Source: a virus
IMG/VR virus record: IMGVR_UViG_3300024520_000017
Span: 1-41,981 of that record
Direction: 5' to 3' (one strand)
Length of the DNA: 41,981 nucleotides
Shown here: one piece after another, positions 1 to 41,981 of the stretch
Position numbering within the stretch: the stretch's first letter is position 1
How the letters are laid out: each line of letters begins with the position of its first letter
The notes under the pieces: generated by a model
Databases searched by the model: none
Seen by the model: the letters and a program-made list of their open reading frames with translations, nothing else
What the model was told of the DNA's origin: nothing
Position numbers and translations under genes: made by a program

Positions 1-94
1 CTAACTTGTATGGGCTACCATTCTTATCGATGAACGGTGCGCCATCTGCTCTGCTATCATTTATAAAAATTGTTTCTAGCTTAATTTTCTTCAT
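1..94 (-). CDS. 5' part of the OB-like protein gene (duplicate of 41855-41948)
   Basis: This is the N-terminal coding part of the 115-residue protein at the right end, repeated here only because the contig ends overlap. The start ATG (complement of 92-94) has GGAG about six bases upstream and overlaps the TGA of the preceding gene (91-93) as ATGA. It is not a separate gene and should be counted once in the circular genome. Confidence 0.9.
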   Translation of the reverse strand, partial: MKKIKLETIFINDSRADGAPFIDKNGSPYKL

Positions 95-127
95 TTAAGT
101 CTCCTTTCTACGAAATGCATAAATACT
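1..127. repeat. Terminal direct repeat, left copy (circular assembly overlap)
   Basis: Bases 1-127 are identical to 41855-41981. Exactly 127 bp is a usual largest k-mer in de Bruijn assemblers, so this is most simply the overlap left when a circular or circularly permuted genome is written linearly. Gene order supports this: the gene ending at 91 overlaps the start codon of the next gene by ATGA, and that gene continues at the right end. Confidence 0.93.
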
Positions 128-255
128 TGATACACAGCGATGAACGGTAAGGCTATCATTATCGCAAACAGTATAGCCCCCATTGTCGCAATCGACATTA
201 GTGATTCCCACCATTTCACTGTCCAGACCCCGATCCCGTTAGCCAATTTAAACAC
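91..255 (-). CDS. Small single-pass membrane protein
   Basis: A 54-residue protein with one hydrophobic segment at about residues 21-47, preceded by Trp-rich sequence (VKWWESL) and followed by a short basic tail (ERRLK). Size and layout suit a small phage inner-membrane protein, but no family is recognised and a holin or superinfection role would be a guess. The GTG at 255 is chosen because GGAGG lies immediately upstream and it limits the overlap with the preceding gene to 40 bp. An in-frame ATG at 198, giving 35 residues, or a GTG at 315 are alternatives. Its stop overlaps the next start as ATGA across the contig junction. Confidence 0.6.
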   Translation of the reverse strand: MFKLANGIGVWTVKWWESLMSIATMGAILFAIMIALPFIAVYQVFMHFVERRLK

Positions 256-506
256 TCCTCCACCGTCTCTTCCGGTATGTGGGGCGTATGCATCTCCGTT
301 TGTTGGGCAACCCACGACAGTGCGAGGGAAACCTGCGCTGGACTGGCGTGTCCCTTAAAGGAAAAGCCCAGAAATTTACCTTCCTTTTCCTCAAATATAC
401 TGTCACGGTACTTCTCTATTTCCCTGTACTTGTCCGACCCCTCCCACTCATCAATCAAGCCCTGCCTGTGCTTCTTAAAATCTCCCCAGATCTTCCTCGA
501 TATCAT
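216..506 (-). CDS. Hypothetical protein
   Basis: A 96-residue soluble protein with charged, probably helical N-terminal and middle parts (DKYREIEKYRDSIFEEKEG) and a C-terminal GSGSGQ tail. No family recognised. The start ATG at 506 overlaps the TGA of the nuclease gene upstream (ATGA) and has AAGGG about nine bases before it, which favours it over the upstream in-frame TTG at 527. It sits directly after the RecB-like nuclease, so a role with nucleic acid is possible but not shown by any motif. Confidence 0.7.
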   Translation of the reverse strand: MISRKIWGDFKKHRQGLIDEWEGSDKYREIEKYRDSIFEEKEGKFLGFSFKGHASPAQVSLALSWVAQQTEMHTPHIPEETVEECLNWLTGSGSGQ

Positions 507-1201
507 TCGAATAGTCCCTTCTGGCAATCATCTAGATAGCCGAACTTAATTAATCTCTCTTTGTCTAACTCCTCCGTTAAGGCTTTAGCTGCAAGGAATC
601 CCTTGAGTCTGTCTTGCCCTGTCTCATACTTATATGTCCCATCCTCTCTCAAAAGCACTGCTGCAGTTCCCTTAACCTCTACCCCCTGTTCTTCTAAAGC
701 ATGTCGGTACGCACTTAATTGAAGATGAACTTCAGGATAGAGGTCTTTTCCAGTTTTTACATCAATCACCGTTAGGAGATTGTCTCCATTGATCCTAGCT
801 AACATGTCCAAAGTACCGGCGTATCTGTGCTTGTGGGAAACTACTGTCCTCTCGTTCTCTTCTACCTTCACACGGTTGTCCCCAAGCCATGATTCAAATG
901 CCTTAGCATATCCTTGGAAGGGGCCTTTCTTTCCTGCCACCTCGCCAATATTCTTCCAAGCCTCTACGATATCATGTACTGCAGTACCACGATCTTTAGC
1001 TTTACCGCTAGACTTGTAGGGCTCACTTAGTGCTTCCCTCTCACCGATACCTGGGTTAAGAGTTACTGCTCTGTACACTTCTTTACCGTACCAGTACCTT
1101 AGTGCGGGTTTGTCAATTATCTTTAAAACGTTGGTTACTGTTATATAAGGCTTGTCGTCTACCCAGTAGAAACCAGCTCGTCTTTCGTGTCTTTTATCCA
1201 T
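503..1201 (-). CDS. PD-(D/E)XK (RecB/Cas4-like) nuclease
   Basis: A 232-residue protein with the core motifs of the RecB-type PD-(D/E)XK superfamily: the N-terminal His motif GTAVHDIVE (His 76), then AGTLDML (Asp 132), the catalytic VIDVKTGK (Asp 147, Lys 149), and the QLSAY motif (Gln 161, Tyr 165). Families with this order are metal-dependent DNA exonucleases used in recombination and end processing. The four-cysteine iron-sulphur cluster of Cas4 is not visible, so it is closer to stand-alone phage RecB-like exonucleases. Its start overlaps the stop of the ParB-like gene as TAATG and its stop overlaps the next start as ATGA, so the three genes are probably translated together. Confidence 0.9.
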   Translation of the reverse strand: MDKRHERRAGFYWVDDKPYITVTNVLKIIDKPALRYWYGKEVYRAVTLNPGIGEREALSEPYKSSGKAKDRGTAVHDIVEAWKNIGEVAGKKGPFQGYAKAFESWLGDNRVKVEENERTVVSHKHRYAGTLDMLARINGDNLLTVIDVKTGKDLYPEVHLQLSAYRHALEEQGVEVKGTAAVLLREDGTYKYETGQDRLKGFLAAKALTEELDKERLIKFGYLDDCQKGLFE

Positions 1202-1923
1202 TAGTATAGGCGGGTGATTGATCCGTCTCTCCTCTTAAAGTTGTACACATCCTCTAAATCCCTTAGATAGTCGTTGAGTGAATCTCTTGGCAACAGTTTG
1301 TGACCAAATAGTTTTATCTTCCGCAAAAGAACTTCCCAAGAGACCCCATCGTTGGTCAACACTTTCTTCAAGGCCAATATGAATACCCTAGTTCTAGTAA
1401 AAGGTGGCTTGCCTAGCAATTCCACTAACTGGGAGTACTTATTAGCAAACACCTCAGCACCCTTCAAATTAGTGGCCTTGAATTCTCCCCCCTTTATATT
1501 CGTATTCTTTCCAGCCGACGGTCTTGTATCATCAGAGGTTAGTAAAACTGCTCCCGTGGAAGGTGATATTCCGTACATTTCTATAAAGTCCTTGAGTATC
1601 TGATAGTCGTGCATCCCCATTCTCGAGAAACTATCTATATAATCCCTCAGGGTCCAGTTTCTCAGGTTGGAGTTTAGGATACGAACCTGCTCTATTCCGG
1701 CCTGCTCAACCACCACATAATAGACGGGAACTCTGAGTTCCTTTGCCGCAGCCAGCCTATGCTGACCATCTATAACTTCCATCTTTTCGTTGACAATGAT
1801 AGGGTTGGTCTGCAACAGGTTGCTTTTTGATATGGATTTTACCAACTTCTTCACGTGCAGTTCAGACAATCCTCTGTTAGCGCCAATAGACACGAATTTA
1901 CTATATTTTTTTGTTTTTCTCAC
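1201..1923 (-). CDS. ParB/Srx-fold domain protein
   Basis: A 240-residue protein whose N-terminal part carries the ParB N-domain signature: NPIIVNEKMEVIDGQHRL at about residues 40-57, with the IDGQHR box that binds nucleotide in ParB, sulfiredoxin and SerK relatives. The C-terminal 150 residues are charged and have no recognised helix-turn-helix, so it is probably not a canonical plasmid-partition ParB. Phage ParB-like proteins act as nucleases, CTPases or regulators, and the sequence does not decide between these. The GTG at 1923 overlaps the upstream TGA (GTGA) and has AAGGAG eleven bases before it, preferred to a TTG at 1950. Confidence 0.85.
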   Translation of the reverse strand: MRKTKKYSKFVSIGANRGLSELHVKKLVKSISKSNLLQTNPIIVNEKMEVIDGQHRLAAAKELRVPVYYVVVEQAGIEQVRILNSNLRNWTLRDYIDSFSRMGMHDYQILKDFIEMYGISPSTGAVLLTSDDTRPSAGKNTNIKGGEFKATNLKGAEVFANKYSQLVELLGKPPFTRTRVFILALKKVLTNDGVSWEVLLRKIKLFGHKLLPRDSLNDYLRDLEDVYNFKRRDGSITRLY

Positions 1924-2603
1924 AATTGATCGAACTCCTTGTAGAAACAAATGCCGTAATGAGAAGACCAGTTATAACCTTGGTCTAACCATATAACATG
2001 CCCTACCTTGACCGCTGTTATTGGGTCATGTGTGTCCTCGTGTGAGCTAGTTCCTGTTTGAGACATGGCTACAAAGTGTCTATCCCACATATCATCGTAA
2101 GTGGCGGAATTAATTTGTAGAATTCCCCTGTCTATACTTCCATCGTGGTTAATGTTTATGGCACTTGGGTCCATCCTTCTAGGTCCAGGTGTATGGGGAT
2201 TATCACTCTCACACAGTCCTATTGCATACATTCTTTTGACATCCCAGTCATCATAGGCACAAAATAAATCACCAAAAGGCTCATCACACACTGCGGGTTC
2301 TATTGGATCACTTGCAGCAACGGCTATTCTACTTAAATGGTCAGCATCTAGGTTGTAGAAATCAACAGGATACATAACCTCAAGTCTTCCAACTATCCTA
2401 TTCCACTCACCCATGAAGGAAATTATGGCGGTAGCTAACATCCCTAACACAAACCCAGTAAATACACATCTGAAATCACACTTAGGCTTTCTCTTTTTCT
2501 TAGCGAACGCCTCTCTTATATCTCTACTTGTAACGAATCTCTTGTCGGGTTTTCCCTTACTTGTAACCCCGTATAACTTTCCTCCTCTTATATATTTCTT
2601 CAT
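1920..2603 (-). CDS. Membrane-anchored lytic-transglycosylase/lysozyme-like protein
   Basis: A 227-residue protein. Residues 1-45 are strongly basic, a single membrane segment follows at about 46-65, and the rest would be extracytoplasmic. The distal part has a lysozyme-fold signature: AIGLCESDNP with the likely catalytic Glu 132, then DRGILQINS at about 158-166, as in soluble lytic transglycosylases. It should therefore cut peptidoglycan from the membrane. It lies among early regulatory and nuclease genes, far from the amidase/holin pair, so it may serve in entry or envelope remodelling rather than final lysis. The start is fixed by a TAATG overlap and the SD GGAGG. An upstream in-frame extension exists but overlaps the previous gene entirely. 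Confidence 0.75.
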   Translation of the reverse strand: MKKYIRGGKLYGVTSKGKPDKRFVTSRDIREAFAKKKRKPKCDFRCVFTGFVLGMLATAIISFMGEWNRIVGRLEVMYPVDFYNLDADHLSRIAVAASDPIEPAVCDEPFGDLFCAYDDWDVKRMYAIGLCESDNPHTPGPRRMDPSAININHDGSIDRGILQINSATYDDMWDRHFVAMSQTGTSSHEDTHDPITAVKVGHVIWLDQGYNWSSHYGICFYKEFDQL

Positions 2604-2800
2604 TAGTGATCCTCCCCGTGTAAGTGATCTCTTTGTAGACATCTTGTACAAACACCAACAGTTGTGATGTTCATAAAGTCTTGGTGATCCCAAGGCTTCT
2701 TCTCACACACACCGCATAAAACGGTTAAATTAGTAGGACTCTTTATGGTTGTCACCATCTCCTTTAGAGTGGTTTCCATCAGTTCTAGGTTTTTGTTCAT
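2603..2800 (-). CDS. Small zinc-finger-like protein
   Basis: A 65-residue protein with an N-terminal helix and two Cys pairs, CGVC and CTRC, about 23 residues apart, followed by HLHGEDH. This spacing suggests one structural zinc site. No family recognised. It has a strong ribosome site (GGAGG, seven bases before ATG) and is the first gene behind the operator-bearing promoter at 2831-2859. It is therefore the leader gene of the operon that continues through the transglycosylase-like, ParB-like and nuclease genes. A role as an early regulator is plausible from position only. Confidence 0.75.
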   Translation of the reverse strand: MNKNLELMETTLKEMVTTIKSPTNLTVLCGVCEKKPWDHQDFMNITTVGVCTRCLQRDHLHGEDH

Positions 2801-2830
2801 TTGATATCCTCCAAACTATGTACTATATAT

Positions 2831-2859
2831 AACATAACAGATTGGTTATGTAATGTCAA
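2831..2859 (-). promoter_or_regulatory. Early promoter with palindromic operator O1
   Basis: On the minus strand TTGACA (2854-2859) is separated by 17 bases from TATGTT (2831-2836). The perfect dyad ACATAAC-N6-GTTATGT (2832-2851) fills the spacer and the -10. The same arrangement occurs at 4191-4219, including the 2-base gap to TTGACA. A repressor bound here would block RNA polymerase. The promoter overlaps the last codons and TAA stop of the HNH gene and drives the operon starting at 2800. Confidence 0.75.
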
Positions 2860-3202
2860 GGGCTTTTCTTTTAACTAATTGATGCGCTCTTTGCCCTGAT
2901 ATACCAAGCCTCTTGCCTATTTTCCTAAAAGAGAGTCCCTCTTCTCGCATCTCTGAAATCAACCTTCTCCTATCCTTTGAAGAGCTATAACCGTGGGCGT
3001 CTGCGTGACACGGTCTGCACAGTGTCTTTAGGTTGAGCAAGACATTGTTTTTCCTATTCCCGTCTATGTGATGCACCACGATATTCCTAGTAGAGCTACA
3101 CTCGGTACATTTATGGGCATCCCTTTCGAGGGTAGGTGTATAATTACCAGATAACCTGGACTTTAGATCGTATTCCCTCAGCATCTCTCTAATTTCTCTC
3201 AT
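2846..3202 (-). CDS. HNH endonuclease with C-terminal helix-turn-helix
   Basis: A 118-residue protein. A zinc-binding HNH domain is visible: CTEC (Cys 32, 35), HHIDGNRKNN at 44-53 with the catalytic His, and CRPCHADAH (Cys 62, 65). Residues 85-110 (GLSFRKIGKRLGISGQRAHQLVKR) look like a resolvase-type helix-turn-helix. This nuclease-plus-HTH build is typical of free-standing phage HNH homing endonucleases. The ATG at 3202 has AGGA nearby and overlaps the end of the HTH gene. The last codons (ALDIT, then TAA) contain the -35 box and half the operator of the next promoter. Confidence 0.9.
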   Translation of the reverse strand: MREIREMLREYDLKSRLSGNYTPTLERDAHKCTECSSTRNIVVHHIDGNRKNNVLLNLKTLCRPCHADAHGYSSSKDRRRLISEMREEGLSFRKIGKRLGISGQRAHQLVKRKALDIT

Positions 3203-3392
3203 CAACTTTCCTCAACTTACTAACCGCCGCCTTGATCTTGTTATAAGTTTCTTCATTAGCTTCACGGGACCCTTTAATTAGCATGTAAATGTAGGATGGG
3301 GTGACACCAACCATACTAGCAAGCTTAACTAGATCTAGCTTACCTTCGAATAGTTTGTCGTCTTTTATTATTCGTATTTTTTTATAAAACAT
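3189..3392 (-). CDS. Small helix-turn-helix DNA-binding protein (candidate repressor)
   Basis: A 67-residue protein. The stretch LDLVKLASMVGVTPSYIYML at about residues 19-38 reads as a Cro/C1-type helix-turn-helix, followed by a helix rich in Asn, Glu and Lys. Small proteins of this size include phage Cro-like repressors. It is encoded between the two operator palindromes O1 and O2 and in the operon controlled by O2, so it is the obvious candidate to bind them and autoregulate. Binding itself is an inference. GGAG five bases before the ATG supports the start. The stop overlaps the next start region. Confidence 0.8.
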   Translation of the reverse strand: MFYKKIRIIKDDKLFEGKLDLVKLASMVGVTPSYIYMLIKGSREANEETYNKIKAAVSKLRKVDERN

Positions 3393-3416
3393 TATTTCTC
3401 CAATAATTTATCAATT

Positions 3417-3689
3417 CTAGCAAGACCTAGACCCAGACCCAGACCTAGACCCAGACCTAGACCCAGACCTAGACCCAGACCAAGACCTAGACCCAGCCCA
3501 AGACCCAGACCCAGACCCAGACCTAGACCCAGCCCAAGACCCAGACCTAGACCCAGACCTAGACCCAGACCAAGACCCAGACCTAGACCCAGACCAAGAC
3601 CCAGACCTAGACCAAGACCCAGCCCAAGACCCAGACCCAGACCCAGACCCAGACCCAGACCCCCTAATTAAATAGTCAGGTAGTATCAT
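3417..3689 (-). CDS. Gly-Ser dipeptide-repeat protein encoded by a hexanucleotide repeat
   Basis: A 90-residue protein starting MILPDYLIRGSG. It then consists almost wholly of Gly-Ser dipeptides in which single Gly are replaced by Trp or Arg, with a WAGS variant three times, ending SRSC. It has no hydrophobic core and should be disordered or linker-like. Trp and Arg spaced in a flexible chain could bind glycan, nucleic acid or a partner surface, but no function is known. The ATG at 3689 overlaps the previous stop as ATGA. A GTG at 3719 is the alternative. The DNA is a tandem hexamer and is likely to vary in length by slippage. Confidence 0.6.
   Translation of the reverse strand: MILPDYLIRGSGSGSGSGSGSWAGSWSRSGSWSGSRSGSWSGSRSGSRSGSWAGSRSGSGSGSWAGSRSWSGSRSGSRSGSRSGSGSRSC
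3420..3662. repeat. Degenerate hexanucleotide tandem repeat (about 40 units)
   Basis: Read on the plus strand the unit is CCAGAC, with CTAGAC and CAAGAC variants and three CAGCCC insertions. On the minus strand it is NGGTCT, in frame throughout, with almost all variation at the first base of the Gly codon (G, A or T). The variants recur in blocks, which suggests duplication of multi-unit segments. Number of units in the population may differ from this assembly. Confidence 0.95.
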
Positions 3690-4027
3690 TTCTGCTTTCT
3701 TGGTAACTTGTGTTTCCACTCAAACATATCAACTATTGATGTGGTGTTTAAGAAAGCCACACCAACAGGCTCTACCTCGTCTAGCGTGCCTTCTTTTATA
3801 GCGTTCGTAAACCTACCACTATCCGCCACCCATGACGCACCCTTTAGTTGAAAGAAATTACCAATCCTTTTAGTAACCTCTCCCACCATGTGATAAGACA
3901 CGGTTCTGATAAATAACTTTTTACCTATAAAATCGTCAAGGCTATCAACCTCAATAATTTCTTCTTGACCTAGTTGGTCTTTTATTAGTTCGTAAGTTTC
4001 TTCACTTACTTCTATTGTTTTAGACAT
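3686..4027 (-). CDS. Hypothetical early protein
   Basis: A 113-residue soluble protein. It begins with IEVSEETYELIKDQL, a segment resembling the helix often found at the start of small antitoxin or phage regulatory proteins, followed by a beta-rich part around GNFFQLKGASWVADSGRF. The family is not recognised. It is the first gene behind the O2 promoter and is preceded by an unusually long structured leader (4028-4184), so its synthesis is probably controlled both at initiation and in the leader. The ribosome site AAGGA lies seven bases before ATG. The stop overlaps the Gly-Ser gene start as ATGA. Confidence 0.75.
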   Translation of the reverse strand: MSKTIEVSEETYELIKDQLGQEEIIEVDSLDDFIGKKLFIRTVSYHMVGEVTKRIGNFFQLKGASWVADSGRFTNAIKEGTLDEVEPVGVAFLNTTSIVDMFEWKHKLPRKQK

Positions 4028-4184
4028 TGTTGTCCTTTCTTAAAATTTATAAAGCGGGGATACCTAAACCTGCCCGGAGCATGATATCCCCTAAATTATT
4101 AACCACTCCCGAAGGGAGATTATATTAATAACCTAAACGCTAAGCCGCGTTCCATGGACCCAGCCAAGCGGTTAGATCATTAAT
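4028..4184 (-). ncRNA. Structured 5' leader RNA with three stem-loops
   Basis: Between the predicted start near 4184 and the ATG at 4027 the transcript can form three successive hairpins. Stem 1 pairs 4163-4170 with 4138-4145 (one mismatch). Stem 2 is a TTATTAA/TTAATAA outer helix (4125-4131 with 4096-4102) enclosing CTCCC-TTC-GGGAG (4106-4118). Stem 3 is a perfect 7-bp GGGGATA/TATCCCC (4085-4091 with 4056-4062). The AAGGA ribosome site lies just after stem 3. The layout is riboswitch-like, but no known class is recognised. Confidence 0.6.
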
Positions 4185-4190
4185 GTATAT

Positions 4191-4219
4191 AATATAACAA
4201 AACAGTTATGTGGTGTCAA
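4191..4219 (-). promoter_or_regulatory. Early promoter with palindromic operator O2
   Basis: TTGACA (4214-4219), 17-base spacer, TATATT (4191-4196), with the dyad ACATAAC-N6-GTTATAT (4192-4211; 13 of 14 bases match the O1 dyad). Position relative to the promoter boxes is identical to O1. The -35 box codes the Leu-Asp near the end of the upstream gene and the dyad includes its TAA stop. It drives the 4027-2846 group, including the HTH gene. Confidence 0.75.
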
Positions 4220-4424
4220 GGGGTTTACCGAAGAATTCTATTAAGGAATCGGTGTCTTTTATGTCAGGTTCTTCTCGTTTAGTTGCTACTGCCTTTGGGG
4301 TTATTTCGCCAGTTTTTAAATACTTCTTCTTAGCCTGTTTAATGAGGTGTACGTACTCCTTCTGAGTTAGTCTACCTCGTGATCTTAGTTTGAAAAGAGC
4401 CTTTAAGGCTGAATTATAATCCAT
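4206..4424 (-). CDS. SHOCT-like small protein
   Basis: A 72-residue protein. Residues about 6-36 (ALKALFKLRSRGRLTQKEYV and the following helix) match the pattern of the SHOCT short C-terminal domain: a helix, Gly-x-Leu/Ile-Thr turn, and a second helix. This domain is often a protein-protein contact module at the end of larger proteins; here it is at the start of a very small one. No Shine-Dalgarno is visible, and GATACACT eight to twelve bases before the ATG could be a -10, giving a leaderless message. Its last codons (PLDTT, TAA) contain the -35 and operator of the next promoter. Confidence 0.6.
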   Translation of the reverse strand: MDYNSALKALFKLRSRGRLTQKEYVHLIKQAKKKYLKTGEITPKAVATKREEPDIKDTDSLIEFFGKPLDTT

Positions 4425-4603
4425 AGTTTAGTGTATCAGCTTAATTAATATTAAGCCCCCTAACTTCCAAGATAGCTAGGAGAAAGTACCCCGTCTGATA
4501 CCTTATTACTTCATATTGTTAATCCGTTGTCTCTCGGCAATATTGCACTGCGTCACCAACAAAAACTGGTCGCTCGCTCTAGGCTTTCATGTGCGCCAGA
4601 AAA

Positions 4604-4643
4604 GCGGATGGCGTGACAGGTCACCACTACCCGCGTCTTTTTT
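4604..4643 (+). terminator. Hairpin followed by T6 (rightward terminator candidate)
   Basis: GCGG (4604-4607) pairs with CCGC (4631-4634), with an inner GTGAC/GTCAC helix (4613-4617 with 4620-4624) and a few bulges. GTC and six T follow (4638-4643). Orientation by the T-run is rightward. No promoter for such a transcript could be identified upstream. Confidence 0.45.
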
Positions 4644-4779
4644 AACTTCCAAGCATAGCTGCTCGTGAAGCTGGGCTCCTTCTCTGTGAACCGACCTCCC
4701 CCATTTGATCCCCAGTCGGTATTTATTGAATGAATAAAAATAACCGACACTGTGGTCGGCTGCTTGTGTATTAGTTTTG

Positions 4780-4788
4780 TGTTATAAT
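4780..4788 (+). promoter_or_regulatory. Extended -10 promoter, rightward
   Basis: TGTTATAAT matches the extended -10 consensus TGnTATAAT exactly. No good -35 is seen. Transcription would begin near 4795 and meet the terminator at 4822-4846. Confidence 0.5.
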
Positions 4789-4794
4789 TGAATT

Positions 4795-4847
4795 ATTCAT
4801 CAACAAATGAAATATACATCAAGCTAGGCTTTCGGTCTAGCTTTTTG
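4795..4847 (+). ncRNA. Predicted rightward small RNA (about 53 nt)
   Basis: A short transcript is defined by the extended -10 at 4780-4788 and an intrinsic terminator ending at 4846. It contains a possible six-codon reading frame (MKYTSS) that stops inside the terminator stem. No family recognised, and expression is inferred only. Confidence 0.4.
4822..4846 (+). terminator. Intrinsic terminator, rightward
   Basis: AGCTAGGC (4822-4829) pairs over 8 bp, including one G-U, with 4835-4842 around a 5-base loop. TTTTT runs to 4846. Confidence 0.7.
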
Positions 4848-4850
4848 TAT

Positions 4851-4859
4851 TGCTATAAT
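4851..4859 (+). promoter_or_regulatory. Possible second rightward extended -10
   Basis: TGCTATAAT fits TGnTATAAT. A transcript from here would be antisense to the leftward structured RNA at 4871-4968. There is no -35, and it may be chance in AT-rich DNA. Confidence 0.3.
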
Positions 4860-4870
4860 ATTTATTGGGA

Positions 4871-4968
4871 TTAAAAACACCCCAGCCTAAGCCAGGGTGT
4901 GGGTCCGGACGCATGTCTTAAATCGGATAATCCAATCAGGTGTTCCGATAACAAGCGTCTTTATTCCC
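4871..4968 (-). ncRNA. Predicted leftward structured small RNA with intrinsic terminator
   Basis: About 98 nt. Nested helices close a 16-base loop: GACGC (4955-4959) with GCGTC (4908-4912), and ATCGGA (4944-4949) with TCCGAT (4922-4927). An outer GTGGG/CCCAC may add to these if the start lies far enough upstream. It ends in a 9-bp stem, CACCCTGGC/GCTGGGGTG with loop TTAG (4878-4899), and five T. TATAAT lies just upstream (4974-4979). No open frame fills it and no known RNA class is recognised. It is flanked by the divergent promoter at 4990. Confidence 0.6.
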
Positions 4969-4973
4969 ACTGA

Positions 4974-4979
4974 ATTATA
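4974..4979 (-). promoter_or_regulatory. Leftward -10 for the structured small RNA
   Basis: A perfect TATAAT on the minus strand, about seven bases before the predicted RNA start. No convincing -35, although the upstream DNA is very AT-rich. It lies back to back with a strong rightward promoter. Confidence 0.5.
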
Positions 4980-4989
4980 CTAAATTTGG

Positions 4990-5018
4990 TTGACAAATAA
5001 AATTAGAAGATATACTAT
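4990..5018 (+). promoter_or_regulatory. Rightward sigma70-type promoter
   Basis: Perfect TTGACA (4990-4995), 17-base spacer, TACTAT (5013-5018). The predicted start is near 5025 and the transcript is closed by a strong terminator at 5057-5083, so it should make a short RNA. It is divergent to the -10 at 4974-4979. Confidence 0.65.
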
Positions 5019-5024
5019 TACTTA

Positions 5025-5083
5025 GTCCGCTTCGCTTGCGTTGCGGGCGTTGGTTTGGGCCTCTTCGGGGGCCCTTTCCTTTT
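5025..5083 (+). ncRNA. Predicted rightward small RNA (about 59 nt) with UUCG-loop terminator
   Basis: Bounded by the promoter at 4990-5018 and a terminator GGGCCTC-TTCG-GGGGCCC (5057-5074) followed by TTTCCTTTT. The 5' half is GC-rich with a possible CCGC/GCGG stem. It could be an antisense or regulatory RNA. No coding frame or recognised family. Confidence 0.55.
5057..5083 (+). terminator. Intrinsic terminator with UUCG tetraloop, rightward
   Basis: Seven base pairs (one G-U) around TTCG, then TTTCCTTTT. The T-run overlaps the -35 box of the next rightward promoter at 5082. Confidence 0.75.
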
Positions 5084-5110
5084 GACATAACACAACGTTA
5101 GTAGTAGTAT
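5082..5110 (+). promoter_or_regulatory. Second rightward sigma70-type promoter
   Basis: TTGACA (5082-5087), 17-base spacer, TAGTAT (5105-5110). The start would be near 5117 and the first good hairpin downstream is at 5153-5193, giving an RNA of about 80 nt antisense to the end of the HNH transcript. An ACATAAC half-site of the early operator overlaps the -35. Confidence 0.5.
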
Positions 5111-5152
5111 ACTCACTTACAAATAGAAAAACCCACCGTAAGAAGTGGAGAA

Positions 5153-5193
5153 GCCACCAACACCGACCTTATTTGGATCGACATGTTGGTGGC
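5153..5193. terminator. Long inverted repeat, probable bidirectional terminator
   Basis: A perfect 10-bp stem, GCCACCAACA (5153-5162) with TGTTGGTGGC (5184-5193), and a 21-base loop. TTTATT follows on the plus strand. On the minus strand a second small hairpin and TTTTT lie about 20 bases further on. It closes the small-gene operon that ends at 5202. Confidence 0.6.
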
Positions 5194-5201
5194 TTTATTC
5201 G

Positions 5202-5555
5202 TCAGTGGCCATATCGTTTCAGACCTTTTGCCCTAATACGGTATGCTATCTGACGGGCGGCACTTTCGTGTCCACGTGCCCCTTTACTGTTTCCACAGCG
5301 TTTGCGTTTTCTTGCGAGTGCTTTGTGGCGTGCGTGATGACACTCCCTACATAGTAAAACTGCGTTGGAAGGATTATCCGACCCGCCCTCAAACACCGCT
5401 AAGGCGTGGTGGAACTCCAGCATCCAACCATCGTCCCATTTCCTGCCACAATCGACACAATCTTTGCTGGACTTACCGAACATGCCTCTCCGTGCTGCCT
5501 TGGTAAACGCTCCTAAAAGGAAAATCACCAAGACAAGTATTGCAGGTAGGATCAT
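5202..5555 (-). CDS. HNH endonuclease domain protein with N-terminal membrane segment
   Basis: A 117-residue protein. The first 18 residues are hydrophobic (ILPAILVLVIFLLGAF) and followed by basic residues, so the protein should be tethered with its domain in the cytoplasm. The HNH part has CVDCG (Cys 33, 36), EFHHALAVFEGG (His 49-50), Asn 61/64 and CRECHHARH (Cys 69, 72). A Lys/Arg-rich tail follows. HNH enzymes cut or nick DNA. A membrane anchor is unusual and suggests action at the entry site or on incoming DNA. The start has GGAGG six bases upstream. A terminator-like inverted repeat follows. Confidence 0.8.
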   Translation of the reverse strand: MILPAILVLVIFLLGAFTKAARRGMFGKSSKDCVDCGRKWDDGWMLEFHHALAVFEGGSDNPSNAVLLCRECHHARHKALARKRKRCGNSKGARGHESAARQIAYRIRAKGLKRYGH

Positions 5556-5557
5556 AT

Positions 5558-5749
5558 TTATCCTCCGTTGTCGTAGTAGCCATCAATCAAACGCTCGGCT
5601 ATACCGATAGCTGAGTACCAGGTGCAATTGAGGCACGTGGTTTCCAGTTTATCATTTGATGTGATGTACACTATAATTGTTCTTTTGACCCGCTCGATCT
5701 TTCGACACTTCGGGCCAAGTATAACGTAGGGTATTCCTCGGTAGTACAT
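5558..5749 (-). CDS. Small hypothetical protein with CxxC
   Basis: A 63-residue protein, basic in the first half and with a CLNC pair near residue 44, followed by a helix. Function not recognised. The ATG at 5749 has a perfect GGAGG six bases upstream. Longer in-frame versions from 5836 lack a ribosome site and would overlap the neighbouring gene 5751-5930, whose coding sequence is well supported. Its stop lies just before the ribosome site of the membrane HNH gene. Confidence 0.75.
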   Translation of the reverse strand: MYYRGIPYVILGPKCRKIERVKRTIIVYITSNDKLETTCLNCTWYSAIGIAERLIDGYYDNGG

Positions 5750-5750
5750 C

Positions 5751-5930
5751 TTATACCTCCACGTAGGTTTCTGAGCAGTCACGCCCTTTATCCTTATCTT
5801 CCGCCGCTTCCCATAACTCTTCTTTGCAATGCTCACAGCTGTAGATATTCCACAGCGTCACTCCAAGAAGTTCTTGGCGTAGAAAGGTTAGGTAGTGTAG
5901 CCCGCTTGGGCTATCTTTACATTCGTCCAT
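5751..5930 (-). CDS. Small hypothetical protein with CxxC
   Basis: A 59-residue reading frame beginning MDECKDSPSG and containing CEHC near residue 32, with an acidic tail (CSETYVEV). It starts at an ATG preceded by AGGAGG with five bases between, and ends two bases before the next gene. A CxxC with an extra Cys suggests a small metal-binding or redox fold. No family recognised. It continues the pattern here of very short genes packed end to end with strong ribosome sites. Confidence 0.75.
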   Translation of the reverse strand: MDECKDSPSGLHYLTFLRQELLGVTLWNIYSCEHCKEELWEAAEDKDKGRDCSETYVEV

Positions 5931-5939
5931 ATCAACCTC

Positions 5940-6149
5940 CTATTGCAGGATTGCATCGACTCCAAGAACCGCAGCATTGCGGGGATCTGGACAGCCCTCA
6001 GCTTCCAGCTTTTCCAACAGGCCGCCCGACTCTAGAAACTCATTAACGGCCACAATAGCTTCGTCACGATCTTCGTATCCGATGTAACCATTGAAATCCC
6101 AAAGTTTACCCGCCACGTCCTGGCACAGAACGTGCCAATACCAGAGCAT
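5940..6149 (-). CDS. Small hypothetical protein
   Basis: A 69-residue protein beginning MLWYWHVLCQD, with GKLWDFNGYIGYEDRDEA and an acidic helical C-terminal half. No family recognised. The ATG at 6149 has AAGGAGG eight bases upstream; an in-frame extension to 6248 is rejected because it would cover the neighbouring gene 6151-6321. It lies in the small-gene operon between the holin terminator and the membrane HNH gene, the usual position for host-takeover genes. Confidence 0.75.
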   Translation of the reverse strand: MLWYWHVLCQDVAGKLWDFNGYIGYEDRDEAIVAVNEFLESGGLLEKLEAEGCPDPRNAAVLGVDAILQ

Positions 6150-6150
6150 T

Positions 6151-6321
6151 TCACACCTCCTTATGGGTGACAAGCGTATAACCGAAGTCTTCGGAATATT
6201 CAATATACTCCCTGACCTTGCGATCGACTGCTTTTTTGTCCTTCCCACTAAAGGTTTGGACGACAGTGTCTAAACCATCGTCAACATCGTTACAGAACTT
6301 AAACTCTACGGTTTTCTCCAT
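6151..6321 (-). CDS. Small hypothetical protein
   Basis: A 56-residue reading frame, MEKTVEFKFCND at its start, charged throughout, with a helix around KKAVDRKVREYIEY. The ATG has AAGGAGG seven bases upstream, and the last codons (KEV, TGA) carry the ribosome site of the next gene. No family recognised. The codon pattern and tight fit between neighbours make it a real gene. Confidence 0.75.
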   Translation of the reverse strand: MEKTVEFKFCNDVDDGLDTVVQTFSGKDKKAVDRKVREYIEYSEDFGYTLVTHKEV

Positions 6322-6322
6322 C

Positions 6323-6529
6323 TCAAACCTCCTTGCTTTTGTAGTTGGTCAGCGTTCGAGAAACTATCCGCTGCTCAACGAGTTTCCAGCCCCCAGCTTC
6401 CCATTCATCAATTTCTACTTGGATCATCTGTGCCACCTCGTCTGAGTCGTCACCGATGAAGCTGCAGACTTTGGAGTGTGTGTTCCCTCCTTTAATGAAT
6501 TTGAGAAACAAATCAATGTGAAGGGACAT
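6323..6529 (-). CDS. Small hypothetical protein, paralogue of the next gene
   Basis: A 68-residue protein. Its core (GGNTHSKVCSFIGDDSDEVA, then a helix and IDEWEAGGWKLVEQR) aligns position by position with NGNTHSSLNTFWGATPKEIA and IETWEANGWTLKERE in the gene at 6541-6732, so the pair arose by tandem duplication. The predicted fold is a beta strand, helix and beta strand. Function unknown. The ribosome site GGAGG lies six bases before ATG. Confidence 0.8.
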   Translation of the reverse strand: MSLHIDLFLKFIKGGNTHSKVCSFIGDDSDEVAQMIQVEIDEWEAGGWKLVEQRIVSRTLTNYKSKEV

Positions 6530-6540
6530 TTCAAACCTCC

Positions 6541-6732
6541 TTACACCTGGCGGATGCTTCTGGTCTCCCGCTCCTTGAGAGTCCAGCCATTAGCTTCCCA
6601 GGTTTCAATGCACATACGAACGTGCCACGCTATCTCTTTGGGGGTTGCGCCCCAAAACGTATTGAGGGACGAGTGTGTGTTGCCATTCTTCTTGAACACC
6701 AACCACACCCTACTACGATATCTCGTCTTCAT
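6541..6732 (-). CDS. Small hypothetical protein, paralogue of the previous gene
   Basis: A 63-residue protein with the shared NGNTHS, Phe-x-Gly, ExW-EA-GW-L-ER pattern described for 6323-6529. It is the first gene after the terminator at 6754-6780 and has AAGGAGG five bases before its ATG. The basic N-terminus (MKTRYRSR) distinguishes it from its paralogue. No promoter of good quality lies between the terminator and this gene, so it may be expressed by read-through. Confidence 0.8.
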   Translation of the reverse strand: MKTRYRSRVWLVFKKNGNTHSSLNTFWGATPKEIAWHVRMCIETWEANGWTLKERETRSIRQV

Positions 6733-6753
6733 CTTTACCTCCTTTTGGTAAGC

Positions 6754-6780
6754 AAAAAGGCACCCCCGATTTGGAGTGCC
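6754..6780 (-). terminator. Intrinsic terminator after the lysis genes
   Basis: GGCACTCC (6780-6773) and GGGGGTGCC (6767-6759) form a strong stem with loop AAATC, followed by five T. It ends the late operon after the holin gene. Confidence 0.85.
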
Positions 6781-6798
6781 TTAATGATGAGACTTGTT

Positions 6799-6815
6799 AT
6801 TCATTGTAAATGAAT
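6799..6815. promoter_or_regulatory. Inverted repeat ATTCATT-N3-AATGAAT
   Basis: A perfect 7-bp dyad with 3-base centre between the holin stop and the terminator. On the minus strand it contains TTTACAAT, a possible -10. It may be an operator for the small-gene operon. There is no second copy in the window. Confidence 0.35.
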
Positions 6816-6828
6816 CATAACATGTCCG

Positions 6829-7017
6829 TTAGCTTTTAGAAATACCGTGTCGTACCGCTGCTAGCCCCAATCCACCTAGTACTGCCACAACTAATTCGTA
6901 TAATTCCGGTGTTACATACCCCTCTGATTTAAGTCCTGCTAAGACTACGAATAGTATAGCGACTAGGTATGCTTTTTTGCCGTCTAAGAATGTCCAACCC
7001 TTTGATAATAGTTTCAT
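6829..7017 (-). CDS. Holin-like small membrane protein
   Basis: A 62-residue protein with two hydrophobic segments (about 16-29 and 39-54) separated by a short loop, GLKSEGYVTP, and a basic end (RHGISKS). The pattern LDGKKAY before the first segment and a Gly-rich second segment resemble small phage holins. Holins form membrane lesions that release the endolysin. It follows the amidase by a few bases. The ATG at 7017 is favoured because GAGGTG lies eight bases upstream and overlaps the amidase stop. Confidence 0.7.
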   Translation of the reverse strand: MKLLSKGWTFLDGKKAYLVAILFVVLAGLKSEGYVTPELYELVVAVLGGLGLAAVRHGISKS

Positions 7018-7022
7018 ATATA

Positions 7023-8000
7023 TCACCTCTTTTTTCTAAATAAACTTGTAAACCTCTCCCACCATGTGAAGGTCATAATTTTCTTCTTAACTTTCGATTT
7101 CTCTGCTTTGAGATCCTCTTCTAGCGACTTTATGTGTGCCTTCAGAGTCTCTACAGTCGATTCTAACGAACGTTTTACCTCTAATATGGCGTCTCTCTCC
7201 TCTTTTACTTTTTCCTCGCTGAGAACGGACTTACCATAAAGTTCCGAAAGTCGCGCATTATCTTGCTGTAGATTCGTAATCGTGAGAGTTTGGTCCGCGT
7301 TCGTTTTCTGAAGCCTTTCATAATCCTCATTACGTTCCTTAATTTCTTTTTCATGTTTCTCCTCCAATTCTTTGTGCATCCTCTTCCACTTATCCCTCGA
7401 AGTTCTCATATCGACTAACTCTTCTTTTACTTCTGAACAATCCTGTGGTTCGTCTCCTCCTACCATTGAGCCATCATCTTCCTCTGGGTTTCCCCATTCT
7501 ACTGAACCGTTCTTTTCTCGGTACTCAACTACGTATGGATATAGGCCATCACCAGGACATGCAGTAGCACTTCTTTCTCTATGTGCTAATACGTCGTCAT
7601 GATCCGCCGGGAACTCTGGATGCTGTGTACATAAATTATCTAATAACCAGTCCAAAGATGCTAGTTGCTGCTTTGTCGGCTTGTCGTTAACATCTGGATG
7701 AAAGTAACCATTAACTAAGACCCCTACGGAATCCCAATTCTGTGTATCATGCCAGGTAACGTCTTTAAAATCGTTCGTTTGAAAAATAGTTCCATCTTCC
7801 GCTATTACGAAGTGATAGGCCAGTCCAGGCCAACCGTGTCCCTCGTGAATCCCTTGGATAAACTTCAGCAAATCCTCGTTATTACTGTAGTTACCGTGTG
7901 GTATGGCAGAGTGATGTACTGTGATCTTGGTGATTGTTTTCGGGTCTCGTTGATACCAAGACCCTGATCGATAGGCTCCGATCTTATTTTGTATTGTCAT
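7023..8000 (-). CDS. N-acetylmuramoyl-L-alanine amidase (endolysin) with long coiled coil
   Basis: A 325-residue protein. Residues about 22-155 form an amidase-2/PGRP domain: VHHSA (His 29/30), AYHFVI, TWHD and the HRERSATACPGD motif with zinc ligands His 140 and Cys 148. It cleaves the bond between muramic acid and the peptide stem. From about 190 to 305 it is a long highly charged coiled coil instead of a wall-binding repeat, ending in an amphipathic WWERFTSLFRKKR. That build suggests oligomerisation or membrane contact. No ribosome site; an extended -10 lies 12 bases before ATG, so translation may be almost leaderless. Confidence 0.92.
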   Translation of the reverse strand: MTIQNKIGAYRSGSWYQRDPKTITKITVHHSAIPHGNYSNNEDLLKFIQGIHEGHGWPGLAYHFVIAEDGTIFQTNDFKDVTWHDTQNWDSVGVLVNGYFHPDVNDKPTKQQLASLDWLLDNLCTQHPEFPADHDDVLAHRERSATACPGDGLYPYVVEYREKNGSVEWGNPEEDDGSMVGGDEPQDCSEVKEELVDMRTSRDKWKRMHKELEEKHEKEIKERNEDYERLQKTNADQTLTITNLQQDNARLSELYGKSVLSEEKVKEERDAILEVKRSLESTVETLKAHIKSLEEDLKAEKSKVKKKIMTFTWWERFTSLFRKKR

Positions 8001-8012
8001 ATAGACGGGGCT

Positions 8013-8021
8013 ATTATACCA
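8013..8021 (-). promoter_or_regulatory. Extended -10 promoter before the amidase gene
   Basis: TGGTATAAT on the minus strand. The predicted start lies about six bases before the ATG at 8000, leaving no room for a Shine-Dalgarno site. It lies just after the stop of the preceding gene. Confidence 0.65.
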
Positions 8022-8026
8022 TCTCC

Positions 8027-8263
8027 TTATAAAAACCGCTCAACTAAAAGTAGTATAATTCCTACCAGAGAGCCTGTTAGAAGAGGGATGAAGATGCTTA
8101 GTTTGGCTTTAATAGAGGCCACATCTTCTTGTATATGGGGGAGGTGGTTAGTCATTATTTTATCCACTTTACTATCCACCTTATCTATTTTAGTATTTGT
8201 TTTTTCGCCCTGCTTCTCCAAACTTCCTACTCTGTATTTTAGTGTCTCTCCGTTTTTTGTCAT
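8027..8263 (-). CDS. XhlA-like coiled-coil membrane protein
   Basis: A 78-residue protein with a heptad-like coiled coil in the first 50 residues (KIDKVDSKVDKIM) and a C-terminal membrane segment at about 56-74, ending VERFL. This layout matches the XhlA/haemolysin family that works with holins and endolysins at the membrane. Its ATG overlaps the stop of the giant ejection-protein gene as ATGA, and it lies just upstream of the amidase and holin, supporting a lysis role. Confidence 0.7.
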   Translation of the reverse strand: MTKNGETLKYRVGSLEKQGEKTNTKIDKVDSKVDKIMTNHLPHIQEDVASIKAKLSIFIPLLTGSLVGIILLLVERFL

Positions 8264-11200
8264 AGTATTCCCTCTTCTCTGAGCTTTTTAAATACAGACT
8301 CGGTTAGTATTCTTTTATCCTTAAGATCTGCGAGTAGTTCTCTTTTTTCCTCTGCTGTTTTTAACCTCTTAAGCTCTTGCGCTATGAACCTGGATCTAGC
8401 AGCTACAGTTGATCCCTTCAAGGACCTCTCGAAAGAGCCCAGCCTTTCCACCTTAGTTAGTTCCTCAAATACCTTTTTAGTTAGTACACCCGAGGCTTTT
8501 AATTCTGATAGGAAAGCACGTTTCTCCTCGGACTTCATCTTACTACTCTCCGAAGAGATTACTTTGGCTATATTCTTGGGCTTATTTATGTGAGCAAACC
8601 CCTCAGCTGTTAGCCCCCCCGACTTCTTAGCTTTACTCAGCGCTGTTTTTAGGTTCCCTGATTTAATACCAGCTTGAAGTACCCTCTCTGCCTTTTTCTT
8701 TTCAGTAGCTACATCAGTTTCCAACTGGCGTAACCCAACACGCTGTTCCCTTTCTTGCTGACCACCTCTTGGACCAAAGAATCCCCTGGCCACCTCACTT
8801 GGGACCTTACTCGGCTCAAGGGCCTGTTTACCAACACCCGCGAAAGTTCCCTTAGTAAAGGCCTCGACTCTAAGAGGGGATATGCCCAAAGCTTTCCCTA
8901 CTGCTACCGCGGACTTAGGTGTTGTCTCTTTGAACTGTTCTTCTGGCTCAATGCCCTCCAAGCTTCTAGGAATTATTGGGGCCCCTGTAAATAAGTTGAC
9001 ATTAGCCGCTTGCTCCACTAAAGGCCTTACAGCCTGTGGAACGACACCGCCAGCAAACCTCCTAAACCTGTCGCTGCCAACTGGTATTCCTATCGGGGAT
9101 AGATCTTCTAGAGTGTCTAAACCTACTTGTGCCGCTAATTGGCCCACCGATTGATCCCCTTTATCATCTAAGAAGGCGTAGAAGTTTTCTATTATGTTGG
9201 ACATCGGTCTAGCTACATTACCTTTTGGAATCTTTACGGCCTTGAGATTATCTCCCCTAGCCTTTTCTTCTGGGGTTCTATCTCTAGCCATAACTATCCA
9301 GCTGTTCTCCTTTTCGAAGTCTGCCAAATCTTTGAAGTCTTGGAATTTCCTATTGTGTAAGTACGCAATGGTGGTTGGTATCCCAATCAGGGATGTGGCT
9401 GCAACAGATGCTCTCTTGGGGTTCTGTTTAAAAAGTCTGACCATTCTGTCCACACCCTGTACCTGTGCGTTTAAAAATGGTACGAATTGATTCAATACCC
9501 TTGTGGAGTTCCCAGCCCTAGCAAAATCGACAGTTATATCACGAGACTTAAAGGCCGCCTCGGCTGGGGCTTCGCCCTTTTTCACACCTCTTATAAATCT
9601 AGAAACACGGGTCGACTCTTCTCCCACCCTACCAACAAATTCTATTAAATCCTTGGGTGCTGACAATACTTTGTTTATCTTAGATCCTTTACCCGCCAGT
9701 CTTGCAACGGTTTTCTTCGGCCTTCGTAGTACCTCCGCTGCTATCTGAGTGGACCCACCACCACCAGCCCTCAGCCAATCGTAATAATCATCAGTCCTTT
9801 TTAAGGCAGCTGCAAATCCCCTTGGATATGATTGTAGAAACTCGCCCATACCTTTGAGTGCGCCCTCTGACGCCTCGCCAAAAGCCGCATCACTTAAGTC
9901 CCTTACTATGTTTCTTGGAATAAATGCTACGTTGAGTCCTGTGGCACCTAGCCTCAAAATATCAGCTGGTACTTTAAGTATCTTAGCTGCCAATCCAGAG
10001 GTCTTTCCATCTAAGTTTTTAATTGCTACTTCCAACTCTTCAGGGACCGAGAACCTTACATTCTCCCCGTCTACAAACAGGTTAACAGCACCTTTGCCTT
10101 TGGGAACAGCGCCGTCTAATTTAGTGACCAGACCAGATTCCAACCCCACCTCCACGAGCTCCCTCATAGCAGCGTTCTTCTCTGCTAATAGTATGGTCTT
10201 ACCGGACTTCCTGATCATGGATTCTATGACATCTCCTACCTCCCCTTCACCGCCTTTAAATGCTTTGACCACATCCTGCGATGCTACGTTAAAGGATGCT
10301 CTTGCAAAATCACTTCTCTCAGCAGCGTCTGACACCGCTTCCAATGTTTCAAATGGTACGTAGAATTGATTCTTAGCTAGAATCTGTTCGTAGGAGCGAT
10401 TGCTTATAATACCGGCATCCCTTGTCATCTTTAAGAGTTTATTTCCAACACCCCTAAACTCCTCAGCACTCGTAATTAAGGAATCAAACTGCTTGTCCCC
10501 CAACTTCGTTCTTATCTTATTCAGTGCCTTGGCTGCCTGTTCTGGGGAAACTGCTGTCTTAAATCCCTGGGACCCCTTCTCCACAGTTCTTTGTAGTCTC
10601 ATTAATTCTTCTAAATCCCCCAACCTGTCACCTTCTCTGGTTAATATGGGAGTGAAGTTTCTCTCTATAAAGGCTTCTATCTTGCCTGAGTTACCTGCTT
10701 GGTTTCTAAATGTTCTGTAGACGTTGGTCTCTCTACCTATCTTTCCAGAGGCCTCCTTAGCAAAGTCCTGTATCGGAGCTAGTCTGTCCAAAAACTCTGC
10801 TCTAGCCTTATCCTTTAATGCAGCAAAGGGCGTTGGTCCTTTGGTCGTTAGCCTTGGTAGACGATCCGCTATACCTTTAAGGTCTAGCACCTCATCTATT
10901 GTGGCCTCTCCCCCAAACTTAAACCCTCTCTCTAGCATTTGTGATGGGGTTTTGGCTGTTAGATGGAACGACTTGCCACCGAAGTCCTTACCTGCTATAC
11001 CCCCGAATAAGTCTCCACCATCTACTAGATCTTTGAAATCATCAAAATCTTTACTATTAATGACTTTAAAGATCTTCTTACCAGTCTTTTGATCTACGGA
11101 TTGGAACACACTCTTTGCCACTTTACCAGTGTCCTGAGCCTTGTCTAGGGATTTAACTATTCTAGGAACCTTACCTAGTTTTCCTATATCCTCAACCCCT

Positions 11201-11715
11201 GGTATACCAATCTCTGCTAGTAAGCCCACACCAACAGCAGGAACACCGGTTAACCCCAGTTTCCCAGGCACGGTCTCAAATAAGGTAGAACTTGTGTCCC
11301 CTTTAAACCTTTCTATAACTGCTCTCCCGCCAGTCCTTAGCCTATCAGTAGCTCCCTCTGGAGCCCCAATAATTCCCCCTAAGAAAGAGCTTGGTGCGTC
11401 TAGTGTAGCTCCTATGGTTCTTAGGGTTTTGGCCTCAGCAGTAGGTGTTCGTCTCCTCCTTATCTCAGTCCGTAGTTTCTCTGGATCCTCTCTCACACTC
11501 CTTGGGAATATAAGCCCCTTAGCTACGGCTTTTCTTTCAAGCTCCTGACGAGAGGTGCGGCTACCTATACCTTTAGCCCGTATAGGTGCCCTTACACGTT
11601 GCGGTGTAATCAAGGGCTCACGTCTACCAATACCTCTTGCAGATATTGGTTTGTTGAACTTTGATGCGAACCCTTGTGCCGCCTCTCTAGCCTGTTCTAA
11701 TAGACTTTTCGCCAT
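8260..11715 (-). CDS. Internal virion/DNA-ejection polyvalent protein
   Basis: A 1151-residue protein, the largest in the genome. It has a basic N-terminus with two RGIGRRE/KGIGSRT repeats, Gly/Ala-rich segments able to cross membranes around 110-180, a central helical part, and a segment with FIPRNIVRDLSDAAFGEA and LNQFVPFLNAQVQGVDR that resembles conserved regions of large polyvalent phage proteins injected with DNA. The C-terminal 200 residues are Lys/Glu-rich helices. Length and place after the nozzle and fibre match the ejection proteins of podoviruses. Transfer into the host and any enzymatic activity are inferred. It starts directly after the stop of the previous gene. Confidence 0.75.
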   Translation of the reverse strand: MAKSLLEQAREAAQGFASKFNKPISARGIGRREPLITPQRVRAPIRAKGIGSRTSRQELERKAVAKGLIFPRSVREDPEKLRTEIRRRRTPTAEAKTLRTIGATLDAPSSFLGGIIGAPEGATDRLRTGGRAVIERFKGDTSSTLFETVPGKLGLTGVPAVGVGLLAEIGIPGVEDIGKLGKVPRIVKSLDKAQDTGKVAKSVFQSVDQKTGKKIFKVINSKDFDDFKDLVDGGDLFGGIAGKDFGGKSFHLTAKTPSQMLERGFKFGGEATIDEVLDLKGIADRLPRLTTKGPTPFAALKDKARAEFLDRLAPIQDFAKEASGKIGRETNVYRTFRNQAGNSGKIEAFIERNFTPILTREGDRLGDLEELMRLQRTVEKGSQGFKTAVSPEQAAKALNKIRTKLGDKQFDSLITSAEEFRGVGNKLLKMTRDAGIISNRSYEQILAKNQFYVPFETLEAVSDAAERSDFARASFNVASQDVVKAFKGGEGEVGDVIESMIRKSGKTILLAEKNAAMRELVEVGLESGLVTKLDGAVPKGKGAVNLFVDGENVRFSVPEELEVAIKNLDGKTSGLAAKILKVPADILRLGATGLNVAFIPRNIVRDLSDAAFGEASEGALKGMGEFLQSYPRGFAAALKRTDDYYDWLRAGGGGSTQIAAEVLRRPKKTVARLAGKGSKINKVLSAPKDLIEFVGRVGEESTRVSRFIRGVKKGEAPAEAAFKSRDITVDFARAGNSTRVLNQFVPFLNAQVQGVDRMVRLFKQNPKRASVAATSLIGIPTTIAYLHNRKFQDFKDLADFEKENSWIVMARDRTPEEKARGDNLKAVKIPKGNVARPMSNIIENFYAFLDDKGDQSVGQLAAQVGLDTLEDLSPIGIPVGSDRFRRFAGGVVPQAVRPLVEQAANVNLFTGAPIIPRSLEGIEPEEQFKETTPKSAVAVGKALGISPLRVEAFTKGTFAGVGKQALEPSKVPSEVARGFFGPRGGQQEREQRVGLRQLETDVATEKKKAERVLQAGIKSGNLKTALSKAKKSGGLTAEGFAHINKPKNIAKVISSESSKMKSEEKRAFLSELKASGVLTKKVFEELTKVERLGSFERSLKGSTVAARSRFIAQELKRLKTAEEKRELLADLKDKRILTESVFKKLREEGIL

Positions 11716-12783
11716 CTATAAGCTTTCGAAACTCAATCCTGATACTTCTGCGGCCTCTTCCTCACCCTTTGGTGGTGGGAATTGAAATCCCGCAAACCCA
11801 GCCGGTACATCTGCACTTTGTAACTGAGCCGGTGAAAATGATTGGGATGGGTCTGTTAAAATCCCACCAGCGCTTAGCGCACTAGTCAATGTTGTACTAA
11901 ACTTTTCATTCTCTTCAGCCTCAAACTTATCAAAAGCTCCTGAAGCTTCTTTTGCCCTCAAAAATAAGTCTTGTTTTAACTGAGCATTTCTAGACTCTAT
12001 TGAAGCTCTTCTGTCTCTGAACTCCCTTAGTAAGTCTAGTTTTCTCTCACCTTTTCTAGCTTCGAGCTCTCCTCTTGCTATGTTGATCTCTCCTATTCTC
12101 TCTACTAAGTTATCCCGTAGACTCTGTACAGCGTTTTTAGTGTCTAGTTCTATTCGTGTAACTAATCCTTGTACTTGAGTTTTTAGTTGGTTCCTAGCTT
12201 GCCCTATTTTGGCTATGGTGCTTTGGAGGTTCCTTCTATTCTCAGCTAATCCCCTAAGGGCCTCTCTGCCTAATAGCTCTCCTGCAAACGCTCCTGTACC
12301 TGTTGTTCCGCCGAACTTAGATTGTATTCCTTGCATTAATTCCGACATCTGTCTTCTTAATGCAGAGTCAGCGGCCTTGGTTTCTCCTGTCTGCTCAATC
12401 TCCTGTTGTCCAAATTCACCTAATCTAAGGGCTTCCTCTGCTTTAGTTTGTTCTGTTAAGGCTGCACCTTCTGCCTGCACTCCTGCTATTTGTCCAGGAA
12501 GGTTTCCTTGTAGGGAGGATGCGAATTGATCCAATGCAGATATTGCTGGTGCGAAGCTTTCGTTTATGAATTTCTCCTCTTGCTTCTGATCGTCACCACT
12601 TGGTCCCTCCTCGAAAGGCACAGATCCTCCTCCACCTCCCAATGAGCTTGTGGATGCTCCTAATACCTGTGGTTGCTGTATTGGCCCAAACTGTTGTGGC
12701 TGCTGAATCGGTCCAAATTGCTCCGTTGACGGTGCTGGTGTAAATAACTGTCCAAATCCTGAACCTTGTATTACATTTGCCAT
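11716..12783 (-). CDS. Internal virion protein, Gln-rich N-terminus and coiled coil
   Basis: A 355-residue protein. Residues 20-40 contain a duplicated QFGPIQQPQ octad, then a Gly/Ser-rich linker (about 42-62), then long helices with few hydrophobic breaks from about 70 to 300 (RIGEINIARGELEARKGE). The C-terminus has FQFPPPKG and an acidic end. This composition is typical of inner-core or ejection components encoded beside the large ejection protein. The ATG has AAGGAGG eight bases upstream. The gene abuts the 1151-residue protein gene with no spacing. Confidence 0.65.
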   Translation of the reverse strand: MANVIQGSGFGQLFTPAPSTEQFGPIQQPQQFGPIQQPQVLGASTSSLGGGGGSVPFEEGPSGDDQKQEEKFINESFAPAISALDQFASSLQGNLPGQIAGVQAEGAALTEQTKAEEALRLGEFGQQEIEQTGETKAADSALRRQMSELMQGIQSKFGGTTGTGAFAGELLGREALRGLAENRRNLQSTIAKIGQARNQLKTQVQGLVTRIELDTKNAVQSLRDNLVERIGEINIARGELEARKGERKLDLLREFRDRRASIESRNAQLKQDLFLRAKEASGAFDKFEAEENEKFSTTLTSALSAGGILTDPSQSFSPAQLQSADVPAGFAGFQFPPPKGEEEAAEVSGLSFESL

Positions 12784-12835
12784 TATCCAATCACCTCCTT
12801 AAAAGTTAATTCTATGAATGTACTTGTTAATTTGC

Positions 12836-14164
12836 TCATATTAGTATTGGGTAGTGTGCTACTCCCTCAATTCCTTTCGCGTTAGATGTGGTGAATCCTC
12901 CATAAGCATTGGCCGCACGGTCTGTAAAATCAAGACCTACTTTAGCTGTTGAACTAGCAGAGCCTGCTACGGATATACCAAGTAATCCCACCACTGTCTG
13001 CGCTGGGCCGTTATCCAATACAAAAATTACTTGATTCAATGATCCCGTCGGTACCGCTGATGATGATATTGGCAGTGTGAAGTCAAAACCTGCAGCATCT
13101 GATGTTCCAGATGATTCAAGTAATAGAGTGCACATACCTCCCTCAATCCTAAAGTGTACGTCTTGTGTTGGGTCACTACTAAACCCTGTCCATGTTGGGT
13201 CATACCCAAACCAGTAAGGGAAGTTATCCGCCACTGCTGCGTGGCTGTAAAATGGTACCGATATAGCTGCATCAGCTAAAGCGTAATCATTGTTAGCCAC
13301 CAAAGTAACCGTAGTATTTGTTGAAAACGAGCTACTTCCTACATACGCGAACTTAGCTGATGAGTTTGTAAACTTCAGCTTAGTCCCTGCCGTATATGTT
13401 GTTGTCCTATCTACACCTGAGATCGTGAACGTTGTAGCTGTTGCATAAACCCATGTGTCTGAGGATGATACCCAACCGTCGGATGGTGTTGCGTTGTCAT
13501 CAACATACTTCTTGTTCGGAACGTCATCGTCCGCCGTGACATTATCCTCATAGTTACCAGAGCCTGCTGTGACAGCAATAACCCCTGTACCTTTAAGGGT
13601 AATTCCTAAATCTATGTCGGTGTCTCCCCCAGTTGTTGCTATGTCGGGCGCATTACCTGCTGCTGCGTTACTAAGCGTAAGCTCGTTAACCGCACTTCCT
13701 GTTTCTGAGAATATTAACCACTCGTTGTTGTTACCATCTCTTATAGCTTTTGTGTCAGCCATGTCAAAGTGACCTGTTAGCGAAGCGGTTGCCGCAGTTA
13801 TATCTGAGTGTGTTCCATCAGTATTATGTTCTGCTGCTACCCCATCCCTTAAATCATTCCACATTCCAACAGTCATTGTTGCTTCGACTAAAGCACCATC
13901 GGAGTGTGATCTTGCTGTGGAATTATCAAAGGACCTTGTGACCCCAGTTAAGTCACTGCCTGATATTCCTGTAAATGAAATAAACTCTCGAGAGTCAGGT
14001 GTGGCCGTACCGTTCCCATCCTCTCTGTCGATTATCAAAACCCCACCACTGGTAGAGAGGTTTGTAACCGAGTTGAGCGTTATAGTCGTAACGCTGTCGT
14101 TGATAGCCCCATTCAGCGTTGTACTAAAAAAGTTTGCTGATGGTGCTGGGTGATATGTTGCCAT
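12836..14164 (-). CDS. Tail fibre-like protein
   Basis: A 442-residue protein. The N-terminal 100 residues (SANFFSTTLNGAINDSVTTI and LTGVTRSFDNSTARSH) resemble the virion-anchoring part of many phage fibres. The middle has the triple-helix-type pattern ITLKGTGVIAVTAGSG and DVPNKKYVDDNATPSDGW, and the last 200 residues are beta-rich with a single Cys, probably the receptor-binding head. Low complexity in Ser, Thr, Ala and Gly and lack of charge fit a fibre. It follows the nozzle gene. The ribosome site AGGAGG is clear. Confidence 0.75.
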   Translation of the reverse strand: MATYHPAPSANFFSTTLNGAINDSVTTITLNSVTNLSTSGGVLIIDREDGNGTATPDSREFISFTGISGSDLTGVTRSFDNSTARSHSDGALVEATMTVGMWNDLRDGVAAEHNTDGTHSDITAATASLTGHFDMADTKAIRDGNNNEWLIFSETGSAVNELTLSNAAAGNAPDIATTGGDTDIDLGITLKGTGVIAVTAGSGNYEDNVTADDDVPNKKYVDDNATPSDGWVSSSDTWVYATATTFTISGVDRTTTYTAGTKLKFTNSSAKFAYVGSSSFSTNTTVTLVANNDYALADAAISVPFYSHAAVADNFPYWFGYDPTWTGFSSDPTQDVHFRIEGGMCTLLLESSGTSDAAGFDFTLPISSSAVPTGSLNQVIFVLDNGPAQTVVGLLGISVAGSASSTAKVGLDFTDRAANAYGGFTTSNAKGIEGVAHYPILI

Positions 14165-14195
14165 TATCTAACCCTCCTATCTTTTAAATAATTAA

Positions 14196-16130
14196 CTAGA
14201 TCTTCCACGAGACTCCTTTAATGCCTCTTCCAGCAGGAATCGCGGAAGTTCTTATACTCAACAACTCAAAGTTGTCGTTTCTGTTGCTAGTCTTAATTGT
14301 AAACTGAACCCTTCTAGCTACTTTGTAGAGATGAATCCACCTTACAAGATCCCCAACATCGGCGGCACCTCCTGTTACTTCAGTATCACCAAATTGGGTG
14401 TTGCCCCAAAGGTCAGCTCCCCAACCCGCATTTCCAGCGGCCGTTGCGATATTAAAGCTTTTGGCTGCAATAGTGTTGCCGGATCTATCCTGTAAACGAA
14501 TGTCTACAGATACAGATCCCACAACATTACGCATGTTAAAGTAAATATCTTTGATTAGTTTGAACAGTGTCCAGTCCTTAAAATCCTCATCCCTTGTTCT
14601 TATAATGGTTGCTATTGTAGTGCCAGCATCATCCCCCTTACTCGCTGCCATGTCATAGATGTTAGGTGTACCATCATCGCCAAATAGTAATTGTTGGTTG
14701 TTACTACTATCGAAGTAGTTTAGGAATATATTGGAATCAAAAGTCCAAGGGCCTATCCATGACAACCTCTCTCGGTCATAGACCATGGACTGATTCTTAC
14801 CTGGGAAAGAAATGATGTACTTAAATCCTGTGTATGTTCCACTAGCGCTAGCCTTTTGGGCGGGTGTAATTCCACCAAAAAATGGCCTTATCTTAGCGCT
14901 TAGCTCGTTGGTTCTTAAGACATCAATCGCTAGGTTTGGCTCATAACCTAAAACATAAACGCCCTCTCTTGATAAAAAGAATATGTCATTCTCTACCGCA
15001 ACTATAGATTTAGGGGCGATACATCCCCTAGAGGCTGTGATTAGTTTAGCTGTAGGTTGTGTGATTACGAAGTTTCCTATTGTAATAGTTCCTAAGGTAA
15101 CCTCCCACACCGAACGTTCTTTAAACACAATGATACGATTACCAAATACCCCAAGCCCCGTTATGTCATCCCCAGCGTCTGGTTCTATTCTTATAAAGTT
15201 ACCACCGCTTCCAATATCTGTTCTCTCATGTAAGGGCACTCTGCCTGATATAACAACCTTAGAAGGCTCTCCAGATACACCAGCGTAGATTAGCCTATCT
15301 TGGAATCTCTCAATATACTTTGCTACAACCCCGCCTGTACTATCCGCTGTAGGTGGGAATGCAAATTCTGCCGGTGTTGAATTTCCGTTGTCAAAGAACT
15401 CCGTGGTGTTAGGTCCCACTGAACCCAAAAATCTCTCATCCCCTTCAGCTCTTCCGTAAACGTTATACCCCACTAAATCCACACTTGCTGCACTGATTCC
15501 ACTCCACTGAACAAGTACCGTTCCATCTGTGGTGTCCTGTGGTTGATCAGCTAGGGCCACTGCTGTGCTGGCTAAGGTTTCCCCAACCTGCGACTTAGAG
15601 GATACTCTATATGAGTAGACCTCAAGGCCACTGGCTCCAGAAATCTGGGTGGCAAACACACTTGTGGGTTGTGCTAATGTTGGGAATCCTACTAACGTAG
15701 GTGTTGAGTAACGTACTACTTCTCTTTGTCCATTGACGATATACATATCATCATCAAGTTGAACCATGTCAGCATCAAACCCAGAGGCCCAAGAAGCTCC
15801 CGACCTCTCTGTGTAACTAGCGCTGTTTTGAATAGTGAGAAACCCAGTGTCTGTGAGGGCTAACAATTCATTATCCCCTGTGGAAGTGTAGTAACCGCCC
15901 AACCCCCTAACAGATCCTGTGGCCCCTCCCATGTGGTTTAGGGTGTACCCCCACCGTTTAGTGGGAACACCCTTACCAATGAGTACTATGTTGTCTGCTT
16001 GCGCCAATTCATCCCCACCAATCTCAGTATCTTTTAAGAGGGTGTTTAGTCCTTTACGAAAATTGTCCCAATCCGCAAGGCCAGGTTTTCTGGTTTTGTA
16101 CCTAGGAGGCCTTAAGTTAAGTAGAGGCAT
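14196..16130 (-). CDS. Tail nozzle / tail-stabilisation protein
   Basis: A 644-residue protein made mostly of repeated beta blades. It opens with DWDNFRKGLNTLLKDTEIGGDELAQADNI-type sequence (residues about 21-49) and VPTKRWGYTLN, as in the P22 gp10/T7 gp12 class that closes the podovirus tail. A fibronectin-like part around 160-230 (LEVYSYRVSSKSQVGETL) and propeller-like repeats (GNRIIVFKERSVWEVTLG) follow. The protein should form a hexameric nozzle below the adaptor. The gene directly follows the adaptor gene, whose stop overlaps its ribosome site AAGGA. This is the strongest evidence for a short-tailed virion. Confidence 0.85.
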   Translation of the reverse strand: MPLLNLRPPRYKTRKPGLADWDNFRKGLNTLLKDTEIGGDELAQADNIVLIGKGVPTKRWGYTLNHMGGATGSVRGLGGYYTSTGDNELLALTDTGFLTIQNSASYTERSGASWASGFDADMVQLDDDMYIVNGQREVVRYSTPTLVGFPTLAQPTSVFATQISGASGLEVYSYRVSSKSQVGETLASTAVALADQPQDTTDGTVLVQWSGISAASVDLVGYNVYGRAEGDERFLGSVGPNTTEFFDNGNSTPAEFAFPPTADSTGGVVAKYIERFQDRLIYAGVSGEPSKVVISGRVPLHERTDIGSGGNFIRIEPDAGDDITGLGVFGNRIIVFKERSVWEVTLGTITIGNFVITQPTAKLITASRGCIAPKSIVAVENDIFFLSREGVYVLGYEPNLAIDVLRTNELSAKIRPFFGGITPAQKASASGTYTGFKYIISFPGKNQSMVYDRERLSWIGPWTFDSNIFLNYFDSSNNQQLLFGDDGTPNIYDMAASKGDDAGTTIATIIRTRDEDFKDWTLFKLIKDIYFNMRNVVGSVSVDIRLQDRSGNTIAAKSFNIATAAGNAGWGADLWGNTQFGDTEVTGGAADVGDLVRWIHLYKVARRVQFTIKTSNRNDNFELLSIRTSAIPAGRGIKGVSWKI

Positions 16131-16823
16131 TTAATCCTTCCCTATCCGGAAAGAGTTCCTCGTCTCCTCCACGGTTCTAACTCTCGACGCATCGTTTGCG
16201 GCTTCACTAAATACGTTTTCTCGTTGTAATAATCTCTGTAAAATCTTCTCTGCCTCTGCTTTAGCCTGGGGAAATCTGTCATCCCCTGTTGACTCCCACA
16301 AAAACGCTGCCGACCTTTGTACCAAGTAATTAGGATCTGGAATCATTGATGAATCCGAACCACTTACTAAGGAGCCTGCTGCTGCGTAGTAAGATACGAA
16401 TATAGAAGCCCCACTTATCAGCTGCCTATCGGAGTTACCCGAGTTTACAACCATCGTGCTAGTTGATGCGTTATGCAACAAGTAGACATAGGGGTCTGTA
16501 TCTAATTTCATACTTTTTTCTTGAGGTCTGATTTCAGCAAAATCTCTAGAGTTGTTCGCATTGTATGCGATTCTAGGAAAACTAGCTAATTTTCTGAAGT
16601 CTGCTGGCAGTGTAATAGAAGTATTGCCAGATATAGTACTGGTCTGAGTGCTGAACTCGCTATAAAGAGCTTGCCAATCGTAGAGTTGTTCCCATTCAGC
16701 TTGAGCCATATTCATGTACTTAAGCCGTAGGTTCCAGTCATCCCCGCCTTCCGTTGGAGACGAGCTGGAAACATCTACTAGGCTGGCTATTCTTTTTTGT
16801 ATTTCTGTTACATCTAATGCCAT
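16131..16823 (-). CDS. Head-to-tail adaptor protein
   Basis: A 230-residue protein. The helical N-terminus (LRLKYMNMAQAEWEQLYDWQ) followed by a beta segment with ISGNTSITLPADFRKLASFP and a C-terminal helix (AAFLWESTGDDRFPQAKAEA) matches the adaptor/tubular-A family of podoviruses that links the portal to the nozzle. It lies immediately before the nozzle gene, as in related phages. The ATG has AAGGA seven bases upstream and only nine bases separate it from the preceding gene. Confidence 0.8.
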   Translation of the reverse strand: MALDVTEIQKRIASLVDVSSSSPTEGGDDWNLRLKYMNMAQAEWEQLYDWQALYSEFSTQTSTISGNTSITLPADFRKLASFPRIAYNANNSRDFAEIRPQEKSMKLDTDPYVYLLHNASTSTMVVNSGNSDRQLISGASIFVSYYAAAGSLVSGSDSSMIPDPNYLVQRSAAFLWESTGDDRFPQAKAEAEKILQRLLQRENVFSEAANDASRVRTVEETRNSFRIGKD

Positions 16824-16832
16824 TGTTTGTCC

Positions 16833-17279
16833 TTATTCGTACGCTGCTGCCGCTTCTATTGCGGAGTCTGGTAATAAAGGAATCCAGAATAGTGAATCAC
16901 CATCTGTAGCCTTTACCCTAATAGCTCCTGCTGAAGCCCAATCTGCTCCCGCACCGAAGTCAATACTCATGACCGATACGAATGCTGTTCCTGATAACTC
17001 CAAGGTCACCCCAGACGCTGCTGAGTTGCTTCCCAATACTAGAGAAGCCACTGAGTAACTACCGGAAGCTGTCCTTTCTAATGTTAGAACTGTTTCGTCC
17101 CCAGCTGAAGTTATTGTTCTTGAGTTAATTGTATCTATACTCGCAGTTGAGGTTAGAACTGCTCCTAGCGCCACAAGACCTGGTCCTGTAGAGCTGTTGC
17201 TTAGTGTTAATGCTGGTTCAGCATCGTCACTAATCATGTTTCCACCTATTTCTGCTGCTAAATTAATAATTTGTGCCAT
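16833..17279 (-). CDS. Probable structural protein, beta-rich
   Basis: A 148-residue protein low in charge and rich in Ala, Ser, Thr, Gly and Val, with alternating patterns such as RTASGSYSVASLVLG and SVMSIDFGAGADW that suggest a beta sandwich. Not recognised as a family member; size and position before the adaptor suit a head decoration or tail accessory protein. The start has GGAGG eight bases upstream. Confidence 0.65.
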   Translation of the reverse strand: MAQIINLAAEIGGNMISDDAEPALTLSNSSTGPGLVALGAVLTSTASIDTINSRTITSAGDETVLTLERTASGSYSVASLVLGSNSAASGVTLELSGTAFVSVMSIDFGAGADWASAGAIRVKATDGDSLFWIPLLPDSAIEAAAAYE

Positions 17280-17312
17280 TGTTTATCACCTCCAACCAAT
17301 GAATAACTTTCC

Positions 17313-17531
17313 CTATACTTTCTTCTTAGAAGATTTCTTCTTTGGTTTCTTTGCTACTACTTCTTCTACTTCTTCTACTTCTGCGATTTCTACGACCTTC
17401 TCTGCGACAGGTTCCAGTAGTTCCACACTTCCATCTGCCAGAAGTTCTTCTAATTTTTTCCCTTTGATGTCAACCGTAATTCCAGATTGCCACCCAGGTG
17501 GGAAGTCCCTGAGTAATTTGACTAATGCCAT
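17313..17531 (-). CDS. Small protein with acidic stretch and poly-Lys tail
   Basis: A 72-residue protein. The first 40 residues (LVKLLRDFPPGWQSGITVDI) form a compact domain of a type often found in small phage head-tail proteins, followed by an acidic run (VEIAEVEEVEEV) and a final 15 residues dominated by Lys (KKPKKKSSKKKV). The charged tails could bind DNA or another virion protein. The ribosome site AAGGAG lies five bases before ATG. Function unknown. Confidence 0.7.
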   Translation of the reverse strand: MALVKLLRDFPPGWQSGITVDIKGKKLEELLADGSVELLEPVAEKVVEIAEVEEVEEVVAKKPKKKSSKKKV

Positions 17532-17540
17532 ATTATCTCC

Positions 17541-17738
17541 TTATAAACTATCTATACTATCGTTGAGCAGTTTTTCCCAAGGAACACCGGTGTCTCCGAT
17601 CTTCGCTATGAGTTCGCTCTTACGGTTAGTGCCGTACTGAGCAATCATCTGATCTGAGAAATAGATCTTAGTGTCGCTGTTCGCGGCGGCTAACTTAATT
17701 ATTCTTTGTTCGTTTGATTGTGTTTCTATACTTGCCAT
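17541..17738 (-). CDS. Small hypothetical protein behind cassette C1
   Basis: A 65-residue soluble protein starting MASIETQSNEQRI, helical in both halves. Not recognised. The ATG at 17738 is chosen because it lies directly after the T-run of the terminator hairpin; the in-frame GTG at 17756 would start inside the hairpin. There is no Shine-Dalgarno site, as with the other three genes that follow this cassette type. Its messenger must read through the hairpin unless it is co-transcribed from further upstream. Confidence 0.65.
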   Translation of the reverse strand: MASIETQSNEQRIIKLAAANSDTKIYFSDQMIAQYGTNRKSELIAKIGDTGVPWEKLLNDSIDSL

Positions 17739-17742
17739 AAAT

Positions 17743-17809
17743 AAAAAGACCGCCACTTACATGTGACGGCCATAGCTTACTAACTTTAGAGCCTACGTAT
17801 ATTATACCA
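17743..17809 (-). promoter_or_regulatory. Promoter-14-mer-terminator cassette C1
   Basis: On the minus strand: TGGTATAAT (17801-17809), 13 bases, AAAGTTAGTAAGCT (17774-17787), 2 bases, a 9-bp stem with 6-base loop (17748-17771), then TTTTT. The promoter precedes its own terminator by about 30 nt of transcript, and the ATG at 17738 follows at once. Same order as at 21.0, 23.1 and 37.5 kb. Confidence 0.75.
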
Positions 17810-17820
17810 ACAACAGAACC

Positions 17821-18543
17821 TTATGCAAACCTAGGACCTCTGAATTTATTACTAGTTGTGAGTATGGGCCATATTGGTTGGGCAGCCTCTGCGCCACCAG
17901 CCTCTGCGATCTCAATGGCAGCCCCCACATTTCCCGTACCGCCAAGCGTAGTCCAATCAGCAGTAGTATCCGCACTTTGGTAATCGTATTGTGTTTGTAT
18001 TGTGGAATCCTGGGAGGAATCAAGAACGGTTTCACCTATTTCGGTAAATCCTGACCCAGCGGTTATCGTTCCCAGCCCGACATCCTTCACGGTTGCAAAA
18101 ACCATGTTTGCCGCATCTGGGGTTGAGTCCAAAGTGACAGTCAAGCCAGTGCTGGTTCCTGTGTTTGTTTTATTTTGAACAACGGGGGTACTGGTGTCGT
18201 GACCCGTCACTTCGGCTACCCGCATAATCTTGTGCCTGGTTGCTACAGAAAAGGTTGTCGTTATTGTTCCTGACCCAGGTGCGCCAGTTACCAAAGCATA
18301 AGCTACACCAGAACTCAAGTCCTTGCCCCCGCCTATATCCACGGTATCTTGGACAATGGTCCACGAACCCACATTGCTTAAAGTGGTGGAAATGCTGGAT
18401 ATTGTGGTTATAGAATTGTTGGTATTACCCACAGAAACAATTAATAATGAATTGCTGGATGGGCTTATCGAACCAGTAGCAATGTTGTCAGTATTAGCAG
18501 TACTTGTAACGCCTGTTAAATTTGATGGTGCTGAAAGTGCCAT
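17821..18543 (-). CDS. Virion surface/fibre-like beta protein
   Basis: A 240-residue protein with beta-sandwich character: many Thr/Ser/Gly-rich strands such as NSLLIVSVGNTNNSITTI and GTITTTFSVATRHKIMRV. Few charged residues until the C-terminal RGPRFA. Domains like this occur on phage surfaces and in fibres. No specific family assigned. It follows two other structural genes without spacing and ends just before cassette C1. Confidence 0.65.
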   Translation of the reverse strand: MALSAPSNLTGVTSTANTDNIATGSISPSSNSLLIVSVGNTNNSITTISSISTTLSNVGSWTIVQDTVDIGGGKDLSSGVAYALVTGAPGSGTITTTFSVATRHKIMRVAEVTGHDTSTPVVQNKTNTGTSTGLTVTLDSTPDAANMVFATVKDVGLGTITAGSGFTEIGETVLDSSQDSTIQTQYDYQSADTTADWTTLGGTGNVGAAIEIAEAGGAEAAQPIWPILTTSNKFRGPRFA

Positions 18544-18544
18544 A

Positions 18545-18835
18545 TTATATTAGCGAAACTGCTACCTCCGAATTAATAGTTGTCCACTGCTGTGCCGCTG
18601 GTAGATTAGTCGATACATCTGTTCCTGGTTCTAGTATGTAAATAAACTTCTGCACCCCATCCTGTTTGGCCACGATTCTATAACTTCTATCACCAGTATT
18701 AACAGCGGAAGCACCTTTTATCAAATAGTATGGGTCACCAAATTCGTCTGTACCCGCGATTCTGGAATTATTGTATGTGAGACTAACTAAGACCCCATTA
18801 CCTACGCTGTGCATGGGTGTGGTTATGTTTGGCAT
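18545..18835 (-). CDS. Small structural-type protein
   Basis: A 96-residue protein with the pattern of a small beta domain (GNGVLVSLTYNNSRIAG and RSYRIVAKQDGVQKFIYIL). No family recognised. Its ATG overlaps the TAA of the repetitive fibre gene (TAATG), so it is translated with it and may be its partner or chaperone. Confidence 0.65.
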   Translation of the reverse strand: MPNITTPMHSVGNGVLVSLTYNNSRIAGTDEFGDPYYLIKGASAVNTGDRSYRIVAKQDGVQKFIYILEPGTDVSTNLPAAQQWTTINSEVAVSLI

Positions 18836-20442
18836 TATTCAAACCTAACGTTTGCCATCACCGATATAGTAGCAGCCCCGTTTAGTTCCACAACGAAAGC
18901 CTGATCAGCGCCGTCTGCGGCAAGCCCAGCCTCTCCGAAATTACTTACGTAACCCCCCTCTGTTGCTAGTCCTGTGAATGGTATTACGTACCCAACACCT
19001 GATTTAATAGCTACCTCTGACTCTCCTAACGAAGCTATGTGAATATCTTTTAGTACCCACCTCTCTCCACTAGGCGGCTCAAAAATAGTGGCGTTGCCGT
19101 CTGCTGAGTATACTGATGAAAATGACGTGTATGTCGAAATTGGAGGCGGTGCATATGTTGTGGTCACCAGTCCAACGTATGTTTTAGGGTCGCTGAGTGT
19201 TACATTACCTATTACGGCCACATTCCAAGGATCATCTCCTTGTTCGACCGTCACATTACCTATGTTAGATGTTACCCACGGGTTGTCGCCTTGTTCGACC
19301 GTAACGTTTCCAGTAACTGCCCATGCCCCAGATTGTGAAACTGGCACAGTGTTAGCTACAGTTGTTGTGGTTAATCCTATAAAGGTATTGGGGTCAGCCC
19401 AAGCTGTGTTAGAGGTGACGTCTACATCGCCAATATCAACCCCTGAGTTAGCAGCCAATGTTCCAATGGCCTGATCTCCAACTCCAATTGTGACGGTTGC
19501 TAGTCCAACGTATGTTTTCGCATCACTCAAGGTTACATTACCAACTATTCCTGTGAGGGATCCTGGGTCTAAAGTGACGTTTCCACTGAAGGTTGTGGCC
19601 ACCACCTCGCCATCAAGTGTTATAGGCACATCGCCTTGTCCAGTGGCGTCCACCGGTAAGGGGTTGGCAAATCCGGAAACTGAGACCAACCCAACAAAAG
19701 TTTTAGAATCGGAAAGGGTAACGTTGCCCACAATGCCGGTTAAGCTACCAGCGTCCAGAGTTACGTTCCCCGCTGCAGCCGCTAGACTTCCTGTTATGGT
19801 TACTAGACCTATATATGTTTTAGGGTCGGCCCAAGCGGTGTTGGAAGTAACATCAACATCCCCTATGTCCACCCCACTGTTAGCTGTTAGTTTACCTATT
19901 GCCTGATCCCCAGCACCTAAAGTAGTGGTTGTCAAACCAACGTATGTCTTGGCGTCAGAAAGCGTTACATTACCAGTTAACCCCCAGTCTCCTCCTTGGA
20001 ATACTGTGGTTACTCCCGCTCCACCAGCCACCACGTTAACATTCATGGCATTGTTGGCGCCATCCATTATACTATCGCCTGCTCCGTCCTCTATATCCTT
20101 AATGACATCTACTTGGTCAACCGTAACGTTTCCTGTTATTGACCAATCTCCTCCTTGAAAAACGGTTGTTGTGCCAGCACCGCCCGCTACAACATTGACC
20201 CGTACGGCGTCGTTACCTGTGTCCGCCCAATCTACCGTATCTCCAGAGGCATCTTGTGGTGATGTGTTCCAAGGGTCGTCCCCCTGATGCACTGTTGCGA
20301 AACCAATTTTATTTGTTGTGTCTCCCGCTGCTCCAGTATTAACAACTGCGTATATGGTAGACCCCGAAACTAGGTTTACATTCTTGGCGTATAAATCTTC
20401 GTTATGTTCGTCCCTTTGTATTTGTACTGAATGTTTAGCCAT
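18835..20442 (-). CDS. Repetitive fibre-like virion protein
   Basis: A 535-residue protein. After a 30-residue N-terminus it is built of repeats: GNVTLSDAKTYVGL-type 14-mers at least five times, GDQAIGxLxANSGVDIGDVD-type blocks twice, and VTVFQGGDW/VEQGDDPW motifs several times. The last 100 residues (GERWVLKDIHIASLGESEV) are a non-repetitive beta domain. Such architecture is typical of fibrous beta-helical shafts with a terminal knob. Start and stop both overlap their neighbours as TAATG. It probably projects from the virion. Receptor binding is inferred. Confidence 0.75.
   Translation of the reverse strand: MAKHSVQIQRDEHNEDLYAKNVNLVSGSTIYAVVNTGAAGDTTNKIGFATVHQGDDPWNTSPQDASGDTVDWADTGNDAVRVNVVAGGAGTTTVFQGGDWSITGNVTVDQVDVIKDIEDGAGDSIMDGANNAMNVNVVAGGAGVTTVFQGGDWGLTGNVTLSDAKTYVGLTTTTLGAGDQAIGKLTANSGVDIGDVDVTSNTAWADPKTYIGLVTITGSLAAAAGNVTLDAGSLTGIVGNVTLSDSKTFVGLVSVSGFANPLPVDATGQGDVPITLDGEVVATTFSGNVTLDPGSLTGIVGNVTLSDAKTYVGLATVTIGVGDQAIGTLAANSGVDIGDVDVTSNTAWADPNTFIGLTTTTVANTVPVSQSGAWAVTGNVTVEQGDNPWVTSNIGNVTVEQGDDPWNVAVIGNVTLSDPKTYVGLVTTTYAPPPISTYTSFSSVYSADGNATIFEPPSGERWVLKDIHIASLGESEVAIKSGVGYVIPFTGLATEGGYVSNFGEAGLAADGADQAFVVELNGAATISVMANVRFE
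19170..19985. repeat. Degenerate intragenic repeats in the fibre gene
   Basis: The segment coding GNVTL-SD-KTYVGL recurs near 19180, 19500, 19690 and 19930. A longer unit coding ANSGVDIGDVDVTSNTAWAD recurs at about 19390-19470 and 19815-19900. Copies differ mostly at third codon positions, indicating old duplications kept for protein structure. Confidence 0.8.
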
Positions 20443-20948
20443 TATATATTAAGTTCTACAGGAGCCTCCTTATTCTCCACCACTCTGTCTACTACTTGTA
20501 CTTGTTTATTCGGTCTACTAGCCTTCTCCTTCATCCTATCTTCGGTTACTTTTTTCAACCTTTTCTCGGATTCCCTAACCCTTTCTAAGTCCTTCTTAGC
20601 TAGCTCTAGTTTGTCTTCGGCCACCTTTTGCTTTTTTGCAGCCGACTTATCTTTTATCTCAGCGATTCTTGCTTTCTTAGACCTATCTATATCTAATCTG
20701 GCATTTCTATAAAGGTAGTTCACCAGGGTTTCTCCGGAGAATGTTACCCCTAAACCATTTTGATATTCTCTCACCTTATTAATTATTGCAGAGGGATCAT
20801 CCCTCCCTAGTTTATCTTTAGCCCAATCGTAAATAACAGCCATTTTGTCAGCCAGTTTTTTATTATCCCTTTTAAGTCGGTCTACACCTAGAAATGATGC
20901 GAACCTATGATAGTCAGGACTATATTTATAAGAATCGTATTCAGCCAT
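20442..20948 (-). CDS. Coiled-coil protein, paralogue of the 21076 gene
   Basis: A 168-residue protein. Its first 85 residues (FASFLGVD, MAVIYDWAKDKLGRDDPSAI, TLVNYLYRNARLDID) align with LSILLGLDD, MEDIYTWAKKAAGVDGGPEA and ELLRKVHRWTTLNTKID of the gene across cassette C2, so both share one helical domain. The rest is a Lys/Glu coiled coil (KVAEDKLELAKKDLERVRES). It could be an assembly or fibre chaperone. No Shine-Dalgarno site; it lies 45 bases after a terminator T-run. Confidence 0.7.
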   Translation of the reverse strand: MAEYDSYKYSPDYHRFASFLGVDRLKRDNKKLADKMAVIYDWAKDKLGRDDPSAIINKVREYQNGLGVTFSGETLVNYLYRNARLDIDRSKKARIAEIKDKSAAKKQKVAEDKLELAKKDLERVRESEKRLKKVTEDRMKEKASRPNKQVQVVDRVVENKEAPVELNI

Positions 20949-20992
20949 AATTTGTGTAAACCGTTCTTCTTTGTTTAAACTTAGTTAGAAAC

Positions 20993-21058
20993 AAAAAAAG
21001 GGCCTCCTTTGTGGAGAACCCTCAGCTTACTAACTTTCGGTATAGTCATATTGTACCA
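20993..21058 (-). promoter_or_regulatory. Promoter-14-mer-terminator cassette C2
   Basis: TGGTACAAT (21050-21058), 12 bases, AAAGTTAGTAAGCT (21024-21037), a hairpin of about nine pairs with one bulge (21000-21022), then seven T. It lies just after the stop of the 21076 gene and before the SD-less gene at 20948. Confidence 0.75.
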
Positions 21059-21075
21059 CTTCCATACCTGATAAT

Positions 21076-21456
21076 CTAATTTGCTAATATTGCTTGTTTC
21101 ATTTTAAGGACGTCTATCTTTGTGTTTAGCGTAGTCCAACGATGTACTTTCCTCAACAATTCACTACCTTTACCCGACATGCCGGCATCCCTAATGACAC
21201 TCTTGATTAAAAGAACGGCCTCAGGTCCCCCATCTACACCTGCTGCCTTTTTAGCCCAGGTATAAATATCCTCCATCTCTTTACCCATTGTGTCCAGCCC
21301 ATCATCGAGTCCTAGTAGTATAGATAGGTCCTGCATGTCCTTTAGTCCCGTAATGCCCTTAAGATCTTCAACATGCGAAACCTCGGGACCTCTTCTATCT
21401 TGTAGGCCTATCTCTTCTCTTTGTAAGACCTTGGCTAAAGGGACTCTGTCGCTCAC
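21076..21456 (-). CDS. Helical protein, short paralogue of the 20442 gene
   Basis: A 126-residue protein sharing the IYxWAK and Leu-x-x-x-Asp patterns with the protein at 20442-20948 but lacking its long coiled coil. The start is a GTG overlapping the stop of the spike gene (TAGTG). Position directly after a large fibre/spike gene suggests an assembly factor. That is inference only. The gene is followed at once by cassette C2. Confidence 0.7.
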   Translation of the reverse strand: MSDRVPLAKVLQREEIGLQDRRGPEVSHVEDLKGITGLKDMQDLSILLGLDDGLDTMGKEMEDIYTWAKKAAGVDGGPEAVLLIKSVIRDAGMSGKGSELLRKVHRWTTLNTKIDVLKMKQAILAN

Positions 21457-23054
21457 TAGAACAGTTCCACCCAGTTAATGGCCACATCTACTGTGGAGTT
21501 TGTGCCGGCTGACGTTTGTTGAGCTGTCACTGTGAACACGTCCCCAGGATTCAGCCTGAATCTGGTGGGATCTAGATTAAACAACCTATTGCCCGAAGAG
21601 TTCAACACACTGGAAAATTGTGTACTTCCCCCGGATATCGCAGTCGCAGCAGAGTCCTTCTCCACCACAGAGTCACTGGCATCCACATCGGCGTAGGAAG
21701 CTGCGGTTAAGGCACCATTCACTCTGAATCTTATTCTGACAGGTTTATTACCTACGGAGGTAGATACTTCCAAAAAGGTAAGCTGTATTCTGGTTCTATT
21801 CTCCTCTCCTTGGTACACTGGTTTATTTCTTACAGAGAGTATGGGTTGTTCCGAGCCCTCATCAACGTCAGTGTCCTCCGCATCTGCCGAGTTTCTTACA
21901 AAGTGATTGTTTGGTTCTTTACCCTCTATAAACCCAGCTATGGAGGGGCTAAGCATCTCTATATTAGAGGTATTAGAGGTGTTAATAACCGACATAAATA
22001 CGGGAAGTGTTGGATTTTGAACAGAGGTTAGAGTATTAGCATTGGCGTATTGAATAGAATGAACTCTGACCAGTTTCCCTGTGGCAGGATCTTCTATAAA
22101 AAAGGATATCATTCCGTACCCCAACCACTGGTATCTTATTTGATAGACGTTTCCCTTGGTTGTATCTAGGGTAACCCCACTATTTCCTGTACCATCCATG
22201 ACATCATCACTCCAAGATGTTTGTGCAACCCAGGTGTCGGTCGCCGCGATCCCTGTAACAACGTTGGTAACTCCACCAGTGACTGCTGCTCCAGTGGTAT
22301 CCGTGTCCGCAAAGGAATAAGATCCCCCATGAGCTGCCGCATCATAAGATATAAAGGTAACTGTGGATCCAGCTGCATAGGTTCTCCACCCTGTACCAAC
22401 CCCGCTGAAGTCCCCAGCAGCTATGTCATTAGCTGTGGTAGTAGTATCTCCAGAGGTTGCGTCTGTAACTTCCACTGGCCCCCCGTCCCCATCTAAAGTA
22501 ACCGTGACTGTACCTGCAGATGTGGCCTTCGTAGTGACGATAAGCTGAACTATCTTACAGGCCCCACCACTTCTTCTTAAAACTCCAAAATCGGCCCCAT
22601 TGTAGCCAAAAAAATACCCATCTGAGGACGACCCCACACCCATTATTTGTTCGGAGCCGGCCACACCTATGGTGTAGATGGTAGTGAATCTGGCCAAACC
22701 TCCCTGACCCGCATTGTATTTGACTGGGATTTTGGTGAGTGCTATAGCTGCTTGATTGGCGGATGCTCCTGTGGATATCTTTAACCTGTTGGTATCTATG
22801 GTGGCAGTGCCCCCATTCAATCTAGTCTCCATGATCCTACCGTTTATATTATAAGGAAAAGTAACCTGCACCACAGGAGTTGGCTCTACTGCAGAGAGTT
22901 CCCCAAAAGCAGAACGCCCTCCCCCACCAAAATCTATTATCTGGTTATCTCTATTATCTACAAGAAACACCTTTTTACCAGCTGTATTACTGATATGAAT
23001 ATGTTCTTCTTGGTCTATTGCTGGTTGTGTATTTCCTTTGTGTACGTTTGGCAT
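21456..23054 (-). CDS. Large beta-rich virion protein (spike/fibre-like)
   Basis: A 532-residue protein. The N-terminus (HIHISNTAGKKVFLVDNRDN) leads into a lectin-like beta sandwich around 60-170 (FTTIYTIGVAGSEQIMGVGS), a long central part and a C-terminal domain with RIQLTFLEVSTSVGNKPVRI. Composition and size are those of a structural surface protein that may bind host glycans. No catalytic motif seen. It is the first structural gene after the glycan cassette and lies behind cassette C3. Its ATG lacks a Shine-Dalgarno site. Confidence 0.7.
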   Translation of the reverse strand: MPNVHKGNTQPAIDQEEHIHISNTAGKKVFLVDNRDNQIIDFGGGGRSAFGELSAVEPTPVVQVTFPYNINGRIMETRLNGGTATIDTNRLKISTGASANQAAIALTKIPVKYNAGQGGLARFTTIYTIGVAGSEQIMGVGSSSDGYFFGYNGADFGVLRRSGGACKIVQLIVTTKATSAGTVTVTLDGDGGPVEVTDATSGDTTTTANDIAAGDFSGVGTGWRTYAAGSTVTFISYDAAAHGGSYSFADTDTTGAAVTGGVTNVVTGIAATDTWVAQTSWSDDVMDGTGNSGVTLDTTKGNVYQIRYQWLGYGMISFFIEDPATGKLVRVHSIQYANANTLTSVQNPTLPVFMSVINTSNTSNIEMLSPSIAGFIEGKEPNNHFVRNSADAEDTDVDEGSEQPILSVRNKPVYQGEENRTRIQLTFLEVSTSVGNKPVRIRFRVNGALTAASYADVDASDSVVEKDSAATAISGGSTQFSSVLNSSGNRLFNLDPTRFRLNPGDVFTVTAQQTSAGTNSTVDVAINWVELF

Positions 23055-23056
23055 AT

Positions 23057-23119
23057 AAAATAGGGACCCCTTCTACAGGACCCCAGCTTACTAACTTTAA
23101 GTCTAGCGTTATTATATCA
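23057..23119 (-). promoter_or_regulatory. Promoter-14-mer-terminator cassette C3
   Basis: TGATATAAT (23111-23119), 12 bases, AAAGTTAGTAAGCT (23085-23098), a hairpin GGGGTCCT/GGGTCCCT with one U-U mismatch (23062-23084), and a weak T-run TATTTTAT. The ATG of the 532-residue protein is at 23054. It separates the glycan cassette from the tail genes. Confidence 0.7.
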
Positions 23120-23122
23120 CCC

Positions 23123-23941
23123 TTACTTTAGGTAATCCAACTGAACAGGTATTTCCCCACTCTTCATCTTATTCATTTGCTCAAAGTGATACTTAGCTGG
23201 AGACTTCCTATCCTTCTTGGCTTGATCCGGAGACCAACTGTCGTGGTCAAACCCCATACACTCATTGGTCTGATCTATAAACTGCCTATAACCCAAGAGA
23301 TCGGCCCGTTGTGCTATAGCTACATTATCCCACGCAAACCCCTCGTAATCATACTGTGGGTCCATTCCCCCTAACTCCCTAATGACAAAGTTAGGTATAG
23401 CTGCGTAATTTAGTTCCCAGTCTGGTGGGTTACACATGTAGAATGTACCTTGGTCTGTCCTCATTCTAGGATCTTCCCAAGTCATATTAAAGGGTTTCTG
23501 CTTATAAGGCTCTTCAAAAACTGTTATTAGACCTTTCTTATCCACCCTATCATCCTTACCCGGGTTGCTGTATTGATGTCCTACTCCCGTTACGAGAACT
23601 CCCTCAGGGTGTTCCTTGTGGTGAAACCAATACTTCTCTAGAGAATCGTGGGGTATCCATATAAAGTCTTGCAAACAGACTATCAGTTCACCCTCGCAAC
23701 TGCTAAATCCTTGGTTATCTGCATGGGCCAGGTTAGTTAGTGCCCCCTCCTTCATAGAATCTTGTCTGACGTACTTAAGCCTTGGATCGTTGATATACTC
23801 TTTAACTAGAGCCTCTCGCTCTCTCCACAACCCATCTACTATGATCAGTTCGAAGTCCTCCTCGGTCTGACGCATCATGTTAGCCCACAATATGTCTATC
23901 CCACCGTACCTATTAGTGAGGTTCATTACTGATATTTTCAT
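23123..23941 (-). CDS. Family-2-like glycosyltransferase
   Basis: A 272-residue protein with a GT-A start (MKISVMNLTNRYGGIDILWA), FELIIVDGLWRERE near residue 36, and CEGELIVCLQDFIWIP near 90, where a DxD-type metal site is expected (here LQDF). Trp/Asp-rich motifs follow (YEGFAWDNVAIAQRADLLGY, typical of the end of GT-A domains). It should transfer a sugar from a nucleotide sugar. It is the last gene of the glycan operon. The ATG overlaps the previous TGA as ATGA. Confidence 0.8.
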   Translation of the reverse strand: MKISVMNLTNRYGGIDILWANMMRQTEEDFELIIVDGLWREREALVKEYINDPRLKYVRQDSMKEGALTNLAHADNQGFSSCEGELIVCLQDFIWIPHDSLEKYWFHHKEHPEGVLVTGVGHQYSNPGKDDRVDKKGLITVFEEPYKQKPFNMTWEDPRMRTDQGTFYMCNPPDWELNYAAIPNFVIRELGGMDPQYDYEGFAWDNVAIAQRADLLGYRQFIDQTNECMGFDHDSWSPDQAKKDRKSPAKYHFEQMNKMKSGEIPVQLDYLK

Positions 23942-24489
23942 TTTTTCACCGCCGCCCATCCTATAAACGATTTCTTACTTACTATAATCTTATCTCTAGC
24001 ACAGAAGTAGAAAGGTCCCCTAGGTAGACCCTCTGGAAAAGCATGGTGGGTTTTGTTGACTCCGTAATCCACAAACTCCAAAGCTCTCCCACACACCAAA
24101 CAATTAGGACTTTCGTCAGAGGGTATAAAAAAGTCAGCATCCCTACCCTCCTCCTTTAGTTTTCTTATCAGTGGATCGAAATACTCATCGTTCACTACCC
24201 TACCTGTGCCTTTACCTACAGGCCTAAGGACGGGTATTAACTCCCTAAATAGGTTCCTGTAAGCGTGGAGTCTGTGAGTGCCGTCTAGTACTGCGTTGTT
24301 TTCGTCTATAACAATGGGAGGAAAGATAGAGCCCTTGTCTAGCTCCTTGGTATAAACCTTAAGCTTAGGTGCTTGGGTATTGTGCTCTGCCGGGTCGTCT
24401 ATTAAGTCTACTGGGAATTCCACTATCTCCCAGTCCTTCTCGTCACCGGATACACTATGAATTACGTGTTTCTTAAGCGCTTCTATCAA
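23938..24489 (-). CDS. ParB/Srx-fold protein with zinc-binding C-terminus
   Basis: A 183-residue protein. Residues about 55-80 carry the ParB-fold box (IVIDENNAVLDGTHRLHAYR), and the C-terminal part has CLVC (Cys 130, 133), KTHHAF (His 148-149) and FCARD (Cys 163), a likely zinc site. In a glycan operon it is unlikely to be a partition protein; ParB-fold relatives such as SerK are small-molecule kinases, so a metabolite- or sugar-modifying role is possible. The TTG start has AAGGAG four bases upstream and overlaps the epimerase stop by 17 bases. Confidence 0.75.
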   Translation of the reverse strand: MIEALKKHVIHSVSGDEKDWEIVEFPVDLIDDPAEHNTQAPKLKVYTKELDKGSIFPPIVIDENNAVLDGTHRLHAYRNLFRELIPVLRPVGKGTGRVVNDEYFDPLIRKLKEEGRDADFFIPSDESPNCLVCGRALEFVDYGVNKTHHAFPEGLPRGPFYFCARDKIIVSKKSFIGWAAVKK

Positions 24490-25426
24490 ACCACTCCTTT
24501 AAACTCAGTATCCCTGGTTTAGCATCAATTGCAGGCTCCCAGTTCAGGTCTTTCTTAAGTTTTGAGATATCTGACACGTAGTACTTCTGATCCGCAGGTC
24601 TCCAGTCGTCATAGGATATCCCTGTGTCTATATCAGCTATATCAATGAGATCCATAAGAGAGATGACATTCTCTGGACCCCCTCCTGTGTTATAGGCCTG
24701 GCCACTAACCTTATCCTTATTCTTCCACGCTAAGTCGTAGAGTCTCACTAAATCGTCTACGTGCAACACATCCCTAACTTGATGCCCATTCCCAAAGATT
24801 GTGATAGGTAATCCATCTCTATTTGCTATTAAAAACCACGCCACCCATCCCTGCTCCTCTGCTCCGTGTTGATAAGGCCCATAAATACAGGACTGTCTGA
24901 ATGATACTGTAGGTATGTCATATATCCTGCTATAGTCTAAGACGTACTGATCTGCGGCCCCCTTAGATACTCCGTAAGGTGTGTGAAAGTTTAATTGTGT
25001 ATCTTCCCCCACAGGCTCGTCTACTTGTATATCCCCATAAACCTTGTTGGTGGAGGCAAAGACTACGAATGGTTTTATATCGTGCCTACGTGCATACTCT
25101 AGTACCTCAAAGGTTGTTACGGTGTTTGAAAATAAATCTAATCTGGGACTCTTTATGGACTTCCCTACCCCCACCTGCGCCGCCATGTGGAATATAGCGT
25201 CTACAGCAGGCATGAGTCCTAAGCCGTCTATTACGTCCTCCTGTATGTGTTGGTAGTTAGGATATTTCCTTAGTACCTCCAGATTATCCTTGGACCCCCT
25301 ACGGCTCATGTTGTCTATTCCATAGACCTCAAGTCCTTGGTCAAGATAATATACAGCAATGTTGGTTCCTATAAACCCGCAGGAACCAGTTATCAGTACC
25401 CTCTCACACCTTGTTGTTACAGTCAT
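24473..25426 (-). CDS. NAD-dependent nucleotide-sugar epimerase/dehydratase
   Basis: A 317-residue extended short-chain dehydrogenase. The NAD-binding GSCGFIG lies at residues 14-20, FHMAAQVGVG near 80, and the catalytic YGVSK (Tyr 151, Lys 155) with Ser/Thr at 125-126. SFRQSCIYGPYQHG and GNGHQVRDVLHVDDL are the usual substrate-side motifs of the GalE/RmlB-like group. It would convert one nucleotide-activated hexose to another as donor for the neighbouring transferases. Exact substrate cannot be told. ATG overlaps the upstream stop as ATGA. Confidence 0.9.
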   Translation of the reverse strand: MTVTTRCERVLITGSCGFIGTNIAVYYLDQGLEVYGIDNMSRRGSKDNLEVLRKYPNYQHIQEDVIDGLGLMPAVDAIFHMAAQVGVGKSIKSPRLDLFSNTVTTFEVLEYARRHDIKPFVVFASTNKVYGDIQVDEPVGEDTQLNFHTPYGVSKGAADQYVLDYSRIYDIPTVSFRQSCIYGPYQHGAEEQGWVAWFLIANRDGLPITIFGNGHQVRDVLHVDDLVRLYDLAWKNKDKVSGQAYNTGGGPENVISLMDLIDIADIDTGISYDDWRPADQKYYVSDISKLKKDLNWEPAIDAKPGILSLKEWFDRSA

Positions 25427-26157
25427 AACTTAGTGAACTCCTCTCTCCAGGGCCTAGCCATTTGCTTTGGATATAACTTGTTGTAGTACTCCTCAGGATA
25501 GTCCCCGAACTCTTCCTTGAATAACTCCCTGTTCTCTTCGTGATGCTTACTTTGTTCTCCCACGATTTGGGTAGTTGATGAGTCCTTATGTTGGAAACAA
25601 GTTTTTGTGGTATACGCAGTTTGTAAACCGTACGACCTAATCTCACTCCAGAAGTACCAATCCTCGTAAGCCCCACCAGTCCCCTTGAAGTGTTCTGGGA
25701 ATGGGAACCCGTTATTCCTTATGACAAAGCATGATGATTGGCACCATCTCTCCATACCTGTGGCAAAAGTCTTGTCCCCAATCTTCATCTCCTCATCGTA
25801 GAAACACATTCTAGGGTGTACCGAGACTGTTCCTTCGTCTCTTAAGATATCAAAGCAAACCTCCCAGAAGTTAGGGGCTATACGTACGTCGTTGTTTGTA
25901 AGGAGTAGGTATTTACCCCTAGCTATAGCAATCCCATCGTTTATCGATTTAATAAAACCCTTATTGTGGCGGTGATAAATGTAGGTATCAGCCTGCTCTT
26001 TTAGGTAACCTGAACCCATAGGAGAGTTATCATCGATTATTATTATCTCATAGCCCGGTAGATCAGCCGCCTTTAGTGAGTGGATTGTGTTTTTGGTTAG
26101 TTGTAATAGCTCCTCGTTAGCTATGTAACAAGGGATGATGATTGATAGTTCAGGCAT
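25423..26157 (-). CDS. Family-2 glycosyltransferase (GT-A)
   Basis: A 244-residue classical GT2 enzyme: LSIIIPCYIANEELL at the start, IIIIDDNSPMGSG (Asp 42-43), HNKGFIKSINDGIAIARGKY, and the metal-binding LLTNNDVRI at about 86-93. The aspartate pair and NND bind the nucleotide sugar. ERWCQSSCFVIR and GAYEDWYFW are acceptor-side motifs. Overlaps on both sides (ATGA downstream, 8 bases upstream) tie it to the operon. Confidence 0.92.
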   Translation of the reverse strand: MPELSIIIPCYIANEELLQLTKNTIHSLKAADLPGYEIIIIDDNSPMGSGYLKEQADTYIYHRHNKGFIKSINDGIAIARGKYLLLTNNDVRIAPNFWEVCFDILRDEGTVSVHPRMCFYDEEMKIGDKTFATGMERWCQSSCFVIRNNGFPFPEHFKGTGGAYEDWYFWSEIRSYGLQTAYTTKTCFQHKDSSTTQIVGEQSKHHEENRELFKEEFGDYPEEYYNKLYPKQMARPWREEFTKL

Positions 26158-26965
26158 TCTCTATACCTCTTAGTAGATCTTCTGCATACCTCTGTGCCGA
26201 GTAGTGCTTTAGAATGAACTCTCTTGGATACATACCAGACAAAGTCCACTTCTTAACGTATTCCAGGGCCTTAGTGTTATCTCCTGACACACTCACAGGA
26301 ATGCCACAACTAAGCGCTTCTAGCACTGTTCTTCCACTTCCTTCCCACCCGGTTATATCTACTAGCTCTGACTTGTTGAACAGTTCCCTTATGAATTCCA
26401 CCTCGTAATACCCAAGCATAATGTTTGTGCCCGCCTTCACACAGTGTCCTAGTATTTCATACCCATCGGGCTGCACTGTACCTAGTAACAAGCCTTTATC
26501 CTTGTACCTATCAGCGAAGATGTTTTGCCTTTTCCACTGACTAAAGGTTGCGGGATAAAATGCCTCATACTCTTTCTTCAAATTCATGGGCTTGAAAAAC
26601 CTGCCATCAGTACCAAAGGCTGTAATTGCCCTAATCCCCGCTGGTCTTATTTGATTAGTTACCTCGTCTGCCTCCGGGAACACCACGTCATAGGCCCTCA
26701 GAGCTTCCACGTTCAATCCTAAGTTAGTTGTAAGCACCAAGCCCTTCCTAGCCTCATACTTTGAGAGTTGTGGTATAAACTCGCTTGTAGAGTTGTCCCA
26801 GTTAAGTATGAAGTCAGAGTCATCGGGGATCTCTATGTCTAATCCTAAATGCCAGCGTACGTTGTGTTTCTTCTCTATTATTTCAAATGCAGCACGTAGA
26901 CCATCTCGCCACTTAGGGAACACCCACTCTGCCTTATTGAAGTACCATACGACATCTATGTTCAT
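26150..26965 (-). CDS. GT-B glycosyltransferase (family-4-like)
   Basis: A 271-residue protein with a C-terminal GT-B nucleotide-sugar site, DITGWEGSGRTVLEALSCGI at about residues 209-228, corresponding to the E-x7-E pattern of family 4. The N-terminal part (MNIDVVWYFNKAEWVF) is a shortened Rossmann domain. It is shorter than usual (about 350-400), so the acceptor domain is reduced. Its start overlaps the previous TGA as ATGA. Confidence 0.8.
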   Translation of the reverse strand: MNIDVVWYFNKAEWVFPKWRDGLRAAFEIIEKKHNVRWHLGLDIEIPDDSDFILNWDNSTSEFIPQLSKYEARKGLVLTTNLGLNVEALRAYDVVFPEADEVTNQIRPAGIRAITAFGTDGRFFKPMNLKKEYEAFYPATFSQWKRQNIFADRYKDKGLLLGTVQPDGYEILGHCVKAGTNIMLGYYEVEFIRELFNKSELVDITGWEGSGRTVLEALSCGIPVSVSGDNTKALEYVKKWTLSGMYPREFILKHYSAQRYAEDLLRGIENA

Positions 26966-27636
26966 AACTCCCCCTCCCTTATCCAGTGGGCTCTGTTAAC
27001 ATCGCACCTCTCACGGTACCACTTATCCTCTTCACTCATGTTGTTGGAGTCCATATACCAGGTCTCATGCTCGAAAACGTATGGATAGTTAGATCTTATA
27101 GAGGGTTTGGTTGCGTCTATACTACCTCCGGGCCGAAACACCTCAAATGCCCCATCTATAGGAGCTTCGAAAAACTCGCACCTTGTTTGATCGCCGTATA
27201 GTGGTTTGGACCAAAACTGAGCCTCCCACCTAACCGCCTCTCTTCTACCCGCATAGTGCTCCGGCAAGTTATCTATGCGATAGGCGGGGCCTGCGGAGTG
27301 GTAGTTCTTATACTTGGGATCATTTAAAGCGTTAACCCAGTACTCCAAAGCATCTAGTGGACACTCCTCCATTGGTATCATATCTGGATCACATACTGCG
27401 AAGTTCCCTCCTTTAGGGACTAAGTCGTGCTTCCACGGTGCCCACTTACTATGGTTTGTTTCCAAATTGTAGACTCTGTACTTAGTCTTTTCCAAATACT
27501 CAAGTAGTGGCGGGTAAGTTGAGTTGTTATTAACAATCATTATCTGTGCCTGCTTTGTACTTTCTAACCACGGAACTAACTTCTCTTTAAGGTTTTTAAC
27601 CCTGTCTCTTACGATTATAAATACGGGAATTCTCAC
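26962..27636 (-). CDS. Glycosyltransferase, GT-A type
   Basis: A 224-residue protein. RIPVFIIVRDRVKNLKEKLV at the start, IMIVNNNSTYPPLLEYL near 33, and FAVCDPDMIPMEECPLDAL near 80 with the Asp-x-Asp metal site (CDPDM) are typical GT-A features. EVFRPGGSIDATKPSIRSN and a Trp-rich end complete a compact enzyme. Specificity is unknown. The start is a GTG overlapping the methyltransferase stop as GTGA. Confidence 0.82.
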   Translation of the reverse strand: MRIPVFIIVRDRVKNLKEKLVPWLESTKQAQIMIVNNNSTYPPLLEYLEKTKYRVYNLETNHSKWAPWKHDLVPKGGNFAVCDPDMIPMEECPLDALEYWVNALNDPKYKNYHSAGPAYRIDNLPEHYAGRREAVRWEAQFWSKPLYGDQTRCEFFEAPIDGAFEVFRPGGSIDATKPSIRSNYPYVFEHETWYMDSNNMSEEDKWYRERCDVNRAHWIREGEL

Positions 27637-28145
27637 TTGGGTTTCCTTCCATAACCAAGTATCTCATCAGGCATGGAGTCATTAGCTCCGTCTGACCAAC
27701 AGCCTATACTTGTGACTATCTCCTCGTATCCCTCCAACCACTCCAACATAGAAGTCTCAAAAAACCTCCAGTAATCGCTGGGGTGTGGGTGAAACTTATG
27801 TTTTAAACTGGGAACAGTGATGAGGAGCCATCCCCCCGGTCTTAGCACTCTTCTCATCTGACTGATAGTTACCCAGAACTTATCATCATGTTCTAACGTG
27901 TCGGTACAAGTAACAAGATCAAACGATGGTCGTTTCCACTTCTTACCTATATCATGCGCGTTCATGACAATGTCCACGTTCTTACCCTCCCTCATATCCA
28001 AACCTACATAAGTATTATGGTTAGGAATAAAGTCTCTCACAGTTCCGACACCGCCCTCGTCTTTTGAACCGATATCCAAAACCCTATCAAAGGGGCCGTG
28101 CTTCTCACCGAAGGCTTTTAAGAACTTTTCGACTTGTTTAATCAT
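27633..28145 (-). CDS. SAM-dependent methyltransferase, class I
   Basis: A 170-residue protein with a class I methyltransferase core: RVLDIGSKDEGGVG (motif I, about residues 21-34), YVGLDMREG (motif II), FDLVTCTDTLEH (motif IV) and RVLRPGGWLLITVPS (motif V/VI). The C-terminus (PHPSDYWRFF) resembles enzymes methylating sugars or lipid-linked intermediates. In this operon it probably methylates a glycan. ATG overlaps the next upstream stop as ATGA. Confidence 0.88.
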   Translation of the reverse strand: MIKQVEKFLKAFGEKHGPFDRVLDIGSKDEGGVGTVRDFIPNHNTYVGLDMREGKNVDIVMNAHDIGKKWKRPSFDLVTCTDTLEHDDKFWVTISQMRRVLRPGGWLLITVPSLKHKFHPHPSDYWRFFETSMLEWLEGYEEIVTSIGCWSDGANDSMPDEILGYGRKPK

Positions 28146-28738
28146 GATTTAAACATTCCAAACCCGCTGTGGTGTAAAACACTCAGATCCAGCTTCTCTG
28201 TCTTTATGTCCACCCAAGCTTCAAATAGCCCATCCATCTTAATGTCATCCATAATCACAACCTTACCCTCACCTATAAGTGGTAGATATTCTTTCATTTC
28301 TCTCCGTACTGCTTCCTCGGTATGTTCTGCGTCGATGAATAAGAGGTCAGTCTTAGACCAGTCTAGGTCTTTAGGCCACACACCCATGTCCGAGTCATCT
28401 CCTATTATCTTTGTTAATTGTGGGTAATGTTCCTTGATGTATGAGAACTCCAGTCCGTGTTCTGCTAGTGTTATAGAGTACAGTTTGGAATTGTTGGCCA
28501 ACTGTGAAAGCATACACAGTGCTGAAGTCCCCATAGCTCCACCTAACTCCACCACTTGTTTAGGCTCGAGTACCTTAATTAAACACGCTAGCCACTGATA
28601 ATACAAGCTGTTCTTAGTGTCCATCACGTCGTTGTAACTTCCTTGGGCTACGTTCTTTAAATAGGGCTTGAGTAACTCAACATCGTACGTTTCTAACTCC
28701 TTGAAAACCTTATCGTTTAATTCCTTTAGCGATCCCAC
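28142..28738 (-). CDS. SAM-dependent methyltransferase, second type
   Basis: A 198-residue protein with VVELGGAMGTSALCMLSQLA (SAM loop) and KTDLLFIDAEHTEEAVRREM followed by KVVIMDDI, the pattern of the Methyltransf_24/CmcI-like group, which often methylates hydroxyl groups of sugars. The start is a GTG with GGAGG ten bases upstream, overlapping the zinc-ribbon gene by 13 bases. Acts on a small or glycan substrate by inference from its neighbours. Confidence 0.85.
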   Translation of the reverse strand: MGSLKELNDKVFKELETYDVELLKPYLKNVAQGSYNDVMDTKNSLYYQWLACLIKVLEPKQVVELGGAMGTSALCMLSQLANNSKLYSITLAEHGLEFSYIKEHYPQLTKIIGDDSDMGVWPKDLDWSKTDLLFIDAEHTEEAVRREMKEYLPLIGEGKVVIMDDIKMDGLFEAWVDIKTEKLDLSVLHHSGFGMFKS

Positions 28739-28932
28739 TTAGCTACATCCTCCGGTCTCTTCTCACTACCAGTATAGGGGTTTCTAGTTCTCTGTCTGTA
28801 TCTGTAATTAGTCTCACACCTCAGGGAACAAAAGAATGTGTCGTACACTCCTCCTCTTGATCTAGTCCTTGGTCTGTCTGTTTCTATCTTCTTACCACAC
28901 TCGGGGCACTCCTCGGTTCTTTTTTCTGCCAT
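28726..28932 (-). CDS. Zinc-ribbon protein
   Basis: A 68-residue protein with CPECGKK near residue 9 and FFCSLRCET near 33-41, a two-pair zinc ribbon of the kind found in small DNA- or RNA-binding proteins, and an Arg-rich end (YRYRQRTRNPY). It starts at an ATG overlapping the stop of the 41-residue gene as TAATG. Role within the glycan operon unknown; it could regulate the operon. Confidence 0.75.
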   Translation of the reverse strand: MAEKRTEECPECGKKIETDRPRTRSRGGVYDTFFCSLRCETNYRYRQRTRNPYTGSEKRPEDVAKWDR

Positions 28933-29057
28933 TAAATCTCCTTTAGCCTTCTAAGTAATTTTAGCTTCTTATCTAGCCTACGAAAGCACAGTGAACAGAG
29001 TTGTACCCGTCCCTGATAGGCTAGTTCTCGCTCATTTCTGCATAGGTAGCAGGTCAT
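28932..29057 (-). CDS. 41-residue zinc-finger protein
   Basis: A very short reading frame with CYLC near the start and CSLC at about residues 22-25, followed by a Lys/Arg/Leu helix (KKLKLLRRLKEI). Both ends overlap coding neighbours: ATGA with the glycosyltransferase stop and TAATG with the next start. That precise linkage, plus the two Cys pairs, supports a real gene. Likely a mini zinc-binding protein. Confidence 0.7.
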   Translation of the reverse strand: MTCYLCRNERELAYQGRVQLCSLCFRRLDKKLKLLRRLKEI

Positions 29058-29629
29058 TTTTTAAAATCCTCATCCCACTGGACTGCTACGTTTGTCCAAG
29101 TGTATTCCTTGTTGGCCCACTTCATCATAGGCCCTCTTATCTCCTCTTGTCTCTTCGGGTCTTTAAGTAGAGCAATAAGCTCATCCCTAAACTTCTCCCT
29201 TACCTCCTTGTCATATATGTCCCCCTGAACCTTAACCCCATGCTGTACCGTGGTCTCAAGTGCTGCGTACTCTATAACTACGGGCACACAACCAAGCATC
29301 TGGGCCTTCATTGCTGTAATACAGGAGATCTCTCCGAAGTGCGTTGGGTAAGCCCACACTCCCGCTGTGGCCATTACCTTGTGTATCTCATCCTGTGAGA
29401 CTCTCCCCATATGATTAATACCATCAGCTTCCATCATCTTATTCATCTTATTCATCCAAGCCATTCGTTCTGGGTTATCCCCATAGAACCTTTTAAAAAG
29501 TGTCCAACCATAGTAGACGTCTAGCTCTGCCTCGGGTACAGCCTTTTTAACCCCGGGCCATATCTTTAGCAAGTGTTCTAATCCTCTATCATATGAACTT
29601 GTGTATATTACTTTAGTTGGTTTGTTCAT
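29054..29629 (-). CDS. GT-B glycosyltransferase C-terminal half (split enzyme)
   Basis: A 191-residue protein that contains only the C-terminal, nucleotide-sugar-binding domain of a family-4 glycosyltransferase: KVIYTSSYDRGLEHLLKIWP at the start, HMGRVSQDEIHKVMA, and HFGEISCITAMKAQMLGCVP at about 125-144 with the E-x7-type pattern. The missing N-terminal domain matches the end of the 619-residue protein two genes upstream, so the two probably associate. ATG overlaps the methyltransferase stop (ATGA). An in-frame start at 29653 exists but lies deep in the previous gene. Confidence 0.82.
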   Translation of the reverse strand: MNKPTKVIYTSSYDRGLEHLLKIWPGVKKAVPEAELDVYYGWTLFKRFYGDNPERMAWMNKMNKMMEADGINHMGRVSQDEIHKVMATAGVWAYPTHFGEISCITAMKAQMLGCVPVVIEYAALETTVQHGVKVQGDIYDKEVREKFRDELIALLKDPKRQEEIRGPMMKWANKEYTWTNVAVQWDEDFKK

Positions 29630-30375
29630 TTTGCTATCTCCACTAGCATGCACCTATCATGGTCCAAGCTAAAATGTTTAATACTATAATCCTTTACTAG
29701 TTCCCTAAACTCCTTCTCACTCCAAAGTCTTAGGTGCCCTGCAGGCACACCATCGTCCCACCCCTCCCTGTCCTTATTTGCCAGGTGGTCATCAATGCCT
29801 ACATGGTCATCTCTTGGAGTGGATATGAACAAGCTGCCACCTTCCCTTACAAGAGATAAGGCGTTCTCTATACCCTTTATAGGATCTGGTAGATGTTCTA
29901 TCACTTCCAGCATAACCGCGGCCTCATACTTACCCACGTGATCAAACATATCCTCACACACAAAGTAAGCTGGTGCCTTGACCAAGGCGGCCCTATGATT
30001 AGCCAGATCAATAGATTCCTGATTTAAATTAACTCCAACAGACATATAACCCATTCTGCCAAGAGTTAACCCTAGATACCCATCGGCACATCCAAGATCA
30101 CAAAAGAACCTGTAATCCCTCTCAATGATGGTCTTCATAACCCAATCTAAACGTTCGTGTAGCCCCACACAATTCACAGCAGTTTCCATCCTTAGAGGCA
30201 GTTCCTTTAAGGTCTTACTGTAGTACTTTTTGTATACATCCTCATCAAAAGCATGTTCTACTTTCCCCCAAACTTTATCCTTTAACTCTCCCTCAGTGTC
30301 TTTAACTAGGTCCCAGGCCTTTAGGGCTTGGTTGTAGTCCATGAGTGTGTCTACTTGTTTTCTTAAATCACTCAC
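29626..30375 (-). CDS. SAM-dependent methyltransferase inserted between glycosyltransferase halves
   Basis: A 249-residue class I methyltransferase: FFCDLGCADGYLGLTLGRMG (motif I near residue 90), VNLNQESIDLA (motif II), AAVMLEVIEHLPDP (motif IV) and LVREGGSLFISTPRDD (motif V/VI). An N-terminal helical part of about 80 residues precedes the core. It probably methylates a sugar or a precursor. GTG start overlaps the 619-residue gene (GTGA) and its stop overlaps the next ATG (ATGA). Confidence 0.88.
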   Translation of the reverse strand: MSDLRKQVDTLMDYNQALKAWDLVKDTEGELKDKVWGKVEHAFDEDVYKKYYSKTLKELPLRMETAVNCVGLHERLDWVMKTIIERDYRFFCDLGCADGYLGLTLGRMGYMSVGVNLNQESIDLANHRAALVKAPAYFVCEDMFDHVGKYEAAVMLEVIEHLPDPIKGIENALSLVREGGSLFISTPRDDHVGIDDHLANKDREGWDDGVPAGHLRLWSEKEFRELVKDYSIKHFSLDHDRCMLVEIAK

Positions 30376-32231
30376 AAAGTTACCCCGTTCTTTGAAACCA
30401 TTACCTTCTCATCTGGTACATCAGGTATATTGGTTCTGTGCCATGGTGATAAAACTATCACTTTCTCTATCTTCTCAAGTCTCTCCTCGGTATATTGTAG
30501 TGGGTTGATGATGTCGTGGTTCCAGATGTAGATCTTCTTAGCCTTAGGGTTACCATCTACAAACGCTGGGTTTCTCCAGGCTACTATAATATTGAAATCA
30601 TCTTGTGGATTATAGGCAAAGTAGGGTAGATACATAACACCATCATGATCGCCCTCATCAGACCCTGGCTCTGCATACACTGTAACCTTCCAACCTAAAT
30701 CCCTAAGCTCCATTGCTAGATACATCACAGCCTCCTCGCTTCCTCCTACAAACCCCTCGGCCTCTCCCTTGAGGACCTTGGGACTCCATGCGGTGAACCC
30801 AGGCCCACAAAAGATTGCTACCTCGTTATCCTCCCATGTCCTAGGAGGGAAAACCTCACGACGTAGCTTCTCTATAAATGGGTTCTTACTTGCGTGCGAT
30901 GGTACCGCTGCGAGTAGTGGCTTGAGTCTTTCTCTCTCACCTTTAGTTTTCAAATCATTAGCTAGGAATGCAACACTCTTTGTTACCTCCCGCTCGTTAA
31001 TCATGCTCCTAGTTAATCTTACTCTGTTTAATAGCTCCTCCCTGTCTGGGTGGATTGCGTATAACTCCTCTGCCGCCGCAGCTGCTTCGTCTAACATAGA
31101 CAGTTGAATACAAGCCCCATAAGTCACTTCTAAGGCTCTCGCTTTCAAATCCCTAGGGTTAGTAACGAGGGTAGATGGTGGGGGTGGAACACTGGTTGCT
31201 ACCTTCACCCAATGTAACGCTGCGTGGTGATTACCTTTGACTAAGTAAGTGATAGCTAGATTTAAATAAGCTGATGGGAATTTAACATCCTCCATTAAAG
31301 ATTGGTAACAGGCCGTTAGGGCGTTGTCGTTTTCTCCTAGCGCCCTATAGATCTCGGCCGCTAACTCCCAGCACTGCGCCCTCTCCTCGCCCCAGCCCGA
31401 TTTATTATTATACTCGTACTCTGGTGAGCCAAAAATATAGATCTTAAACAACCCAAGAGCCCTTCTGTAGTATTCATTGGTCTTTAAATCAAAGTAGGCC
31501 TTACCAAGATAGTAGATGGTTCTTGGATCTCTGGCCTCGTTCTCGTAGATGTTGTACTCAAGAGTTTTAATATTTCGACCTATTGCGCTCCTCATCTTGT
31601 TGTCTGTTGTTAAGTGTAAGATCTCACACAACTTACTCTCTATTTTGTTGGTTGGTCTACTCTCTATTAAGGTCTCATGAATTGGTGCTTTCCACTCATA
31701 TACTCCAATGTTCCTAACCAACCTCTCCCTTAGGTGTTGGATTAATATCTGCTCTATCTTGCCGTCTTTAATGATTGCCTGGTAAATGTAGTTTAAAAAC
31801 ACGGCCTCTGCTTTTTTTGAGTCGGCCTCCTTTATAATGTCTCTGAGATTCTTGCCAGCCCTCAGTACGTCATCTGTGTCCATCCACAGAATCCAATCAT
31901 ACTCCTTACCCACCTGTGCAAAGTTGTGATTTCTAGCTTGATCGAATTGGAATAGTTTGTCTCCCATTTTGAGTACAGGGTCGTAACCAAAAGAATCTTT
32001 AAGCCAACTAAGTGACTCCTGATCCACTGTTCTCCAGAATTTAGTAGGCTCACGGTCAACAACAGCGCCGTATTTCTCACCGACCTTACCCACTCCTTCA
32101 TCTTCGGTTGTTACTGTTATGAAAATACCGTCTACCCACTTCGCTACTGAATTTAAACATCTATCTAATACTTCAGGTTTTTCACTACCCTTGACGATCA
32201 TCGCCAGGGCAATTTTGGGGTTACTAGCCAT
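30372..32231 (-). CDS. Multidomain glycosyltransferase: GT2, TPR-like, GT-B N-terminal half
   Basis: A 619-residue fusion. Residues 1-130 are a GT-A domain (KIALAMIVKGSEKPEVLDR, and ILWMDTDDV at 114-122 with the DxD). About 200-420 are TPR-like helical repeats (IYYLGKAYFDLKTNEYYRRA, SAYLNLAITYLVKGNHHAAL). From about 470 onward it is a GT-B N-terminal Rossmann domain (GFVGGSEEAVMYLAMELRDL, KKIYIWNHDI), ending abruptly at SKNGVTL, just where the second domain of such enzymes begins. No Shine-Dalgarno; TATAAT is eight bases before ATG, so the message should be leaderless. First gene of the glycan operon. Confidence 0.85.
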   Translation of the reverse strand: MASNPKIALAMIVKGSEKPEVLDRCLNSVAKWVDGIFITVTTEDEGVGKVGEKYGAVVDREPTKFWRTVDQESLSWLKDSFGYDPVLKMGDKLFQFDQARNHNFAQVGKEYDWILWMDTDDVLRAGKNLRDIIKEADSKKAEAVFLNYIYQAIIKDGKIEQILIQHLRERLVRNIGVYEWKAPIHETLIESRPTNKIESKLCEILHLTTDNKMRSAIGRNIKTLEYNIYENEARDPRTIYYLGKAYFDLKTNEYYRRALGLFKIYIFGSPEYEYNNKSGWGEERAQCWELAAEIYRALGENDNALTACYQSLMEDVKFPSAYLNLAITYLVKGNHHAALHWVKVATSVPPPPSTLVTNPRDLKARALEVTYGACIQLSMLDEAAAAAEELYAIHPDREELLNRVRLTRSMINEREVTKSVAFLANDLKTKGERERLKPLLAAVPSHASKNPFIEKLRREVFPPRTWEDNEVAIFCGPGFTAWSPKVLKGEAEGFVGGSEEAVMYLAMELRDLGWKVTVYAEPGSDEGDHDGVMYLPYFAYNPQDDFNIIVAWRNPAFVDGNPKAKKIYIWNHDIINPLQYTEERLEKIEKVIVLSPWHRTNIPDVPDEKVMVSKNGVTL

Positions 32232-32239
32232 ACGCGGAG

Positions 32240-32248
32240 ATTATACCA
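32240..32248 (-). promoter_or_regulatory. Extended -10 promoter of the glycan operon
   Basis: TGGTATAAT with only eight bases to the ATG at 32231, so initiation one or two bases before the start codon is expected. A second TATAATCTC copy lies 13 bases further upstream, overlapping the stop of the preceding gene. Confidence 0.7.
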
Positions 32249-32253
32249 CGAGA

Positions 32254-32685
32254 TTATATCTTCTCGCTAACCCTCATTGCGGGGTATCTCTTCCAGAGCT
32301 TCTCGTACCACTTCTTGTTGTATGGTAGCTCGTCTATGGTAAAGATCCTGCGCAGTACAGTCTCAAAGAACACTGGTACATCAATAGTTCTTCTGAGATC
32401 CCCACTACCTTTGGTTCTTTTGGCTGATGCAAACTCTTTATCATCTAGACTCTCCCTGGTGAAGTCCATAGCTATAATTGAGGACTCATACTCTTTAGGT
32501 CTGAGTTCCTTCCAAACCAGTAACACTTCGTCTACTACCTCCCATAAATCTCCACTACCGCCCTTCTCAAAGACAGCTTGCTTCTTCTTTATCAATCTAT
32601 CTGCTGCTGATATTGAGGACATAGGTGCGAGTCTTTTACGTCCATCTCCCGTAAGGTAGGGAGCTACTAAATCATCTTTAGGCAT
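32254..32685 (-). CDS. Hypothetical protein downstream of the capsid gene
   Basis: A 143-residue soluble, mostly helical protein with a charged middle (KKKQAVFEKGGSGDLWEVV) and a basic C-terminus (NKKWYEKLWKRYP). Not recognised. It has its own extended -10 ending six bases before ATG, which would make the first transcribed base the A of ATG. It lies between the capsid terminator and the glycan operon, so it may be a head accessory protein or a separate late gene. Confidence 0.7.
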   Translation of the reverse strand: MPKDDLVAPYLTGDGRKRLAPMSSISAADRLIKKKQAVFEKGGSGDLWEVVDEVLLVWKELRPKEYESSIIAMDFTRESLDDKEFASAKRTKGSGDLRRTIDVPVFFETVLRRIFTIDELPYNKKWYEKLWKRYPAMRVSEKI

Positions 32686-32691
32686 GTGGGT

Positions 32692-32700
32692 ATTATACCA
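32692..32700 (-). promoter_or_regulatory. Extended -10 promoter giving a leaderless start
   Basis: TGGTATAAT, with six bases between its end and the ATG at 32685. The T-run of the capsid terminator forms the DNA just upstream, so terminator and promoter are fused. Confidence 0.7.
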
Positions 32701-32723
32701 AAAGGGAGGTATCTCTACCTCCC
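32700..32723 (-). terminator. Intrinsic terminator after the capsid gene
   Basis: A perfect 8-bp stem GGGAGGTA/TACCTCCC with loop GAGA (32704-32723), then TTTT. It lies 29 bases after the capsid stop and is followed at once by the next promoter. Confidence 0.85.
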
Positions 32724-32751
32724 CCTTAGTTTGTTACTACCATACTAGATA

Positions 32752-33666
32752 TTATCCAGCAGTGTTGTAACCGGACCTTCGAGCATTAGCTCTTTCAGCT
32801 AAAAACTCTAGCGTTGCTTCTCCGATGATTTGACCATTGTCTCGGTCACCATCTTTGCTCAACATTTCTCTTACTGGTCTTCTCAAGTAAGCGATTCTCC
32901 ACTTATCTTCTTTCAAACCAAGAACGGTTGGGCCTGGAGTTGCTGCTGCTGATGATACATCTTTGTGTGCGAAGATTCTGTGAACACCACCGTCAGATTC
33001 GTAGACCATAACGTCTCTTGTCAATCTCTTGTCGGTAGCATCTACGTATCTTGTGTTACCAGCTGTGAATGTTGATATTTTCTGTTTTAGTCCAAAAGGA
33101 ACTAAGACCATATCAAACACGTCATCATTAGCAACATCTGTCCACACATCACTTACCATAGCGTTGAATTCTGTTTCGCTTAAAGAAGTTCCTGAATTAC
33201 GAGCTGTGTAGTGAGTTGTCACTGCTGCTTGTATTCCAGTCATTTCTCTTGCTACTCCAGAGTTTCCTGAAGCTGCAGTACCTCTGACGAGTGCGAACTC
33301 AAGTTGGTTTTTCCACTGTCTCAAAGCTTTCTCTGCTTGATAGTCTAGTGGATCTCCCATACCTGCGATAGCGACTCTTCTTTCAGTTCCTGACACCCTG
33401 AAAGTTTGGCTAATAATTTGTGTAATATTAGTTCTTCTTCCTGGTTGTGTTAGATCACTGTAGGTAGCTGTTGCTCCTTCAACTGCACTGGCGTTGGTTG
33501 TAGGTCTTGCGACGTAATCTTCTGGCCACTCATGTAAAGTCTGTCGTGCATCGACTGTACTTAGCATTGTGGTTAAAGGATTTTCATCGGGACTTACATC
33601 TGTGATGATGTCGATAAGATCTTCACGTCTTACTGTGTCATCGTATGTTTGCAATCCGAATGCCAT
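32752..33666 (-). CDS. Major capsid protein, SU10-like (DUF5309) HK97 fold
   Basis: A 304-residue protein that fits the SU10/DUF5309 major capsid family: N-terminal TVRREDLIDIITDVSPDENP, then TLHEWPEDYVARPTTNASAV, the NITQIISQTFRVSGTERRVA segment, and a C-terminal RIAYLRRPVREMLSKDGD with GEATLEFLAERANARRSG. These proteins form the icosahedral shell by the HK97 fold. The scaffold gene is directly upstream and a strong terminator directly downstream. The ribosome site GAAGGTG is good. Confidence 0.9.
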   Translation of the reverse strand: MAFGLQTYDDTVRREDLIDIITDVSPDENPLTTMLSTVDARQTLHEWPEDYVARPTTNASAVEGATATYSDLTQPGRRTNITQIISQTFRVSGTERRVAIAGMGDPLDYQAEKALRQWKNQLEFALVRGTAASGNSGVAREMTGIQAAVTTHYTARNSGTSLSETEFNAMVSDVWTDVANDDVFDMVLVPFGLKQKISTFTAGNTRYVDATDKRLTRDVMVYESDGGVHRIFAHKDVSSAAATPGPTVLGLKEDKWRIAYLRRPVREMLSKDGDRDNGQIIGEATLEFLAERANARRSGYNTAG

Positions 33667-33691
33667 AACTTTTCACCTTCTTTCTTAATTG

Positions 33692-34504
33692 TTATCCAAG
33701 GCTTCTCAAACGTTCAATGATTGCTGACCTATCACCACGTTGTGACCTTCGTCTTAACGTAGCGTAATCAACTTCTGGTTCTCTCCTGTCTGATCTGCCT
33801 GTTGCCTCCAAGGAAGCTTGTTCTTTAGGTGTTAATTGCTTAACAGCCTTTTCAGCACCTAACTGTTCCGCTTTAGCTAACTCCTTGTTACTCAAGCTCT
33901 TGATTCGATCAGCTGCTTCTTTCAGTGTTAACTCTCTACCACCGTAGTCTTTAGGATTCATAATTGAATCTGTTAAAACTCCACGTACTAGAACATTTAA
34001 CTCTGGGTCAAAGTCCTTGCCTTTCTTATTAAGCTCGGGGTAACTGGAGAATGCTTCACGTTCCTGTTGGTCTTGAATGAACTTCTCTAGCTTCTTTTCG
34101 GCCTTGACAGCTCTTGATTCGGCCTTAGTCGATGTGGTACGCATCTTTTCTAACTCTTGTACGTCTACATACCCAGTATTCTGGTCATACAGAGGCTTCG
34201 CTGCCGAAGTCTGTGTCTGACTGTACTGAGAGTATTGGTACTGCTGAGATAGAATCTCTGCTTCCTCTCTTCTAAGTCTCTCATCTCTGAGCTGACTTTT
34301 TAACTTGTCAAACTGCTCTGCCGTTCGGTCTTTGGTTCCTTCCGGCAACTGCAAGTCTGCTGTCTCTGTTGTTTGTGGTACCTCCTGTGTAGGAGCGTCT
34401 TCTACAACTTCAGTAGACTGAGTAGTTTCTTGTTCTGAGGTGGGCACTGCCTCGGCCTGGTTTTCTGTCGCAGGCGCTTCTTCTGCCCTGGTTTCGTCTG
34501 TCAT
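33692..34504 (-). CDS. Scaffolding protein
   Basis: A 270-residue protein. The first 55 residues are acidic and rich in Glu, Thr and Gln with no hydrophobics. A long charged coiled coil follows (KSQLRDERLRREEAEILSQQ), then helices, and a basic C-terminus (RRRSQRGDRSAIIERLRSLG). This profile and its place just before the major capsid gene are those of a phage scaffold that guides procapsid assembly, with the basic end contacting the capsid protein. The message is preceded by a structured leader (34505-34610). Confidence 0.85.
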   Translation of the reverse strand: MTDETRAEEAPATENQAEAVPTSEQETTQSTEVVEDAPTQEVPQTTETADLQLPEGTKDRTAEQFDKLKSQLRDERLRREEAEILSQQYQYSQYSQTQTSAAKPLYDQNTGYVDVQELEKMRTTSTKAESRAVKAEKKLEKFIQDQQEREAFSSYPELNKKGKDFDPELNVLVRGVLTDSIMNPKDYGGRELTLKEAADRIKSLSNKELAKAEQLGAEKAVKQLTPKEQASLEATGRSDRREPEVDYATLRRRSQRGDRSAIIERLRSLG

Positions 34505-34610
34505 ACGAATCCTTTCTTTTAAATATATGACGATTGTTTACATGGCCGCATACCATGGACAACCCAGCAATATTAGCTGGTTGGTAACACCCGCCCCCGG
34601 GTACTACCAA
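34505..34610 (-). ncRNA. Structured leader before the scaffold gene (three stem-loops)
   Basis: Three stems lie between the stop at 34611 and the ATG at 34504. The first is a nearly perfect helix spanning 34581-34610 (ACCCG-loop-CGGGT with flanking GGTA/TACC). The second is CCAGC/GCTGG (34564-34580). The third is CATGG/CCATG (34541-34557). A GCTGGGT..CCATGG..GCGGC motif is shared with the early leader at 4138-4170, and both end in AAGAAAGGA before the start codon. Confidence 0.55.
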
Positions 34611-34835
34611 TCAGACAACATCGCCTAAAGGACTCTCAAGCTTCCCCTCTTCTACTCTCCATCCTGGGGATAGGAAAAACCCTATGTTACAACTAGCGCA
34701 CTCTACTTCCACTGCTGAGCGATAGATGAAGAAATGATCACATTCCTCCATCTCCCTCAACTGCTGTTGCTCTACGTTAGAGTACTGCCAATACTCGTCA
34801 GTTGACGGCGGTAGAGGACTAAGCTCTTGAGTCAT
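34611..34835 (-). CDS. Small head-region protein with Cys motif
   Basis: A 74-residue protein with MEECDHFFIYRSAVEVECAS, i.e. CDH and CASC separated by about 13 residues, a likely zinc knuckle. Similar tiny Cys proteins sit near portal and capsid genes in podoviruses of this type, though the match is by pattern only. The ATG at 34835 is preferred to one at 34865 because it reduces overlap with the neighbour to 17 bases. It overlaps that gene in another frame. Confidence 0.65.
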   Translation of the reverse strand: MTQELSPLPPSTDEYWQYSNVEQQQLREMEECDHFFIYRSAVEVECASCNIGFFLSPGWRVEEGKLESPLGDVV

Positions 34836-35061
34836 CGCTAGGGTATGCCTTTGCGCTTGATGCATTATCTTCTACTACCCAAGGACCACTTCCAGTTGCG
34901 TTAGCAATGTGTCCTAGAGCCTGACCGTCATCTAAGAATGATCTTACTTGCCCAGGTGCGTGAAAGAATGTTTGACCATCATAGGTTGTCTCGTACCCGA
35001 TAGGGTCAGTGTTTTCCCCTGTGTCATTGTCTTGAGGGACCTGTGTTGTTTTTATACTCAT
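34819..35061 (-). CDS. Small hypothetical head-region protein
   Basis: An 80-residue acidic protein starting MSIKTTQVPQDNDTG, with YETTYDGQTFFHAPGQVRSF and GPWVVEDNASSAKAYP. It lacks long helices and is probably beta-rich or extended. No family. A ribosome site AGGAG lies six bases before ATG. The position among the portal, scaffold and capsid genes implies a virion or assembly role. Confidence 0.65.
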   Translation of the reverse strand: MSIKTTQVPQDNDTGENTDPIGYETTYDGQTFFHAPGQVRSFLDDGQALGHIANATGSGPWVVEDNASSAKAYPSDDSRA

Positions 35062-35085
35062 CTTTTTCTCCTCTTCCTTAACTTA

Positions 35086-35262
35086 TTACTTAATGAAGCT
35101 TCCAAAGCTACTTGATTTGCTTTTAGCTGCATTTGTTTCACTAATAACCTTAGCGGATGGTGCATCTCCTAGTGGAATACTAGGATCAGTCATGTGTCCG
35201 TTAGGTACAGTCTTTTTTGTTTCAGCGAGGGTTGCTCCCTTGCCTTTTAAGAACTTGCTCAT
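35086..35262 (-). CDS. Small Lys/Ser-rich protein
   Basis: A 58-residue reading frame starting MSKFLKGKGATLAETKK and ending KSKSSSFGSFIK. A strong AAGGAGG lies seven bases before ATG and the start overlaps the end of the previous gene as ATGA. Disordered and basic, of a type seen near portal genes. Function unknown. Confidence 0.7.
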   Translation of the reverse strand: MSKFLKGKGATLAETKKTVPNGHMTDPSIPLGDAPSAKVISETNAAKSKSSSFGSFIK

Positions 35263-35573
35263 TTAAATACCTCCTTAAAATTATCTACTTTCTTACCACT
35301 TTGTTTGTCTTTCAAAGCCTTAGACCTGTCAGCCATCATGGCCTCCATCCTAAGTAGCTCATTTATAGCCTGAGCGGCTCCCCAACCGATTAGATAATCA
35401 TCCATCAGTTGATCTCGATCACTAGCGTCTTTGGGATTGACCCAACTGTGCTTTACCTTGCGCTCCAATAGCGGCCGGAGCACCTCTTTCCAACCCCTGT
35501 GGTTGTACAGCTCCAGCATTAAGTCCGCTTGATCCAGCGTTTGCTGCTCCTCCTTGGTTAGCTTGTTGCTCAT
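35259..35573 (-). CDS. Helical protein overlapping the portal 3' end
   Basis: A 104-residue helical protein (KEEQQTLDQADLMLELYNHR, DDYLIGWGAAQAINELLRME). Its first 50 codons lie inside the portal gene in a different frame (152-bp overlap). AGAAGG lies six bases before the ATG, and the stop overlaps the next start (ATGA), so it is a real gene. The portal frame there is low-complexity, which is the usual sign that the second frame arose by overprinting. Possible head-assembly role. Confidence 0.78.
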   Translation of the reverse strand: MSNKLTKEEQQTLDQADLMLELYNHRGWKEVLRPLLERKVKHSWVNPKDASDRDQLMDDYLIGWGAAQAINELLRMEAMMADRSKALKDKQSGKKVDNFKEVFK

Positions 35574-37476
35574 TTAAACCTTCTTCCTGAGAGACTCTCT
35601 CAAAATATTTATCCGCGTCCTTAATTCCAGATTTCTCCATAATGTCCTCAATCAGTTCCTTAGACTTAAGCTTAAATCCATCTGTTGCCAAGGATGCAGC
35701 TAGTTGTGGGTTCTGAGTGATCTCTAGCAGTTGTTTAGTTAGTGCAACCTCTTCCGCTTGGTTAGGTAATTCCATTGACTCTATATCGGCGATGTAATCA
35801 TATGTTCCAGATAAATCTTCTGGTTCTATGATTAGATGGCCCATATCTCCACCCTCTTCTAAGGTGAACTTTGGCAATCCTCCCTCTTTTGTGCTAACTG
35901 GGAATCTATCTACAGCTAGTTCCATAGGATCGATGTCCACCCCTTCCATCTCAGGTGATGTCATAATCTCTATTGCTTCATCAGGTATAACCTTACCGTC
36001 TAACCCAACTCTCTCAAAGTATCTGATAGCCTCTTTACCTACCACCCTTATAACCTTGACTTGATCTGTAGGGTCAGTAAACAGAAACTGCGCGTTCATA
36101 CGTTGCCAGAACATCATCTGCTTCTTGATAGCCTCTGATAGGAAGATCTGGTTGTAGTTATCTCTAGCTCTTCGCTGTAGGTCTGAGCTTCGTACCTCTG
36201 TTGCAGTCTTCTTTTCGTCCCCAGGAATAGCTGACGATACTCCAGCACTGGTCTCTCCTAGCCCTTCTTGCATAGCATTGATTAATAATCTGTAGGTTGT
36301 AGCAAACTCCCCGACTCCTGTAGGACTTTGGTCATGTGCTATAACGTCTGATGTTGGGTCGTTCATTAACCACTTCTTACCTGGCCCAAACTCCAATGTA
36401 TGCATCTCAACTGATTCACTTCTGATCTTAAGTGGTGCGTATAGACTCATATTGATTTGATCTACGTACTGACTCCATAGGGAGTTAACAGCCTTTTGTA
36501 ACTTCATTACAGGTTCTATCTCACTCAACCCGTAAGTGTCATCATCAACAGGGTAGTACTTAAGCATTACCACAGGTATCTGACCGTGATCATAAGGGTT
36601 TGGTATGTCTCTTAGAATAACCCCGTGCTTAGCTGAGAAGGTGATCCATCTGTCTTTCCTATACTCTGTGGTTACCTCAATAGTTTTGAATTGCTCAGTT
36701 AAGTCATCTCCTAATCTATCAGGAAGTCCCGCAATAGATTTGTTTCTCGATGTGTAGTTAGATGATCTAGTATCTCCACCACTGCTACTACTCTCAAGTT
36801 GTAGTCGTTGCATTAATAAATCAAGGTTCTTGTATATCGGTTTGCCTCTCGTTGCGTCGTTTGTGTTCTTTAGCTCCTCAAGAGTTAAGTACTCTCGGTA
36901 TTGAAACCAGTTCTTAATGTTTGAGTACGCAGGGTTTATCAGTACGTCTCTGTTAACAAGTACTTGGAAGTCTGGTCCATCAAAATAAACCTCACTCTCT
37001 CCCTTAGGTTTCTTATCATCCTTGTTGTTAACCTTGGTCTTTCTCTCATACTTCCACTTAACCAGTGCAAACCCAGCTCCATACTTACGTGCGTTTTGAT
37101 CTAGTGTTGACCACTTAGCAAGCATAGGTGTTGAATCTACCCTTTCGTTATCATCCCATTGGAAATCTAACAGTTGGTTGTTAATCATAGCTCCAAGTGA
37201 ATCTCCACCCTCTCTAGGTACTAATCTTCCTCTTGGCTTACGTGCGAACAGTCGTGAGGTTTTCTCAAAGATTGATGTAAATGTACGCGGATCAAAGATT
37301 AATGAGTTGTAAGGCCATGAGCTTTCCTCTATGTGTGATCTAAATAGCTCATCAACCTTGTTAAACTCTGTCCTTCTTCTATCCAGATCAGCACGAGCCA
37401 TATCATAATGCCTAATGACATCGTTGAATTGTGACCTTTCTTGTTCTGTTCCTACTGCTGGTATTTCGCTTGGCAT
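35422..37476 (-). CDS. Portal protein
   Basis: A 684-residue protein with features of podovirus portals: helical N-terminus (NDVIRHYDMARADLDRRRTE), PYNSLIFDPRTFTSIFEKTS, the wing region with YREYLTLEEL, the stem region MKLQKAVNSLWSQYVDQINM near residue 330, and a long C-terminal helical barrel. The last 60 residues are Gln/Gly/Ala-rich. It forms the dodecameric DNA gate of the capsid. The ATG lies behind cassette C4 without a Shine-Dalgarno site, which is unexpected for such a gene. Confidence 0.9.
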   Translation of the reverse strand: MPSEIPAVGTEQERSQFNDVIRHYDMARADLDRRRTEFNKVDELFRSHIEESSWPYNSLIFDPRTFTSIFEKTSRLFARKPRGRLVPREGGDSLGAMINNQLLDFQWDDNERVDSTPMLAKWSTLDQNARKYGAGFALVKWKYERKTKVNNKDDKKPKGESEVYFDGPDFQVLVNRDVLINPAYSNIKNWFQYREYLTLEELKNTNDATRGKPIYKNLDLLMQRLQLESSSSGGDTRSSNYTSRNKSIAGLPDRLGDDLTEQFKTIEVTTEYRKDRWITFSAKHGVILRDIPNPYDHGQIPVVMLKYYPVDDDTYGLSEIEPVMKLQKAVNSLWSQYVDQINMSLYAPLKIRSESVEMHTLEFGPGKKWLMNDPTSDVIAHDQSPTGVGEFATTYRLLINAMQEGLGETSAGVSSAIPGDEKKTATEVRSSDLQRRARDNYNQIFLSEAIKKQMMFWQRMNAQFLFTDPTDQVKVIRVVGKEAIRYFERVGLDGKVIPDEAIEIMTSPEMEGVDIDPMELAVDRFPVSTKEGGLPKFTLEEGGDMGHLIIEPEDLSGTYDYIADIESMELPNQAEEVALTKQLLEITQNPQLAASLATDGFKLKSKELIEDIMEKSGIKDADKYFERVSQEEGLNEQQANQGGAANAGSSGLNAGAVQPQGLERGAPAAIGAQGKAQLGQSQRR

Positions 37477-37490
37477 AATTTATACTCAAT

Positions 37491-37555
37491 AAAAAAAGAG
37501 CCCCGTTAAGGACCCTCAAGTTTACTAACTTTATAGAGCTACCATTATTTTACAC
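37491..37555 (-). promoter_or_regulatory. Promoter-14-mer-terminator cassette C4
   Basis: A -10-like TAAAAT (37547-37552) preceded by GTG, 14 bases, AAAGTTAGTAAACT (37519-37532, one base different from the other three), a hairpin (37498-37517), then seven T. It lies directly after the stop at 37555 and 14 bases before the portal ATG. The hairpin is weaker than in C1 and C2. Confidence 0.65.
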
Positions 37556-37842
37556 TACGTAGGCTCTTCCATCAACACGGCCTCTACGTCAATCTTCATT
37601 CTTTCCTCTGGATTAACACTAGTTATCTTACCTCCCTGCATGAAAATTTGTATCTTCCCATGACCCGTACCGTAGAATAGGTTAGCTAGTGCTCTTATGA
37701 TTTGGGGCAAAACAACAGGATTAACCCTAGTCTCTGTTAAAGCTACCTTTATCTCAAATAATTCAGGATCTACAGCCTCAACCATAGCCATGAACTTCTT
37801 TATGTTGTCTTTAGTTTCCTTCTTCACTTCCCTATCTTCCAT
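37555..37842 (-). CDS. Hypothetical protein between terminase and portal
   Basis: A 95-residue protein with a charged helical start (REVKKETKDNIKKFMAMVEA) followed by alternating strands and helices (GHGKIQIFMQGGKITSV). No family recognised. The ATG lies within the last codons of TerL (19-bp overlap), so translation is coupled. It is the last gene before cassette C4. Confidence 0.7.
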   Translation of the reverse strand: MEDREVKKETKDNIKKFMAMVEAVDPELFEIKVALTETRVNPVVLPQIIRALANLFYGTGHGKIQIFMQGGKITSVNPEERMKIDVEAVLMEEPT

Positions 37843-39158
37843 TGACTATCATCCCACTGTTTAGGTGCTACAGTGCTTGGTGCCCTTCTATGTGATACTG
37901 CGAAATATCTTAACGCGTCCATTGCGTGATCATTGGCCTTCTCTGGTTGGTCCGGTTCATTTAAGTCTTGTGCTTGAGTTACACTCTTCTCTTTCCACCT
38001 GTAGGTCTCAAACTCCCTGATTGCCTCCTTACACCTAGCAAACACAAACAACTTAGGCTCGCCTTTCTCCATGTCATGTACGTCAGTACCGATACCAGGG
38101 CGTTGTACCATATTAACTAAGTGACCAGGAGTACGCTTCAATCGCTCTCCAACTTTGTTGATTCCGAGTCTGACCCAATTGTCGTTGCTTGTTCCTTGTT
38201 CTTTGTTGGCCTTGGTAATGTATATTCCTCTTTGTTGAAACTCTTGTATCCACTGCGCACCGCTTGGATCTCCGTATGATGAAGCCACGCGCTTACTAAG
38301 GGCATTAGCATTAACGACGCCAGAGTGAGTGTCAAGGGTCTCGCCTGACCTGTAATACTCGTCAACCACAAACCAGTTATCATCGTTGTCAACAGCAACC
38401 CAAAGACATACGGTCGGATTCGTGGAACCGAAATCGAAGCATCTGTAAACTCTCCAGCTCTGCGGGATATCAAAGTGCGGAAGTACGTGTATTTCCCTAT
38501 TAAAGCCTTTGTAAACGAGCCCAGTGTACTTCCTAAAGTCAGCCATATATTCTTGAGCGAACGTATCTTCGGTGAGTTCTTTCTTGGATTGATCAATCTC
38601 ATCACTAGGTATATAGGGGTTGTCATAACTCGTAAAACGCCATGACCGATATATACTATCATCCTCCTGACCAACGTTATAAAGCTCATAGAAGTGATTA
38701 AAACCTTTCGGAGTGCTAATAAAGATAGCAGGAGCAGCATAGTCAGTGAGAGTTGGGCGTAGTACTTCAGACCATAACCACTCCCAGTTCCTAATTGACG
38801 CGATCTCATCAATAACAAGTCCCCTAAGTTTGACGCCACGTAGCGCATCAGGGTTCTCAGCACCTTTGAGCTCGATAATACTCCCGTTTTGTAAAGTGAT
38901 AGACAACTCAACCTCATTCTTCTTCTTAATCCACGCACTAGGTACCTCCTTAACCATGTCTCTCCAGTGAATCATCTTAGCTTGCTTGTATGTTGGCGAG
39001 ACAATAAAATAAACTCCTTGCTTCTCTACAGCCCATTTCAAGATTATTAATCTACTAAGGACGGATTTACCCCATCTCCTACCAGCACAAATAACCTTGA
39101 ACCTATGTTTGTCTGTAGCCACCTCCATCTGACCTTTATGTAGTTTAATCTTTGCCAT
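37824..39158 (-). CDS. terL: Terminase large subunit
   Basis: A 444-residue packaging motor. The ATPase half has Walker A CAGRRWGKS (residues 24-32), Walker B LRGLVIDEIA (111-120, Asp 117/Glu 118) and the coupling motif ISTPKG (147-152). The nuclease half has CFDFGSTNP (Asp 242), VVDEYYR (Glu 267), GDPSG (Asp 297) and NDHAMDALRYF near 420. The protein drives DNA into the procapsid and cuts it. The ATG at 39158 follows GGGAG closely; an in-frame ATG 21 bases upstream lacks this. It overlaps the preceding gene by 14 bases. Confidence 0.97.
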   Translation of the reverse strand: MAKIKLHKGQMEVATDKHRFKVICAGRRWGKSVLSRLIILKWAVEKQGVYFIVSPTYKQAKMIHWRDMVKEVPSAWIKKKNEVELSITLQNGSIIELKGAENPDALRGVKLRGLVIDEIASIRNWEWLWSEVLRPTLTDYAAPAIFISTPKGFNHFYELYNVGQEDDSIYRSWRFTSYDNPYIPSDEIDQSKKELTEDTFAQEYMADFRKYTGLVYKGFNREIHVLPHFDIPQSWRVYRCFDFGSTNPTVCLWVAVDNDDNWFVVDEYYRSGETLDTHSGVVNANALSKRVASSYGDPSGAQWIQEFQQRGIYITKANKEQGTSNDNWVRLGINKVGERLKRTPGHLVNMVQRPGIGTDVHDMEKGEPKLFVFARCKEAIREFETYRWKEKSVTQAQDLNEPDQPEKANDHAMDALRYFAVSHRRAPSTVAPKQWDDSQWKIGK

Positions 39159-39672
39159 TTTCTCTCCCAAATATCTCATGAGGTACCTCGGCCCCGTGTA
39201 CCATAGATCTAAACAAAGCCATCTCTGATAGCATTTGAGATTCCTCCTTGTTATCTATAAGCGCCATGTGACAGGTTAGGTGCACCAACCTATCAAATAC
39301 TTTAGGAAACTCTTGATAAAAATCATTTCCCGACTCTTCCACAATGCTTAATACTAAAGAGGATCCTAGATACAGAGCTTCTTGCACTTCCCAAGACAAC
39401 CTACATAATCCAACGTATTCGTCCATATCAGGATAGAAATCATCTAACACCTCAACCTTATAATCCCCCAGAGATTGAATGACTTCCTTCTCTTTGTTGT
39501 GGTCAGCAAACCTAATAGTGAGGGTGGGTATCTCTTTTTCCTTCCCCCACAACCAATACCACTTAGTATCTTTACTGAAAACGTCGCCCTTCATTTTCTG
39601 TAATATTGCAAGCATATCTTTTAGACTCATTGTCTCAACCAGCACCGCTTTAACTTGCTTAAGGCTACTCAC
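39145..39672 (-). CDS. Hypothetical protein between the terminase subunits
   Basis: A 175-residue mostly helical, acidic protein (DDFYPDMDEYVGLCRLSWEV, HLTCHMALIDNKEESQML). No domain recognised. It starts at a GTG overlapping the TerS stop (TAGTG) with GAGGA upstream, and its end overlaps TerL. Being wedged between TerS and TerL suggests a packaging accessory, but this is position only. Confidence 0.75.
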   Translation of the reverse strand: MSSLKQVKAVLVETMSLKDMLAILQKMKGDVFSKDTKWYWLWGKEKEIPTLTIRFADHNKEKEVIQSLGDYKVEVLDDFYPDMDEYVGLCRLSWEVQEALYLGSSLVLSIVEESGNDFYQEFPKVFDRLVHLTCHMALIDNKEESQMLSEMALFRSMVHGAEVPHEIFGRENGKD

Positions 39673-40046
39673 TACTCATCCTCAATAAAGGTAATACTCA
39701 TCTCATTACCTACTATACCTATCTGAGTAGTTGGTTTATCTTTGAAGTCTTCATCCATGTTCTTTAGCCAGAACTCGTTAGCGTTCCTGTCATACTGCTT
39801 ACCACTTATCCTTGATTTGATCTTGGCCCTAGCGTGCATGTTGGTCTCATTGATCATGTTATCCAATCTAGTGCGAATATCCTCATCCTTATTGTGATAA
39901 TCATACACAGTTCTGTAGGGAACGTTAGCCAAAGCACAAGCTTTCTTTATACTATAGCCTAATACTAGGAACTCAGATATTTTCGCAACGTAGTTCTCTA
40001 TGTTTACAGGCGGTCTACCTGCCTTTTTAACTATCTTCTTACTCAT
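39672..40046 (-). CDS. terS: Terminase small subunit
   Basis: A 124-residue protein with a DNA-binding N-terminal helix-turn-helix, ISEFLVLGYSIKKACALANV, then VPYRTVYDYHNK and a helical oligomerisation part. Basic start KKIVKKAGRPPV, with the AT-hook-like GRPP motif. The family recognises the packaging site and loads TerL. The ribosome site GGAGG lies six bases before ATG; the gene overlaps the preceding 53-residue gene by eight bases. Confidence 0.85.
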   Translation of the reverse strand: MSKKIVKKAGRPPVNIENYVAKISEFLVLGYSIKKACALANVPYRTVYDYHNKDEDIRTRLDNMINETNMHARAKIKSRISGKQYDRNANEFWLKNMDEDFKDKPTTQIGIVGNEMSITFIEDE

Positions 40047-40200
40047 CCTTAACCTCCACTACCACCTGGACTTGTGTTGCCAAGGCGGCTAACTTGATAA
40101 CCTCATCTGGATTAGTGAGTTCGAACACTACACGACCAGATTTATCACCTGATACTAACGTCTTTATGTTTACATCTTTAACTATTGCCTCGAATGTCAT
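40039..40200 (-). CDS. 53-residue hypothetical protein
   Basis: A short reading frame beginning MTFEAIVKDVNIKTLVSG, with beta strands alternating with GDKSGRVVFEL and a helix ALATQVQVVVEV. It resembles a small OB-like or beta-barrel fold by pattern only. The start lies inside the end of the preceding gene (23-bp overlap). Its last codons carry the GGAGG used by TerS. Confidence 0.65.
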   Translation of the reverse strand: MTFEAIVKDVNIKTLVSGDKSGRVVFELTNPDEVIKLAALATQVQVVVEVKDE

Positions 40201-40465
40201 TTATTACCTCTCTTAGATATTGCTTATCCAACTTATCTACTCTCTTAGTCTTAGCCTTATGTCCTTTAACCTTGTCCTGACAGTCAAAACAAACGGTGTA
40301 CTCCTCTTTCCTGTGTGTTACTACATAAGCTTTGGAGGCATGTTTATAACGTTTGTTATTTTGCCGACTTGTTCCTAATCCTATACCACATATGTCACAG
40401 GGTGTGAAGTACTCTCTTATGCTTCTTCTTACCTTCCTTTTTTTCTTCCTCTTTAATAGTTTCAT
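40178..40465 (-). CDS. Zinc-binding small protein with basic N-terminus
   Basis: A 95-residue protein starting MKLLKRKKKRKVRRSIREYF, then CDICGIG and CFDCQDK about 31 residues apart, a two-pair zinc site, and a Lys/Arg-rich C-terminal half. Such proteins bind nucleic acid. GGGTGG just before ATG is a modest ribosome site; an in-frame start at 40501 is possible. It overlaps the preceding gene by 71 bases in another frame. Confidence 0.65.
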   Translation of the reverse strand: MKLLKRKKKRKVRRSIREYFTPCDICGIGLGTSRQNNKRYKHASKAYVVTHRKEEYTVCFDCQDKVKGHKAKTKRVDKLDKQYLREVINDIRGNS

Positions 40466-40580
40466 ACCACCCACAGTCTTCGCAAAACCTGAATCTAACA
40501 CCGTGAAGTAACATGCCCCACATCTCTGGACATTGTTTCATAGCTACTGAGTGTTGGTTGCAGGGCTTAGTTTTGTTCAT
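40395..40580 (-). CDS. Small Cys/His protein
   Basis: A 61-residue protein with CNQHS, CPEMW and CEDCGWY spread over the first 40 residues and a Lys/Glu-rich end (EEEKKEGKKKHKR). The cysteines suggest zinc binding. It begins inside the end of the NinG-like gene (14-bp overlap) with AGGAG 14 bases upstream. Because its last third overlaps the next gene, one of the two starts may be slightly different. Confidence 0.55.
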   Translation of the reverse strand: MNKTKPCNQHSVAMKQCPEMWGMLLHGVRFRFCEDCGWYETIKEEEKKEGKKKHKRVLHTL

Positions 40581-40980
40581 CTACTAGTTTGTACTCCTCT
40601 TGGTAGTATTTTATCATGTCTTCGAGTTCACTTATTGTGAACTTCTTAACTTTGTTGCTGTCGACAAATATTCTTTCCATCTCTTTCTCGGAGTACTTAC
40701 CCACAATGGCTCTTCTGTGTTCCTCAGGCATACCTCCTCTAAATGTATTACATCCCGGACATTGCCCATGTACATTACTCTCATCGTATCTAGTAGAAAG
40801 CCTTGATCTACTCATCCAGTGACCCGCGTGCATTTTCTTAACATGTCCCTGTTTTTTACAGGTTATGCACAGTAAGTATTCCTTTGTTCCAGTGGTGATT
40901 AGGGCATCTCTTAGACGAATATATTTAGAAAAGATTCTATCAAGTTTTTTCTTCTGACTAGACAGTGTTTTTTTAGCCAT
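40567..40980 (-). CDS. ninG: NinG/Rap-like recombination endonuclease
   Basis: A 137-residue protein matching the lambda NinG family: CITCKKQG (Cys 38, 41), HAGHWMSR (His 51, 54), RYDESNVHGQCPGCN (Asp 66, Cys 74, 77, Asn 78) and a helical C-terminus. NinG (Rap) is a structure-specific nuclease acting on recombination intermediates. With the RecB-like nuclease it forms the visible recombination set of this phage. Its extended -10 ends 11 bases before ATG and no Shine-Dalgarno site is seen. Confidence 0.87.
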   Translation of the reverse strand: MAKKTLSSQKKKLDRIFSKYIRLRDALITTGTKEYLLCITCKKQGHVKKMHAGHWMSRSRLSTRYDESNVHGQCPGCNTFRGGMPEEHRRAIVGKYSEKEMERIFVDSNKVKKFTISELEDMIKYYQEEYKLVDEQN

Positions 40981-40991
40981 TACTCTGGGAT

Positions 40992-41000
40992 ATTATAACA
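40992..41000 (-). promoter_or_regulatory. Extended -10 promoter before the ninG-like gene
   Basis: TGTTATAAT with a predicted start about five bases before the ATG at 40980, so the message is nearly leaderless. The upstream hairpin at 41008-41037 ends seven bases before it. Confidence 0.6.
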
Positions 41001-41007
41001 TAAGCTA

Positions 41008-41037
41008 AACCGCCAGGCCTTAGTAGGACCAGCGGTT
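41008..41037. other. Inverted repeat upstream of the ninG-like promoter
   Basis: AACCGC (41008-41013) and GCGGTT (41032-41037) form a stem with a partly paired interior (GGTC with GGCC on the minus strand). No T-run follows in either direction, so it is not a simple terminator. On the minus strand an imperfect tandem motif, GGGCCTACTGA and GGTCCTACTAA, overlaps it. Confidence 0.45.
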
Positions 41038-41062
41038 CTTCAGTAGGCCCTAAATGCCTCCT

Positions 41063-41227
41063 TTATTTGAAGATGGTTACCTTCGCTGATTTGGGCTCGC
41101 CCCAAGCTTTAATCTCTGGTGTCAGAAACCTTACCTCATCTTTGAGCTCTTCTTCAGTGCGGACTTTCTGGGTTTGAAAGATCTGTACGGTTCCGTCTTC
41201 GTACGTGATCTCTAGACGTGCGTACAT
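41063..41227 (-). CDS. 54-residue hypothetical protein
   Basis: A short reading frame starting MYARLEITYEDGTVQIFQTQ and ending EPKSAKVTIFK; beta strands with a central helix (KVRTEEELKDEV). AAGGAGG lies six bases before ATG and a TATAAT at 41251-41256 lies upstream, so it has its own expression signals. Function unknown. Confidence 0.75.
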   Translation of the reverse strand: MYARLEITYEDGTVQIFQTQKVRTEEELKDEVRFLTPEIKAWGEPKSAKVTIFK

Positions 41228-41250
41228 GACCTACCTCCTTGTTAGTGCTG

Positions 41251-41256
41251 ATTATA
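41251..41256 (-). promoter_or_regulatory. TATAAT promoter before the 54-residue gene
   Basis: Perfect TATAAT preceded directly by GTG; no clear -35. The predicted start near 41244 leaves a 16-base leader holding the AAGGAGG site, unlike the near-leaderless late promoters. Confidence 0.55.
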
Positions 41257-41307
41257 CACTAAGTGGTGAGGCCATAGTCTGGAGGAAAATGTGCCCCACC
41301 TCTTAAG

Positions 41308-41601
41308 TTACAAGTGATCTATACAGGCCATTGCCGCGTCCATTAAAGGAACAGGCATTGCGTTCTCATCCTCAGAGACTTCTAAAGCCATATTCAGTAT
41401 CTCCTCATTTGTGTGATTACTGTCTAGGTACTCGAAACTGCAATCGCAGTACTCGTAGTCTACATCTCCGCCTCCCATACAACCTACCATGTAGTCTTCC
41501 TTGAACACCTCTAAGGTGTCTTTGTTACTCTCTTCCTTTACCACGAATGTAACAATAGACAATAGTACAAACAGTATCAGTGCGTATCTAGTCCAATGCA
41601 T
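41308..41601 (-). CDS. Exported or membrane-anchored Cys-rich protein
   Basis: A 97-residue protein. Residues 5-21 (RYALILFVLLSIVTFVV) form a signal anchor, followed by an acidic outer part with CMGGGDVDYEYCDCSFEYLD and a helix (EEILNMALEVSEDE). The CxC-x-F-x-Y-L pattern resembles small secreted bacterial proteins. No lipobox seen. It may act in the envelope, for example in superinfection exclusion, by inference from location only. ATG overlaps the previous TAA (TAATG). Confidence 0.7.
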   Translation of the reverse strand: MHWTRYALILFVLLSIVTFVVKEESNKDTLEVFKEDYMVGCMGGGDVDYEYCDCSFEYLDSNHTNEEILNMALEVSEDENAMPVPLMDAAMACIDHL

Positions 41602-41948
41602 TATTCATCACCGCCCTTAGATTTCAAATCCTTCAGAATCTTACCTACCTTACCCATCTGTTCTTCGAGCTTCTCTACCCTAGCTTCTACCATGTCTTGT
41701 TTCTTTGGCACCTTGAAGTTAACAAAGTCCCCATTTCTCTCGATAACAAGATCTACTTCGTCACCTGGTTTCCAGTTCTTGATTACGGCTTCATCCTTCT
41801 CTCCGAACTTACCAAGGAACATTGTAGCTTCACCGTCTTCCCAAGTTATTTTAGCTAACTTGTATGGGCTACCATTCTTATCGATGAACGGTGCGCCATC
41901 TGCTCTGCTATCATTTATAAAAATTGTTTCTAGCTTAATTTTCTTCAT
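41601..41948 (-). CDS. OB-like protein with C-terminal coiled coil
   Basis: A 115-residue protein. Residues about 1-85 show five alternating strands (ETIFINDSRADGAPFIDKNG, GDEVDLVIERNGDFVNFKVP) like the OB fold of phage single-strand-binding proteins, and the last 30 residues are a coiled coil (ARVEKLEEQMGKVGKILKDL). The pattern ITWEDG and FLGKFGEKDE fits, but SSB function is not proven. The start has GGAG six bases upstream and overlaps the previous stop as ATGA across the circle junction. Its first 94 bases are repeated at the left end. Confidence 0.75.
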   Translation of the reverse strand: MKKIKLETIFINDSRADGAPFIDKNGSPYKLAKITWEDGEATMFLGKFGEKDEAVIKNWKPGDEVDLVIERNGDFVNFKVPKKQDMVEARVEKLEEQMGKVGKILKDLKSKGGDE

Positions 41949-41981
41949 TTAAGTCTCCTTTCTACGAAATGCATAAATACT
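41855..41981. repeat. Terminal direct repeat, right copy (circular assembly overlap)
   Basis: Identical to bases 1-127; see the left copy. Only one copy exists in the circular molecule, and the open frames continue through it without a break. Confidence 0.93.

Follow-up and report, generated by a model that had tools for sequence, protein, structure and literature searches.

Cassettes at the locus

The window, meaning the whole 41,981-nt stretch of viral DNA analysed here (record IMGVR_UViG_3300024520_000017), carries 127-bp end repeats and is therefore probably a complete genome. Four of its minus-strand genes, among them those for the portal and a spike/virion structural protein, are each preceded by a compact cassette in which a putative promoter leads directly into a predicted intrinsic terminator (Table 1). 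At all four sites the order given in the earlier note is borne out: a −10 element, a 14-mer, a hairpin, a T-rich run and an ATG. The TGn extension reported for three copies is present on the −10 of cassettes 1–3, and the distance from −10 to 14-mer (13, 12, 12 and 14 nt in cassettes 1–4) agrees with the 12–14 bases first described. The 14-mer is exact in three copies and carries one change in the fourth, and it lies 0–2 nt from the hairpin in each cassette. The best further matches in the window have three mismatches, which is chance level; a fifth, partial match at 41855–41879 lies inside coding sequence and was dismissed.

The downstream ATGs lie 6 to 51 nt from the start of the T run, and none of the four has a Shine–Dalgarno (SD) match of at least 5 nt, while many other window genes do. 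For the gene behind cassette 1, the start is corrected to the ATG at 17738, judged by the homologue in relative G001. The order promoter-then-terminator ahead of an open reading frame is rare, with a strict scan giving few sites per genome.

Table 1. Predicted cassette features and downstream genes in the window
Feature	Position	Strand	Remarks
Cassette 1 extended −10, TGG TATAAT	17801..17806	−	TTTGCA-17-TATAAT with TG
Cassette 1 P1 5′ strand GGCT	17790..17793	−	weak
Cassette 1 14-mer AAAGTTAGTAAGCT	17774..17787	−	unpaired A's + P2 AGTT-AGTA-AGCT
Cassette 1 intrinsic terminator stem-loop	17748..17771	−	T run 17747–17743; first 4 nt = P1 3′ strand GGCC
Gene after cassette 1, 65 aa	17541..17738	−	no SD; G003 and G006 homologues also behind promoter–terminator leader
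Cassette 2 extended −10, TGG TACAAT	21050..21055	−	
Cassette 2 14-mer	21024..21037	−	P2 AGTT-AGTA-AGCT
Cassette 2 terminator GAGGGTTCTCC..GGAGGCCC + T run	20993..21023	−	5′ arm holds P1 3′ strand GGT; P1 just 3 bp
Coiled-coil gene after cassette 2, 168 aa	20442..20948	−	ATG 20948; G002, G003, G005, G006 and G007 homologues also behind cassette
Cassette 3 extended −10, TGA TATAAT	23111..23116	−	
Cassette 3 P1 5′ strand GACTT	23099..23103	−	partner GGGTC 23083–23079, family register
Cassette 3 14-mer	23085..23098	−	P2 AGTT-AGTA-AGCT
Cassette 3 terminator GGGGTCC..GGGTCCC + T-rich tract	23057..23084	−	
Spike/virion structural gene (phrog_1645) after cassette 3	21456..23054	−	ATG 23054
Cassette 4 −10 TAAAAT	37547..37552	−	no TGn
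Cassette 4 P1 5′ strand GCTCT	37535..37539	−	partner AGGGT 37516–37512
Cassette 4 variant 14-mer AAAGTTAGTAAACT	37519..37532	−	G-to-A change: P2 U·G pair becomes U-A
Cassette 4 terminator GAGGGTCCTTAACGGGGCTC + T run	37491..37517	−	
Portal gene after cassette 4	35422..37476	−	ATG 37476

Recurrence in relatives

Comparison with uncultivated relatives establishes that the cassette recurs. The terminator is present in 51 of 63 distinct portal-gene leaders, and the cassette is complete in 49, with −10, small hairpin, intrinsic terminator and an ATG without SD. The earlier note had named terminators kept without the 14-mer or promoter as contrary to its reading; the opposite mostly holds, the small hairpin being present in 49 of the 51 terminator-bearing portal leaders. 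The architecture stands before the portal gene in nearly all of ~13 distinct relatives at 48–62% identity, and homologous genes in relatives keep their cassettes. Less favourably, a strict scan across 24 genomes yielded only 16 hairpin-positive sites (2.7 expected) and failed to pick up the window. No repeats of the relatives' own portal leader were found within 10 kb. In MW202497.1 (Manatee Spring, 37% terminase), set aside as a comparison, the portal gene is preceded by a promoter and an SD, with no cassette.

A genome scan for the host gave no match with the portal, while the terminase led to short metagenome-assembled contigs labelled Micrarchaeota, Nomurabacteria and an unnamed bacterium, together with ~40% matches in Spirochaetales.

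Anatomy of the leader hairpin

Comparison of leaders places the 14-mer at the tip of a predicted RNA hairpin. There a stem of 4 bp, P2 (AGTT/AGCT in the window), stands above a bulged A and is capped by an A-rich loop (AGTA in the window). The base directly 5′ of P2 is A in 51 of 60 leaders, and the loops, 68% A on the RNA strand, span 3–6 nt, mostly 3–5 nt; the hairpin measures 28–31 nt in most distant relatives. The 3′ strand of the lower stem, P1, falls inside the 5′ arm of the terminator in 57 of 60 leaders, so that the hairpin and terminator folds are mutually exclusive. Relative G018 presents an almost perfect switch, with the terminator 3′ arm repeated by the P1 5′ strand.

The loop or P2 sequence is usually alike within one genome and unlike between genomes. 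Copies within a genome have in common AGTA in the window (four copies), AGCTAAAATAAGCT in G007 (two), AGA in G003 (three) and GAAAA in G005 (two); G002 and G006 are exceptions that carry more than one loop type. The exact 14-mer occurs in at least 119 IMG/VR contigs, and among the matches listed the best-folding ones, the window excepted, have no promoter–hairpin–terminator arrangement, indicating that the 14-mer word is not common to relatives. The 14-mer therefore does not stand as the conserved 14-base word for which it was first taken: the word varies between phages, whose hairpins retain the shape, the register and the A-rich loop.

Support for the pairing, all of it sequence-based and drawn from leaders with common ancestry, begins with P1, whose strands are more complementary to each other than to swapped partners (z 7.8 with curated P2 and 5.1 with automatic P2; 0/20000 each). 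P1 pairs in a single register, J1−J2 = +1, with z 11.9 under curated P2, a set in which 24 of 60 leaders had P2 corrected by hand; the register and swap tests hold with automatic P2 as well, where calls made with no hand choice give a register z of 8.3 (−0.4 to 1.3 in the other registers), or 6.7 after thinning similar leaders, the other registers ranging from −0.7 to 1.5 in all. Covariation reinforces both stems: 12 distant leaders (alignment A3) show 31 double-sided changes against 10.1 expected, and 11 near leaders that include the four window copies (A6) show 24 against 10.4, with 0/500 shuffles in each case and leaders picked for compatible length. Moreover, RNAalifold recovers the same fold, and the family-wide fold has a Stouffer z of −13.7.

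Taken alone, the window gives significance to neither P1 nor the antiterminator fold (fold z −0.3 to −0.5). Its P1 comprises 3–5 bp including G-U pairs, the +1 register is not kept by every copy, and arms swapped among the four copies pair as well as the natural ones. With P1 this weak, the structure in the window rests on homology.

Proposed terminator/antiterminator switch

Judged on sequence and folding, the cassettes have the general make-up of a terminator/antiterminator attenuator, namely a 5′ leader with two exclusive folds, one of them an intrinsic terminator. Each probably forms a late-operon leader and acts as such a switch. Transcription would start ~6–8 nt past the −10, and the nascent RNA could then adopt either of two conformations. 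The first would be a single antiterminator hairpin built from P1, P2 (~4 bp), the A-rich loop of 3–6 nt and, between the two stems, an asymmetric internal loop with one A in excess on the 5′ side of P2, while the second would be the intrinsic terminator, its 5′ arm containing the P1 3′ strand. A stop ahead of the structural gene is proposed as the default because the terminator, left alone, is more stable than the antiterminator, the window RNAs giving −5 to −6 kcal/mol for the antiterminator and −11 to −18 kcal/mol for the full leader with terminator. An RNA-binding factor, presumably phage-encoded, would recognise P2, loop and bulge, which would be constant in one phage and different between phages, and by holding the antiterminator would allow joint expression of the portal, spike and tail modules, presumably late in infection. 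The switch is probably turned on by such a factor matched to each phage. The core of the earlier proposal, which took the 14-mer for a recognition element in antitermination or attenuation, fits the comparative evidence well; the hairpin now takes the place of the word, and the lower stem P1 is added.

Candidate factors and alternative mechanisms

Searches among 11 phage genomes, the window and some fragments included, found no CAT_RBD domain (PF03123), with positive controls found, and no ANTAR domain (PF03861), in a search where no control passed the family cut-off. Covariance models of Rfam 15 gave no match at gathering score. Co-occurrence brought forward a DUF2292-like gene of 95 aa (E 0.0045, below cut-off) that lies directly before the portal gene and is kept in 16 of 23 other phages; no PDB entry matches its predicted structure (pLDDT 89.8) at E below 2. 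This gene was rejected as the effector, being also present in L224 and L234, both of which lack a portal cassette.

The hairpin might instead act without any factor, forming first and setting a fixed read-through in cis by antitermination or kinetic attenuation, as a cis-only element akin to put of phage HK022. Consistent with this, the antiterminator is 5′ and would fold earlier, the domain and co-occurrence searches yielded no factor, and put needs no dedicated protein (PMC9378689). A pure folding device, however, has no need of loops and P2 stems that tend to match within a genome and differ between genomes, and put is ~70 nt with two stem-loops, binds RNA polymerase and acts on distant terminators (PMC9378689), whereas the phage element is one 28–31 nt hairpin on one terminator; we consider the factor-free mechanism unlikely.

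A role in translation appears more improbable still. Here the hairpin and U-rich tract would stabilise the mRNA 5′ end and serve as a start site for translation independent of an SD, rather than act as a terminator, in keeping with the finding that an SD match of at least 5 nt is absent from all 49 cassette portal leaders, that the T run often ends at the ATG (starting 7 nt before it in 12 of 64) and that G outnumbers C by 223 to 114 in the terminator 3′ arm, so that its exposure could aid translation. It leaves unexplained the fixed register in which P1 pairs into that hairpin's 5′ arm, as well as the presence of the small P2 hairpin. Such a role could, rather, add to the proposed switch, coupling control of transcription with that of translation.

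There is little to commend the view that the cassettes yield short RNAs (~45–50 nt) that function in their own right, the genes being expressed by read-through from upstream: a promoter leading directly into a terminator would release such RNAs, but the lower stem over the terminator is given no role, upstream transcripts would hit the same terminator, and the phage offers such RNAs no evident target, since the 14-mer in reverse complement occurs in the window solely as the opposite strand of the four copies. Least probable is a DNA operator just past the start site, to which a dimeric repressor would bind, with the terminator separating transcription units, since the inverted repeat of P2 near +6 to +20 and the identical 14-mer in three window copies would suit it, while A-rich loops throughout on the RNA strand, P1 covariation in one asymmetric register reaching into the terminator arm and a hairpin in nearly every terminator-bearing portal leader would be unexpected.

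Implications for late-gene control

In the known antitermination systems of phages (N/nut, Q, put, p7), RNA polymerase is modified and then passes many terminators. The comparison of leaders suggests that each late gene block has a small RNA switch to itself, following the logic of RAT attenuators in bacteria. The proposed switch would be spread over dozens of uncultivated phages and is absent from Rfam. As a wider and more tentative reading, uncultivated tailed phages of a large group may place their virion modules under a hitherto undescribed RNA antiterminator, in which a phage-encoded RNA-binding protein has co-evolved with a phage-specific bulged-A hairpin and one factor governs several operons. 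The switch model predicts a new RNA-binding protein family and makes late-gene control in these phages testable through simple in vitro transcription; it might also yield a collection of compact switches made of hairpin and terminator, perhaps together with the factors that match them.

Comparison with known systems

The operator hairpins of MS2 and PP7, recognised by protein, have a bulged A below a short stem and an A-containing loop, features found again in the phage hairpin; unlike it, they govern translation and packaging in RNA phages. The GAAAA loops of a few P2s resemble lambda boxB, a resemblance that serves as a lead only.

Lambda N/nut, Q-type systems and AlpA likewise have phage or phage-like genes behind a terminator, but differ from the cassette switch: a protein is loaded onto the polymerase, either at nut RNA or at promoter DNA (for AlpA, PMC9371919), and no mutually exclusive RNA folds are involved. 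HK022 put resembles the phage element as an RNA just past the promoter that would give read-through, yet the latter is one ~30-nt hairpin followed by a terminator, and put shares no strand with a terminator. The target RNAs of ANTAR proteins have a small hairpin that precedes an intrinsic terminator and overlaps it, in several copies per operon set (PMC3369931), as the cassettes do; they require two hairpins with hexanucleotide loops (A1, G4), whereas the phage has one hairpin with an A-rich loop of 3–6 nt.

The RAT antiterminators of BglG, SacY and LicT consist of a single ~29–30 nt hairpin, which shares part of its sequence with an intrinsic terminator and owes its stability to an RNA-binding protein (PMC3369931). 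The phage system departs from them in the lack of a CAT_RBD protein in the 11 phage genomes and of an Rfam match, in a sequence that varies from phage to phage, in several copies before structural genes, in the one-nucleotide asymmetric internal loop and in the A-rich loop. It shares with them the hairpin length, the overlap with the terminator and the mutually exclusive folds; because the P1 3′ strand lies inside the terminator, what was described as a hairpin and then a terminator becomes two exclusive folds, bringing the cassette nearer to RAT than to Q or put.

Cassettes in the window and its relatives

Inspection of the window sequence confirms the four minus-strand cassettes proposed in the earlier note, at the coordinates given there, each consisting, in order, of a -10 element, 12-14 nt, AAAGTTAGTAAGCT (a variant in one), a hairpin, a T run and an ATG; the remaining 14-mer matches in the window carry three mismatches each, which is chance level. 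The window genome is probably complete, since this virus record ends in 127-bp repeats, and its products include terminase, portal, major capsid (phrog_1328) and a phrog_1645 structural protein. Among the named phages of the collection, the best portal identity is ~27% over partial length, with none closer.

Other features of the window
Position	Strand	Feature	Description
3417-3719		ORF	Gly-Ser/Arg/Trp repeats almost throughout, from a 12-nt tandem repeat (17 copies)
18835-20442		535-aa protein	Repeated GNVTLSDAKTYVGL-like units; DNA repeats D2, D4, D5, D9
23123-32231		Gene block between capsid and spike genes	Glycosyltransferase-, methyltransferase- and sugar-epimerase-like (by eye); portions also in relatives
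37555-37842		95-aa gene	Between terminase and portal; conserved; weakly DUF2292-like
40980, 32685, 32231, 18543, 8000	Minus	TATAAT	Ends a few to ~14 nt 5' of ATG

The 14-mer itself, which the earlier note proposed as a possible recognition element, does not hold up as a word common to relatives: IMG/VR contains at least 119 exact-match stretches, the best-folding of which lack the cassette. Relatives were gathered through the portal gene (16 loci first, later 80, all uncultivated), and their leaders, the stretches before the gene ATG, are related by descent. In nearly all of these loci the same arrangement of -10 element, small hairpin and strong terminator leads up to the portal ATG. Among 63 distinct portal leaders, 51 contain a terminator and 49 the entire cassette; Shine-Dalgarno matches of at least 5 nt are absent from all of these 49. 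Homologues of the 168-aa coiled-coil gene also stand behind a cassette in five relatives' genomes (G002, G003, G005, G006, G007), G003 and G006 each have a promoter-terminator leader ahead of their homologue of the 65-aa gene, and the spike block of G001 keeps its cassette despite a different gene order. A hairpin-cassette scan of 24 genomes returned 16 sites against 2.7 expected; the window's own sites were not recovered by it. One related locus, L285, is a 10-kb contig in a MAG labelled Micrarchaeota (archaeal), whose terminase shares 68% identity with that of the window and whose portal is preceded by hairpin-T7-ATG; it is probably a phage contig mis-binned into an archaeal MAG.

A hairpin overlapping the terminator

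Folded up to the end of the terminator 5' arm, the leaders form a single hairpin of a lower stem, P1, and an upper stem, P2, whose loop is 68% A; an A immediately precedes P2 in 51 of 60 leaders, and the P1 3' strand lies within the terminator 5' arm in 57 of 60. The fold is plain in distant relatives. For example, the hairpin of locus L267 reads GGTTAGA-AA-GGCG-AAAAA-CGCC-G-TTTAGCC, followed by a terminator starting in GCCGACC, while the leader of genome G018 reads AAGCAGTT ... GACTGCTT aatag GCAGTT TTTTT, where the first and last strands nearly repeat each other and are rivals for pairing with the middle strand.

The two P1 strands of a leader pair better with each other than with swapped partners, both with curated P2 (z 7.8), eye-corrected in 24 of 60 leaders, and with automatic P2 (z 5.1; 0/20000 each). 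This excess is confined to one register, in which the 5' side has 1 more nucleotide left unpaired: z is 11.9 with curated P2 and 8.3 with program-chosen P2 and no manual exclusions, falling to 6.7 once similar leaders are thinned, against -0.7 to 1.5 in other registers. In 12 distant leaders that could be aligned, pairing holds in 86% of cells, double-sided changes number 31 versus 10.1 in shuffles (0/500), sliding the structure lowers pairing to 25-52%, and RNAalifold returns the same fold. Similarly, 11 near leaders, including all four window copies, are 87% paired with 24 double-sided changes versus 10.4 (0/500), and family-wide folding surpasses dinucleotide shuffles (Stouffer z -13.7). 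Within the window's four copies alone the structure is not significant: P1 has 3-5 bp with G-U pairs in varying registers, and swapping arms among them costs no pairing. Their assignment to the P1 + P2 structure rests on the family.

Probable switch function and candidate binder

A terminator/antiterminator mechanism is likely on sequence grounds. In the window RNAs the leader folded with its terminator (-11 to -18 kcal/mol) is predicted to be more stable than the antiterminator (-5 to -6), so an unaided leader should terminate, and termination would be the default outcome unless helped. P2 or its loop is common to copies within a genome (AGTA in all four of the window, AGCTAAAATAAGCT twice in G007, AGA three times in G003, GAAAA twice in G005; G002 and G006 are partial exceptions) and varies between genomes, a pattern that would fit a trans-acting binder specific to each phage. 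Searches of 11 genomes found no CAT_RBD proteins and no ANTAR proteins, no control reaching the family cut-off in the latter search, and the families listed by Pfam and PHROGs scans of 40 small window proteins include no known antiterminator. The 95-aa gene 5' of the portal is an unsupported candidate; its predicted structure, three helices and a beta hairpin, has no PDB match.

At the translation start, the terminator T run of relatives' leaders (e.g. G001b, G002b, G003b, G006b, L285) is often exactly seven T with the ATG directly adjoining, and G outnumbers C in the 3' arm of the terminator (223 versus 114 in 64 leaders), together hinting at coupled control of translation. Separately, the closeness of TATAAT to the ATG of several window genes suggests leaderless or near-leaderless mRNAs.

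Comparison with known systems

RAT antiterminators are 29-30 nt hairpins that overlap the terminator (PMC3369931). They are the closest in working to the phage hairpin, although RAT membership fails on the protein side. The cassette is neither of the ANTAR target type, with two hexaloop hairpins, nor of the HK022 put type, with two stem-loops in ~70 nt. No Rfam family matches the cassette RNA, and no description of such a switch was found in the open-access full-text literature. Collectively, the cassettes are real, recurrent and structured, and they appear to represent a previously undescribed form of the terminator/antiterminator kind, positioned 5' of phage structural genes.
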